Origin: Tribonema minus
Lineage: Eukaryota; Sar; Xanthophyceae; Tribonematales; Tribonemataceae
Assembly (NCBI GenBank): GCA_017506865.1
Contig: JAFCMP010000043.1
Location: 1-64,000, forward strand
Length of the DNA stretch: 64,000 nt
Direction: 5' to 3'
The notes under the pieces were generated by a model that was not told the origin of the DNA, did not search any database, and was given only the letters and a program-made list of their open reading frames with translations. The position numbers and the translations under genes were made by a program. How positions within the stretch are numbered: position 1 is the first letter of the stretch; the number at the start of each line of letters is the position of its first letter. Of the stretch, positions 1 to 64,000 are shown in pieces.

Positions 1-180
1 AACATGTGGACGCTCCCAAGTGGCTCCGGGGACAGCGACGGGGGGACTGTCGTGAGGACCGCATGGCACGCGCTTGCGTACAAGCAACGTTGACGCAATG
101 ACTGCCCGCGGTTCAAACTTCAACTGCGCCGGCAAGCGAGAAACCGAGGCCTGCAAACTTCAACACGCGGCGATGGTCCT

Positions 181-305
181 GTGCTTGCGCACCTGGTGAT
201 CACCGTAACTTGCAAGTGTGACTGCGTCGTCATGCCACAAGATTGAACCGTGACCTGCAAACCTCAACACAGCGATGCTGCCTGCGCATGTGGTGACACT
301 GCGTT
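181..305 (-). repeat. Degraded copies of the 3' edge of carnitine acyltransferase exon 3
   Basis: Two copies, near 185-205 and 281-300, resemble the last bases of exon 3 plus its donor (true donor at 565). The first keeps the ATCA..CAG|GTGCGC pattern. They lie on the intron side of the exon, in the same orientation. The rest of 1-565 is intron without a recognisable coding segment. Confidence 0.5.
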
Positions 306-565
306 GTGTCACGTGTTTCAACGGTCTGTTCTTTGAGAAGCCGTTCCGACAAAGCATAGTAGTTCTTGACAGTGACAGACGTTGAACATGGTTGTCACTT
401 CAGAGTGAGCGACAGCCTGGTATAACACACGCACTTGCTTGAGTGCTGCTGTGGGTGCCAGTGTGCTGTCCGCTCTGACCGTCACTGCTCACGTGTAGAC
501 CAAATGCGTCATGCAAGATTAATTCGTGATCCGCAAACTTCAAGTCTGTGACGCTCCGTGCGTAC

Positions 566-2640
566 CTGGTGCTGATCCTCGGGGCGCGGCGAGTCGGAGA
601 AGTGGTAGAAGTAGCTCACGTTGATGACCACGGGGTCCCGGACCTGCCACGATGGCAACAAGTCACTTGTTACTACAAGTCAAGTCACTTGTTACGAGAC
701 AAGTCACTTGCTACAAGGTGCAACCGGCATGAACTACACCCCCTTGGGCTGCATGCGTGTTTGCAAGCGCGTGACTCAAGCGTCACCAATCACGAGTCAC
801 AAGTCACAAGTCACCCCAAAATACCAGCACACGACCAAAACAAACGCATACTTCAACACTCTAGACTGCAACCTTCACCTGCAGGTAGCCCAGCTGGTTG
901 GTTCCATCACTGCACAAAAATTGAGATAAAGAAGCAGAGATGACCAACATCAATGCATACCTCCAGCAGCTCTAGACCGCCAACTTCAACAAGTTCACCT
1001 GCAGGTACCCCAGCTGGTTCCACCACTGCGCCAGCCAGCTGGTGCCCTCCGCGTGGCTCCGCTGCGCCCGCTCCCGCAGCTGCGCGTGCAGCCTCTCTCC
1101 CACGCCACCTGCACACACACAAGCTTTGTGCATTGAGCGTGGCTTGGCAAAAGTTGGACCGAGCACTTGTGAGCAACACGCTGCCTGCGAAAATAATGAT
1201 CATTCATTTTGGTTATTTCGCCCACGCCGCCTGTACGGACACCGGCCGCAAGTGTGTGTGTGCATTGAGCGTGGCTTGGCGATACTTCAACAGAGCATTT
1301 GTGCATGACACGCTGCCTGCACGGACACGGCTGAGAGCGTTTGGCGCTGTCTAAAAGCTGAGCTCTGATGCAGGGCACGCTCCCGCAGCTGCGCGTGCAG
1401 CCTCTCGCCACGCCACCTGCACGCACACGGGGCTTTGTGCATTGAGTATGGCTCGGGAAAACTTGATCCGAGCACGTTGCCTGCAAAAAAACGATCTGTT
1501 GCTTCATTTTGGTTTTCAAAAATCTGAACGAATCGTTCACCAGGATGCACGGACACGGCTGAGAGCGTCACTGCTTGAGCTGAGCAATGATACATGGCAC
1601 AGCTGCTGCAGCTGCGCGTGCAGCCTCTTGCCCGCGCCACCTGTAAGGACGCGGCTCAGATCGTTGAGCACTGCTTGGCAACACTGAAGCTGAGAACTGC
1701 TACATGGCAGCAACGCTCTGAAATGTGCACAAGCTGAGCACTGATGCATGGCACACACTTTGCTGCGCCCCCCCTTCCTCCAGTGGAGACACTAAGATTG
1801 TCGAGCGCTGCTTGGCGCCACTGACGCGCTCAGCAGTGACGCACGGCATCGCAGCCGCAGCTGCACACGTGCAACTTCTTATCCGTCACGCCTGTGCGGA
1901 CGTGGCTCGGAGCGTTGAGTGTCGACGCTGAGAACTAAGCACTGAGCACTGCTGCCGCAGAGGTGATATGGTCGTGCGAGGCGCGCATGCGCGCAGCGCT
2001 GGCCTTACGTCTGTGACGCGCCTGGTGCTGCATCGTGAAAACTTCAACAAGTGGCTACAGTGGGGGGAGAATGGTGGTGGTCAAATCGTTAAGTTGAAGC
2101 TTATAAAGATGATGCACGTGATGTCACCAGCAGCCGGTTGATCATGGACGTTAGTAGGTGTTGATGAAGCGGCAGGGAACATTCAGGGTGCTGTGGAGAC
2201 ACTAGCTTTTCAGTTCAGATATACCAAGACTCTCACCCGTGTGAGTTACACGAGATTGCGTGCTTTGATCAAGGGTCGCCAGTGCTTGGCACATGCAAGA
2301 CGCTTGCGTATGATACCTCTGGAGGCTCAATGTAAATAGAAAGTAAAGCTTATCAGCCTGAATTCCTGAGGATGCGCACTGCAAGTGCAAGTGCGTGCGC
2401 TCTTTCACAGGCGCGCGTAACATCACCTGGACGTAGGAACTCCGCGACCACAGCCTCAGTCTGCTTGTACTGAGCTTCGCTGACCAGCGCCTTCACAGAT
2501 GCCAGATACTTGGCGCACGTCTCTTGGAGAGGTGCAACTGGCAGTGGTGGCAACGCATCTTGGTGCGCGTAAAGCGGCTTGTTCGCCTCCAGGGCCTTCT
2601 CGCCACGGTAGTCGCCGTTGCTCTCGATGAACTCCCTCAT
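566..2640 (-). CDS. Carnitine O-acyltransferase, N-terminal exons (3'-truncated by window edge)
   Basis: Predicted to exchange acyl groups between CoA and carnitine (choline/carnitine acyltransferase family), normally in mitochondria or peroxisomes. Three exons read on the minus strand: 2640-2427, 1108-999 and 643-566. The first holds the family N-terminal signature LPPLPVAPLQ and a stretch ending FLRPG; the second continues GVGERL and contains WLAQWWNQLGYLQ; the third reads RDPVVINVSYFYHF. Phases agree at both joins (the G of RPG completes the codon that opens exon 2; exon 2 to 3 is phase 0), and all sites are GT/AG. The start ATG at 2640 is chosen because an in-frame TGA lies 15 bases upstream. 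The catalytic His domain is beyond the left edge. Introns carry degraded copies of the exon edges. Family call is strong; carnitine versus choline specificity and cell location are not visible. Confidence 0.88.
876..914 (-). repeat. Copy of the 3' edge of carnitine acyltransferase exon 2
   Basis: About 38 bases match the end of exon 2 (true end 999) including the CTGCAG|GTGAA donor. The copy has a shifted reading frame. It lies about 120 bases downstream of the true donor, inside the intron. The interval 657-717 next to it is a short tandem of an ACAAGTCACTTGTTAC-like unit. Confidence 0.7.
1376..1650 (-). repeat. Copies of the 5' edge of carnitine acyltransferase exon 2
   Basis: Two clear copies, about 1376-1434 and 1601-1650, repeat the acceptor and first ~45 bases of exon 2 (true start 1108): a G/T-rich tract, AG, then GTGGCG..GAGAGGCTGCACGCGCAGC. 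Weaker echoes continue to about 1900, together with repeated text such as GCATTGAGCGTGGCTTGG. All lie in the intron upstream of the real exon in direct orientation. Confidence 0.75.
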
Positions 2641-2839
2641 GACGCGCGAGGATCAGTAAGCGGGGTGTGCAGTGCCGAGGGCCTCAACCCAAATAAAAAA
2701 CTTCAAGCGTTGAAGTGGTGGCTTGAAGTATCGCACAGCGTCCGAGGACCTCAAGAAACAGCAGCACTTTAGGCTCTAGCACAGAGAAACCACCTGGAGT
2801 GCACATAAACCGCACAGAATTAGGGCGCCAGCTGCCACC

Positions 2840-4703
2840 ATGGTGCTCTCATCAAAGCGGGGTAGACTTCGCAATTGCTCCATCAGCCGTCAACGGGATC
2901 TGGCGCCAGAGGGAAGTCCTACGGTGCAGGTGTTTAAAGTCCTGGCATCATTGTCGCTGCTGCCAAGACCCGCATGGAGCTTCAACAAGGAGTTGCAGGG
3001 CGAAGTGAAGGTGGCGGTGAAGATCATTGTCCGCAAAAGAAATCCCTGCCGCCGTCTTTCGCGCGTTGCTGACCACCAGGACAGTCAAACACCTGGTTAT
3101 TCATGGGGCGATGCCGCGAGTTTACGTCATGCCAAACACAATTGGTGCTCTGGAGCTGCACGGAGTTCGTGGCAGGGTCAAGGACATGCCGCAGCGTCTG
3201 CTCTCCCTCACGCTCGTGCTACCGCACGGACTGGGCAGTGCATACGCAGCAGCGTATCTCAACAAGCTGCCAGAGACTGTGCATAGCCTGGCTCTCGACG
3301 CCAGTCAGTGCCAGGCAAATCTGGCGGACCTTGCGCTGCCCGCCCGCCTGCGCACGCTGAGGTTGACGCACCTGCGTGAGCTCCCCGCTCTTCCCACATC
3401 TCTCACCAGCATCACGTTGGAGTCATGCTCTCTTAGGGGTATCGTGCAGCTGCCGCCGTCAGTGACAAATGCCAACCTCAGCGAGACCTGGTGCCGTGTC
3501 GACAATTTCGCCCAAACGAGCGTCGCAGTCATGGGCTCCAATCTCTGCCGCTTGCGGCTAACGGGGCTGCAGCCTACGTGGGCAGTTCCGCCGCTGCCAC
3601 AAGGCCTCACTGACCTACACATCGACTTCAAATCGTTTTATCACAGCTTGAGTCCGGGTTTTACCGTGGCCCTGACTGTGCTGCCGCAGAGCCTGGAGGT
3701 GCTGACGCTCTCATGCGGCTTTGGAGGCCTGAATTTTACGCTTGGCGCGCTACCGTACAGTCTTAGAACGCTCGACACAACCCACTTCCTCAACTTCAAC
3801 AGCGCCTTGGGCCAGCTGCCTGACAGCCTTACTCATCTCAGCTTGGGGTGGGGATTCTATCACGCCCTTGGGGCGCTACCGGCTGGCCTGATGGAGCTAC
3901 GCTTCGCTGGCAACTTCAACCGGCCCCTCGGCACCCTCCCGCCGTCCCTGCGGGTGCTTGATTTGCACCAGTGCTGCCGGTTCAATCACCCATTGGGCTG
4001 CCTGCCCCGTGCGCTGCGACAGCTGCGCCTCGGCGCCGTCTTCAACCAGCCGCTGCTGCTGCGACACGCATCGCTGCCCGCCGTGCATGGCCAGCAGGCA
4101 GCGACGCAAGCTCTTGGTGCCAGGCTAGCGGCAGACCCGCTACAGCCAACGCCTGGCGCGCTTGTGCGGCTGCCCGAGACTCTCGCCGTGCTGCATATCG
4201 GGGAGGCCTTTGACCACCCCCTGGGGCCGCTCCCTAAGAGCCTGACGCAGCTGCGAGTGGGCAGGTGCTGCTGCGACTGCCGCTTCAGCCACGCCCTGGG
4301 GCCACTTCCTGCGGCGCTGCGCGTATTGCAACTGGGGGTGTGCGCCGCGTACAACCATGCGCTCAATCGCCTGCCCGACGCGCTGCGCGAGCTGCGCGTC
4401 TTCGGCGCGTTCGACCAGCCACTGCCGCAGCTCCCTGCGTGCCTCGAGGTGCTGGCACTGGGGGATGCGTTCGATCAGACCTGCCGGCGGCGCTGCCGCG
4501 AACGCTGCGCGAGCTGCACATGGGGCACCGCTTCAACGCGCCGCTGACGCTGCCGCCGAGGCTGAAGGTGCTGACCGTCGGCCACAGCTACACGCACCGG
4601 CTCGACCTGGCGGCGCTTTCGTTGAAGGAGCTCCGTCGGCCGCAGCTACACGCACGCGCTGCCGCCGCTGCTGGGGACGCTCGTCATTCGGGGGTACTGG
4701 TAG
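2840..4703 (+). pseudogene. FNIP-type leucine-rich repeat protein with three frame breaks
   Basis: The protein is a run of ~20-22-residue repeats of the FNIP type (F-N-x-P-L-G-x-L-P-x-x-L-x-x-L), for example FNRPLGTLPPSLRVLDL, preceded by irregular LRR-like segments. Such proteins are common and numerous in amoebozoa and some algae; the role is unknown, probably protein binding. The start ATG at 2840 sits in a strong GCCACCATGG context, but its frame joins the main reading frame (to 4547) only through a one-base change in the AAAA at 3035-3038. Two more one-base changes, near 4480 and 4634, are needed to carry FNIP repeats on to the TAG at 4701. No splice sites explain these breaks. Either assembly errors at single bases or a decaying gene; I cannot tell which. 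It has no introns and no exon-edge copies. Confidence 0.75.
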
Positions 4704-7045
4704 GGGGCAAAGCGTCGCACCCCGCCTATGGCGGCGTGCAGGGGGAGCTTGTTGCGGGGCAGCCGCTGTGCTGCAGTGACGTGCGTCCTGCAGCGTGTGC
4801 GACAGCGCTCAGCACGTGCAACACGCGGAGCGCTGTGCTGAGTGGCTCACGTGCGCCTTTTAAGCGGGGCGTGCGGTACTGGTGAGGTGCACTTGCGTCC
4901 AAGCTTGAGTTGTTGGCTGATTGTTTGATTGCACGCGCACAAGCGGTAGCATCACTTGACAAACGTAGAGCAGTGCAGGGATGCGATACACCTTGTGGAG
5001 CAAGTGCAGCCCACAAGGACAAAGACTTGTATGTTGGCGCCACGAAAAATGCATGAAACAGCAGCTCCACGTTGCCTTGAAGTTTGTCTGCTGCACACGC
5101 CCTCCTCGTGTCTACCTGCTGCCACCTGGCTCTGCATCAAATGTGCATCCTGGAGCTGTGCCTGAACGAGTGTTGCCCTTGCACGTTGTAGCAATGGCAT
5201 ATCTGCTGCGTAGCAACATCAGCATGTTCACAGTACATACTCCCGACAATTGTCATTTATCTTCATGTATACGGCCTGATTGACCACTGCATACGAACGA
5301 GTCAAGACAATTGTTGAACATTGAAACAGGACGGAACAATTCGCACTGCTGGGCCTAATGGCACTTGCAGTGGTGTCACACGGTGCTGTGTGCTGATGCC
5401 TGCCTGTCATGCTGTGATGCAGCCGTATCATCTAATGCCAAGCATGCATCTGTGCATGTCTAAGGCATGCTGATGTGTGTGTGCTTAGCACTGCTACTAC
5501 GCCATGGTGCTGGGGCAGTGATGCCATATGCTCACAACCTGCAGCGGCATGTATGCGAGCATGCAACAAAGTCGTACGCTGTCATGTACAAATGTACAAC
5601 AGTTCATACGCATATACGCCAATACATGAGTTGTTCGGCTTCCGTCAGCTGGTGGATGGCAAGCACATGCCCTGGGAGGCCGTGCCCCGCTGTCAGAGTC
5701 GATTGGAGCAGGCTGAGTACACCTGAGTACACTTCTGTACGGCAGCGCGCAGTCTGATCGACGGCGAGCAGCCTCTGCAGGCACTGCACCGCTCGCGCGC
5801 GCCAACGTCGTTGCCAGCGGCAGCGCAGCGCTGGACTTGACACCTGCGCTGGAGCAGCTGCACAGCCGCCGCGGCACGGAGTCACTCCCGTCTGGCGCGC
5901 GACTGGCGCACGGTAGCACGCGCAACAAGGTCAGTCTTGCCAGTTCAGCAAACTGATGAGCGCAGTGCAGCCGCCGGGGGGGGGCCTGCTGAGTGCACCA
6001 CGTGGCCGACCAGGCCAACTTTGCCGAAACATAATCACATGGGCAATGCATGCGGCGGATGCTGCGCGCGCCGTTTCCACTTTGAGCCAAAGCGTGGACG
6101 CTCGCGATGGAGCGGCTGCTGCTGGCTTGCCTGCGTGGCGTCTTCAGCGCTCCGCAGCATGCGTGTGGCAGTTTGCCAAGTGTGACATGGGCAAGGGACA
6201 AGGCGCCGTCGCAGCCCACAACGAAGCGGCCGGAACTGTTGACGTCCATTGGGCTGGCTGCATGCACCATCTGTGTCGTGCCGCAACTGACATGATATCT
6301 TCACCTTTGTAACAATTTCATCAAAAGAGGTGAGAAATGAAAATAATGGTGAGAGGCATTGCGAAAATTGTGCAAGGGGCCAGCTTGACAGCATGCGTCA
6401 CAAGGCAGAGCTTTTGGCCAAGCTTCAGATATGCAGCCAACTGCAGTTCTGCGAGAATGCATGAAGCGCAATGACATGGGAGGCACAGGGCATGCACCAT
6501 CAGCATGACACCTACGCCCACGTTACTGGCCCTGCACTGCGCACTGCGACGACCAAATGATATGTATCACAGTGCCACGGCGAAAACACTTACGACACAC
6601 TGTACCAACACAGAAGAGGCATGCAATCTGTGCGCCGGGACATAGCGTCGGCGCGTGACCTGCCGTTGCCGTGCAAGCGGCATCGCCCCCCCCTTCCCCC
6701 CCCCCCCCCCATCTGTGATGCCCCCTTCAGCCGCGGGTTGCATACCCCTGGGCATGGCTGGCACCCTGGCGCGCTGCGCGGAACGGACAGAGGGCCCTTG
6801 CCCGAGTCGTGTACTGTACTGTGTACAGCCGCCCCTCGCAGCGCGCACGCCGTCGCCACAGAGGAGAGCCGTGCTCCCCGCGCCAGCGTTTCAACGTGGA
6901 ACGGCGAATCTGAACCTCAACCCGCGTGTCACTGCACCACCGCGACACGCCCTTTTCTTACAGAGCTGCGGAGACACCCCATGTCTCCGCTCCAGTCCTG
7001 CTGCACTGTCGATGCCGCACGTTCGGCTAGATAGACGGGCTGCGC
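4704..7045. other. Intergenic stretch, no gene firmly supported
   Basis: Lies between the convergent ends of the FNIP gene and the Zn2Cys6 gene. Open frames on both strands overlap here (a 257-codon minus frame at 5497-6270; plus-strand pieces at 5620-5725 and 5780-5930, the latter ending in a plausible AAG|GTCAGT donor). None has a recognisable domain or a coherent splice chain. A C homopolymer lies near 6693-6711. Confidence 0.4.
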
Positions 7046-10000
7046 TTATGAACCGAAAGCGCCCTTCTGCGGCATGCCGAAAACAAAAGAGGGGCGCTGT
7101 GTGGTGTCTTGGTGGCGCATCGCTTCGGCCGCTGCGGCCTGGTTGCCAAATAGATGGCCACCGACTCTATACTGGTCACTGCCGCTGGTGCTGCGGGCAA
7201 AGCCGCCGCTGCTGCTGCCACGGCCGGCACTCCCGTCACTGCCAAAGTACCCGCTGCTGCCGCTGCCGCTGCCGCTAGTCCAGGCGCCGCTAGCGCTGCT
7301 GCCGCCGCTGCTGCTGCAGCCGCCGCTGCCGCCGCCCGCTTCAGGCGCAAACGACGCCATCCAATGCGAAGGCGGCTGCGGAGGCGGCAGCGGCGCCGGC
7401 GCGGCGAAGCACGCACTCGCCATGTCAAGGAGTGACTCATCATCAAGCTCATCCGCCAGCTGGTTCAGCAGTGCCTGGTCCACTGCCATATCGTCGCCTA
7501 TATCATCGTCGCCGCAGCCGCCGCCGCCGCCGCCGCCGCCCAAGACGCCCGCGGCGGCGAGCCCTGCGTACGCGTCGCCGCGGTCGCCGCCGCTGCCGCA
7601 ACTCATATCGAAGCTCGCACCCGCGACGACATCGCTGCGATTCCACGGCAGTTCAGGAGGCAGGGGCCCCGCGGCTGCGTTGCCGCCGTCAAAGCGGCAG
7701 CTGGGGAATGCAGATTCTGCTCGTGTCGGAACTCGCCATGGCGGCAGTGGCGGCGCCAGCCAAGGCGCCTGCGTGCCAAGGCCGGGCTCCGCGGGTGCTG
7801 CCGCTGTCGCCGCAGCTGCCGCCGCGCCGTCGTGCGGCGCAGTCTGCCACATGTCCTCGTGAGGCCTGGCGCCCCAGGCGCCGACGACGCTGACGGGGCT
7901 GCTGCTGGAGGCAGTCCTGACGGTGCTAGCGCTGCTGCTCGTGCTGCAACTGCTGTAACTGCCGGCGCGCGCCTGCTCCATCGCCCGGACATCCGCTCCC
8001 GGCACCGGACCGACTGCGCAGCGGGCGCCGCTGCCTCCGCCACCGTCGCCGGCGCCGCTGCCACCACTGCCAGTGCCGCCGCAGCCGCCGCTGCCGCCAC
8101 TGCCGCCGCCAACGCCAGCAGCGGCCTCGTCGCATACGTCGTCCGCCTTGTCCTCCGCGGCGGCGGCGGCGGCGAACGCGGGGACGTACTCGGCGGGCAG
8201 GAAGAGCGCGACCGGCGGCGCGCGCGAGCGGTTGATGTACAGGCCCGAGGGCTGGCGCGCGAGGTCGATGCGGATCGGGCCGCGCAGGTGCAGGCGCGTG
8301 TAGCGTGTGAAGACGCGCGCGGCGCCGCTGCGCAGGTTGTCGGCGATGACGCGGTGTGTCGCCGCGCAGCGGAAGTGGCTGCGCAGGGGGGAGGGGGGGG
8401 GGGGGGGGGGGGGGGGGGCGCTTCAGCACTCGCGGACTGCTCGATTGAGCAAGGTTAACGTTTGCGCTGCGTCGCCGCGCAGCGGAAGTGGCTGCGCAAG
8501 GGGGGGCAGAGGGGGGGGGGAGGGGGGTTGCAGCACTCGCGGCCTGCTCGATCGAGTGAGGTTTACTTTCGCCGCGGCTTGCCGCAAGATTAGGTAAGCC
8601 TCAATGCGTGGCGTAGCCGTGCAGTGCAAGTGGCTGCGCAAGGGTGGGGGGAAGGGGAGGGCGGGGGGACACTTCAGCACTTGCGGTCTGCTCGATTGAG
8701 CGAGGTTTGCTGTCGCCGCGGCTTGCAGTAGGGGTTAGGTAAGCTTCAGTGTGTGGTGCATCGGTGGTTCACCTGCGAGCGCACTTGGCGGCCATGACCT
8801 GGCTGAGCAGGCAAATCGGCTGCCGGGGGGGGGGGGGGGGGGGGGGGGGTACAGCAGTTCAGCTGCACAGTGTACAGGGAACAATGCTGCTCGCTCGCGC
8901 AATGTTGTCGAGCGTAGCAGCGGCTCTTGGTGCTCAACGAGATGCAGCGACGTGGCTCAATGACATTAGTTTAGCGGCAGCGCTCGGCAAATTGCTATGT
9001 ACGTCGTGAGCTGAAGGGGTGTGTGGGGGGGGGAGGGGGGGGGGGAGCAGCATGTCGCCATCGGCGGAGAGGCGCGTCACAGCCACGTGTGTATGTTTAC
9101 AAGTTTGTAAGCATGTCGGGATGTGACGCTCCCCGTCATGTGCAGCAGCGCTCATCGCGGCGTAACTGCCTCCAGACTGAAGCCTCTCTGCTTCCAGAGT
9201 CCTACCGTGCCGCTGCAGCAGCCAAACCAGTCCCCTGTGCGATGACCGGACCTCGTGTGCACATGTGGAGCGCTGCCATCGGCGGCAGCAGTGCACATGG
9301 CAGCGCGGGGTGGCCAAGCGTGGCTCTCTGGCTGAATGACGGGCGGCTGCTGCCGCAACGCGCACACATGAGAAGAGCGAAGACTTAGGGTTAGGGTTAG
9401 CCCTAACCCTAACCCTAACCCTAACCCTAAGTCAGGTGTCTCATGCCCTGGGGAGGACGCTGTTGATGACGCTGAGCTCTGTTCGTGAAGGACAAGTCCC
9501 CACAACACAGTGGCGGTTCACGTGGCTGAAAAGTGGCGGTCCACGCGAAGAGCCCGCGCTCCGTCGCGGTGCGTGCGAACACGGCGAGCGTCATCACCTG
9601 CAGCAGCACATGCTGGCCGTGTCCGGCTCAGCATTCGCCAGCAGGTACGAAGCGAGGCAATTTTTGAGCTTGGCGTAGAAAAATGCATACTTGTGTATGC
9701 TGTCAGAAAACGGGTGCAGTGACACTTCTGTTGTGAACCTCCTGAGCGTCATCACCTGCAGCAGCACATGTTGGCCTTGTTGGGCTCGTCCTCCGGCAGC
9801 ACGTACGCTCCAAGCTCGATTATAGCTCAATTAGAACATGAAGTATTTGTGGTGAAACGGCGGGGCGCCACTTCATGCCACCTCTGCCTTGGACCACTCA
9901 ACGTGATAAACATCATTACCTGCAGCAGCACATGTTGGCCTTGTTGGGCTCGTCTTCCAGCAGCACATACGCTATCCTAAACTTGGTCTCAAAAGAAGAA

Positions 10001-13000
10001 TATATACATGAGGCAATTTTCGGGAAACGGGCGCCACTACAAGCCATCTTTGTGAATGATGAGCATCGTTGAGCATCATCACCTGCAGCAGCATATGTTG
10101 GCCTTGTTGGGCTCGTCCTCCGGCAGCAGGTCGTGGCCGCCCGCGAGGCGCAGGCCGTTGTACACGCGCAGCAGCTCGTCGTAGTCAGCGCTCAGCCCCG
10201 CGCTCAGCAGCATCGACGCAATGAAGTGCACGTTGTGCCTGCGCGCGCGGGGGAACGGCGGCAAAGGCACGAAAACGGCGCGGTTTAAGAACTGACAAAC
10301 TGAGGCGAGACAAAGTGCACGTTGTGCCGCCGCGCGCACGGCGCGGGGGGGGGGGCGGGGGGAGAACACGAAAACGGCGCTCTTCAGAGGCTGAGACGAG
10401 ACGAAGTGCGCGTTGTGTCTGCGCAGGGGGGGCGGGGGGGGGGGGGGGGGGGGGGGGAACACTAAGCGGTCGAGGAAAAAAAAGGAAAAAAAGGAGAACC
10501 ACGCCGCCGCCTCAGATAGTTCAATGTGAAGTATTTATTGCATCTGCAACGCACTCAAAGTGACCTTGCCAAATTGCCAGAGCAGCGCAAAGCACCCATG
10601 ACTGGCCACGATGAGGAACAGCCTACCAGAAGGCAAAGATTCATGGAGAGTGTCATGGCTCGTCGTGTGCGCACGTGCATGCCTCTGTCTCGTGCTGCAA
10701 AAACATCATGTGCGTGGCAAATGGTGAGGGGGACCGGGGGGGGGGAGGGGGGGGTAGGTTGTTTTCCCTAGTGCCCTTCAGCGATGATTGTCAGCAAAGG
10801 TCTCAACAGCCCGCCCCCCCCCCCCCCATTGTTTGCTGAGGGCCAGCTATCTGCCCCTCCGCCCAAATTGTGATGTCACCAGCCAGACCTTACATAGCAG
10901 TGCTGCGAAAGCAAAGACGTGTCGATCGCAGATTGTACGTCACGTCTCGGGTGTGTTTCCTCAGGAAATACAGCCAATGCAGCATACATATGGGGTGATC
11001 TGACCGTACGTACGACTCTTTTTCTTCAACTTCAACTTGAAGTTTAAGAACCTGAAACGGCCGTAACGGGATGTAACGGGATGTTACATCATGTTAATCA
11101 TTGTATATGATTCGCCTATGCAAGGGAGCACATACCAGTGCCCTACATAATCAATAAGTCGAAGAAAATAAGCTGTTACGCACCACATACGTTGCTTTTT
11201 AAATTATTGCTGACGGACAACCCGAGACGGAGCGAAGACCGGGTAGATGGAACCAGAGCAAGAGGTTCACACCTCTAGCGCGGCGAAGCGGGGACCAGAC
11301 AAGGCTCCTGACACGCGCTCCGCTGCTACGCTACTGCTCGTAGGTGAGGAAAGGAGAACGCTACGGATAGCTCGCGCTAAACAACCTGGAGCCTTCCATG
11401 TCGCCGCATGGATTGGTTTAAAACCCGCGTCATCACCTTCTACACTACGCGCATTCAAGAGCGCTGTCACTAGCTGCTGAACCTCTGTGTTGGGCTGCCG
11501 GCTGGAGCTGGCCTAACGAACACGTGAGACCTTCCCATACTGAACACCCATGCCTCGAACGCTAAAAGCTTGCACACAAAGTCTTTTGACTGGTGGATAC
11601 GGTGGTACTGTTTGACTCGTGGCCAATTGCTGCAGCAGCGGCGACCACGGTTATTGGTGGAAGGCACTTGCGGCTAACCATCCCTTGTCACCTAGAGCTC
11701 TACGATCTTTTTTTTTATTCGTTTTCATACGTATACTTCGAAGTATTTCAGGTTTGAAGTATGAGGTTTGGTGGACGCACCGATATGGAGGAAAGCGCAG
11801 GATACCGCTACACCGGCACAGCACGCGCTTCACGTGCAGCAGTAGCTGCAAGCAGCCGTCCTGCGTCCGAACGGAGCGGTGCAAGTTGAAGTTGGGACAA
11901 CGCGGGGGAAACGTGAGGTTAGCGCGGGAGTATCTCCGCACTAGGGGTGAAGTTCAAGGCTGTACCATCCACCGCTGCATGCGCACGCAACATCAGACCG
12001 CACACACGCAGTGCGCAGACTGCCATCGCTTAGGGTTAAACCCTAACCCTAACCCTGACGCTCAGCGCGAGCGCCTCGCGTGCCGCGCGCTGTGCCCCCA
12101 GCGAACTCTACACGCAGACCGTTCGAAAAAGTGTTATGATGCACTGAGAGTGCTGCAAGTCAATAGACTTGACCTTGGTGACACGCACGCATAGCGATAC
12201 TTCCAGTAGCGCGCTTCAAAGCGTGACAAAAGGGGGGAGGGGAGACCGCTGAATCACCGTAACCCTAACTTGAACCCTACCATCACCCTGCGCCCGTTGT
12301 CTCGCTGCGCAGTCACTTGAACAGTCGGGCGGGGGGGCATCGACGAGTGTCATCAACAACGCAACGCCACAAGGTTATGGCAACATTCGGGTTTCTGTTT
12401 CAACTTGGACTCTTGCAAAGTTTCTTTGCAGTTCGTCATTCCTGCACCCGTTTCATCTTGAAGCTCTTTTGTAACTTTAGGGTCTGGAATTCAAGCGGGT
12501 TGCTGAATGCGACGCGACTCCCCAACCTCCTCATGCGCGATAAGGGTAACCCTAATCCTAACCCTAACCCTGCCCTGATCCTGACCCTGTTGTCTCGCTG
12601 CGCAGTCACTTGAACAGTAGGTCCGGGGGCATCGACCGATTGTGATCGCTCACAATGCAAATACGTGAGTTGCTGAATGCGGGCAGGGTCAGCGTAATCC
12701 ACCGCAATGCCACAAGTGAGAATTGCTGAATGCGGGTAGGGTTAGGGTTAGGGTTAGGGTGACCCTCTCACCTCGTCGTGCGCGAGTAGGCGCAAGAACA
12801 TCGCCTCGTACGCTATGATCAGGTGCATGAAGCTCATGTTCTCAAAGAAGGCGGCGCCCAGGCTAGTCATGAGGCGGTCCACGATATTGCTGAGTCGTGC
12901 CCCCGCTTCCCGCACGGCCTTCAGGTCCTCGGTCGTGGCGGCGGCGTTCGCCATGTGCATGAGCTGCGGGGCGTGGACGTAGCGACAGTCGAGCACGCGT

Positions 13001-16000
13001 CAGCACGCAAGTGAAACGTGGTCATCATCACTTCGCACACGGTCTTCAGGTCTTCGGTCGCGGCGGCGGCGATCGCCATGTGCATGAGCTGCGGGGCGCG
13101 GATGCATTGACACGCGACGTTGAGACCCGCACGCGTCAGCATGCGGTGATACGTGTCAACATGAACCTCGTAAACTTGTGGTCAGCTGTGTTGTATTCCG
13201 TATGCAAGTGGGTGTGAGGCATGGATTTGCCCCATGTAGTGACGTGGTGTTGGCGACGAAATGTGATGCGTGCCGCGCAACACTCTCTGGCGTTCGCCAT
13301 GTGCATGAGCGGACGTGGCAGCGATTGAGGTCGACCCACGCGCATCAGCATGTGTGAAGTAGTTGTGGGCATGGGCTTGAACCGCGGAGGAGAGGTTAGG
13401 GTTAGGCACGGCACTCCGCGTCTCGCTGCGCTTGCAACTAGGGTTTGAGGTCAGGGTTGGGGTCGGAGTGAGGGACCCATCGAGGGTTTGCAGGGACGAG
13501 GGGCGTGTCGTCAGCAGTGTACCGAGGTGATACGTGTCGACGTGAGCCTCGCATACTCTACTTGTAGTCAGTTGTGTTGTACTCAGTGTGCAGCTGGCGT
13601 GAAGCATCAAATTGCTTTTGTGGTTTAAGCCAACGTAGTGACGTGGTGTTGGCGCTGAAAGGTGATGCGTGCCGCGCAGCGCTCTCTGCGTTCGCTGCGC
13701 TCGTAACTAGGGTTTGGTACTAGGGTTAGTTAGGGCGGCGGCCCACGGAGACAAGAGCGGACACCGCAGGATGACCCTAACCCTAACCCTCACCCTAACC
13801 CTGAACCCAAGATAACCTTTGCACCGATGTGAAGTCTACGGGGGGCAATGCATGGCATGTGCTGAACACGCAACCTAGATTCGTCCAATGAAGCAGTGTC
13901 CCCGCAGTCTGTGGGGGGCGCCAACTGCCCTGTGTTCCAACTTGTGCCCCGAAGCGCGCTAACAGCGCACCTGCGCGAGGCGGTGGCCGCAGCTCATGAC
14001 GACGGCGGCGAGGCGCGTGCGGCCACGTGCCAGCCTGGTCACCATGCCTCCATGGCGTCTCGTTAACTGTATACATGTATACGCATACATGAACAAATGT
14101 ATGCATTCATGCACTCGCAAACGGGACAGTCATGCCACGCTCACCTGCGCCAGGCGATGACCACAGCTCATGACGACGACGGCGAGGCGCGTGCGGCCGC
14201 GCGCTGAGACGATGATCACATGTCACCAGACTATATTGTTGTGTTCATTGGCGTGTACATTGACGTGTGTATATATGTGCGTCTATACTTTCAGTGCGAC
14301 TGCTCATATGTATATACACGCACCTGAGCAAGGCGGTGGATGACGACGGCGGCGAGGCGTGTGCGGCCGCGCGTTAACACGATCACCACGCCGCAAGGAA
14401 GTAGACTGTGTACCTCTACGTGTCCTTTGAAGCATATGCTTCAAGAAGTATATGAAGTGTAAGCTTCAAATTACTTCAGTGAAAAACTTGAGCATGTCCT
14501 CGAGCGCGCTGACAGCACACCTGAGTGAGGCGGTGGTCGCAGCTCATGACGACGGCGGCGAGGCGCGTGCGACCGCGCATCGAGATGGTAACCACACATC
14601 ATCAAATTAGACATGTACTTGAACTTTCAGAAGCATACTTCAAAGTACAAAATTCGAAAACTGCCACATTATATACTCAACACTGTAACAGCACCTGGGC
14701 CAGGCGGTGGTCGCAGCTCATGACGACGGCGGCGAGGCGCGTGCGGCCGCGTGTTGAGACGGTGACGAGCTCGTCCACGCCGCACGCGTCCGGCTCGCCC
14801 AGCTTGTCGAGCGCAGACGCGACGATGACGCGCCGCGGCAACTGCTTCGCCTGTGCGGCAGTCAGTACAGTACAGCAGTCCACTCATCATTCGTGATTGA
14901 TTCGATCAGGAGCACATACTTCAGCTGCGCGGCAATTGGTGCAGCAGTCGACTCATCATTTCTGCTTTATTTGGTCGAATTACAAAGTGTCGAGGGCTGA
15001 CGTGACGATGATTTGATTAAATATAGAAAGTGTTGAGGGCTGACGCGACGATGACATGACGATGATGCGCCGCGGCAGCTGCGCCGCGGCAGCTGCTTCG
15101 CCTGCGAGGCAATCGGTGCAGCAGTCGTTGACTCATTACTTTCTGATTGACTTGATCAAGTGTAGCAGGTGTTGAGGGCTGACGCGTATAGACATGACAG
15201 CTTGATATGGTGAGCCATCGGTGGCGAATTGCCGGGCGCTGACGGTGGCGGCTTGACGAGCGCGGACGCAATGGTCCATTGCGGCAGCTGCTTCGCGTGC
15301 GCGGCAACCAGCACCGAGTGAGGGCAGGGGGTGATGTGCAGAGTCCATTGTTGCAGGGAACGAGGTGTCAAAGCTACGCCATTTGTTGCCACACACGCCG
15401 GCCCAGTTGAAGGTGAATACAGCCGCGGCCGCCGCAATCAGGCAGGCGCTCACACCCGCCGGCATCGAGCGCGCCTGTTGCCCGCAAGCGCGCGGGCTGC
15501 AGATGGCTCAGGTCGACACTCAGTATTGCTCAGCAAGCGAGTGACTCACTTACTCACCTACTTACCTACTTGCCTCGCCGCGCACCAGAGAAAGCAGCGC
15601 ACTGCACCAGTGCTGCACTGGCGCCTGGCGCGCTCCGCCACCCCTAACCCTAACCCTAAGAAGCGCATCATCGCTCCATCACCGCTCAGCAAGCGACGCA
15701 CACAGCAGCCGCTGGTCCATCACAAGACGCCACTGCCGAGTCTCCCACGCAACACACTGGCGAATGACAGAAGCCGAGCCCCACCTGACGAAAATCCCTG
15801 ACCCTAGGCCTCAGGCTTGCCCTAGCCTTGAGCAGCAGTGCTCAGTGCTGGAGTGCAGCGCTAAGCTCTGACCACTCAGAGATGACAAAAACATAGGATA
15901 CCGGGCCATGACGAAACATGACACCTGCACGTATGTCAACCATGTCTGTTTGCAGCCTGATGATAGAGTACTCTGCAGCACTGCCTGCTCCACTCGGGCC

Positions 16001-19000
16001 ATGACACAACACCTGCACGCACGTCACCCATGTCTGTTTGCAGCCCAATGATGGAGTATTCTGCAGATGCAAGAAGCACCTAACGAAAGTGACTGACCCT
16101 AAGCCTCAGGCTTGCCCTAGGGTTACCCTGGTCTAGGCCTCAGGCTTGCCCTAGGAGGGTTAGGGTTAGCCTTGAGCAGCAGTGCTCAGACCTGGAGCGC
16201 AGCTCACCTGCTCCACCTCGGGCGCATTCGGGAGCCCCTGCATCGGCGGCGAGTACACCGTGAACATGGTCCCGGGGCGGCCCTCCCCCACGTCGCGGCA
16301 GCGCTCTAGCTGGAACCTGCACGCGTGCGGGCGGCAGCAGCGCGTGTCAAGTGCTGCACATCAGCCCAAATGATGTGTTGATCGGTGTACAATGATTCAC
16401 GCGCTTCATGGAACAGCGCTGTTGAGACTGGGGATGTCAGTGTCGAAGCAACGTCGCGCGCGCTCTCGCACAGTGTCAGCGCTCAGTTGCGAGGGCTGCG
16501 CGCAGATGCGCAGTGGCAGCGCGCTGATGCTGCCCCTCTTGCCGCTGCCCCTCGTGTTGACGTGTCGTCTGACCGTCGCTGACGGAGTACGACACCTGCA
16601 TGCCCTGTTTGCATGTGCCTATGCATACCTACCTACATAAGTCGCGGCAGCACTCCAGTTGGAACCTGCACGCGCGCGGGCGTCGGCGGCGCAGGTCAAG
16701 AGCTGCATATCGTCCAAATGCTGTGTTGATTCATTCCCCCATTGATTCACGCGGTTCACGTGACAGCGCTGTTGAGACTGGGGGTGTCGGACGGGTGTCA
16801 GCCTAACCCTAACCCTAACCCTAATTTCAACCCTAACCTAACCCTAACCTAAGCCGCGAAGTGCCGTCGCACGCGATCTCACATATGGTGGTCAGCACTC
16901 GAGGGCGGAGCCTGCGCGCAGATGCACGGCGGCAGCGCGCCGACGCCGTCCCTCATTCATCTTCAAGTGTCATTTGATGTGTCATCGTGGATTCCCCCGC
17001 GTCGCATCCTGGGGGTCGAAATCGGCACGCAGGTGTTGACAGTCCCTCATTTGGAATGTGTTCCGCCGCGTGGCGTCCTGAGGTGGACGTGTGCACGCAG
17101 CATGCACCGGCGATGTCGCCTGTTGAGCATCATCGTTGCGTCTGGCCCCCCCGGGGGCGATGGACAGCGGAGCCAGCTTAACGCGTCATCGTGCGTGAGG
17201 CAGCAACTACTCTTGAGGTCATAATCTGCAAGCTTAGACAACAGTATAAGTAGAGGAATCAAGAGTCGCCGGACTTCTCTGTGTGTACCGGCTTAGGGTT
17301 AGGGTAAGGCCCTAACCCTAACCCTAAGTCATACAAACAGCCGCTTGGTCTGCACTGCTGCGCCCCTGCGGGCGAATGGCATGACGGCAGCATGCTGATT
17401 ATTGGTGCCCATTACTGTAACTGTCAGACACTGTCAGCAGCCCCCTCTCTGTGGAAAGCGCGCTGTTGTTGACGATGCGGCCCCAGTGCTGAACTGCCAG
17501 TAAATGTCAGTCAGCCCCCTCACTGTAGGAAGCACGCAGATGATGATGATGCGAGTCATGGGTGGCTGTAACCGCCAGTAACTGTCAGTCGGCCCCTTTG
17601 GGAAGCGCGCTGATTGATGACCATGTCACATAACCGTAACTGTCAGTAACTGTCAGTTCACTCACCGCGGGAAGCACGCGCTGAGGCGGCGCCGCACGTT
17701 ACCGTAACTGTCAGTAACTGTAAGTTCCCTCACCGCGGTGCCGTAACTGTCAGTAACTGCGAGTTCACTCACCGCGGGAAGCACGTGCTGAGGCGGCGCC
17801 GCACGTTACCGTAACTGTCAGTAACTGTAGGTTCACTCACCGCGGTACCGTAACTGTCAGTAACTGTCAGCTCACTCACCGCGGGAAGCACGCGCTGAGG
17901 CGGCGCCGCACGTTGCTGCAACTTTCAGTAACTGTAAGTTCACCCACCGCGGTACTGTAACTGTCAGTAACTGTAAGTTCACTCACCGCGGAAAGCACGC
18001 GCTCAGGCGGCGCCGCACGGCCGCGCGCGTCTGCCGATCGCCGGCAAGGTACGAGTCGGTGAAGGCCTTCATGACGCGCAGCGTCTCTAGCATCATCCAG
18101 GCATCTTCGTCTATGACCGGCACCTCCGCTGGCCCCCCCAACCCCCTCCCCTCCCCCTCCCCCTTCCCCTGTGCCTCCGCCTCTGCCTCGCGTTGAAGTT
18201 GAAGTATTGACCACGCCACATTCGCCGCGTGGTGGTAGAAGACGTAGAACCTGACGAGCCGTCATAAAAGGGTTAGGGTTAGGGTTAGATTAGAGTGAGG
18301 ATAGGGCAACAGATGTATCGTCAGCTGTCCGCTGCACAGCGGGCGACAGCGCTATGCGCCAGAGCGATGATTCCTGTCAGAAGGGCAGCACTGTGCATCA
18401 TGCGAGACAGGCGTTGCTGGTGCGCCCTCGCGCAGGGTATGTACCTATTCAATGGGGGTATGCTCGCCTTGCCGCTGAGCAGTGCTGCAGCCACAAACGG
18501 TGTCACCAGCCTGCATGGCACACCCACATACTGCCGTCCTGCGGTCACGAGCCAGAGAGATGCAATTCTGTTGGAGGCGAAGAGCACGTTTGACCCTTGC
18601 ACGTCACGGCAGACGCAGCGACCGACAAGTGCTGCGCGCACACCCCGCTGATGGAGGCTTCACGCCCGCGACCGCAGCGAGTGCAAGCGGCCATTGAGGC
18701 AGCCGCGCCGCCGCTGTACATAACCCTAACCCTAACCCTAATTCACATACATACGCGCCCTAACAACGACGCACGCAGCGTACGCGGCCCGCTGACAGAG
18801 GCTTCACGACAACACTGACGCCAGTGCGAGCGGCAATCGCGGCAGCCGCGCCACCGCTGAACATGCCTACCCTAGCACGACGACGCACGTAGCGTGCGCC
18901 AGAGGTCCGGCTCCGTGCAGCATGCAGCAAGAAGCGTTCCAGAAGCGCGGTCTGAACGGGGCACGCTCACAAGCAGTCACATCCTGCGAGGACTACTTGG

Positions 19001-20697
19001 CGCGCGCGACCAACCACGATGAAGGCAGTACGATGGCAATCGCGGCAGCGGCGCCGCTGCTGTACCATAACCCCAACTCTAACCCTAACCTTAGCCCTAG
19101 TTCACATACATACGTACTCTAACAACGACGCACATACCTTGCTACGCGGCGCAACCGACCCACCTCGCAAAGCCCTCCAGCTTCAGCAACAGCCACGCCG
19201 CCAAACACACCTACCCTAGCAATGAACACGCACCCTCACCCTAGCCCTAACCCTAACCCTAACCTTAACCCTAAAACTACGCGGCATGAACGACCGACCC
19301 ACCCCGCAAAGTCCTCCAGCTTCAGCAGCAGCCACGCCGCCATCATGTACGCGCGCAGCAGCTCCGCGACGGGCGCGTCGCCGCAGCGCGCCAGCGCCGC
19401 GCACGCGCGCGCGCAGAGCGCGCGCGCCTCCCCCGCCGCGTGGAACTCCCGCAGCACCGTGCCCGCCGCGACGGCGCTCCACAGCAGCGCCTCGTTCGCC
19501 GCCGCGGCGACGGCGCGCGCGTCCAGGGCGCCGCGCGCCGCCGCGCTGCCGCCGCCGCCGCCGCTGCTGCCGTACGTCGCGCCGTGCGTCATGACGAGCA
19601 TGGCGGCGCGCTGCACATCGGCCTCCGGCGTGAAGCCGAGCGCCTGGTACGCGAGCATGTACGTCGCGAGCGCGGCGCGCTCGGCGCCGCCCAGCAGCAG
19701 CGCGCAGTGCTCCGCGGGGCCGCGGCGCAGCGGACTGCTGCTGCGCTGCTGCTGCTGTTGCCGCTGCTGCTGCCGCTGCTGCTGCCGCACGAGCGCGACC
19801 GCCAGCTGCGCCTGCTGCTGCGCGTGCGCGCGCTGCAGCTGCCGTGCGCTTGGCCCGTGGCGCGCCGCCGCTTTCTTGTGGCGCTTCGGCGGCGCCGCTG
19901 CCGCCGCCGCCGCCGCTGCTGCTGCGGCCGCCGCCTCTGGCGGTGCCGGCGCGACTGCGCCACCGGCTTCCGATTCACTTTTGACGGCGGCTGCTGTCGC
20001 GCAGTCCGACGCCTGCGTAGCTGCCTCCCGGAGAGCTTTCGGTTTTGGGCCGCGCTTTCCACTCTGAGGTAGAGCGTCACGACACTTTGCGCATCAGTTC
20101 AAGTTTCCCATAGATGTTGAAGTGGACGCTCCCAGCCAGGCTGAAAGACCGCTAATGATCATGCCGCCGCGACACGCACACTTTGCGACAGCGACAGTGC
20201 CGCGAGCAGGGCTTGTGCAAGCGTTGGACTGGTCAGTCAGCAGTGGTTCAGGGGGTGTACGGTGGCAGCCGCGCACGCCCGTTATGGCTTCGAGTACACA
20301 AACGTCACATCAAAAAGAAAGACCACGGGGATGGGCTACGATTCCAACTGCATCAGCTTTGGTGACAGGCTGAACAGCAGCAGTGCAAGAGTTGATCATT
20401 CGACTAGCAATGTCAGATTCCCAAGTCCCGGACAGATCTTGACAGGCAAACACAGCCAGCTCTGGCACATCGAGCTAGCTTGGCCCCCACCAATGAATGA
20501 GCAGTGAATGGAACTGGGCAGTGAATGGAACTATCCGAAGCGCTTACCAAGCTGAAGACGCACTGCACGTGGAGCCGAGCGCACAGGGTGCATGTCGCCC
20601 TCCCGCTGCAGCGCCTCTTCCTTATGGTACAGGTATCACAGGTCCTGCGCAGCACTGGTGCTGCGACGCCCTGGGAGGGAGTCCTGTGGTACAGCAT
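7046..20697 (-). CDS. Zn2Cys6 (GAL4-type) transcription factor, 8 exons
   Basis: Nuclear DNA-binding regulator by family; targets unknown. Exons: 20697-20548, 20063-19303, 18250-17987, 16316-16208, 14850-14695, 12963-12772, 10238-10083, 8378-7046 (TAA). Exon 1 has the full C-x2-C-x6-C-x5-C-x2-C-x6-C cluster (Cys at residues 20, 23, 30, 36, 39, 46). Exon 2 opens with basic SGKRGPKPK, the usual tail of such clusters, then poly-Ala and Gln-rich tracts and a helical region (EALLWSAVAAGTVL) like the middle region of fungal Zn2Cys6 factors. The last exon starts with a compact conserved-looking segment (HFRCAATHRVIADN, YTRLHLRGPIRIDL) and ends in long Gly/Ser/Ala-rich sequence, perhaps an activation domain. 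Phases agree at every junction except exon 6 to 7 (0 versus 2), so a small exon of 3n+2 bases in 10239-12771 is probably missed. About 1,040 residues. Confidence 0.8.
8378..8660 (-). repeat. Copies of the 5' edge of Zn2Cys6 exon 8 with poly-C tracts
   Basis: The real acceptor (AG at 8380-8379) is preceded in the sense direction by a C homopolymer of about 20 bases (8397-8419 as G on plus). Copies of tract + TGCGCAG + CCACTTCCGCTGC occur at about 8475-8520 and 8615-8665, ~120-140 bases apart. The surrounding text (GCTCGATTGAGC) is repeated too. A further long G run on plus lies at 8825-8850. Confidence 0.75.
9382..9433. repeat. Inverted interstitial telomere repeat
   Basis: Two TTAGGG units face five CCCTAA units; the outer GACTTAGGGTTAGGGTTAG at 9382-9400 is exactly the reverse complement of 9415-9433. 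It lies in the intron between exons 7 and 8 of the Zn2Cys6 gene. Confidence 0.9.
9597..9970 (-). repeat. Three copies of the 3' edge of Zn2Cys6 exon 7
   Basis: Units starting at 9597, 9757 and 9919 repeat the last ~47 bases of exon 7 and its CTGCTGCAG|GTGATG donor (true end 10083). Spacing is 160-162 bases, so whole ~160-base units were duplicated. The nearest copies differ at only a few bases; the farthest is the most diverged. Confidence 0.85.
10310..10460 (-). repeat. Two copies of the 5' edge of Zn2Cys6 exon 7 with C-rich tracts
   Basis: Copies near 10315-10345 and 10395-10425 repeat CACAACGTGCACTTC-like sequence that opens exon 7 (true start 10238). The outer copy keeps a GCGCAG acceptor preceded in the sense direction by a C tract of more than 20 bases (10436-10457 on plus as G). 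Confidence 0.75.
11477..11735 (+). mobile_element. Fragment of a dispersed fold-back element (right half)
   Basis: About 255 bases, roughly 95% identical by eye to 41563-41814, from CTCTGTGTTGGGCTGCCGGC to the terminal CGTTTTCATA. The matching left arm is not seen nearby. A 77-codon open frame at 11247-11480 lies directly upstream and could be further element sequence, but I recognise no transposase motif. It sits in an intron of the Zn2Cys6 gene. Confidence 0.75.
12029..12765. repeat. Interstitial telomere repeats near exon 6 of the Zn2Cys6 gene
   Basis: CCCTAA-type runs at 12029-12056 (again with an opposed TTAGGG start), about 12258-12290 (degenerate) and 12543-12570, and a TTAGGG run at 12737-12761 that begins only ~10 bases inside the exon 6 donor (12771). 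A degraded copy of the exon 6 3' edge lies near 12515-12545, also touching telomere sequence. Text around CTCGCTGCGCAGTCACTTGAAC is duplicated at 12301 and 12596. Confidence 0.7.
13040..13310 (-). repeat. Copies of the 5' edge of Zn2Cys6 exon 6
   Basis: At about 13040-13105 the acceptor CGCCCCGCAG and the next ~60 bases of exon 6 recur and would encode LMHMAIAAAATEDLKTV (true exon LMHMANAAATTEDLKAV). A shorter, weaker copy is near 13290-13310. Both are upstream of the true start at 12963 in direct orientation. Confidence 0.8.
13969..14600 (-). repeat. Four tandem copies of the 3' edge of Zn2Cys6 exon 5
   Basis: Units begin near 13969, 14142, 14320 and 14519; the true exon end is at 14695. 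Each repeats the final ~55-60 bases of exon 5 plus the CAG|GTG donor. Spacing is 170-205 bases. Intron filler between them differs in length and carries AT-rich inserts, so the units have aged separately. Confidence 0.85.
14922..15312 (-). repeat. Copies of the 5' edge of Zn2Cys6 exon 5
   Basis: Fragments near 14922-14945, 14995-15125 and 15165-15312 repeat the GCGAAGCAG..TGCCGCGG start of exon 5 and its GATGAGT..CTGCTG upstream intron. The copy at 15070-15085 is itself internally doubled. True exon start is 14850. Confidence 0.65.
15640..16210 (-). repeat. Copies of the 3' edge of Zn2Cys6 exon 4 mixed with telomere repeats
   Basis: The intron start next to the exon 4 donor (TGAGCACTGCTGCTCAAGG on minus, 16172-16191) recurs at 15829-15850; a GTGGAGCAG-like exon end recurs near 15982-15999; and an ~85-base unit with CATGTCTGTTTGCAGCC is doubled at 15922 and 16010. 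CCCTAA or TTAGGG units interrupt them at 15640 and 16155. Confidence 0.6.
16640..16675 (-). repeat. Copy of the 5' edge of Zn2Cys6 exon 4
   Basis: Repeats the CGCGTGCAG acceptor and GTTCCAACTGGAGTGCTGCC opening of exon 4 (true start 16316), about 350 bases upstream in the intron. A CCCTAA run at 16802-16855 and an opposed TTAGGG/CCCTAA pair at 17292-17326 lie further upstream. Confidence 0.75.
17440..17985 (-). repeat. 107-base tandem array made from the 3' edge of Zn2Cys6 exon 3
   Basis: Units at about 17655, 17762 and 17869 repeat the end of exon 3 (GCGGCGCCGCCTGAGCGCGTG..CCGCG|GTGAGTG in sense) followed by CAGTTACTGACAGTTAC-like intron sequence, at 107-108 base spacing, leading to the true exon end at 17987. 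Each unit also has a second, shorter CACCGCGGT half. More diverged copies extend left to about 17440. Confidence 0.85.
18600..19275 (-). repeat. Copies of the 3' edge of Zn2Cys6 exon 2 with telomere repeats
   Basis: A clear copy at 19155-19201 repeats the exon 2 end and donor (GCTTTGCGAG|GTGGGTCGG; true end 19303). Three ~150-200-base units further left each pair a CCCTAA run (18721, 19067, 19234) with CACATACATACG and CTAACAACGACGCAC text. The real donor is itself ~25 bases from a CCCTAA run. Confidence 0.7.
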
Positions 20698-22084
20698 GTA
20701 TGCTGAACGGGTGAGCTTCCATCATGTTGAGGGCTGTATGGTGGATGGCAGTTGGGCCATGCAGTATCTGGGTCAAACAGCCTATACTTGTGAATCAGGT
20801 TGTGATCCAGGCCGTCTGACATATGTTGAACGCAATGCAATCTATGACATGTGCATGTATGTCACATCCGGCTCTGAGAAAGGATAGGACTGAACTACCT
20901 ACTGTTCATGTGTCGCTGCCAAGAAGGGATCCGGAGTGGTCGCATGCAGCAGCTAGCGCGAGCAGCTTACGAATGTGAGTCCTGTAAGGGTGGGGTAGCG
21001 AACTCATGCACCACCACCCATCATGACCTGCCCAGCAGCTCTCACCTTTCGGCTTGCATGACGCGGTGCGGCACATCGTCTCCGCTAGTAAGTTCTTTGT
21101 GCCCGTCGGACGGCGACGGCGACGCTGCCAACTTCATCCCCCAACCAAAAATCACAAGGGAGCTTAACCGTGCCAGTTAAGGAGCTATGACTGCCCACGC
21201 CATCCCCACACGCAGCCCCTTGCACATACGCCGCGCTCTAAAGAGTTCGTGAGCGCACAGCCGCGTTTTTCTCACAAGCGAGCAACCAGGCTTGTTTTCC
21301 CTGAACCTTGTGCACGTGCACAGACTGTTCGGCGTTTTTTTGTGGCGCGGCACTGGCACTGGCTGGCGTGCAGGCACGCTATCTGTATGCTTCCTATGAT
21401 GTGTTCTGCTAGTGGTAGTACAATGGTCCGTTTCCCGCCAAGCAAGGGTCCCGTCAAGCAAGAGGTCCCAACAAAAGCCCGAACAAAGTTGAGGTTCGGA
21501 CTTTCCATGAACTTGAACTTGTGCGCATGTGCGCGCAGTTTCATTGTTCCACCTACTTCCTCCAAGATATATCAAACGATTCTGGCAATATCGTCGCTGG
21601 CCGGCTGGCATAAGCGGTGCAGTCGCAGGTCAGAGGCTGTATTGTCACATGTGCATGAATTGCAGCGTCGTTGGCTTACCGAGAGCAACAGCTTGTAGCC
21701 TGTTGTGCTGTTTCTTTTTCGCTAATCAAGATCTTTGGCAGCGCAAGTGCTCCCACACACAGTTTCCTGGTCCAGCTCTTTGTTGGTGGCCAGTTCCAGC
21801 TACCTTGCGGCCTCTATCGTTTATTGGTGGCAGAACTTCAAATCACATCAGACTGTGCTGTCACAGCACTTCCGAAAGACCATGGTGCTCCAGCACTGAC
21901 CCGCTCACCGCGTGCGCTTTGCCTTTGCGGTCTGCAGCCTCCCATCGTCAGGGTCGGGGAACTTCAGCAGAAGCCGAAGGCACAGCGGTGAGCCAGCCGC
22001 ACTTGGTGACCCACGAGTACAGTACGGCCGCTCAACCTCAAGAAGCGACGCGCTACCCCCCCCTGAGGCAGCGCTCTGCTCATC
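20698..22084. other. Intergenic stretch between divergent Zn2Cys6 and armadillo-like genes
   Basis: The two flanking genes point away from each other, so promoters of both should lie here. I see no TATA box or motif I would defend. Open frames at 21177-21700 on both strands show no domain. No telomere repeats or exon-edge copies are seen. Confidence 0.4.
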
Positions 22085-23543
22085 ATGGCAGCGCACCAGC
22101 AGGTGGTACCACAGCCATGCCATCTTCATATTGTGGGGATGATGCAGAAATTTCCCGACTCTGCCAGAGTGCAGCTCTGGGGGGCACGTGCTATCGACAG
22201 GATCATCCACAATGCCGGTTTCGGGGGATTCCAAATTGCCGCGCGCGAGCTTGGAAGGGCCGGAGCATGTGAGGCTGTAGCTGCAGCTTCGGATGCATAT
22301 CGTCAGGTTGCCAGTGTCCAGCAAGCGGCTCTGGAAGCCGCAGGTGCGCTGGTGTACAAACTAGCATGCAACTGGCAGAGGTTCAACGCAGCGGGCTTGT
22401 GCCCCTCGGTGGTGGCGTCAATGCGAGAGCATGCCTTCAACTCCGACATTCAGCTGTGCGGAGCTTGCATAATCGAATATATTCTCGATTTGACTGCGAG
22501 CGTTGGCGAGGCCACTGAGCACGTCGCAGCCAAGAATTCGTTAATGTCCGCTCGTGCCGACAGCGTTCTGTTGAGGGCACTGCAGAACCACCGCCGCGAT
22601 CCACTCATAGTATGCGCCAGGCTGGATGCAGTGGAGTCGCTCGCAGGGGCGTGGACCGCTGCTGAGGCACTGGCCTTCTGCACCGCAGGCGGTGCTCAAG
22701 CAGTCGTCGCCTTTCTTGACGCGCACTCCTTCGACAGAAACGTGCGAACGCAGTCGCTGTCGGCGCTGACGACGCTGATAGACGGAGACGTATGCGGCGG
22801 CAATGCCGTGACTGCGCAGTTTTTAGCTGCTGGCGCCATCGCTGCAGTGACCGCATTGCTTCGCACTATTCCTCTGACGTGCGGACAAGCTGTACTGGCC
22901 TCAATGCGGTGTCACGTTTTGCAGCACACGGCGCCGCAGTACAGCTGGTGGCGGCGGGCGCAGCGGAGCAAGCGGTGGCGGCTGCACGAGCGCATACCGG
23001 GTCAAAATTGTGCATTGGAGGCCCCTTTGCGGGCCTGAGCAGTGCAGTGTGTGCGATCTCCTCACTTGCAAAGAACGACAAGCATGCCTGCGGCAGGCTG
23101 CGGCAAGCAGGTGCATGCGAGGCGGTAGTAGCGGCCCTCGCATCGTTACCACTGCCAGATAGGGCAAGCCTGTCTTCAGGGGCGCACTTATTCTGCCTGT
23201 CCTGCATTGAGAGCCTCGCCAGCAGCGGCAGCTCTGTCGACGCAGAAGCCGTTGAACACCTGGCACGTGCAGGAGCTTGCGAGGCTGTTGTAGGCACAGT
23301 TCGAGAGCTGCTGCAGCAGTCCAGGGACGAGCGAGTAGTCGCAGCCAGCGTAAGGGCAGCCATTGGTGTATGATAGTTCTCAGCAGAAACAGTTGTGTGG
23401 CCGCGCAGCTGGGTGTCGCAGGCGCTAGGAGCGCAGTTGCAAATGCCATGGCTGCCTACGCGGAACATGATGCAATCCAGGCCAGTGGCACCGTGCTGAA
23501 GGACAATCTTTCGGCCACTGCTGTTAGCAGGCCAAGAAGGTGA
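22085..23543 (+). CDS. Armadillo-like repeat protein (one frame break, one short intron)
   Basis: Alpha-helical repeats of ~42 residues with the armadillo pattern: LGRAGACEAVAAAS, LRQAGACEAVVAALAS, LARAGACEAVVGTVRE. Function unknown; such proteins usually act as binding scaffolds. ATG at 22085 (ATCATGG) opens the frame. At about 22900 the repeat pattern moves to another frame (one base short in GGCCTCAATG), so this is either an assembly error or a damaged gene. The frame from there hits a stop at 23371-23373, but a 59-base intron 23350-23408 (AGC|GTAAGG ... CGCGCAG|CTG, phase 0) joins it to a further half repeat, LGVAGARSAVANAMAAYAEH, ending at TGA 23541-23543. The short intron contrasts with the kilobase introns elsewhere and carries no exon-edge copy. 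Confidence is good for the family, moderate for the exact ends. Confidence 0.72.
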
Positions 23544-26052
23544 ACAGAACACCATTGAGTCATTATACCTCCAGATCTGCATACAGACATATATGGTATA
23601 CTGTACAATGTGCATTTGCAGTGTTTGTGTGATTCTTGTACTTCACCACATGCAGCTGCTGCAAAGTGCCTGCAGGGCTTGAATGGCACTGCACACAATG
23701 CACGGTCTGAGGAGAGTTTATTGCCACCTTGAATGCTTAGTAGCATACACATCAGGGCTTGAATGGCACTGCACACAATGAGGGTTTGAACCCTTGCCAT
23801 GTAGTGGTATGCATATGTTCATCAGCATCTTGCGGCGTGCTAATGCTTCCGTGTTGTGCCCCAATGATTGTAAGCATGAGACCGCTACTGCAGCACACAA
23901 CTGGCCTGGTTGTCTGATGGTTGCATGAGCATGTGCAGTCAGCCCTCACAGGTACATGCATGGCTAAATGTGAGAGATGCCCTAAGTACAGCTGTCAGCG
24001 TGCAGACATGCTGCATGGCAAGCCACAGCATCTCCATTTGACGCATCGGTGCAGTGTGAGTGCACTTCAGTTCCTTTAACCGCAGCAAATAGAAGAATGT
24101 CAACTTCAGATGGAAGAATGTCAACTTCAGACGGGCCAGGCGAAAGCACTCACATTTGACGATATCATGTGTTGACAACACCTTCGTGTTGCATAAACTT
24201 ATGTGTTTGGCGCCATGCATGTCTGCGCCCAGGTGTTGTCGATGCAATGCATCTCGCTACCTGTACGACACTCAGACACACTAGAGTCTTGAACCGTGAG
24301 CACTGACTACAGTGTCAGCCATGCGGCTGGTCGGCGCAAGGAGCACAACAGCACAGGCGATAGCTGCATGCCCTGAATACACCGAATGCAAACACTGGTG
24401 GCTGAAGTGAACTGAGATTGTTTCAAGCGAAGGCGCTTACCTCTAGAGGTCTAGACACCTCCACATGTGAGTTCTGGGGGTACATGGTGTGAGTTCAAGC
24501 TGGAGGGCTAATGCCATTAAATAAATTATGCCAATGTCACCATGGCAGGAACAGGCAGAAGGCAGAAAACTCAAATCGTTTGCACACATCTGATGAAAGC
24601 GCACTGTTGAAATGCACATGCAGGTGCTTGTGTGTGCTACACCATTGCCCCGATATCACATGACACTCCTACCTGTCGCTGACACAAGGCGGTAGCCACT
24701 GCTGTGCTCGCAGGCTACAGAGACCTTGTTCATTGCATAATGCATCCAGAGAGCGGGCAAACAAGGCGTATGATGCAGAGGCGTGGTGCACCAGATGCCG
24801 CGTATGAGTACACTGTACTGTCCATGAACTCGCCTGCAAAGCCTGGACATCGCGCTGGGTTCTCAGGCCGGTAATGAAGCAGAACATGGGCTATTTCGTG
24901 CATAAGCAAATGGCCAGCATACGACGGACACACAGCACGATGCGCAATGCAGCCTGGAACAGAGCCACAAAATTCGATGTACATTCGGCACTGCGATGCG
25001 TATGCACACCAGCCACGATGCCGCAGCGTCCGAGCGCTGCCGTCACGCAGGCCTCAGCACCAGCCGGCGACATGCACGATGTTGACCTGGTGACAGAGCG
25101 GTACTGTAGGCGCTGCGCATCGCGCCCTGTCGATACAGTTGCCCGTGCGCGCGCACGCTTTCTGAGCTGCAGCGCCTACTGTACTATTGACACAATACGT
25201 GGTGGGGCCGCGCGGGGAGGCCGCGTCGGCCGCAAGGCAGCTCGCAGCAAATGAGCGCTGACGCGATTATAAAATATAAGGGGGGGGGGCTGCGCTGCAC
25301 CGCCGCGCCAGCGGAGCGCTGCCGCTCGAACTGCGCGGCGGCGCCGTGCCTGAAAACTGTGCTCACAGTGCTTGCGCGCCTTGAAGCACCTCAGTGCATG
25401 TGAGGGCTGCCTCCAAGCACTCGGCATATATGAGTAGTACCAGCGATGGCCAGATATGCGCACTGCCGCAACCGCCGCCTCTGGTACACTTTGGGCAGCT
25501 CAATAGTGCTGTGCCACCGCACATGACACCACGCGCTCACTCGGGGCACTGCTGCAGGCAAAACGCTGCGACACGCAGGCGCCTCCAACCGCGCGCGCCG
25601 GTGGCAAAATCGCGCGTGAGCCGTGGCACGGGCAGACTTGCGAGGCACAGGGGTTAAACCAGCGGTTGGGACGAGCGCACGAGGCCCATACCTCAGCAGC
25701 GCTCAGCGCAATGACGCAGTCAGCGCTCATCATCACCTGACGCTGGCGGCGCGCTCAAAACTGCTGATGCGTCAGCGCTCACGCAAGTGGTGTGCTCAAC
25801 GCACGTGACCGGCAGCACCGTGCGCGCGGTATCGGCCGGCGGCGCCGGGCACCACCGGCGCGCCAACGCTCAGCGCCGCACGGCGCACACCACATTCCCG
25901 TGAAGGCAGCAGAGGCAGCGGTGTCGAGCGCTGCTGCTGCCGCGCCAGCGCTCAGCACCGCATCAATAACCTCTCCCGCGGCGGCAGCGCGTCGTTGCGC
26001 TTTGATGCCACGCTGTACCTACCTGCCTGCACTTCGGCACTGACAGCAGCGC
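23544..26052. other. Intergenic stretch with repeats and weak ORFs
   Basis: Contains a direct repeat (GGGCTTGAATGGCACTGCACACAATG at about 23677 and 23756, truncated here to its recognisable core GCTTGAATGGCACTGCACAC), a doubled CAACTTCAGA phrase near 24100, and a cluster of AACGCTCAGC/AGCGCTCAGCACCG phrases at 25720-26050 that echo the 3' end of the CCT gene. A minus frame at 24730-24984 is listed separately. No other gene is supported. Confidence 0.45.
24730..24984 (-). CDS. Small ORF with an HEIAH motif, possible zincin fragment
   Basis: The frame reads LLMHEIAHVLLHYRPENPAR followed by GFAGEFMDSTVYSYAASGAP. HExxH is the zinc-binding motif of metallopeptidases, and HEIAHVLLH is like the helix of ImmA/IrrE-type and related zincins. 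Only ~85 codons are open, no flanking exons were found, and the motif alone can arise by chance. I would treat it as a candidate exon or remnant only. Confidence 0.22.
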   Translation of the reverse strand: MYIEFCGSVPGCIAHRAVCPSYAGHLLMHEIAHVLLHYRPENPARCPGFAGEFMDSTVYSYAASGAPRLCIIRLVCPLSGCIMQ

Positions 26053-29000
26053 TCAGCACAGCGTCATGACCTCGCGCAGCAGCGCCTCGTCGTCCTTCTT
26101 CACAAAGCGCCCCTTGACGCGCATGCGCGTGTCGGCAAAGTTCTTGCGCACGTCGTACTTGACCGTCTTGGTCCACACGCGGTGCTTGCGCTTCTCGAGG
26201 AACCGCTCGAGGCGCCGCCGCCGGCTCTCCGGCGAGTACGCGCCCACGAGACCCCGGTCCGTGCGCACCGCCAGCCGAATGGGGGCCACGATCACGGGCG
26301 CCACCGCCGCCGCCGCCGCTGCAGCAGCAGCCGGCGCAGCGGCGGCGGCGGCGGCGGCGCTGCGCGGCGCGGCAACGGCGGCGGGGATGTCGGCGTCGCC
26401 GCCGCCGCCGAGCTGCAGCGCGCGCAGGTCCGCGCCGAGCGAGCCCGCAAAGAACTCGTCCGTGAGCGAGAAGTGGAACTGCGGCGAGAAGGCAAACTGG
26501 TCATCGCCGCCGCCCTTGTCCTCCTCCTCTTCATCGGCTGCGCGGTGATCGCTGCCATCATCGTCGTTCGTGTGCGCGTGCTTCCCCTCGTCGCTGCTCG
26601 CGCCGCCGCCGCCGCCGCCGCCGTGCGGGGAGTCGATGGGCAGCGGGCCGATGGTGCGCGCGACGCGCGCGCGGCTGCGCGTGCGCATGTGTCCGGCCTC
26701 GTGCGGGTCCAGCGAGGACGGCGCCGAGTGCGCGGCCGACGCCGGCAGGCTGTCGCCCTGGGCGACAATTACAGTTGCAGCGGCAAGGGGGGTGACGAGA
26801 TTGGGAGAGGGGGGGGGTTCATGGAGATGGCAGTGCCAATAGTGCGTGCGCATGCGGCAGTTGTAGCCCCCTGCGCGCGTGCAATGGGGTGCGCGCCAGT
26901 GGGATCCCACGCGGCACATATGCACGAGAACGGACACAGTCCTCAGCCGGTAACTGGCCCAGGGTCAAAGTCTGGGTGTTGAAGCTGCAGCGCCATGGCG
27001 ACGCTGCACGCGAAATGCGCTTTTGTGGATGCATACATGCGGCGGCACTTGCACTGTTGAAGTATACAAAGTGACACTGACTGAGTGATGCGCCACCAGG
27101 GCAGCTCACGTTTGTCAAGATGTTGGACTCAGGGTTATAGGTTTACTACCACAGGAACTTCAGGACAGAAAAACGCTCCACCCAGGGTAACAAGTATCAG
27201 GTGCCCTAGGCTGGGGAGATCAGCAGTAGCTGAGAACTTTCATCCGCCAAGGCTTTGAGTAACCCAAATGAGCTTGACTCTTGTAAGTTGCCTGCAGTGT
27301 TCGCCCTCCACTACCAAAGGCTGGACAAGTTTCAAAATCAGCAAACCCTGTCACCTGCGCAGCATGTGAAGCAGTTGTCAGTGTGCACGGAGCGGTGCAG
27401 CTCGCAGCGCAAAGCCCTACACTACTATTCGAACTTCCGATTGAAGTTCCGACCTCGACGATCGAAATCGAAACAAATTCCTGATCAATCAACCGCTGTC
27501 GATAGTTATCAAACGCTTTCGATAACCGAACGATATCGATAATAAGTGCCCCTTTTGCTGCTCAAGATGTATTTGTAACTTTTGTGCGGCGCACACACAT
27601 GTCACATTCCGTACCTGCACCTCCGCCGCTCAACTTGTACTTCTAACTTCTGTGCACCACACACACACACACGTATCATACATTCGGCACCTGCAACTCC
27701 GCTGCTCAAAGTTTATTTGCAACTTGTATGCCGCACACAAGTCATATGAATTCCGCACCTGCGCCTCCCGCCGCCCGTCGTCGCTGCCCCCCGCGCGCCC
27801 CCCAAAGTCCCCATCGAACGCCCCCCCAAAGCTCATGCTGCCCATGCCCTCCATACCCCCAAACCCCAGGTCATCCAGCCCCCCCAGAGACCCCACCATC
27901 AGCGCGCCAGTGAGGCTGCCGTTGCTCGCCACGCTGGTCCCGAGTCCAGCATCGCTGCCGCTGCCTCGCTGTGCGCTGCTGCTGCCGCGCGCTGCGCTGC
28001 CGCCGCTGCCCAGCAGCGCATGGACTACGGACGAGCTCGAGTCCTCGTCCTGGAATATGTGCAGGTCCGAGGAGTCGAGGTCGTCCATGTCCATGGACAG
28101 CATGCCAATGTCCTGCGGGGGCGAGCGGGGGGGGGGGGGGGGGGGGGGTCGGGGGGGCAGGGGTGGGTTGAGTGAGGCTATGACGGAGGCAGATGACAAG
28201 GTTGGATATGATCTACGATGAGACTTGAAAGAAGGTGGGGGATGGATGGGCCATGGGTGAGCATATGTGCGGAGTGGCTGGCGTCTGCTGCTGCCGCCGC
28301 CGCTGGTGTCTACTGCCGCCGCTGCCGCTGCCCCGCTGCTGCTGCTGCTGCCGCCGCTGCTGAGATGTAAGGCAGTGCAGGGTTAGGGTTAGGGTTAGGG
28401 TTAGCATGGCGACGACCTCAAATGAGCAGTGCTTCCCACAACCGCTGATGCACACAGGTCATGACAAGGAGAGGGCTAGGGTTGACCTAACCCTGATACT
28501 ACAGCTGCTCAGCTGCTGTACTGCCACACATTCACAGAAGCAGGTCCGCTCAAGTGCACCAGAGGCGCGCGAATGCTGCACGATGGACACAGCCTGCATG
28601 GCGGCACTGCGCTTGCACCGACTGAACACTGCCTTCAGAGCTTCATCGTGAGATCGATGAGGAAGCAGCTCTAACGAAGGCGCGTTCAGACGACTGAGGT
28701 CTGCCAGCAGCGCCAATTGAGCACAACGCACGCCGCAGCATGCGCGACACAACCTGAGAGGAGTTTCCACCCCAAAATGGCGGTCGAGCGCTGCCTCTAC
28801 ACAAGTGAGCTGCGCTGTTGGCGTCATTGGGAAGTGTTGAAGTGCGCTGCGGTCGCATCTGTCTGCCGAGTCCGCCCGCCGCACGCCTGCGGCACTACCC
28901 TAACCTAACCCTAACCCTAACCCTCAGCTGCAGAAGCAACTGTCTGCCGCATCCGCCAGCTGCAAACGCCCCTGCAGCAGCTGCCGCGAGGCACATTCAA

Positions 29001-30915
29001 CGGCGCAAACCGCTGCCCGTGTGCGCGCGCGACACGTCCCCCGCGGCGTTCCGCAGCTCTCTCGCAGCGGCATTGAATTGAGCACTGCCGTCGCCTGTTG
29101 CCATCGTGCGCGGAGCCTTGCATCGGGCCGAGAGATTCTGCCACTGGGCGTTCTGTATCGTTTGTGTGCACGTCGCCGCGACGCGGCACAGCCCAGGCGA
29201 CTCCTGCATGGCACTCGTCGGGGCTGATGGAAGCGCGTTGCGCGCAGGGGGCGAGGCGGGCCCGCCGAGTAATCCGCAGTGGAGCAGTGGCTGCGTGCCT
29301 AACCCTAACCCTAACCCTACCCCAAACCCTAAACCTAATCGTCGGCAGCGCTCACCAGATCCTGCAGCAGGTCCAGCGAGTCGCGCCGGTTCGTCAGCAG
29401 GCCGCGCTGCATGAGCGAGACGAGCTGCGAGGGGTTGCTGCCCTCGTAGCGGTTACCTGCCTAACCCTAACCCTCACCTAAACTAGACTTCAAACTAAAC
29501 CGTCGGCAGCGCTCACCAGGTCCTGCAGCAGGTCCAGCGAGTCGCGCCGGTTCAGCAGGCCGCGCTGCATGAGTGAGACGAGCTGTGAGGGGTCGCCGCC
29601 CTCGTAGCGGTCGAGCGCGGCCTGCAGCGCCGAGTCGCCGCTGATGATGAGGTCTTTGAGCACGCCCTTCTGGCTCTTGTCAATGACGCCCTTCTCCTCC
29701 AGGTCCGACGCGCTGCACGGGCGCAACAGATACTTTGAGGTATGGATGATGGTGTATGGTGTATTGATTCATCAAGGTAAGGACCATGCTGTATTGGTTC
29801 ATGTATGCGCATATACACCCTCATCTGGCTCTTGTCGATGACGCCCTTCGCCTTCAGGTCAAACGCGCTGCGACAGAGCATGCAATAGATATATGGAATA
29901 TGAATTGTGGTGTATGAGTTCATTGAGGCTCTTCGCCTCCAGATCTGACGCGCTGCGCGGGTGCAATAGCGATTGCTCTGTCCATATCCATCAATCCAGC
30001 CTCGAGGTTGCAAATGATGCCTGTGCAGGTTGTGGCTGAACAGCGATGTTGTGCTCACAGCGCCATGTACGCAGCTGTCGTTATCCAGGCAAGGCTCATG
30101 GCCAAGAGAGACAAGCGTGGTGTGCGTTGGCGTACACCATGCTGCGTATCTGAGCGTGTGTAACGGCAGGTGCTAGTGAGCAACAGTATGTATGCTAATG
30201 AAGCATGCGAGGACCAGCAAAACTGCCAACTGTTCGCGTTAGCACTGCAACAGTGCTATGTACAAGCAGCTGTGCGTGGTCTGCAGTACTCCTGGAAAGA
30301 AACCAAGTATGCATCTCGGCGGCAGCGAAACGCACAATGGAGACCTATGAGACCAGCAAGGACCCATAATTGCAGAAGAACAGGGCTGTGCGCAGCACAG
30401 TCGCCGCCTTAGCACATAAAGAGGCATGAATGCAGCTGAGCTGCAAAGTTGCATCTGATCGAGACTCGTTCAGCCGGCGACAACATCTGCAGTGGACTCA
30501 TCAGCGTAAGCGACGCTGTAGACTGATTTTGACAGTGAATGTGTCCGACCACACCATCAGCAGCAGAAGCAGTGATGTACGCACTCTTGCCTATCAAGGC
30601 CCTCGTAACATAGAAGATCATCTGCTTCCCTTGCCCCGCGTATCCAATACAAGAATATCGACGACGAAAAGAGTCCGGTGCTCACCTGCGCAGCCGACCG
30701 GAAATAGATCCTCCCCTGGCTCTCTTCATGTGGCTGACCTCATAGCTGCCAGGGGTGAACCTGGGAGGCGTGTGAGACAGCATGCCGCCCGACGTCCCCG
30801 CAAAGCCCAACCCAGCCAAGCTTCTCAAAAATGGGTCATCAGACGCGTACAGGCCGCGGTCCCTCTGTGCACAATCGCCAGTGGGCATGGCTGTCGACTC
30901 CGTCTGCTGCATCAT
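26053..30915 (-). CDS. CCT-domain regulatory protein, 4 exons, 494 residues
   Basis: Exons 30915-30686, 29712-29517, 28112-27759 and 26757-26053 (TGA) join with matching phases (2, 0, 0) and GT/AG sites, giving a complete product. The C-terminus (about residues 438-484) is a clear CCT domain of the CONSTANS/TOC1 type: RRRRLERFLEKRK, then VWTKTVKYDVRKNFADTRMR and VKGRFVKK. In plants such domains bind DNA or NF-Y and act in clock and light responses; here the role is inferred only. Exon 2 encodes a conserved-looking helical block (GVIDKSQKGVLKDLIISGDS); exon 3 is acidic and Gly/Ser-rich; exon 4 has poly-Ala and acidic stretches. The start ATG at 30915 is followed by a second ATG. Introns 1-3 hold exon-edge copies and telomere repeats. 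Confidence 0.87.
27612..27758 (-). repeat. Two copies of the 3' edge of CCT-gene exon 3
   Basis: Copies near 27614-27640 and 27688-27715 repeat the exon end CGGAGGTGCAG|GTacgg-like sequence and the following CACACAAG text; spacing 66-75 bases. True exon end is 27759. Confidence 0.65.
28120..28410 (-). repeat. Poly-C tract, CAG-rich stretch and telomere run in CCT-gene intron 2
   Basis: A C homopolymer of about 18 bases in the sense direction (28131-28148 on plus as G) lies just upstream of the exon 3 acceptor at 28113. CTG/CCG triplet runs fill 28275-28360, and four TTAGGG units lie at 28381-28404. Confidence 0.7.
29344..29452 (-). repeat. Copy of the 3' half of CCT-gene exon 2
   Basis: About 108 bases nearly identical to 29511-29615, including the GACCTG|GTGAGC donor region. 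It has a 3-base insertion (GTC) and a few substitutions, and is bounded on both sides by CCCTAA runs (29300-29335, 29460-29475). The spacing to the original is about 168 bases. Confidence 0.9.
29820..29970 (-). repeat. Copies of the 5' edge of CCT-gene exon 2
   Basis: The acceptor GCAG and the first ~50 bases of exon 2 (CGCGTCGGACCTGGAGGAG) recur with changes at about 29822-29872 and 29932-29965. True start is 29712. Flanking text GTGTATG..TTCAT is also repeated. Confidence 0.8.
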
Positions 30916-32128
30916 GAAAGCACTTCCTTTCCTGGCGCGTTGTCAACTGGCTCCCTCGCGCGCGTCGGCGCTCGCTGCTGAAGATACTGCACCTGCCGCT
31001 AGTTGCACGTCGCGACGTTAGAAGGCTCGGAACAGGAAAGCACAACGGCATGCACCGCGGTACACCTGCATGCCGCAGCGAGCAGCAGCCGTGAACACCA
31101 GGGGAACGAAGCAGCTGTACAGCTCATGTTGTTCGGCAGATTTGCAAACTTGAACCCTAAGGTTGATTTCTAGGGTTGAAGAAAGACGAAACTTCGTTCA
31201 AAACAGTTGAATTCATCCGGCAGGATCCTGAAAGCTCGAGTCTACCATGAACTTTTATGGATCGCAGGGAGAGCAGACAGGATACTGTAAAACTTGATAT
31301 TTACAGTGGGTGCTTCTAAATCACCACCACATGGCATGAACACCACTTCTCACTCATAGGGGTCTTCAGCCACCATACAGGCGCTCAACAATGTCCCTGA
31401 CACTAATAAAGGATACTCTAGTTCAGTTCAACTGCATATCAAATAAGTCTTTGATCACATCACAAGAAAGTCATAGCATTCTAGAGGCAGACATAAACTC
31501 TATTGGCATGGCCAACACCAACCAAGCCATTGCAGCAAAGCACAGCAAAACAACAAAAAGGCGGCAGAATGCAAACTGGAGGTCACACGGGGTGTCAAAT
31601 ACAAAGACACAATCTTGATGTATGCGAACAGAGTCAATATTACACAGTGGTGCAAATTCCACAAATGACAAAAATCACCAGCAAACGTGCACAACCTTTC
31701 CCCCTCTCCCAAACTTCAGACAGTTGAGGCAGCATTCAGCTGCTGCCCGCATGCTGTTGAAGGCTGGCATGCCTGCTGCCAGCCCTCTGTCTATATCACA
31801 CAAACACACTGCACCACACCAATACACACTCAAAACTGCCGCTTGACGGGCACGGTCTAATGGTACGCGAGGGAGACGGGTGCATGGCACCGCAAACCCC
31901 CTTCTTGCTCCCCTGCCTGGGTAGCCGATTGTAGCTCCCAAGTGAACCTGTACGTGCGGCAACGTCAGCCATGTCGCAAGTCCCCACAAATGGATCCCGG
32001 GTCCTGAAGGCATCTTGAAGGCGTTGGCGACAAGTGCGGCCTTAACAGCACGCCCATGCGCAACAGCGAATCATTCCCAACCCTGCTCCAACCGCCCCCT
32101 GTGTTTCTAGTTGCATGGCGCGCGCGCT
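30916..32128. other. Mostly non-coding stretch upstream of the CCT gene
   Basis: Contains the likely promoter side of the CCT gene. A minus frame at 31471-31671 could encode a hydrophobic tail (FCRLFVVLLCFAAMAWLVLA) but I see no splice chain linking it to a gene. Two degenerate telomere-like phrases (CCCTAA, TAGGGTT) lie near 31154-31177. Confidence 0.4.
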
Positions 32129-33530
32129 TCAGCGGTACGGGGAGGGGGAGCGCGACAGCCGCGGGGTGCACACCCCCTTGCCGCAGCGCGCGGCGGCGGG
32201 CACCATGCTGGCGGCGCGCCCGCGCGCGCCCTGCGCCTTGTCGGCACCATCCTTAAGCGCACCGCCGCATCCTTCAGCAGCCTTGCTGCCGCCACTGCTG
32301 CCGCCGCTGCTGTCGCTGCTGCCGCCGCCGCCGCCGCCGCCGAAGACGACGCCGGCGACAGCGTCGCGCGCCGTCAGCGCGGCCCACCCCGCCCAGTTGA
32401 ACGTCACCGCGCCGTACACGTTGGCCGCGGCGGCGGCGGCGGCGCCGGAGACGGTGCTCACCGCGGTGGCGGCGGCGGCCGTGAGCTTGAACTTGCGCTC
32501 CGCCGCCGCCGCCTCCGCCGCTGCTGCCGCCGCTGCTGCTGCCTCCGCCTGAGCGCTGGCGCGAACTTCAACGCGCTGCACCAGCTCCTCCAGCACGGCC
32601 GCCCAATAGGAGGGGTCGACGACGGCGTCCGTCACCTTCAGCTGCCACTCGGCGGCGGCGGCGGCGGTGGCGGCGACGGGTGCCGCAGCGACAGCAACGG
32701 CGACCACCCCGCCGCCGGCGGCAGCGGCGGTGGGCTCCGTGACTGCGTCATTGAGCGCTGGGGAGGACTGAGCGCTGCTGCTGCGTGCCTCGGCCTGCTT
32801 AAGCGACAAGGGGAGGGGGGGGCAGAAGCCCAATTGAGTGAAGGGGTCAGCTAGTGCCTGCCTGGGTCAGCGGTCACAACTTGACGAAGGGGGGTCAGGA
32901 TAGCAGTGCAGAGCAATGCTTCGGTGCTGTGCGTTTTGCTGAGCAGTGGCTGCGCTGCGCATTGCAGCTTGCTTGGGGTCAGGGTGCGGGAGGGTCAACG
33001 GAGTGTGAAGCCTGATTTGCGAAACATTTCATGCCATGCGAGCAGGTTGTGCTGTACTGAGCGGCCTGGACTTCTCTTGCCTACCATCACAGTCTCAGGT
33101 TGAAGCGAGAGTCAAGTGCGCACCTGTGCTGCGAGCGCCCATGCTCTTGACCTCAACCTCAAGCAGGCAAGGCTGCATCCCATTCTAATTGACGGCTCAA
33201 GCACGTGCAGGCGCAGCACACGCCCACAAAACACACCAACAGCCACGGCCGCAGCGCAGATAACACGATCGCTCAAAAGAGCATCGCTCACCACGAGCTC
33301 CGCGGCGATCACGGCATCTGCAAACGCGGCGACGGCGACGGCACCATCCTCATTGCCGCCACCTTCGCTGAGCACTGCAACCTCTGCAGCTGAAGTTGAC
33401 TCCTGAGCATCATCGAGCTCAAATGCCTCCTCGCCCTCCAGTATGGGCGCCAGCATGGCGGTGGGGGAGCGCGGCCGCGCGCGCCGCAGCTCACGCCCCG
33501 ACACGCAGCTGCCGATGGCGGCGCGCAGGT
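32129..33530 (-). CDS. Ala-rich protein of unknown function, last two exons
   Basis: Exons 33530-33124 and 32797-32129 (TGA) join in phase 0 (ALAAQ to QAEARSS) with GT/AG sites. The upper exon opens in phase 1 after an acceptor whose identity is supported by an intron copy, so at least one earlier exon is missing from this model; candidates at 33600-34060 have no clear donor. Visible content: an acidic segment (ILEGEEAFELDDAQE), long Ala runs, a helical block (DPSYWAAVLEELVQRVEVRA), and a moderately hydrophobic piece (VYGAVTFNWAGWAALTA) that could touch a membrane. No family is recognised. Confidence 0.6.
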
Positions 33531-33542
33531 CTGCACGACGAG

Positions 33543-33598
33543 TTAGGATTAGGGTTAGGGTTAGGGTAAGGCTGACTCTAACCTAACCCTAACTCTAC
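33543..33598. repeat. Inverted interstitial telomere repeat upstream of the Ala-rich gene exon
   Basis: TTAGGG units at 33543-33567 face CCTAA-type units at 33575-33598. The left array begins about 13 bases from the acceptor at 33531. Confidence 0.85.
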
Positions 33599-33783
33599 CT
33601 AATGATCTAGTCGCCAAGGGCGGTTACGTGTATGCTGACACACCCGCGGTCAGGGCACATCGACAAAGTTAGGGGAGCACTGAGGGGGGACGGGAAGCCG
33701 TGGCGGCGGTGGGTGGGGGCCATCGCGGGCCGCGCAGCGACGGCGGCAGAAGCTGTGTGGCGTTGCGGCTGCGTTGTCATGAG

Positions 33784-33825
33784 ACTAGTTGCCGATGGCG
33801 GCGCGCAGGTCTGCGCGACGGGGGT
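33784..33825 (-). repeat. Copy of the 5' edge of the Ala-rich gene exon
   Basis: GCGCAG followed by ACCTGCGCGCCGCCATCGGC repeats the acceptor and first bases of the exon starting at 33530; it diverges afterwards. This supports the acceptor choice. Confidence 0.8.
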
Positions 33826-35647
33826 GCATCGGCGAAGTGAGGGGGGGCACTTGGGGGGGGCGGATGCCGTGATGGTCGTGAGCGGGGTCGTCACCCGGCT
33901 GTGTTGCGCTGCGACTGCGATGGCATCAGCGGCTGGCCTGACATTCGACCGCTGGCAATGGGCTGCAATGGCTAGCAGCGCAGAGCCGCAAAGCGCAATA
34001 GGCAACAGGGAACCAGCATGAGCGAAGTAGAACACAGTAACTGCCACTGCGGATCGCACATGGAATGATGCTAGTCTCCGGCCGTATCGGTTACGAAAGG
34101 GCGGCGGCCTGTTGCTGATGTTGGCGGCACTGTCTGCTCAGTGGCGAGAGTGACGGTTGCAGCAAGTTGAGCACAGGATTCGGAAGGCAGCGAACTAGAG
34201 GGAGTGCCGGAACTTATATCTGATCCAGGAGTGAGCCTGTTCTCAACACTCTTGGTCAGTTCAGAGAAGGGCGAAGTCTGATAACATGCTGCTTGTACGG
34301 CCTTGGAAGCAATGGTACCTTGTGTTCAAAGTGGCGCTGTAAGACAGTGCACGCTATGTCGTCCCAAGACGACATTTGATTCATCAACAAGAGGGCAAGC
34401 TGCTGGTCTCGTGTGTATAGAAATGGGCGTGTCTCAAAGAGCACGGCTGAACAACTGCGCTGTTCTCTTGTGTGCTCTTCATCACATCATAGCTGCTGTG
34501 TGCACTCACCATCAAGGACGCTCTGCAGCCACCTGATACGCTCCATGAGGCGGCGAGAGCTGCCACGCGCCCATGTGAGCAGGCGCACTTTGCAGTCATT
34601 GAGGGCCTTCAGCACCTCTCCTGCGAGCCACTGCAGGTGCTGCAGCATCCTCCACGATGTTCAATGTGGCGGTGGCAAGGTTTCCTGTGTTTGGGCACGG
34701 GGGGCGGGGTAGGGGTCGTCAGCGGTTTCAGCCCAAACGAACCCCCAAGGAGAAAAGCCCCGAGGCTACGCGAGACAGCAGGGTCACTGGCTCCTGCGGC
34801 TTCAGTTGTTGCAGTAACAATGAACTCCCAAAGACCAGGTGCTGTCATCCACGCGCTTGCCATTGGGGCCGCAGCCAGCGCCGACTTCAACCACTGATGT
34901 TTGTGGTGGCCCCTTTGCTGCATGCCTAAGGCACAGGGCAAGCGGCGCCCTGGTGGAGCATGAGCTACAGCTGATGCAACCACATAGCCATTGTGGCGAC
35001 CGCCGATCACCTCAGATCCTGCGTACTAAATGCGTGTAGTTGAAGCGACAGGCACGTGTGCTGCTTGCAGGCAGCAATGCCTTCACGACAGCATAGAAAT
35101 GCTCATCTGCAAGACTCAAAGAACGCAAGCAACGAGGTCTCAACCATGGTCCCCTTCAGATGCCCAGGCCCAGCATGCGTACTATCGCAAATATGATTCG
35201 CATGCCCCAACGCGAAGGGGTACTGGTGCACAATCAGCCAACCCGTGACAGCCATGTTACGCATGATGAGACACGATTGAAGCACCGCAAGGACCAGCCA
35301 GGTTAAGAGGTGGCCACCCAGTGTACGCAACAGTCTTGACGTGTTACTTACTGTCCACTCAGTTGTCCTCGGTGCCGCGTACCTCAGGCACCTGTTGTCG
35401 TGGGCGACACGCGATGGCTCGTGGGTGATGCGCTGAGCTTCCACAGTGCCCTGAAGCTTCCAGCTCGCAGTCTGCGACGACGGCTGCGCGCTGCGACGTA
35501 CGGTACGCGGTGCTGTGTATGTGTCTGATGGGTGCAACGGTGCCGCAGAATGAACACATCAACTTCACTTTGCTGTTGAAGTGTGGATGTTCGGCTACTA
35601 AAGATCCTAGGAGTAGTGGCTGGACTCTGCCGCAGCAAGCAGAAGCG
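33826..35647. other. Stretch upstream of dapB without a firm gene
   Basis: Minus frames at 34609-35010 (with FIVTATTEAAGASDPAVSRS) and 35103-35537 (with a hydrophobic GGHLLTWLVLAVLQSCLIM segment) look more protein-like than background but I could not connect them by splice sites or assign a family. The second would be divergent from dapB with about 110 bases between starts. Confidence 0.35.
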
Positions 35648-38600
35648 ATGGTGCCTCGACCGCCCTTGCGGTGCCTCTTGCTCTCCCTGTCCGTTGCAGC
35701 GTGCTGCACGGCCTTCAGGGCTTCAACTCTTGTAGCCAGCCAGCAGAATCGTTGCAGGCGCCAATTAGACGGCACCACCAGCAGCAGAGGGAGGTGTAGA
35801 GGTGGCACCACCATGGCTGCTGGCGAGGGTACCGTGACTCCATCCGCCATTCACATCATGATGAATGGACTGCCAGGGAACATGGGCAAGGAGGTCGCCG
35901 CCGCCTGCCTACGCAAGGGCTTCAAGATGGCGCCTTACTCTCTTACTGGACCGCAAATACAAGACACGGAAGTGACCGTGGACGACATGTCGGGAGGCGA
36001 ATCCTTCACTGTGGGGCTGCTTAAGGATGGCGCGGAGGGCACGGACGAGAAGATTCTCGAGATGAAGGCCAGGTTTGGCTCGGATCTGATCTGCATCGAC
36101 TACACACACCCCACCGCCGTCAACAGCAATGCGGAGCTGTATGCGAGGCTGGGGCTGCCGTTTGTGATGGGGACCACTGGGGGGGACAGGAGCAAGCTGA
36201 TGGAGGACACTGTGAAAAGCGGGGTGTACGCCGTCATCGCTCCTAACATGGGCAAGCAGGTATGCGTCATGAACAGCTGCATACCTGTACATACTGTATT
36301 CTGAACAACACAGCAAGCACTTCTCTGAACCATGCATGCAGTATCAAAAGTGAAGTGCAAATTCCGCCGCGCTGATGTCCAGTGAGAACTCTTCTCGCAT
36401 TTTTTTCATGCTCTATTTTTTGTTTAGAGAGTTCTGCAGAGTTTTTGGGGCCTGTGCCTCACATTCACAGGTGCTTTATCAGCTACGGCCGCGTGTATTT
36501 GGTCAGTGACAAAGTCTGGAGGCAATGCATGATGCTTGCACATCGGATTGTCGGGCTGCGCCGTATTTAGGCAGCAGCAAATTTGACAGTGCAAGTTTGC
36601 ATCGACAGAAAACTGCATATCGCGCAGGAGGGTCCCCTCAGAAATATTTCAGGGCTGAATCTCTATTCTGCTGGCTGCGTCATGCCGGATTCTCTTTCAT
36701 CTGTCGGTGCAACTGCCATGAAGAACTTGCCAGGCCATGCAACATTGCTTTTGTCAAGCGCATGAGTCGTCCTGGTTAGCTGAGGGCCATCGCGAAGCTT
36801 TGACATTGTGTACGGCTGTGTGCGCAAACGGAAACTTGGCACTCCTGAACTACTCACACCATAGCTTTGTCGCACGTGTCGCCATTGACGGCATGGCAGA
36901 CACTGTAGGGTGCTTTTGATTTGATGGGTAGGTACAGAGTTGGTTGCCATTGATGCATACCAGTCCAGTCCAGCAGTGCTCAGAGCTAGACAGCAGCGAC
37001 ACAGCTTCCACCCTAATAACAACAGAGTGACCACAACTGACACTTCGTGTTACAATATGGCGCTGTTGCACAAGTAGGATTGCATACCCTAGTTGAGGTG
37101 TGCACTTGACATTGCCTTTTTGTTTTCGAGCTGTTCTGGATCAGCTGCAGATCATTGATGTAGGCGACTCAGCAACCCCGAGCTGGCTTGCGCAGGTGTG
37201 CTGTGGGTAGTCATACCACTTCCTTCCTTCCTTTCGTCAGCTGCCTTGATCTCATATATCAGCGGCGATTACGGTCATTGGTGGAAGGCACTTGCGGCTA
37301 ACCATCCCTTATCACCTAGAGCTCTACGATCTTTTGATTCTTTGTCATATTACTTGTCAATGGTACCTCAACGCCCATCGCGCAGATTGTGGCGCTGCAA
37401 ACGGCCATCGACTACATGGCGCGCGAGTTCCCGGGGGCTTTTGGGGGGTACAGCCTGGACATCACGGAGAGTCACCAGTCCAGCAAGGCGGATACCAGCG
37501 GCACGGCCAAGGCGCTGGCAAATGATTTCGCCGTGCTGACGGGTGCGCCTTTTGACGTGGAGAGCGAGATCACGATGATCAGAGACGCGCCTGGGCAGAA
37601 GGTAAGGTTGTGGTTGCTGAAGCAGTGCTCGTCGTCACGTGGGGGGTGCGTGAAGTACGTGTTTTGGAACTTCGCTGTAGATGTTGCAGTTTCATCAAGG
37701 AGAGTCACCAGTTGAGCAAGGCATACCAGCGGCACTGCCAAGGCGCTGGCAAACGACTTCGCCGTGCTGACGGGCGCGCCGTTTGACGTGGAGAGCGAGA
37801 TCACGATGATCAGAGATGCGCCGGGGCAGAAGGTGAGGTTGCTGTTGTAGCAGTGTTCTTTGTCACACGGGGGCTTGAAGTACATGTTGTGGTGACTGCG
37901 TGCTGTAGATGCTGCACTTCAAGTAGGGAGGGCACTTGGACCACACGCACTCTCTCACGCTGCTGTAATCATGTTGAGAGATACGTGTAGAGCTGCACTG
38001 CTGGGGTTGTTGACTACAGGAAGCTGCTGTTGTTGAGCATCGTGCATGCCTTGGCACTCTGTTGTGTTACTGAGCATTGATAATGTCATCAGTGATGGCA
38101 CACCGGTTGTCTGCAGTTATTCTCAGAGAGGTTTGCAGCCTTGCATATGTCAAGTCCATTGCAACATTCGGCATACCCAAAAAGTGCCTGGCGGGTGGCA
38201 TGCAGTGCACCATGGAGTACACGTATTGTCCATCTGCACTTTCGGTCAAATGCTTTGAAGCTTGCACAGTTGATGGCAAGTGCGCGCATGGTACAGTCTC
38301 TTAATCAAGCCGCTTCATCGAGCCAATGCGACGCCATCCATGTTCCAGGCACTGCCGCCCTGGTGCAGTCGATGAGTTGCTCACACACTTCAACTGTGAC
38401 ACACTTGTGTGCGCATCAAAGCACCGACTCGTGAACGCACAGTCGCGCTAGCCTGCTGACAGCGCGCCGGCCTCGAGCCTGACGCATAGCCGCTCATCAC
38501 GGCAAGCAGCGCGCGTCACTACGCCCTCATCATCGAATCGCCGCTAATCACGACTACCGTAGCAGAGCGTGTCAGGGCGCGTATCACTGCACCCTCTCAT

Positions 38601-39202
38601 CATCCAATCCCCCGCGCCCTGCCGCGCTTCACCGCGTCCCCCAGGCGTTCGGCGTGCCGGAGGAGTACCTCGGGGGGCACGCGTTCCACACGTACTCGCT
38701 CAATCATTGGGTCATTGAATCCGCCGCTGATCATGGCTAGCAGCGCGTGTAACGGCGCCCTCTCATCATCCAACCCCTCGCGGCCTGTCGCATTGCGCCG
38801 CATTTCACAGGCGTTCGGCGTGCCGGAGGAGTACCTCGGGGGGCACGCGTTCCACACGTACTCGCTCAATCATTGGGTCATTGAATCCGCCGCTGATCAT
38901 GGCTAGCAGCGCATGTAACGGCACCTTCATCATCCAACCCCTCGCGGCCTGTCGCATTGCGCCGCATCCCGCAGGCGTTCGGCGTGCCGGAGGAGTACCT
39001 CGGGGGGCACGCGTTCCACATGTACTCCCTCAGGAGCGGCGACGGCACGGTCGAGTTCCAGTTCCGGCACAACGTGTGCGGGCGCCGCATGTACGCGGAG
39101 GGCACCGCGGACGCCGTGGAGTTCCTCGCGCGCCAGATGGCCTCCAACGCGCAGAAGCGCGTGTACAACATGATAGACGTGCTCAAGATGGGCGGCATCT
39201 GA
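35648..39202 (+). CDS. dapB: Dihydrodipicolinate reductase (4-hydroxy-tetrahydrodipicolinate reductase), plastid-targeted
   Basis: Catalyses the NAD(P)H-dependent reduction step of lysine/diaminopimelate synthesis. Exons 35648-36259, 37386-37601 and 38975-39202 (TGA), all phase 0, give 351 residues. The dinucleotide loop NGLPGNMGKE is at about residues 73-82; VIAPNMGKQ ends exon 1; exon 2 has ESHQSSKADTSGTAKAL, the family's substrate and catalytic segment; exon 3 has VPEEYLGGHAFHMYSL and HNVCGRRMYAEGT. The order and spacing follow the plant-type enzyme rather than typical E. coli DapB. The N-terminus (LRCLLLSLSVAACCTAFRAS) is a hydrophobic signal followed by Phe and a basic Ser/Arg-rich stretch, as in bipartite plastid leaders of red-lineage secondary algae. 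An earlier in-frame codon at 35510 is not ATG-supported. Intron 2 is inflated by exon copies. Confidence 0.93.
37259..37350 (+). mobile_element. Fold-back element fragment in dapB intron 1
   Basis: About 88 bases (CAGCGGCGATTACGG to TTTGTCATAT) match the right end of the element at 41726-41814. It ends about 36 bases before the exon 2 acceptor at 37385, so it supplies much of the sequence upstream of that acceptor. Confidence 0.8.
37690..37832 (+). repeat. Copy of the 3' half of dapB exon 2
   Basis: About 143 bases, nearly identical to 37464-37601 and including the CAGAAG|GTgAGG donor, but with small deletions that break the reading frame (GAGCAAGGCATACCAGCGGC against the exon's GCGGATACC version). 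It is followed by intron text that also repeats the text after exon 2. Confidence 0.93.
38162..38974 (+). repeat. Tandem copies of the 5' edge of dapB exon 3
   Basis: Two near-identical copies at 38646-38710 and 38811-38875 precede the true exon at 38975, with 165 and 163 base spacing. Each keeps an AG acceptor (CCCCAG, TTCACAG) and the first ~55 exon bases (GCGTTCGGCGTGCCGGAGGA...), then leaves the exon into GCTCAATCATTGGGTCATTG and an in-frame stop. A far more decayed copy (encoding FGIPKKCLAGG) is at 38162-38215. Confidence 0.93.
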
Positions 39203-39962
39203 TGGCAGCGGCGGCAGCGGCTGCAGCAGTGGCGCTGCGCGTGAAGGCGAAGGCTGAGGCGAGGCGGTGGTGGCGGCGGCGGCGGCGCTGCGCATGAATC
39301 GCTTGCTGGCGCGTGTCGCTGTGTCGTGGCGGTGGCGGCACGGCTTGCCCGGGGCGTGCTGTGAGGGCGGGCAGGCAATGCGTGCTGGCGCACAAATTGC
39401 GATTGCTAGTAGTGCAGGGGTAGGGCAGGGCAGGCAGTGCGCCGGTCTGCGGTCACGTTGGCTGGCGTGGCTGAGGGGACACTGTGCGAGGGACGATGCG
39501 CTGACTTGTTCGGCAGCGGGGCAAATTTACCCTTAGTGCTTGCCTGTTGTTGGTTCACTGCTCAGTGTGCGAAGGTGCAGGGAGCATCGGTGGGGTCAGC
39601 AGCTGGGGTGGCGAAAGTGGGGCAACACAAGGACGGGCGCAGGGCGAGGCTTTTATACATATAACATGACTGCATTGTTCGCATTGAACATGGTTGTGCG
39701 AGGGGTGATTATGTTTTTCCTTATTTTCTGTTTTTCTCGTCGTCTCAGTTGATCTTGAAGTTCACTTTGAAGTTCGGGTCTTCGGTGAAGGACGTGAAAA
39801 GTGCAGCAATACTGCAGTACAGGATCACGCGTTCAGGTTCGCGCGTGGTAGAGCTGTAGACCACCGAAAAGCATCATTAAATTCAAGCAGGACATCTGGA
39901 TCCTGCAGTCACAGATCCCTCAAGCATATCTCTCAGTGCGCCATCAGACTTGAGCTTAGACG
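39203..39962. other. Intergenic stretch between dapB and the metaxin-like gene
   Basis: Same-strand genes; 760 bases. GC-rich at first, then AT-rich with TTTTT runs near 39710-39740. Should hold the dapB 3' end and the promoter of the next gene. No motif is firm. Confidence 0.5.
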
Positions 39963-41064
39963 ATGGCCTGGTGGTGGGGAGCTGGCAACAGTTTCAATGC
40001 TGAATCTTTGCTGCTCCAGAGTTTCAACAATGACAAGTCCTGCCAGTCCCAGGTCCGCCTGGGCAATGCGTCCAGCAACCCACCCGTGTTGATACAGTTC
40101 CGTCCTGCCTGGACTGAACAGGCCTACCTCAGATTCTCGGGCATACCCCACAGGCTGGAGAACAGCAGGTTCGCCAGCAGCGAGGTCACCGGCACCTACC
40201 CTCAGCTGCAGGATGGCCACTTCTTGCTGCCCGGTGGGGCCATCGTGCAGCACCTGACGACCTACAGGAGGGACCTCGACAGCAATCTTACGGGGTTGGA
40301 GAGGGCGGATGCTGTGGCCTTTGCGGCGGTGGTGAAGGACGTGCTGGCGCCGCTGCTGGAGGCGGTGAGTGCGAGCTGAGCGCTGGTGACTGAGCGTTGC
40401 AGCAGCGTTGGGCAGCAGTTGCAATGCGTCTCGTAGCTGTGCGTCGCTGCCGTCGTGCAGCGGGTGCCGGCTGTCGCCTGTCTGCATGTTGCAATGTCGG
40501 CATGTACTACGTCACCAACACCAAGTACAAGTCATGGGTCATGTCATCTCGACAGGGGCAGCGTACAAAACACAAGTAGGGAGCACCAAAAGATTCCAAG
40601 TAGAGTATGCACCTTCACCGATGAGCAGAGTCGTTGCGCATTCTGTGTTGAGCACTGCGCTACCTGTGAATGCACAGGCCACTTCAGGCTTTCAGGCACA
40701 CTGATACATATGCCTCATTTCATGCCATTGGGCATGCTATCGTCCAGCGCGCTTGGGTTGATTGCCAAACGCACAAGTTGAAGCACATGCTGGCAAGTGT
40801 GGCAACGCCAAGATTGCACTCGCATGACCGGCATAACAGAGCTTCCAAGGCACAAGACACCCCATGACACCATTAAGGTCTGGTAGACAATGCATTGCCC
40901 CAGCACAGCAGTGCCGCTGCCGGCAGTGCTGTGGCCAGTACATCATTGTGCCCAACGTCAATGCACGCTGTTGCGGTGCAGCGCAGCCACCACAGTGCGC
41001 AACTGCATTGCATTTACACAACCTCAGCACCCAGTGGCGCTCGCGACCAGCAACGAAACAAATG

Positions 41065-41102
<38 letters not shown>

Positions 41103-44100
41103 ATCCACATCCACCATGACCCCGCTGATGACGACATGACGGTTCTGTCCCCTGCCGGTCACTTCGCTACAACTCAGATTCGCTGGAGCGCCGATGAGAG
41201 AGACGTGCGCCGCACCGTGGAGAGGCCCATGCGGCGCGCGCTGCCGCCGCCGCTGCGCTACGTGGTGCCGTGGCTGGAGTCGCGCGCCGCGATCGCGAAC
41301 GCCGCTGCCGCGTGCGGGCACAGCAACGTCAGGGGCAGTCAGGCAGAGGGGAGGGATGAGAAGGGGGTTCCGCTGGAGCAGGTGCGCGCTAGGCGTTGCT
41401 GCGCTGCCTATATACTTCAAGTATGAAGTCATATGAAAACAAATCAAATGACCGTAGAGCTCTAGGTGACAAGAAGTGGTTAGCCGCAAGTACGAGTCAA
41501 GCAGTGCCATCATATCCACAGTAGTAAAAAGACTTCTGTGTGCAAGCTTCTCAGCATATATGCTGACCTCTGTGTTGGGCTGCCGGCTGGAGCTGGCCTA
41601 CCGAACACGTGAGACCTTTCCAATACTGAACATCCATGCCTCGAACGCTAAAAGCTTGCACACAAAGTGTCATTTTGACTGGTGGATACGGTGGTATCGT
41701 TTGACTCGTGGCCAATTGCTGCAGCAGCGGCGACCACGGTTACTGGTGGAAGGCACTTGCGGCTAACCATCCCTCGTCACCTAGAGCTCTACGATCTTTT
41801 GATTCGTTTTCATATATTCACAAGGCATTATTGGGGGCACTGTGTGAGGTCAAATCACGCACATTCATGAAAGTAGTGGTGCAGTGTGACCTCATTATTG
41901 TGTGAAGTTGTGTGTGCGCTGAGGGGGGGCAACGCCAGCGCCCAGCGCGAGCGGTGCTCTACCCGACCGGTGTTGCTGCCGCTGGCAGGGCCTGAACGTG
42001 TGTAACCCTAACCCTAACCCGTAAACGGACACCCGTTGTTGAGGCGCACGTGCTTACATTGCAGCAAGAGAGACCGTAGGATCCGCCCTTCCTACAGTGT
42101 CTATCATCCCGTGCAACCGCGCTGAAGCGCTGTGGAGACGTGTCTCTGGAGGAGGCTGGCTTCACGCAGTGCACCCCCTTGCTGTCCTGTCCGCAGGCCT
42201 GCCATCAAGTAGGTTTTTGCAGGCGCTGCTCCCGCACGCACATCACATCAGCTCATCTGAACTCCATACTCTTCATGCGTGCTGTTACAGCCAGCGGGCG
42301 CGGTCACAAATGATGCTGCGCCATGCGAGGCGCTCGCGTAGGGCGGTGTGTCAGACGTCTTTCAGGGCATTATGGTGCATGACGCGGCTGGCGTTCTGGC
42401 GTTCGCGGCCTATATTTTTGTCTGAGGCACCGAGTGCCTGGTGTGCACTGATCTATCATGCAGCTCTTGAGCTGCGCGAACTTGCAGTATGCTACGCGCA
42501 CTGTTCGCCTGATATCTTTTGTCTCTTTCGGCGGCAAGCTGGACTCTTCGGGGGCAGCGCTGGGCCTTCAAGTATCGCTTTGCATGCCCCCCCCCCTGTT
42601 GTGCTGGTGGCGCCTGGCTCTACTCACACATGCATGGAGCCATCATACCCTAAATAGGGTCCTAACCCTAGCCCACCTTAACTTAGCTGCAAACCCTGAG
42701 CCCTAACCCTGAGCCCTAACCTCCGCGACGCCCCCCGCCACGGCAGCTCTTGCTCAATTCCAACCCTAGGCCTTCACCTCTGCGTCCCCTACGTTGCCTG
42801 CCGCGGCAGCTCCGCCAAGCAGCATTAGGCTGCCCTGAATGCGCGTCTGGGCGCAAGGCGTCCCACTTCATATCCTGACCCTAGCCCACCTTACCCTAGC
42901 CCTAGACACCCCAACCCTAAGCCCTAACCACCGCAACCGCTACAATGCCCCCCGCCGCGCGGCAGCTCCTAGAGTCTGCGAAGCGACACTACGCCGCCCT
43001 GAATGCGCGCCTGGGCGACAAGGCGCCCCTACTTCTTATCCTAGCCCTAGCCCACCTTACCCTGGCCCTACACCCTGACCCTAAGCCCTGACCACCGCAA
43101 CCCCTACCATGCCTTCCGCGGCAGCTCCTGGAGTCTGCGAAGCGGCACTACGACGCCCTGAATGCGCGCCTGAGCGACAAGGCGCCCTACTTCTTTGGCG
43201 CAGCGCCCTAAACCCTAATTCGAATTTCAAGGCCTAACCTCCGCAACCCGTGCGACGCCCCCCGCCGTGGCAGTTCTTGCCCCAAGCTTCAATCTTTGCG
43301 TTCTCTATGACGCCTGCCGCGGCAGCTCCTGGAGTCTGCCAAGCGGCACTACGCCGCCCTAAATGCGCGCCTGGGCGACAAGGCGCCCTACTTCTTTGGC
43401 GCAGCGCCCTGCACGCTCGACGCGATCGTGTTCGGGCACCTGGCCGCGGCTCTGGCGGACGTCACGCTGGCGCCCGTCGTGCCGCAGTACGCAAACCTGC
43501 TGAGGCAAGTGGGTCCGGTGCTCAGCAAATTTGCCCAGACGAAAGTATTTTGACTCTGATAATAATTCTCAGCAGATCTGCCTCTCTGCTGAGCCCTGAG
43601 AGCCCATGTAACCGAGCACCCAAGATTGCCAGGCACTTGTGTCATGGCGAACATCGCGCTGGCGCGCGTCGTCCCGCAGTACGCCAACCTGCTGAGGCAA
43701 GTGTGTCTGGTGCTCAGCAGCTGACGCGCTGACTCACTGCCGAGACAGGTGTGTGTCGACGCCCCTGCCTGAGGAAAGTGCGACAGGTGCTCGGCAGAAG
43801 GTGCTGACTGGGCAGGTGTGTCAAAGTGTGTCACGTGCTTAGCGGCATGTGCTACCTGGGCAGGTGTATGTCGACGCTCGTGCCGCAGTACGCGAGTCTG
43901 CTGAGGCAAGTGCGTCAGGTGCTCAGCAACACTGCCAAGATGAATGTATCAGCGGCGACTACGGTTCTTGGTGAAAGGCATTTGACCGCACCTCGTCACC
44001 TAGAGCTCTACGATCTCTTGTTTTGTTTCCATATCAATGCTCAGCAGATGTGCTGAGGCAAAAACATGCTGGACGCGCGCTCTGCCGAGCACTGAGGGAT

Positions 44101-47100
44101 CTGCGCAGCGCCGGCCAGCGTCCATGTCACCAAACAGCCCAAGATTGACGAGCATTGGTGCTTCGTTGTGTGCTGGCGTGAGGGCGTGCGCCTGCGCCGA
44201 CGGCAGCCGTCATGCGGAGCGCTGCGCGTGGCAGCTCACGCTGCCAGCGCATCAGCGCTCAACTGAGTGTAGCGCGCGCGTAATCGCCACACACACACGT
44301 GGGGAGGCGTGAATGATTTTTTTTTTTACCATACACCTTGAAGCACGTGTAGCGGCTGCGTGAACTGACGACAACGCTGATAGCCAGTCTCAACACAGGA
44401 TATGCTACATGCGATGAAGTTTGGGATGCGCACTTTTTCCTGCCATGTCGCGCACACGCCGCCATGCTGTAGCATGAAAGAAAAACCAGGAAGGATTTGG
44501 GCGGTCGCGCCTTCACGTTTGCAGTGGGCACGCATAGGAAGCGCAGAAGAGTTATGAGGTGTCAACACCGCCAGGGCGTGGCATAGTCGAGTGCAAAAAC
44601 ACACCGACTCTGAATAGACAGCATCAGTATGACACGGCTCAACGGCAACACATCGCAAGCTGCTACAAGGTTTCCACTCATGGCATCAACACACCTCAGC
44701 CGGAAACCGGATTTAACAGGAGCACATTTATTCTGCCGGGCTGGTGCCGTTGCAGGTTTTTCAACAACGTTGTCGCCAGCTACTTCTGCAGCGACATGGC
44801 GGCATGTCACCCGGCGCGGATCGACAGCAATGATGTTGAAGTTTTCACTGTGAGTGCTCAACACACACTATCTTTCAAAACGTTGCAGTACGTCATCACA
44901 ATGATGAATTGCGTCACCAGGTCTGACTGTTACCGCCCTTCCTGCATGGCACGGTGGCCTCCCAAATGGTGTATTGCGTTACAACAAGCCACATTTGGTC
45001 AGGCAAGACTGCGCTTCGCGCAATCATCTGCTCCAATGGTCTTGATACTATGAAAGACCCCACTATATGGTACTGCTGCGTGTGGTATTGCCACTTCCCA
45101 ATGGCACATCGCTGCTGCATTGTTACTGCTGTTTGAACCGAGATCTGCGCAAAGACCATGCGGGTGTGCCATGGGTGTTGTCGCATCATGATGTTAAGCA
45201 CAACGCCTGCGCACCTACAGTAGGTCAAAAATACAGCAAATCCTACCATCTTGAATACACGGCAAATCCCGTTTTTACCGCCATTGGCTGTGCGCCGCAT
45301 CGTCACTTGTCGATAGCGCACTGTGTTGGGGCAACCCACGTGTTGTACCCTGTGCGCTGTATGTCGTCAGAGGCCATATGTCTGACCATTGAACTGCTTT
45401 TTGCGCTGGCCGCATCTCAAGGCATCTCAAGGCAGCACCTTGAAGTACTGTTATCTGCGACGCTGATCATGCGGCAGTGACCACCCCTTGTGACCGACTG
45501 CTAAGTTTACTATGTTTGTTGACATGTCGCTTTGCGTGCATTTGGCTGTGCTTGCAGCCGGCAATGGCGCGCGCCAATGCCGTCAACGCGGAGAACACGT
45601 TCAATCAGGTGCTGCTGTGATCCAGATTGTGTGAAGCATAGCCCATGAATCATGATATGGCAGTAATCAAGAGCTTTTTGCATTCATAGCATTGTCACAC
45701 AGCAACACACTAGCGGGGGCTTCTCATGATGCACTTGAGGCATGAGCGCGTGGGTTATACTTCGTGAGCGCGAGTTATACTTCAACTGTGCCCATGCACT
45801 GCCAGCACCCGTAGAGGACAGTGTGGTGATGGCAGAGCGCCGCGCGGTATGCGCACATCGCCGCTGGCACCGCATAGATTTATGAGTATTGTCTGCATGC
45901 GCCCGTGAGCATCAAGCATATGTCTTGCCAGCACAGGGCGGTCATCATTGGCACATACACGCTAATGCATTTGAAGGCACCGCGCTGTGAGGACAGTTCT
46001 GGTCTGCCTGCCATCCATGGTATTACTGGTCGTTGGCTGCAGAGAAACCGCCTAGCCGTCTTCACGCAACCGTCGTCGTGTTCTCCCTCATGCCTTCCGC
46101 CGAAAGCAAGCTGACCTCACATTGTGAAACTCGCACAAGCTGCACTGGCGTTCATTCAATTCCAGCGGCACACATCCTGGAACTTGACATCTGCCATGGC
46201 GCTGCAAATATGGCCAGGTGGAGACCCGCTACCGCCACTGTGATGAGCGTTGCCACCGTGTGCTCTCATGTGGTTTGCGCTGTATGTCCCATATCGCGTC
46301 GCGCCTATGCTGTTACTGCAGCTGAGCGGCTGCGCAATATGCGCACAGGCGGCGCCCGCGCCTGATCCGTTTCAGCCGTACGCATTACGGAACCCGGCGC
46401 TGGTGGCGCCGCAGCGCGCCGCCGCTGCCGCCAGCGCCGGCGGAACGCCCGCAAAGCAAGGTGCGTTGCTGCAAAGGCTACTGCAGATTGCAGGTTGAGT
46501 GGCGGCTTAGAGCACGGATGGTGCACGCAAACACGCGCGAACAGCCACGCGAACAAGTGCGAACAGTGATCGAACAGCGTCAAACAAACCAGAACAGGCC
46601 GGAAACAGGCAAAAAGGAAACCAGAACAGGCGCCGCAGCGCATCGCTGCTGCCACCAGCGCCAGCGGAACGCCCGCAAAGCAATGTGCGCTGCTGCCAAG
46701 GCTGGCAGTGCTGAGCAATCATGAACTTGAAATTGAACCATTTGAAGGCAACTAACTGCATCTGAATTACGCCTTTTCTGGTTGAGCACTGCTTGCTCAT
46801 TGGAACCAAACGCTGGCATTGTTAAAACGATGAGCGCAGAAGCAGAAGGCTGTCCGTGACCTTTTGCGTAGTTGATCTGCACTTCGCCTCTCACTCGCCT
46901 TCTTACAGAGCAGGCGCACCCAGCGAAGGAACACTACTTTGTGTGGGGCACTTGCAGCCGCCAAATGCCTCGTGTGGAGAGCCGTGACAGTGTCCGCTGC
47001 TTCTAGCTAAGTCCAGCACATGTACCTGTCCAGCGCTGCTTGCATTTCGCCCGTCGCTGCACAGCAGCGCGCACAGCAGCCGCCGCGTCACTCTGGGCCA

Positions 47101-47428
47101 CTGTGCGTCATGTATGAACTTCCATATGTCGCTCACGTAACCATGCGCCTCAAACACCCAACAACAAATGCGGGCTCTCTGCTTCCGACACGGCGGCGCT
47201 CTCTGACGTTGAGGTCATAGCTGGCAGCCAATGTCGCATCATGCCTTGGCATCACCTCTTACGTACTGCTTCAAATTGTGTTCGCCATGCGCAGGCAAGA
47301 GCAGCAAGTGGAGCACTGCTGCCTGGACCGCCGGCGCGGCCATCACATTCATATTGTATGGCGCCATGACACTGTCCATTGTTGAAGTTGTCCAGCTCAG
47401 TGCAGAAGATGACGACGATGCACAATAA
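39963..47428 (+). CDS. Metaxin-like mitochondrial outer-membrane protein, 6 exons, 361 residues
   Basis: Metaxin/Tom37-type proteins have a GST fold and help insert proteins at the mitochondrial outer membrane. Exons 39963-40364, 41178-41381, 43326-43508, 45558-45608, 46349-46460 and 47295-47428 (TAA); phases 0,0,0,0,1. Exon 1 has the thioredoxin-like half (AYLRFSGIPHRLENSRF, LQDGHFLLPGGAIVQHL). Exon 3 has the diagnostic C-terminal half motif KAPYFFGAAPCTLDAIVFGH. The last exon encodes a single membrane anchor (WTAGAAITFILYGAMTLSIV) with an acidic tail (EDDDDAQ), which fits tail anchoring. For exon 5 an alternative upstream AG at 46321 would add nine residues. The TAA stop overlaps an AATAAA polyadenylation signal at 47424-47429. 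Introns hold a microsatellite, a transposable element and many exon-edge copies. Confidence 0.88.
41073..41101. repeat. (CA)n microsatellite
   Basis: About 14 CA units in intron 1 of the metaxin-like gene, ~80 bases before the exon 2 acceptor. Confidence 0.95.
41432..41814. mobile_element. Fold-back (long terminal inverted repeat) element, full copy
   Basis: About 383 bases. The left end TATGAAAACAAATCAAATGA continues into CGTAGAGCTCTAGGTGAC..GGTTAGCCGCAAG, and the right end is its inverse complement (CTTGCGGCTAACC..GTCACCTAGAGCTCTACG..TTTTCATA). The inverted match resumes further in (CGAGTCAAGCAGTGCCATCA with TGGTATCGTTTGACTCG, then GTGTGCAAGCTT with AAGCTTGCACAC), so each arm is over 110 bases, the right one longer by ~45. 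No coding capacity; non-autonomous. Target duplication is unclear. It lies in intron 2 of the metaxin-like gene. Confidence 0.85.
42003..43215 (+). repeat. Copies of the 5' edge of metaxin-like exon 3 with CCCTAA runs
   Basis: Copies at about 42793-42860, 42963-43035 and 43117-43195 precede the true exon at 43326. Each has GCGGCAG + CTCCTGGAGTCTGC.. and 60-85 exon bases; quality improves toward the real exon (the nearest reaches the FFGAAP codons, then CCTAAACC). Degenerate CCCTAA/CCCTAGCCC strings lie between them. A simple CCCTAA run is at 42003-42018. Confidence 0.9.
43636..44065 (+). repeat. Copies of the 3' edge of metaxin-like exon 3
   Basis: Copies at about 43645-43705, 43748-43800, 43862-43930 and a short one near 44050 repeat GTGCCGCAGTACGC..CTGCTGAGGCAA|GTG and the downstream GGTGCTCAGCA intron start. 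True exon end is 43508. Confidence 0.9.
43950..44035 (+). mobile_element. Fold-back element fragment in metaxin-like intron 3
   Basis: TCAGCGGCGACTACGGTTC to GTTTCCATAT matches the right end of the element at 41726-41814, more diverged than the other copies. It begins at the same internal point (CAGCGGCGA) as the dapB intron fragment. Confidence 0.75.
46625..46695 (+). repeat. Copy of the 3' edge of metaxin-like exon 5
   Basis: CGCCGCAGCGC..GCCAGCGCCAGCGGAACGCC..AAAGCAA repeats 46407-46460 with a damaged donor (CAATGTGCG instead of CAAGGTGCG). It lies 210 bases downstream of the original. Confidence 0.85.
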
Positions 47429-47996
47429 AGACCAACACCGATTGTATGTCAGCGGAGACCTGCATGTGATGCAGCATCGTGTCACTGTGTGCTCTGTTGC
47501 GACTGCTGTGAGCATGCCAACATCAACGCATGCGGTAGCCAACGATGCTGCCGCATGGTCATATGTAGCATGATCACATAGCAGTGTTTGATTCGAAAGG
47601 ATGGACGTACGCGCAGCCATGCGGCGTATGAACAGGCGAGAAGTGCCTTTGGCCTGATTTGATCCAGTTTAATATGCTAGAGGTGTGTAGCGCACTATTG
47701 ACTGCGCAGGCTGCAGCTGGCCCGGTTCGGTGCCATATGCAAGCATCTTGCAGCGCAGAGCGGTGGATTGGCACGTGGCACAAAAAAGATACTTCGAAGT
47801 ATTTGCAAATTGCAAAGCGTACTTACTGTAGCAAGGCTCTTCGACGTGCCGGCGTGAGGCACAACAACTTGAGGATGCCCTCTCGCGCTGTGCACCACGT
47901 TGAAACGAAAACGACGAGTGCTGGGTTTCATGTCGCAACTTCAACTTCAACTGTTCGGTGTTGAAGTTGTGTGAACTCGATGCAAGAAGGCAGCCA
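47429..47996. other. Intergenic stretch between metaxin-like and sulfurtransferase genes
   Basis: 568 bases, with no supported gene. Direct TTCAACTTCAACTG and GTTGAAGTTG phrases lie just before the next start. Confidence 0.5.
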
Positions 47997-50900
47997 ATGC
48001 TGCTGCTGTCTTTTTGCCTGCTAGTGTCACAAGCTCAGCAAGCTCAGGCCTGGATATCTCCTCCAAATGCTCGCGGAGGTTGCTGTCTGACATGTAGAGT
48101 GTCACGACTCGCAGCTGCTGCTGGCAGTGGGTCTGATAGATGGTGCAATCACGAGCTAAGGAATGTGGTGACGACCGAATGGCTTCAGGAGCACATGTTC
48201 GATGCTGAGCTCGCCATCGTGGTGAGTGTTTTCCTCAGAGGCAGCACCTTCCAGCAAGCGGTCTGCGCGTACTGGATACCGAGTTGGCTCAAGTGCTTTG
48301 AGCAGGACAACCACTGACGCATGCAGCGGCATACTTTGCCATGCGCTAATGACAGAGTGGTGCACACTTCAGCTTAACACCAACGTTAATAGGGGGTGCA
48401 TGATTGCCCGCGTTTGAGCACTTCAACTGATGAAACAACAAGCCCGCCATTATCAACCCATGCTCATCAAGTGCCCCCGAGCAATGGCATCAAGGCTGCA
48501 AGCAGGTGGTCACGCAACGAGATGCACCGCCAGTAGCCATTTGGTACTACTAAGTGCATCGTTTGATGCCTGTACACCACGAGCAATGACTCCCAAGACA
48601 GCCAAGATGTCCCCTTGTATGCATCTGTGGCAATGGTGTATACGTTCCTCAAGAGGTTGATGCCGTACCCGCGTCGCAGGACATCAGAGGCGCGGTCAAG
48701 AAAGGCCAGGAGCCCGGCTCCGATTTTGTGTCGACTGTCTACGAGGGACTGCATGAGGACTACTTGGAGTTGCACATACCCAATGCCGTCTTCGCGGATT
48801 GGACCAAGGTAAACTTCATAATGTTAACTGAGCAGCAGTTTATTGTTCATACCTGTGCCCCCATTCAAACTAAGACACAACGCCGTCTTTGTGGATTGGA
48901 CCAAGGTAAACTACCCCTAACCCCAACCCTAACCCTAATTCCAATTCACAGAGCAACAATTCGTGAGTCAGACCTGTGCCTCATTTAAATAAATACAGGT
49001 TGCAGTCTTGCTGTCGCAAGCGCACCGTGCTAGGGTGTCCCCACCTCAACTTGAAGATGCCGTGAGCTGCCTCCTGACACTGGGTTCATTGCAGCACACT
49101 GCAGCCGCAGAGGCCCCCATACTCCACTCTTCAACTTCAACGTCACCGCGCGCGCACCTCAGTCATAATCCCGAGAACGTCGCAGCGACGCGCCCTCGCA
49201 CTTGCCCGCACCTCACGAACCAGAACAACCCTCCACTCTTCAACTTCAACGTTACCGTGCGCGTGCCTCACTCACAACTTGGCGAACTTCACAGCGATGC
49301 ACCCTCGCGCGCGCCCTCGCTCCCTGAACCACACACACCCCTCCACTCTCTAACTTGAACGTCACCGTGTGCCTGCGTCAGTCACAACTCACGAAAACTT
49401 CACATTGACGCGCCCTCACACCCTGAGCCAGGACATGGCAGACCGCGGCGCAGTCACGCCTTCAATAACTCCACAGCGATGTGCCTCAATCTCAACTTCA
49501 TGATGACTTGACAGCGACGCGCCTGCGCTTCCCCTGCACCAGGACATTGCAGGCCGCGACGCAGCGTTGACGTTGAGGCGTCATTCGGATCAGAATCAGC
49601 ACTGCAGTCCAGATAATCAGGAGGAGTTGTGACAACTGCGATGACTTCACAGCGCAGCACCTGCCCCTCCCCTCGCACCAGGACGTTGCAGGCCGCGACG
49701 CGAATGGCGTGCCGGCGCAGCTCAGCGGCCGTGATGCCTTTACAACTTTGAGAATTTCACAGCGACGTGCCTCAGTCGCAACTTCAATACCTCAACAGCG
49801 ACGCGCGCCCTCGCCCCCCCTTGCACCAGGACATTGCAGGCCGCGACGCGAATGACATGCCTGCGCAGCTCAGCGACCGCGAGGCTTTTGTAGAGGCGAT
49901 GGAGGCACGCGGCATTTTGCGCGGCAGGCGCGTCGTTGCGTGCGACAACGGCAACATGCATAGCTTAACAGCGACGCGCGCTCGCCCCCCCCGCACCAGG
50001 ACATTGCAGGCCGCGACACAGTCACAACTTCAAGTTTGAGAACTTCAAAGCGACGTGTCTCAGTCACAACTTCAATACCTCAACAGCGACGCGCGCCCTC
50101 GCCCCCCCCGCACCAGGACATTGCAGGCCGCGACGCAAACGGCGTGCCTGCGCAGCTGAGTGACCGCGAAGCCTTTGCAGAGGCGATGGAAGCGCGCGGC
50201 ATCGGGCGCGGCAGGCGCGTCGTCGCGTACGACAACGGCAACATGCTGTTCGCGACGCGGTTGTGGTGGGCGCTAAGGCGCTACGGGTTCCCCGAGGCAG
50301 ACATTTCAGTGCTTGATGGTGAGCGCGCGTGGGGGCTGCTCTTGGCAGGCCACCGGCCGCGTCCAGTGGGACGTATGCGTAAGAAAATCATAGAAGTATT
50401 TAAATGTGTATGCTTCATGGCCCATGCAGGGGCCACTGGCCGTGTTTAATGGGGCGTGTGCGTTTGAAGGAATGTGGAATGGCGCTACGGTTATTCCGAG
50501 GCCGACATCGCGGTGCTCGATGGTGAGCGCGAGCGGGGGCTGCAGCGCTGACATGACATTCCACTACAACGAGTGTATGCCATTTTATTGCTGTAACACT
50601 ACAAAAGTAATCGTCATCATTGAATCGCAGAGCCACCTGCGCTATGCAGACGCAGACGGTTGCCGCTGCTGTTGTAAGTAGCTGCGCCATGTAGTCGCCC
50701 CTCGACTTGAGGAAGCATCCGCATCACCAGCGCGCTTGGAACAGATAAGCAAGCGCGTCAAGCAGAAACGAGACTTACAGCTAGTGCATGTGCAGCCAGA
50801 AGTTATTTTTGAGAACTAGGACGCAGACACCTGCACCTTCAGGCACGCCAGTGCACCAACAGGCCCCAATCTCAATATGTGCTGAGCCGCGAGCTGTCAG

Positions 50901-53647
50901 ACCGCAATGACGCTAGCCTGTCCTCTGATGTCCAGGGGGCTGGGCCAAGTGGGTTGCCGAAGACAGGCCCGTCACAGATGAAGTTGCGTGCCCCCTGAAG
51001 CTGCTGGGAGAGTGGGGGATCGAGCCGGAGGCCGAGCAGCCGTGGCTGCGGCTGACCGCCGAACAGCTGCAAGCGCGCCTGCTGGAGCGTCCCCAGTTGC
51101 ACTTGATAGACGCCCGCGCTGCGGAGCAGTACACAGGGGAGGTCAGGTGTGTACTTTATGTGCAGATGGTGCGTTTTTCATCGTCTCATGGCTTAGATGC
51201 TGGAATAACTGGTCAGTTGCATACATGTGCTGTCACAAGCTGTTGCGGGGGATGAGTGCCCCCTGAGCTAGATGGCGCGCCTCCTGGAGCGTCGCCAGTT
51301 GCAGTTGAGAGACGCCCGAGCCGCGGAGCAGTACACAGGGGAAGTCAGGTGTGCATTGTATGTACACATGGGTGTCTCATTGTCTCATGGCTCAGACACT
51401 GGAACAGCTGCTTGGTTGTATACATGTGCTGTCACAAGGGGCGGGAGGGCTAGCATTATGGTTAGTGTTAGGATTTGGGTTGAAGTTGCAGCGGGAAGAC
51501 GATGCCTCCATACACCACAGCGGGTGCGACTTTGCCATATGTTCAGACTGTGCAGCAGCCTCCTGAGCCTGGCCCACCATCAATACTGGGAGGTTTAAAC
51601 CCTTTTGTCACTTCAATGCCAGGCTGTCCTTGCAAGTGCTGAAAGAGCAAACCACAAGCCAACGCACTTAGCGGTAGGCGGCTCTCTTGAGCCCGTTGCT
51701 TGGAGCAGCTGACACTCTGCTGTCTGCGCACCGTGCCCGCCGTCACTTTCTGCAAGCCTGTTGCCGCTTGAGATGCATTGGAATTGCTGAGCAGCCTACA
51801 TGCACAATATGCGACGCGAAGCACAATTCACGAAGCATGTAATCTACTTGATGCTGATTGCGTCGAAGTCATTACAATCATGAGCATGATGTGCGGCAGT
51901 CAAGCCCGCACCAGCTTCCACAGCACTAGACCACTTTACAGGATACCCTGTATATGAACACGATTAGTCGCGCATTGCACTCCTGAAAGTGCTTGACGTT
52001 TCCCGGCATTACCAGGCAGCCTATGTACTTCAGCCGCAGCGCCGACGCGTGCTTCTTGCCTATTACGCATGCCCACTGTGGTGACAGACGAGCGCAAAGG
52101 GGAGGGCACATTCCCGGCGCACTCAACACCCCCTACAAGGCTTTCCTGCAAGGCGGCCAGGGGCCGTACAAGACATTGAAGCCTCTGGCGGGGCTGCGAG
52201 AGGTGAATCATGTACTTACCCACTGCTCGCTATTTGACAAGCCTGGCAGCATCACTCATGTTTGGGTGCTGCGGAAAGTCAGGAAATGGCATGCTCCTCC
52301 CCAACCGCATGCCGTTCTCTGTGAATCAATGCAGCACGTAGCAGTCTTGTGTAGCCGACAGACTCTGGCGGGACTGCAAGGGTTAGTGTTAGGGTTAGGG
52401 TTAGGTGAATCACCAAGTCACTGCTCCCTGTCCGGCTGGGGTACGCAAGTGTGTGTTTAGCAGAACATCAGGAAGTGGCAGGCTCCTCCTCAGCAGCGTA
52501 GCATTCGTTTTCATTGCAGTACGTGGCAGTCCATGTCCCGTTGTCATCGTGGCGATCATGTGAAATGTGTGGGCGGGGTCGAGATGTGGCAACCGCTGCA
52601 CACATACGCACACCGGCCGATCCGCAGTGGTGAAGCTTGCCAACGCTGTGGTTTCAAGTAGCGCAAATAATCGCCAGGCAGCACTGTTTCCTTTGAAGAT
52701 CATACAAGTAGGTGTCGCCTCCATGATGCGCAGCTGTGTCTAAGAAGAAACTGACGTATTCAGATACTCATGAGTCATGATGCGCTTGACAAGTAGTGGC
52801 CACAGCACACAGAAAACGCCTTGCAATCCACAAGCTTCTTCCTGCGACAAACTGCTCAGCATGTGCTCCAGATGCACAAAGCGTGCTTGAGATGGCAGTT
52901 GAGTTAGTGTCGTGGTAGCAAATGATGTGCGCTGCTGCATCGCCCTATTGTGCGACACATCATTATGGCCAAATACTGGATAGCGATTGATCGACATGGC
53001 ATCATGGCCCGTCACAGTGATCATCTGGGTAGCACGCCATGCTTCTGAACAGATGTTTTCTCGATGTGTCGTCTGGGGTGTTGAAACAATGTCAGTGAAA
53101 CAGAGTCTGGGGCATGCTCAGGATTGAGGTCATTGCAAACATCATCAGGGCACCAGGTACCTGCTAGCCTAGCTTATTGGCTGCGAGCCCTTCAAGTACA
53201 TATTGTCCGTATGGTGTGCCATTGCACAATCTGCCTCCCTTCAGCAGATTTCCAAATGTGTTCACCATGCAGACACTTCCAATCAATATATACCTACATG
53301 GCATCGTACATGCCTTAGAGACTGCTCCTGGGGGTGACCTCAGCCCCTGAGAATGCGCACCTTCCTCAGTGCTCTACGTGCTTCTGATACAGCTGCCAAC
53401 ATCTGTTCCTGTGCTGCTTTCTGGCATCCCTCAGGTATTGCAGTCGGCAGGCGTTGACACGTCTCAGCCGGCGGCAGCATACTGCAATGGTGGCGTAGCA
53501 TCAACAGTCGCCATGTTTGCCCTGTACCAACTGGGCAACGCTCGCGTTACCAACTATGACGGGAGCTGGAATGAGTGGGGCAACAGAGAAGACTTGCCTG
53601 CAGAGACCACTAGTCTGGAGCAACACCAAGCAACAAACGCAAAATAG
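47997..53647 (+). CDS. Two-domain thiosulfate/3-mercaptopyruvate sulfurtransferase (rhodanese), 6 exons, 364 residues
   Basis: Transfers sulfane sulfur to cyanide or thiols through a catalytic Cys. Exons 47997-48221, 48680-48808, 50117-50318, 50936-51146, 52088-52202 and 53435-53647 (TAG), phases 0,0,1,2,0, all consistent. The N-terminal domain has DIRGAVKKGQ, LHIPNAVFADWTK, VVAYDNGNMLFATRLWW and ISVLDGGW. The C-terminal domain has LHLIDARAAEQYTGEVR, GGHIPGALNTPY and the active loop AAYCNGGVAST with Cys at about residue 311. The N-terminus (MLLLSFCLLVSQAQQAQAW) is a signal peptide, so the protein is secreted or, with the following Arg/Ser-rich stretch, plastid-bound; which is not decided. The exon 4 donor is placed at GTCAG|GTGTGT because only this keeps phase with exon 5. 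Introns carry exon-edge copies at four exons. Confidence 0.92.
48880..48945 (+). repeat. Copy of the 3' edge of sulfurtransferase exon 2, with telomere units
   Basis: AACGCCGTCTTTGTGGATTG..CCAAG|GTAAAC repeats the end of exon 2 (48786-48814) about 98 bases downstream. CCCTAACCC-type units follow within 6 bases of the copied donor. Confidence 0.9.
49430..50035 (+). repeat. Copies of the 5' edge of sulfurtransferase exon 3
   Basis: Copies start near 49432 (weak), 49537, 49665, 49812 and 49980; the real exon starts at 50117. Each has a C-rich tract, CACCAG and GACATTGCAGGCCGCGAC. The 49812 copy is long: about 145 exon bases with an open frame (QLSDREAFVEAMEARGI) before it leaves the exon; the 49665 copy covers about 65. 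Left of these, 49040-49430 is a looser repeat of CTCCACTCTTCAACTTCAAC phrases. Confidence 0.92.
50474..50535 (+). repeat. Copy of the 3' edge of sulfurtransferase exon 3
   Basis: GGCGCTACGGTTATTCCGAG..GTGCTCGATG|GTGAGC repeats 50274-50335, about 205 bases downstream, with several substitutions. Confidence 0.9.
51250..51360 (+). repeat. Copy of the 3' edge of sulfurtransferase exon 4
   Basis: About 95 bases (CGCGCCTCCTGGAGCGTCGC to GGGGAAGTCAG|GTGTG) repeat 51067-51150; downstream intron text (CATGTGCTGTCACAAG) is duplicated as well. The unit spacing is about 203 bases. Confidence 0.92.
52340..52410 (+). repeat. Short copy of the 3' edge of sulfurtransferase exon 5 joined to telomere units
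   Basis: CTCTGGCGGGACTGCAAG repeats the exon 5 end (52183-52202). Instead of the donor GTGAAT it runs straight into GGTTAGTGTTAGGGTTAGGG, then returns to GTGAATCA, the true intron start. Telomere sequence has been placed exactly at the copied splice point. Confidence 0.85.
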
Positions 53648-55731
53648 TTGTGCATACCTGTCTTGACATGCTGCGTTCTGCACCAACACGTTTCTTCAAT
53701 TTGCCAATTTCTGCAATGTATTGCCTACACAACCCCCTTGGTCACTGAAGCAGCAATGACTCTGCAGTTACTGTAGATGCCTCAGAGAAAAACCGCAATC
53801 AATATGAGCTGCCGGACACATGCTCTCGGCGAAAAACCCGGACCCTGCATACTCCCAACCTTGGTGCCTCACAAAAGTCCAAGTTACTTCGAGATTGGAG
53901 TGAAAGCCTCCACAACTTGAATTGATGCTTCAGCATTGTCAAGTCGCCATTGACCTGACGGTTGACAACGTGGATGTGGTGCGCCTGCCGGCAGCTACGC
54001 ATGTAGGCTGACATTAGTCAAAGAATGATGACGAGTCTTTGAGTGCTCGAGCCTTATCATGTGCACACACAAAAGATCTTACATCCGGCAGCCGCACCGC
54101 ACCGGGTCACAACTGGCGCATCAATTCAGCGATATGTTTGAAGTCGACGTCTACCGTCGCGCGTGTGCTCTCGAACGTCAACCAAGTGTGTACTATGTAG
54201 TCTTGTTTTTTTGGTCAACTTCACTTTAGATTTGAACTTGAAAGCAGCAGGCGCTCCTGGGTTTGGCCCAGACCCAGACCCAACCCGGCGGCTGAGCAAC
54301 GCGCTGCTACATATACATTCATCAGCGCTTGACTTTGAGGTGCGCATGTAAAAAACTGTGTCATGCAGAGCATATGCAATGAGGACACGATATCATTAGC
54401 GACAGCTCCCAGAGCACACAGGGTGTGCCTAAGCGCATCCCATTCCCACCCAACTACAGCTACCACTACGACCACTACATGCCCTCCCCTTGCAGAACTC
54501 CCAGCAACTGCTTCACTGTAATCAAGCTCCAGTACACATGTCCGCCCTCAGCGCGCGGGCAACACTTCAGCGCCATTGTGGTTGCAGCAAGCCCCACGAT
54601 ATGGTGCCGTCACAGTTAGGTCCGGCAAAGCTGCTGCTGCTGCTCCTCCTGCTGCTGGCAAGCACGCAGGCTTCAAGTGCTCAAGCCCCCCTTGCATCCT
54701 GATACGGGCAACACTCCAAAGGAGTGGTTGTAGCAATCATGGGCGCCATTAACCTATAGGCCCCAAGAAAGTGCCTCTGCATGCATGTGCGGAACGAATG
54801 CAGGTCCTGCTGCTGCTGCTGCTGCTGCCAACGAGTCCACAAGCGTGCTCAAATCGCTAGCGCCGCCCTGAGCGCTGCTATTGTTGGCAGCAATCCCACA
54901 GGCGCGCTCCGGCCCCTTGCTCTGTCCTCCACATCTGGTTAGCACTCCAGGGGAGTGGATGTAGCAATCCTGGGTGCCAACAGGATAGTGCCTCTGCAAG
55001 CCGCTGCCAACACTCCAAGCGCGCTCCACTTCATAGGTCCATCCTGAGCTGCCAGCGCTGCTGCTAGCGTCGATTCACAACCGCAACCCAGCCAAATCTC
55101 CGCGTGTGCAAATGTGAGCAACATTCCCGAGGAATGGACGTAACAATGCGCACCATCAGGCCCCAGGATACTGCCTCTGGACGAAGTTATGGCTGCTACT
55201 GTTGGCTGCTGCTGCTGTGGGTGGTGCTGTCGGCTACTCCCGACGCTGCTGGTATTGCTGCTGCGGCTTCTGGCATGGCTGGCGCTTCAACAACTCCGTA
55301 AGCGCGCGCCAACCTAGCCTTCAGCACGTCCTGAGCTGGCGCTGCTGCCTTCCAAAAAGGCGCTCCAGCTCCGAGATCCGTCCTCCGCATGCGGCAGCAG
55401 AGTAGTGGCAATCCTGGGCGCCAACAGGCGCCTGCACAGGTGCCGTGTGCTTTCCTTCTTCTGGAAGTACAGAAGCAGGTCCAGGTCTAGACGATCGCTG
55501 TTGCCACAACCTCGCTTAGCTGCGAGTTGCGGTTTTCATGGAACAACTTCAAACTTTTTGCCAACTTCAACATGACCTATTTCAGAGTTTTTTACTCAGC
55601 AACATCGGCAAAGTGCAGCTCCAGAGAAGGCAGTGGCGGAGGGGGGCAGCAGCACCAGCGCATCGGTCTCAGTCCTGATATAGCTCAGCCACCACAGCAG
55701 TAAGACGTGCAATCTGGCGAGGGCGCGAGCC
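53648..55731. repeat. Intergenic region with a diverged ~200-base tandem repeat
   Basis: Between 54715 and 55440 four units repeat phrases such as GGGAGTGGATGTAGCAATCC and AGTGCCTCTGCA at roughly 180-260 base spacing. They carry CTG/GCT triplet runs, and short open frames that I regard as accidental. 53650-54700 shows nothing I can assign. Confidence 0.5.
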
Positions 55732-56943
55732 ATGGCAGCACAGGTTGAGGCCGGAGATAGATCCATTCGGATGAGGGTCGAGGCTGCTGCTACGCCTGAG
55801 GGCACTGCGCAGTACACGTTGGCGTTTTTGCCTCCTTCTCTCATGATCCGGAGCACCTGCACCGCTTTTAACGCTGAGATCGAGGCCCGCGAAGCCCCAC
55901 GGAAGCACCAGACGGTGATGGCAGATGCCATGAGCAGCACTAGCCTTATTCAGTGGGCTGTGCTGAACGGCCTGGACACCAAGCGGGCCCAGTTCTCGTG
56001 CGTTCGCCGCGGCGACGTCAATGGTTTGCTGTCCCTGCGCAGCGTGCACCCTGAGCCGCTGCAACGAGCTCACGTCAGCATCGCCGCCAGGAGGGGGCAT
56101 CTGCGTCTGCTGCAGCGACTCGTGCAGGACGGCTGTCCCTTCGATGAGGAGACATGCGAGAGCGCTGCGGCGGGCGGACAACTCGAGGTGCTGCAGTGGC
56201 TGCTCGAAAGCGGCTGCAAGGTCAACGCCGACACGTGCATCGCTGCCGCCAAGGCCGGGCATCTCACGGTGCTGCAGTGGGCGCACGCCAATTGCCGTAC
56301 CTACTGGCACCACTGGAACGCCCCCTCGTCAGCTGGGGCATGGGGGGGTTCCCAGACGCTGGAGTGGGAGCGCGCGAACGTCTTCAGCAGCCATGCCACC
56401 AAAATCTGCTCGGCCGCTGCTGCAGGGGGGCACCTCGCGGTGCTGCAGTGGGCCCAAGCTAACGGCTGCGGCTGGAGCAAGAGCACCTGCAGGCATGCTG
56501 CGGCGCAGGGGCACCTCCATGTGCTGCAGTGGGCGCGCGCAAACGGCTGCCCCTGGGACGAGTGGGTGTGCAGGCACGCTGCGGATCGGGGGCACCTCGA
56601 GGTACTGCGGTGGGCGCGCACCAACGGCTGCCCCTGGGATGCGCAGGAGGCATGCTCAGACGCTGCCTCTCACGGGAACCTCGAAGTGCTGCAGTTTGCG
56701 CGCGCCGATGGGCAGCCCTGGGACGCGCGTACGTGCAGGAATGCTGCAGCGAGAGGGCACCTTGCGGTGCTGCAGTGGGCGCGAGCGGAGGGGTGCCTGT
56801 GGAACAGCGACGTCATATGCGAAGCTGAGTTTGGGCGGCACAACCACGTAGTTGAGTGGGCCCGTGCCAATGGGTGCCCCGAACCCCCTGCAGTATCGTC
56901 GGCGGCGACTCGGGCTTTGAGGCGCAAGCAGTACGTGCCGTAG
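55732..56943 (+). CDS. Ankyrin-repeat protein, intronless, 403 residues (copy 1)
   Basis: From about residue 110 the protein is a chain of ankyrin repeats of 26-35 residues with the pattern C..AA..GHLEVLQWARANGCPWD, widespread in stramenopiles, amoebae and large DNA viruses. About nine repeats are visible; one is interrupted by an irregular insert (residues ~190-220, TYWHHWNAPSSAG). The N-terminal ~100 residues (PSLMIRSTCTAFNAEIEARE) match the second copy but no known domain. The start ATG has a CCATGG context. No introns, no exon-edge copies. Role probably protein binding; no target can be inferred. It is 57-60% like its neighbour by eye in the aligned parts, suggesting local duplication. 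Confidence 0.9.
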   Translation: MAAQVEAGDRSIRMRVEAAATPEGTAQYTLAFLPPSLMIRSTCTAFNAEIEAREAPRKHQTVMADAMSSTSLIQWAVLNGLDTKRAQFSCVRRGDVNGLLSLRSVHPEPLQRAHVSIAARRGHLRLLQRLVQDGCPFDEETCESAAAGGQLEVLQWLLESGCKVNADTCIAAAKAGHLTVLQWAHANCRTYWHHWNAPSSAGAWGGSQTLEWERANVFSSHATKICSAAAAGGHLAVLQWAQANGCGWSKSTCRHAAAQGHLHVLQWARANGCPWDEWVCRHAADRGHLEVLRWARTNGCPWDAQEACSDAASHGNLEVLQFARADGQPWDARTCRNAAARGHLAVLQWARAEGCLWNSDVICEAEFGRHNHVVEWARANGCPEPPAVSSAATRALRRKQYVP

Positions 56944-58145
56944 TGTACGTGTAGGGAGTGTACTTTTAGTAAGCTGCATGTTGGGTTTGACGCACTCACG
57001 TGTCAGGGATCGGACGTAGCTGATCCAGCGGTTAACAAAAGGCAGGTTACTTGGCCTCCACGCGGTGAGTGAGGGCACGCGTCGTCACGCAGTGAGCAGT
57101 ATCGCATAAGGTCATTTTTTTGTTATTTCAGGGATCGGACGTAGCTGATCCAGCGTTTTAAAAAAAAAGCAGGTGACTTGGCCTCCACGCGGTGAGTGAG
57201 CGCCCGCGTCGTCACGCAGTGAGCAGTATCGCATCAGAAAACAGGTTTGGGTTAGGATTTTTTTGTTTTTCCGCCTTTAGTGTACATAATGCACACCGCC
57301 GCCGCTTCAAGTTGGCGCACATGTGGTGCTCATGTACCTACCTGCGCTATTTATCAGCTGTTGTGAGGTGTGCACGTATGCATATGTCTGCATGCCGCTG
57401 GTGCCAGTGCTGTTGCAGGTGCTGCGGCTGCTGCTGCTTCTACAGCTGTTGCTGCTGTCATTGCTCTCTGGTGTGAGGGCTTGAGTTCGAGTTGCCTTGC
57501 ATGCGTGTTGCGGTACCCTTGCTCGCAAGTGTGGCAGAGCGCTGGCTCAGTGACATTAATGCCGGACAGTACAAGGTGAGCGGCCCACTGCAGTGCGTTG
57601 ACAGTTGATGTCTGCAACTCACATACTTGCGTAATCTGCGCGGACTGTTGAATGCGTGTTGTGTTGCCGTTTTCTGCACTTCCCACAGCTGTAGTCGCTG
57701 CTAAAGTCTTGACTAATGCAGTGGACCACACAAAATCATCAGGACCAGGCCAAACTATTGTCGCTGCTTCCTGCCTGAGCCTCTTCGTTGCTGTCAGTGT
57801 GTCGCTCACGGATCTGTACTCCCATCTTACATCATGCAGACTTGGCCATGTAATGGGTCTCCTGCGCAAGCTGTGCCATTCACGTACAACAGGCATCGAT
57901 GTCACCCGTGTCTGTTAGTGTACATAAAGAGCATATTGTGCGGTCGTGACCTGGACCAAAGAGAGGCCCCCCTGAAGCAGCCGCGGCAGTGCCCAATTAC
58001 ACCCGAGTGAAATAGTCTATGTGTTGGTGTGGTGCGGCACCAAAAAACATTAAATTGGTATTTGGCCTAGCTAAGGCTAGCTTGCATGTTCATTGCTTGC
58101 GCTCTGCTACTGCAAGGATTTGCTTGCCACGGCTCTTAGCGAGTC
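56944..58145. other. Spacer between the ankyrin genes
   Basis: Holds a ~110-base direct duplication (separate entry), then a 183-codon minus frame at 57354-57905 with no recognised domain that I do not call as a gene. Confidence 0.45.
57005..57236 (+). repeat. ~110-base tandem duplication containing a donor-like CGCG|GTGAGTGAG
   Basis: GGGATCGGACGTAGCTGATC to GTGAGCAGTATCGCATAAG at 57005-57111 recurs at 57131-57236, differing mainly by an A-run (AAAAAAAAA in the second). Each copy includes CTTGGCCTCCACGCGGTGAG, which looks like an exon end and donor, so it may be an exon-edge copy of a gene I have not recognised. Confidence 0.85.
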
Positions 58146-59456
58146 ATGTTCGCCTTGAAGAAGCTCGGAGCTGGAGAAGCAGCCTCCACCAGCTCCACCA
58201 GCGCGGCGGACGTACTCACAACGAAGCTCACACGTGGAGTCATGGCAGCGGCAGAGACCGTCGACAGGCCCAACAGAATCGCAGCTGCTGAGCATCCAGT
58301 GTTGACCACTGCGCCGTACACTCTGGCCTTCCTGCCTCCTTCTTTGATGACCAGAAGCACTTGTGTCGCTTTCAACGCTGAGATCGAGAACCTCGAGGCC
58401 CCTTGGAAGCATCAGACGGTAGCCGCGGATGCCGTGGGCAGCACGAGCCTGATAGAATGGGCGATGCAGAACGGCATGGATGTGAGCTCCGCGCAGTCTT
58501 CCTGCGTTCGCCGCGGAGACCTCAAGGGCCTGCTGTCCCTGCAGCGCTATCTCCCCCCGGCACTCACCCCCGAAGAAGAAGAAGAGCAAGACGAGCCAGA
58601 CGATCTCCTTGACATCGCTGCCGAGAGGGGGCATCTGCAGCTGCTGCAGTGGCTGGTACAGAACGGCCGTGCCGCAGACATGGAGACATGCGAGAGCGCT
58701 GCGTGGGGCGGACAACTCGAGGTGCTGCAGTGGCTGCGCGAAACCGGCTGCGAATGGAGCACGGACACGTGCGTCGCTGCCACAAGGGCCGGGCACCTGA
58801 CGGTGCTGCAGTGGGCGCATGCGAACGGCTGCCCCTGGGATGACGCCGTGTGCTCTTATGCGGCACAATGCGGACACCTGGAGATCTTGCAGTGGGCGCA
58901 CGCCAACGGCTGCCCCTGGGACGAAACCGACGTCTGCGTATCCGCTGCTAGAGGGGGGCACCTTACGGTGCTGCAGTGGGTCCGAGCAAACGGCTGCCGC
59001 TGGGACAAGCAGACGTGCAACGCTGCTGCGGAATACGGGCACCTCGAGGTGCTGCAGTGGGCGCATGCCAACGGCTGCCCCTGGGATGCGAGCACATTCG
59101 GACTTCTAGCTCACCGGGGAGACATTGACGCCCTGCACTGGGCGCAGGCCAACGGGTGCCCCTGGGATGAGCGCACATGCCTTTTTGCTGCGGCGGAGGG
59201 GCACCTTGACGTGCTGCAGTGGGCGCGCGCCAATGGGTGCCCCTGGAATGAGGCCACCTGCGTCAGCGCTGCCAGGTGCGGACATCTGTGTGTACTGCAG
59301 TGGGCACGTGCCGAAGGGTGCCCCTGGAACAGTGAAGTCATATACGATGCTGACTTAGGTGGGCACCACCACGTAGTTGAGTGGGCCCGTGCCAATGGGT
59401 GCCCCGAACCCCCAGCAGATCCAGAGTGGTTGGCAGGCGAAAGTGGGAACTACTAG
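58146..59456 (+). CDS. Ankyrin-repeat protein, intronless, 436 residues (copy 2)
   Basis: Paralogue of the gene at 55732. About eleven repeats of the type GHLEVLQWAHANGCPWD run from about residue 125 to the end. The insert seen in copy 1 is absent, and an acidic loop (PEEEEEQDEPDD, about residues 138-152) is unique to this copy. The shared N-terminal block is ~30 residues further in than in copy 1; an internal ATG at 58239 would align better with copy 1, so the start is uncertain. Same strand and about 1.2 kb apart, consistent with tandem gene duplication. Confidence 0.9.
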   Translation: MFALKKLGAGEAASTSSTSAADVLTTKLTRGVMAAAETVDRPNRIAAAEHPVLTTAPYTLAFLPPSLMTRSTCVAFNAEIENLEAPWKHQTVAADAVGSTSLIEWAMQNGMDVSSAQSSCVRRGDLKGLLSLQRYLPPALTPEEEEEQDEPDDLLDIAAERGHLQLLQWLVQNGRAADMETCESAAWGGQLEVLQWLRETGCEWSTDTCVAATRAGHLTVLQWAHANGCPWDDAVCSYAAQCGHLEILQWAHANGCPWDETDVCVSAARGGHLTVLQWVRANGCRWDKQTCNAAAEYGHLEVLQWAHANGCPWDASTFGLLAHRGDIDALHWAQANGCPWDERTCLFAAAEGHLDVLQWARANGCPWNEATCVSAARCGHLCVLQWARAEGCPWNSEVIYDADLGGHHHVVEWARANGCPEPPADPEWLAGESGNY

Positions 59457-60604
59457 GTCTAGTGGGAGAGCCCTCTTGTCACAAACTGCACATGGTGTTC
59501 GATGTTGGCATTCAACCTGTCCAGGCTTGGTTACACGTGCTTTTGGCGAGTCAGGTCCCGATGGTCAGTGAGAGGCTGCGCCGCACAGTACGCAGGTAGT
59601 GCCGCATAGCTGTTGCCTTCATCCCCCCACTTGCCACAAGTAAATTGACATCGGCCCTGGCCAACACCACAAAGATAGTGCTCGAGTGCGTGCAGGCTCC
59701 TGCTGCTTGTGCTGCTGCTGCTCATTGATTACCTGTTCTCAGCTGCTCTTTGATCACCTGTTCTCAGACGGGGGTATTACGAGCGCAGCTATCTGATACC
59801 GCTGGCGCTGGTAGTGCTGCTGCTGCTGCTGCTGCTGCTGGTGCGGTTGCGCTCTGATGAAAGGGGTTGAGATGTGTTATCATGAGTGTTCTGTGGTGCG
59901 CATTAACGTTGACGCCTGCACGCATGCATGTACACCTGCGCACACTGGCAGTTCATGCTGCCGGTATATGTGTCAGTTCATTCCTGCTGCTCCAACATTA
60001 TCGTAGATTACAGCTGTCCACATTCATGCTTTGACTGATGCCATTAACCATGCAGAGTTGTCAGCTTAAAGTCAAGGGAACCACCTTGGAAGATGAGCTA
60101 TGTTTATTCAGGTGTGAACCAGCAAACTTGACAGCACCGGGTGTTGCCATGGGGGGGGGGCATGCTTTTGGTCTCACATTGCTGAGTGTAATCAAATGCC
60201 ATGATCGCCGGTTCCCTGTCCAGCTAGTGCTTGCGAATGTGTATCTTTTAAGGGTTTATGGCCATCACCTGCTGAGCCTCTGGGTGTCTTGGTGAACGGA
60301 TTTGTGCACCCGATCTTGTGTGATGAAACGAACACATTCCAATTTGACAAGCTTGTTTGCATGCTCAGATTGTCATGGCTGTACACTGTTCCGACGTCGC
60401 CGACTGCAAGCCAATCCTCATTTGTTGGAAAGCCACAGGACTAACTCACTCTGCGCTTTCTTTCGCCAGTTCCACTTTCAGTTCAAGGCGAGTACTTCAA
60501 CTTGAACATCTCTGTGAGATCAAAGACACATCTGCTTGCTGCAGTGCCCGCCAGGCAGGATCCAGAGACTGTAGTTAGTGTAAGCTAGTCGCGTCGTTGT
60601 CGAC
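59457..60604. other. Intergenic stretch upstream of the glycerol-3-phosphate dehydrogenase gene
   Basis: Contains a (CTG)n run at 59817-59841 and a G run near 60152. No gene, telomere run or exon-edge copy is seen. Confidence 0.5.
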
Positions 60605-62795
60605 ATGGCGTCAGCGACCAGTCATCTCGTGGGTGCGAGCGCCAGCCTAGTTGGCGCGGCTTTAGTAGCAGCGAGCGGCATCACCTTGATACGGCGCCCC
60701 GTGCACGCAAAGTCAGGCGCAGCAGCCAATCGCATCCCAGCACAGATCCACTGCCGTGATGGCACCGTCGTCACTCCATACTTGCCACCCTCGAGAGAGG
60801 CCCAGCTGGCCCGCCTGAAGAGCGAGCACTTCGATGTGCTGGTGATCGGGGGAGGGTGCGTGGGATCCGGCGTGGCCCTGGATGCCGCCATGCGGGGGAT
60901 GAACACCGCCATGATCGAAGCCAACGACTTCGGCGCAGGCACCAGCGGCCGCTCCACCAAGCTCATCCACGGGGGCATCCGCTACCTAGAGACAGCCTTC
61001 AAGAAGCTGGACCTCGAGTCCCTGCACCTGGTCAGGGAGGCGCTCGAGGAGCGCGCGTACATGCTGCGCGCGGCGCCATACATGAACAAGCCGCTGCCGA
61101 TCATGATCCCCATCTACACGTGGTGGGAGCTCCCCTACATGTGGGCGGGGGCCAAGGTCTACGACCTGGTGGCGGGCTCGCGGCGCGCCGTCCCCCCCTC
61201 CCACTACATGTCCGCCGAGGAGGCGCTCTTCAACTTCCCCATGCTGCGCGGCGCGGGCCTCAAGGGCGCCGTCATCTACTACGACGGCCAGATGAACGAC
61301 ACGCGCATGTCGCTCACGATCGCGCTCACGGCGACGCAATCGGGCGCCGCCGTCGCCTCGCGCGTGCGCGCCGTCTCTCTGATCAAGGACGCGCGCTCCG
61401 GCCGCGTCGCCGGCGCGCGCCTGCGCGACGAGACTACCGGCGAGGAGTGGAGCGTCACCGCCTCCGCCGTCGTCAACGCGACGGGCTGCTTCGCGGACGC
61501 GGTGCGCCACCTGGACGATCCCGCGCTGCAGCCCCTCATAACCCCCGCTGCGGGGGTGCACGTCATGCTGCCGGACCACTTCTCGCCGAGCAAGATGGGG
61601 CTCATCGTGCCGCGCACGGCGGACGGGCGCGTGCTGTTCTTCCTGCCGTGGGAGGGCGCGACCATCGCGGGCACCACGGACAGCGAGTCGGAGCTCACGA
61701 TGCTGCCGCGGCCGACGCAGGCAGAGGTGGACTTCATCATACAGGTGACGTGTCTCTGTTGTTGCTGTTGTTGTCTCTGTTGGTGTTGTGGCTGAGCTCA
61801 ACGAGCTGTGCGCATGAGGGGTATGGCATGGCAGTGCTCAGCAGCAGGCGGAGGTGGCCTTCATCATACAGGTGACATATGTAACTGGCTTATTGGTCTG
61901 AGTTGAGCGAGTGAGTGATATGATAGGGCAGTGTTCAGCAGCAGGCAGATGCGGGCTTTGTCATACAGGTGACACGAGGGTGACGCTGGCTTGCGTGTCT
62001 GACGGCGGAGCGAGCGAGTGTTGTGATATGGCAGTGTTCAGCAGCAGGCGGAGGTAGACATCATCATCGAGGTGGCTTGTTGGTTTTGTGGCCGAGCTGA
62101 GCGAGCGAGTGGTATGCCGTGGCAGTGTTCAACAGCAGGCGGATTTGGGCTTGATTGTGCAGGTGGCGCGTATGTGACACTGGCTGGTGTGGCTGAGTTG
62201 AGCGAGTGAGTGATGTGGGGTGGCAGCATTCAGCAGCAGACGGAGGTGGGGCTTTGGTATAGAGGCGACGTGTGACTCCACACAAGTGTGGAAGTGAGGT
62301 CAGTCAGCGATTGATAGTATGGTGGCAGTGTTCAGCAGCAGGCAAAGGCTAACATCATCACGATTGCCATCAGCTCTGCCGCGCTCGGACAGCGATGACA
62401 CTCAAAAGAATGTGTAGCACAGGGAGTTGTTGCTCGTAGACCACTTGACGTTGAGCGCCCGGGCACTGTCGTGCACATTCACCAATGACCGTGCACATTC
62501 ACCAGCGGTGAACCTCGCGCTGGTGCAAGAGCAACGGGTCACAACAGCGGATAGCGTGGTCTGTACATTGCATTCGCCGGCCATGCTTGTTTCTGCACGT
62601 CACACTGCAACCCTTTGAAAACCATATCCATCTTGTTGCTGATCTCTATCGCGACAGGAGAGCAATCGGTTCTTGAGCTGCCGCGTCAGGCGCGACGATG
62701 CGATTGCGGCGTGGAGCGGAATACGGCCGCTGGTGCGGGACCCGACAAAGATGGGGGAGGGGACAAAGGCGCTGTCCAGAAGCCATGTCGTTGAG
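60605..62795 (+). CDS. FAD-dependent glycerol-3-phosphate dehydrogenase (mitochondrial), first two exons; 3' part outside window
   Basis: Oxidises glycerol-3-phosphate to dihydroxyacetone phosphate and passes electrons to quinone on the inner mitochondrial membrane. Exon 1 is 60605-61744 (380 codons, phase 0), exon 2 62658-62795 (46 codons). The N-terminal ~35 residues form a hydrophobic, Arg-containing presequence. FAD loop VIGGGCVGSG is at about residues 80-89; family signature GTSGRSTKLIHGGIRYLE at about 115-132; PRTADGRVLFFLPWEG and GTTDSE follow. Exon 2 continues AAWSGIRPLVRDPT and SRSHVVE, the expected next segments. The GGKWTTYR segment that should come next is not in 62796-64000, so the third exon is beyond the right edge. 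Both donors are followed by runs of exon-edge copies. Confidence 0.93.
61845..62370 (+). repeat. Six tandem copies of the 3' edge of glycerol-3-phosphate dehydrogenase exon 1
   Basis: Units near 61847, 61941, 62041, 62132, 62233 and 62333 repeat CAGGCGGAGGT..TTCATCATACAG|GTGAC plus the intron start (GCTGAG..GAGCGAGTG..TGGCAGTGTTCAGCAG). Spacing is 90-100 bases. Copies nearest the exon are closest to it; the last has lost the donor. True exon end is 61744. Confidence 0.92.
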
Positions 62796-62859
62796 GTAAG
62801 TGCTTGCAGTACCGTGCTGAGCAGTGCTGCGAGCTCAAGGTGTTGTCTGAAGTTGTAGA

Positions 62860-63290
62860 TGCAAGAGCAGATGCGGGATCCGTCAGAGATGGGGGAGGGG
62901 ACGAAGGCGCTGTCTAGGAGCCATGTCGTTAAAGGTAAGTGCTTGCAGTAGCGCGTCGAGCAGTGCTGCGAGTCGAGTGTGTTTGATTTGCAAGCACGTG
63001 GTGGCACGAAAGCTGTGGGGGTGACTCACCCTGGCCAAGTGGCATTTGTGGCATTTGATGCGCGCATGCGGCAACGAGAGGACAAAGTCGTTGAGGTAAG
63101 CGCTTGCAGTAGCGTGATGAGCAGTGCTGCGAGCCGAGTGCGTTCGTCTGGTGAACATGTAGGCGTAGCAGCAAGCACGTGGTGGCACGAAAGCATATGG
63201 GGGAGGCACCCTGGTCAAGTGGCATAAGATGCGCGCATGCGGCAACGAGGGGACGAAAGCGTTGGTCAGGAGGCATGTCGCTGAGGTGCG
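62860..63290 (+). repeat. Three tandem copies of the 3' edge of glycerol-3-phosphate dehydrogenase exon 2
   Basis: Copies at about 62873-62945, 63068-63115 and 63236-63290 repeat GATGGGGGAGGGGAC..AGCCATGTCGTTGAG|GTAAGTGCTTGCAGTA. Spacing ~140-185 bases. The first is almost complete over 60 bases, with a changed exon end (TTAAAG|GTAAGT). Confidence 0.92.
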
Positions 63291-64000
63291 TTTGCGCACT
63301 GTTATCCCTGCCATCCAGCCGTCAGCCGTCACGACGGTTGTCATGTGAGCAGACTTGGGACAAATGCTTGGGGTACGCTCAGAATAGTATGTAGTAAGCG
63401 ATGTAAACTCTAATCCTAGAGAACAATAAACGACGCTCGACCAGTACGACACGGTGGTATAAGCTCAGCAATCCCGCTGTGTAGATCTTTGTGAGATGGA
63501 TGCCTCGGGAGAAGTGGCTTTAGAGACTGCGCAGTTATGAGCATGCTGTAGGTACTGTCGCGTCACAGAATTGTGATACAAAGTGAAAGGGTGATTCCCT
63601 TGCACCTCCAGTACAGCTGTGCATGAGGCCGATGTGCACATGACGGATTCTTCAGCGCCTTGAAGTTGAAGTTTGGCAGCGCACCTCGTTCACACTTATC
63701 TTACCCTACCCATCTGAGAAGATCACAGTAGATTCAATCATCGTAGCAAGAATGTATGATTTGATGATCAGCTTGTTGCAGCACCTAAGTACAGGCTCAA
63801 TGATGCCTGGCTCATGCATTGCACGGGGCCAGTGGTGATGTTCACAACAGCAGAGGCAAAAGGTGCGGTGCCGAGTCGCCCGACGATCGTCAACAATGCA
63901 GTCATATACATGTTGCTGTGGTGTAGCACCAGTACACATCGCCAGTGTCGCACTGCTGTCTATGGGCTGAAAGGCCCATGTGCAACCTCGTGAGGTCATC
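63291..64000. other. Intron sequence at the right edge
   Basis: Probably continues intron 2 of the glycerol-3-phosphate dehydrogenase gene. No exon of that gene is recognised; a 97-codon minus frame at 63706-63999 has no domain. Confidence 0.45.

What the first reader, a model, noticed from the sequence alone, without database searches (positions are those of the whole stretch)
181..63290. Systematic duplication of exon edges into the adjacent introns of every long-intron gene
In all seven genes with long introns, pieces spanning a splice junction are copied in direct orientation into the neighbouring intron. The polarity held in every case I found: 5' edges (tract + AG + exon start) only upstream, 3' edges (exon end + GT + intron start) only downstream. 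At least 15 exons are affected, with 1-6 copies each, unit spacing usually 90-205 bases. The intronless ankyrin genes and the 59-base intron show none. Copies nearest the exon are generally the best preserved, as expected if units are added at the exon boundary and then decay. This is intron growth by repeated local tandem duplication across splice sites. AGGT-type tandem duplication as a source of new introns is known in other eukaryotes; a genome-wide habit of reduplicating real junctions, linked to telomere sequence, is not something I can name from the literature.
Basis: partly seen in the sequence, partly recalled or inferred. Interest (0 to 1): 0.92.

Follow-up and report, generated by a model that had tools for sequence, protein, structure and literature searches.

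The report
Alga introns hold decayed exon-edge copies
In this yellow-green alga, short stretches of DNA keep being copied close by, and where a copied stretch straddles the border between a coding piece and the spacer beside it, a decaying copy of the coding edge is left in the spacer; most of this is what random copying would give, but a hint that such borders are hit more often than chance makes it worth testing.

Summary
The window lies in the Tribonema minus genome (spliced DapB matches its annotated 281-aa protein at 100%). In window plus 20 sampled 10-kb regions, 64 junction-touching copies of exon ends (36 edges, 30 exons) lie on the expected side, 1 on the wrong side; in 11 conserved genes with HMM-placed exons, 44 right, 0 wrong. 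Inverted copies: 1 of 111 and 0 of 116 edges. No copy covers a whole exon; frame-breaking gaps and mismatches at all codon positions mark decaying relics. Two arrays tested match nothing else in the genome except telomere-type repeats, so not transposons. Local direct repeats fill about 13% of the sample, inside and outside introns. Simulated random duplication plus coding constraint reproduces the polarity. It does not reproduce the excess at exon edges (blind-set ratio 1.63, bootstrap 1.10-3.20; uniform simulations 0.55-0.93): a mild junction preference remains possible. 'Every long-intron gene' is too strong (9 of 11 genes; 11 of 93 edges in blind conserved genes); the telomere link is weak. 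New variant of a known kind.

The parts
37386..37601 (+). DapB exon 2 (real), 3' edge duplicated
   Evidence: spliced model 100% identical to T. minus protein P0001
37693..37832 (+). copy of the 3' end of DapB exon 2, followed by GT and intron start, with a 2-bp gap that breaks the frame (repeat pair 37460-37691 / 37693-37919)
38975..39202 (+). DapB exon 3 (real), 5' edge duplicated twice upstream
38645..38702 (+). upstream copy 1 of the DapB exon 3 start, preceded by AG
38811..38868 (+). upstream copy 2 of the DapB exon 3 start, preceded by AG; exon part identical to copy 1, intron part 98% like the real junction
60796..61744 (+). FAD-glycerol-3-phosphate dehydrogenase exon (start ab initio), 3' edge reduplicated
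   Evidence: Pfam DAO, PDB 3da1 across the junction
61844..62080 (+). three copies of that exon end with GT above the shuffle level (61844-61876, 61941-61973, 62044-62080); weaker ones seen by eye to about 62360
62658..62795 (+). next exon of the same gene (missed by the ab initio model), 3' edge reduplicated
62872..63287 (+). copies of that exon end: 62880-62945, 63087-63106, 63247-63287; 62872-62930 and 63247-63285 with the other probe
999..1108 (-). carnitine acyltransferase exon; 5' edge copied at 1375-1416 and 1602-1640 (upstream), 3' edge at 879-913 (downstream)
   Evidence: Pfam PF00755 on the frame 975-1199
7180..8378 (-). predicted exon; 28 bp of its 5' edge copied 113 bp upstream, about 8464-8491
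10083..10238 (-). predicted exon; 3' edge copied at 9920-9965, 9756-9804, 9598-9646
12772..12963 (-). predicted exon; 5' edge copied at 13031-13088 and 13289-13309
14695..14850 (-). predicted exon; 3' edge copied at 14528-14592, 14145-14215, 13971-14029; 5' edge at 15058-15082
17987..18180 (-). predicted exon; 3' edge and intron start in a 107-bp array 17633-18019 (three copies)
19303..20035 (-). predicted exon; 3' edge copied at 19166-19203
29517..29712 (-). predicted exon; 3' edge copied at 29356-29453, 5' edge at 29815-29867; the 161-bp unit 29296-29611 also holds telomere-type repeats
33292..33530 (-). predicted exon; 5' edge copied at 33787-33810
43326..43508 (+). GST C-terminal-domain exon; 5' edge copied at 43125-43209 and 42966-43037, 3' edge at 43645-43700 and 43878-43909
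   Evidence: Pfam PF17171
50117..50265 (+). rhodanese-like exon (Pfam score below its cut-off); 5' edge copied at 49830-49959 and 49682-49744
50936..51146 (+). predicted exon; 3' edge copied at 51275-51348

Best explanation
The T. minus nuclear genome undergoes frequent local direct duplication of short segments (98 of 158 nearest lags are 75-224 bp, median 166), seen in introns and in other non-exon sequence. When a unit straddles a splice junction, only the arrangement that keeps the original junction in use is viable, so the extra exon edge with its GT or AG ends up in the intron and then decays as non-coding DNA; further rounds, some in shifted registers, build introns with several such relics. 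Shown: the copies, their side, orientation, spacing and decay, and for two arrays that they occur nowhere else in the genome. Inferred: the physical process (replication slippage, flap re-ligation or staggered-break repair; the unit size is near the nucleosome and Okazaki-fragment scale, which is recalled and only suggestive), and the absence of function.
For: Local direct repeats 174 HSPs / 25,772 bp versus inverted 28 HSPs / 4,947 bp in the 200-kb sample, 0 in one Markov shuffle of each region. Side ratio 64:1 and 44:0 for junction-touching copies; with 50-bp probes 34:4 and 23:0, as in random-duplication simulations. Breakpoints in exons vary (21-142 bp of exon included, median 51), and 0 of 64 plus 0 of 44 copies cover over 90% of an exon. 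Decay: mismatches by codon position 76/74/184 and 57/50/115; gaps none/multiple of 3/frame-breaking 48/2/14 and 30/1/13. Two arrays match nothing else in the genome except a telomere-type piece. Pure-intron segments are copied too: 102 of 621 segments more than 200 bp from a junction. The DapB exon 3 copies look like two successive duplications in shifted register.
Against: Edge probes are copied more often than uniform simulations allow (1.63 in the blind sets against 0.55-0.93). The third-position share of mismatches, 55% (window alone 59%), is slightly above one half (p = 0.035 and 0.017), a little more than a wholly free copy should give. Splice dinucleotides are kept in 54 of 64 copies, slightly more than an intron-part identity of 0.86 would give for two bases. 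Many alignments are shorter than their lag: strict head-to-tail structure is seen directly in only 6 of 40 pairs with identity 90% or more and lag under 600.
Confidence: 0.75

Rival explanations
1. Duplication is targeted to, or preferentially kept at, splice junctions (for example through nucleosome positioning at exons, co-transcriptional breaks, or a use of spare splice sites).
For: Exon-edge probes copied 20 of 130 versus 34 of 360 deep-intron segments in the blind sets (ratio 1.63, bootstrap 1.10-3.20; all loci 41 of 174 versus 102 of 621, 1.43, 1.04-2.00); simulations with a 2- and 4-fold preference give 1.07 and 1.40 and 1.19 for 4-fold. In window plus sample the copying of intron segments falls towards the intron centre (37 of 158 at 100-200 bp, 39 of 238 at 200-400, 17 of 148 beyond), whereas uniform simulations rise or stay level.
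Against: Neither blind set settles it alone (sample 2.65, interval 0.00-3.59; conserved genes 1.17, 0.69-9.71). In the conserved genes there is no fall towards the centre (32 of 177, 34 of 180, 9 of 54), and intron next to the junction is not enriched (18 of 172 versus 17 of 165). Exon breakpoints are not fixed relative to the junction. The simulation ignores mutation-rate differences and insertions, and its ratio used 200-400 bp where the observed one used all beyond 200 bp.
Confidence: 0.2
2. The copies are functional: alternative or decoy exons, or spare splice sites under selection.
For: GT kept in 34 of 37 and AG in 20 of 27 copies; the DapB exon 2 copy differs from the exon mainly at third codon positions (0/2/8); third-position share overall slightly above one half.
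Against: Third-position share is only 55% and 52%, with many frame-breaking gaps. Exon parts are not clearly better kept than matched halves of pure-intron duplicates: the neighbouring half scored 26 or more in 30 of 67 exon-anchored and 30 of 72 pure-intron copies. The annotated DapB protein skips the copies.
Confidence: 0.04
3. Introner-like or other transposable elements built the repeats.
For: Introners are known to create many similar introns (PMC9860276, seen as a search listing).
Against: A 561-bp intron array matches only itself in 158 Mb; a 2,301-bp array matches only itself apart from 16 hits to one telomere-type stretch. Only these two arrays were tested.
Confidence: 0.01
4. Assembly artefact or collapsed haplotypes.
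For: Raw reads were not available to me.
Against: Copies are mostly 65-95% identical (4 of 158 pairs at 95% or more), carry indels, and sit in nested arrays.
Confidence: 0.01

Closest known systems
[quoted passage not shown] Gao and Lynch 2009 and Hellsten 2011 are cited inside PMC3443670, passages seen)
   Same: Local tandem duplication inside genes that involves splice signals.
   Different: That model makes a new intron from exon sequence; here pre-existing junctions are copied into pre-existing introns, and 0 of 100 introns show the intron-start = downstream-exon-start signature.
Potato RdRp tandem duplication across an intron-exon boundary (PMC4974935, passages seen)
   Same: A unit crossing an intron-exon boundary, plus a second 83-bp tandem duplication inside an intron.
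   Different: A single gene, where the copy became a new exon and intron; here many copies that look unused.
Internal direct repeats of new Daphnia introns ascribed to staggered double-strand breaks (PMC4202315, passages and one section seen)
   Same: Recurrent direct duplications lengthening introns; the end of an exon can be repeated.
   Different: There the exon-intron repeats are 4-12 bp and enriched in new introns (61.1% versus 16.2% of established ones); here exon parts are 21-142 bp. I did not date the introns here.

Membership tests
AGGT-type tandem-duplication intron gain | Intron start resembles the start of the downstream exon, or intron end resembles the end of the upstream exon | tested here: not met
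   0 of 100 introns at score 30 or more; very old cases would have decayed beyond this test
Introner elements | Similar sequence in many unrelated introns | tested here: not met
   two arrays match only themselves, apart from a telomere-type stretch; other arrays not tested
Local tandem (micro-) duplication | Direct, not inverted, copies at short distance | tested here: met
   174 versus 28 HSPs in 200 kb
Local tandem (micro-) duplication | Head-to-tail contiguity of units | tested here: inconclusive
   clear in some (both DapB arrays, 17633-18019) but only 6 of 40 pairs with identity 90% or more are contiguous
Staggered-break repair (Daphnia type) | Breakpoints and scars of staggered double-strand breaks | not tested
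   no polymorphism data; breakpoints are blurred by divergence
Mutually exclusive or alternative exons | Copies spliced into mRNA | not testable with these tools
   no RNA-seq here; sequence decay speaks against it

The most novel reading that the evidence does not exclude
In T. minus, splice junctions themselves are preferred substrates of a nucleosome-sized duplication process, so that introns grow outward from exon edges and keep a layered record of past exon ends.
Probability: 0.2. Interest if true: 0.78.

Novelty: new variant of a known kind. Interest (0 to 1): 0.52.

Why it matters
Introns are commonly thought to lengthen mainly by transposons and small indels (recalled). Here is an alga in which about a fifth of predicted intron sequence still lies in recognisable local direct repeats, and in which oriented, decaying relics of exon edges record past duplications. 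That would make the rate, size and placement of short duplications measurable from one genome, and the question 'are splice junctions mutational hotspots?' directly testable.

Tried and rejected
First I read the similar copying of intron segments next to and far from junctions as proof against any junction preference; forward simulations showed that uniform duplication should give fewer edge copies than intron copies, so I withdrew that. I suspected that exon parts of copies were unusually well kept (DapB); the global aligner gives 0.75 identity to unrelated 50-mers and is uninformative, and pure-intron controls showed a similar contrast, so I put it down to ascertainment. Strong coding constraint on copies (DapB third positions) did not hold over all copies. 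Transposon origin was rejected for the two arrays tested. AGGT-type origin was rejected for 100 introns. HMM tables of PF00118, PF00225 and PF00171: 12 same-strand pairs with overlapping profile ranges, 0 inverted; 11 lie on the expected side, of which six match the same exon edge within 2 profile positions and the other five (offset 16-53) are probably neighbouring exons; the single 'wrong' pair is copy against copy. The HSP70 table was read by eye and showed no partial copies. Rows dropped: low-complexity probes (5' edges 23 of 77, 3' edges 14 of 71, exon middles 20 of 67). A first run with too strict a complexity filter was discarded, but its list of 87 exons was kept. One search was a script that failed on output and was rerun. 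Window copies number 31 and 29: the latter adds the exon 62658-62795 (2 copies) and loses 7180-8378 and 17987-18180 (4 copies) at the complexity limit.

Limits: 264 kb plus 69.8 kb of gene loci out of 158 Mb. Exon models in the 264 kb are ab initio (my own codon and splice model) except where homology is named; the model also called some copies exons (removed) and missed at least one real exon (62658-62795). Three of the 11 gene loci (L030, L031, L034) were chosen knowing that they hold a copy and are kept out of the 'blind' counts. L009 and L010 lie next to the window on the same contig. Papers: PMC4202315, passages and section 33; PMC3443670, PMC4974935 and PMC12477816, passages; all others search listings or recalled. 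Searches naming Tribonema and searches on the phenomenon listed no report of it; I saw listings only, and the library is open-access only. One search was a search on a possible mechanism, listing only.
Full report
Where it is. The window is contig C43, bases 1-64000, of a 158.2-Mb, 554-contig eukaryotic assembly. A spliced model of the window's dihydrodipicolinate reductase gene (exons ending 36259, 37386-37601, from 38975) matches a 281-residue Tribonema minus protein at 100% identity over 80% of my query; that protein lies on a 422,760-base contig, and C43 has exactly that length. The organism is therefore T. minus, a yellow-green alga. Genes recognised by Pfam: carnitine acyltransferase (minus), an FNIP-repeat gene (plus), a CCT-motif protein (minus), DapB (plus), a glutathione-S-transferase-like gene (plus), a rhodanese-like gene (plus, below the Pfam cut-off), an ankyrin gene (55684-56940; a second frame at 58140-59453 aligns to it at 71%), and FAD-dependent glycerol-3-phosphate dehydrogenase (plus).

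The observation. In DapB the last 140 bp or so of exon 2, the GT and about 90 bp of intron are repeated directly downstream at 37693-37919; the first 58 bp of exon 3 with the preceding AG and tract are repeated twice upstream with a period of 166. In the glycerol-3-phosphate dehydrogenase gene two successive exon ends are repeated three times each downstream above the shuffle level; the join of these two exons is supported by an alignment to PDB 3da1 that runs across it. A small ab initio exon model recovered the DapB junctions exactly; 87 of its 133 exons in 264 kb remained after dropping scores under 16 and copies. Of 54 tested 5' edges 15 have a direct copy upstream and 1 downstream; of 57 tested 3' edges 19 have one downstream and 3 upstream; 1 inverted match among all 111 edges; exon middles 4 direct and 1 inverted of 47. 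Some wrong-side cases are short exons in which the 50-bp probe of one edge overlaps the copied part of the other. Restricted to copies that reach the junction: 64 on the expected side at 36 edges of 30 exons, 1 on the wrong side.

An independent set. HMM searches of the whole genome for TCP1/Cpn60 and HSP70 placed exons in conserved genes; 11 loci (5 TCP1/Cpn60, 6 HSP70) were fetched. Of 116 edges, 23 have a right-side copy, 0 wrong-side, 0 inverted; without the three loci already known to hold a copy, 11 of 93. Nine of the 11 genes have at least one, two HSP70 genes none. Iterative counting gives 44 right-side copies and 0 wrong-side. So the habit is spread over the genome but uneven between genes; 'every long-intron gene' overstates it.

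What the copies are. None of the 64 or of the 44 covers more than 90% of an exon. Mismatches fall at codon positions 1/2/3 as 76/74/184 and 57/50/115, i.e. 55% and 52% at third positions. If the exon keeps its amino acids and the copy drifts freely I expect about one half or a little less (my own estimate); the first set lies slightly above (p = 0.035 against one half; window alone 59%, p = 0.017). Gaps break the frame in 14 of 64 and 13 of 44, and are multiples of three in 2 and 1. Splice dinucleotides persist in 54 of 64. I read them as relics without coding constraint. An apparent better preservation of exon parts than of intron parts was matched by pure-intron duplicates probed in the same way (neighbouring half scoring 26 or more: 30 of 67 exon-anchored, 30 of 72 pure-intron).

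What makes them. In the 200-kb sample, local direct repeats (within 2.5 kb) occupy 25,772 bp against 4,947 bp of inverted ones; none appear in one Markov shuffle per region. In window plus sample they cover 20% of predicted intron, 14% of other non-exon sequence (which includes genes my model missed) and 9% of predicted exon sequence. The nearest lag has its mode at 125-149 bp and a median of 166 bp (158 lags). With the TRF settings printed for Ectocarpus (PMC12477816, passages), tandem repeats cover 7.2% of the sample and 8.4% of the window, against the 3.35% reported there for Ectocarpus, though that figure gives transposons precedence and is not strictly comparable. A 561-bp array matches only itself in the genome and a 2,301-bp array only itself apart from one telomere-type stretch. 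Hence, for these, the source is local duplication, not a dispersed element. The DapB exon 3 copies suggest an order of events: copies 1 and 2 share an identical exon part, while the intron part of copy 2 is 98% like the real junction and that of copy 1 only 79%, as if a first duplication aged and a second one then copied a unit in a different register. This reconstruction is inference.

Polarity. A unit crossing the exon end can be tolerated only if the first junction stays in use, and one crossing the exon start only if the last one does; either way the copy lies in the intron. Forward simulation of uniform duplication with substitution, indels, deletions and exon constraint gives right:wrong counts of 17:3, 32:4 and 58:5 and from 24:1 to 44:2 in nine variants, with the same 50-bp probes for which I observe 34:4 and 23:0. 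The most striking part of the finding is thus expected once local duplication is frequent.

Is the junction special? In the uniform simulations exon-edge probes are copied less often than probes 200-400 bp inside the intron: ratio 0.55-0.84 in nine variants and 0.65, 0.72 and 0.93 in the three runs. A 2- and 4-fold junction preference gives 1.07 and 1.40, and 4-fold gave 1.19. Observed, edges against all intron beyond 200 bp: window 12 of 25 versus 41 of 187; sample 9 of 39 versus 17 of 195 (2.65, bootstrap 0.00-3.59); blind conserved genes 11 of 91 versus 17 of 165 (1.17, 0.69-9.71); blind sets together 20 of 130 versus 34 of 360 (1.63, 1.10-3.20); all loci 41 of 174 versus 102 of 621 (1.43, 1.04-2.00). 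In window plus sample the copying of intron segments falls towards the intron centre, in the conserved genes it does not. The pooled intervals lie above the uniform simulations, but neither blind set settles it alone, the intron next to the junction is not enriched in the conserved genes, and the model leaves out rate heterogeneity and insertions. I regard a mild junction preference as possible, not shown.

Telomere sequence. TTAGGG-type motifs are frequent in predicted introns (1.76 per kb, against 0.79 in other non-exon sequence, 0.06 in exons and about 0.45 expected from base composition). 22 of 52 clusters lie within 50 bp of a repeat-unit end against 23.5% of random points. There is no clear strand rule (57 TTAGGG-sense, 35 CCCTAA-sense in introns). 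The random points were not matched for introns, so the link is weak.

Relation to what is known. [quoted passage not shown] The T. minus introns are not of the AGGT type as far as can still be seen: none of 100 introns shows that signature. What differs is scale: recurrent copies with 21-142 bp of exon, at many exons. Searches naming Tribonema and on the phenomenon listed no report of it. I file it as a new variant of a known kind.

Noticed in passing
whole genome: 11,474 exact (TTAGGG)3 sites (overlapping count, both strands) in 158 Mb; in the 264 kb studied, predicted introns hold the six-base motif about four times more often than base composition predicts.
   Followed up: partly
window 57003-57237: A 125-bp direct pair, 92% identical, downstream of the first ankyrin gene and apparently intergenic: local duplication is not confined to introns.
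   Followed up: no
L013:6212-7215: A sampled region with a 132-bp-period array over 90% identical (871-bp alignment); the region also has 15 inverted matches, more than any other sample.
   Followed up: no
G000 C179:221650-223642 and C90:846742-848762: Two HSP70-family loci whose first matches have identical scores: a large duplication or an uncollapsed haplotype.
   Followed up: no
G000 C521:151125-151286 and C521:187317-187478: The same stretch of the aldehyde-dehydrogenase profile, each with one TGA inside, on opposite strands 36 kb apart: perhaps an inverted segmental duplication.
   Followed up: no
window 55684-56940 and 58140-59453: Two neighbouring long ankyrin frames, 71% identical over 1.1 kb: a tandem gene pair.
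   Followed up: no
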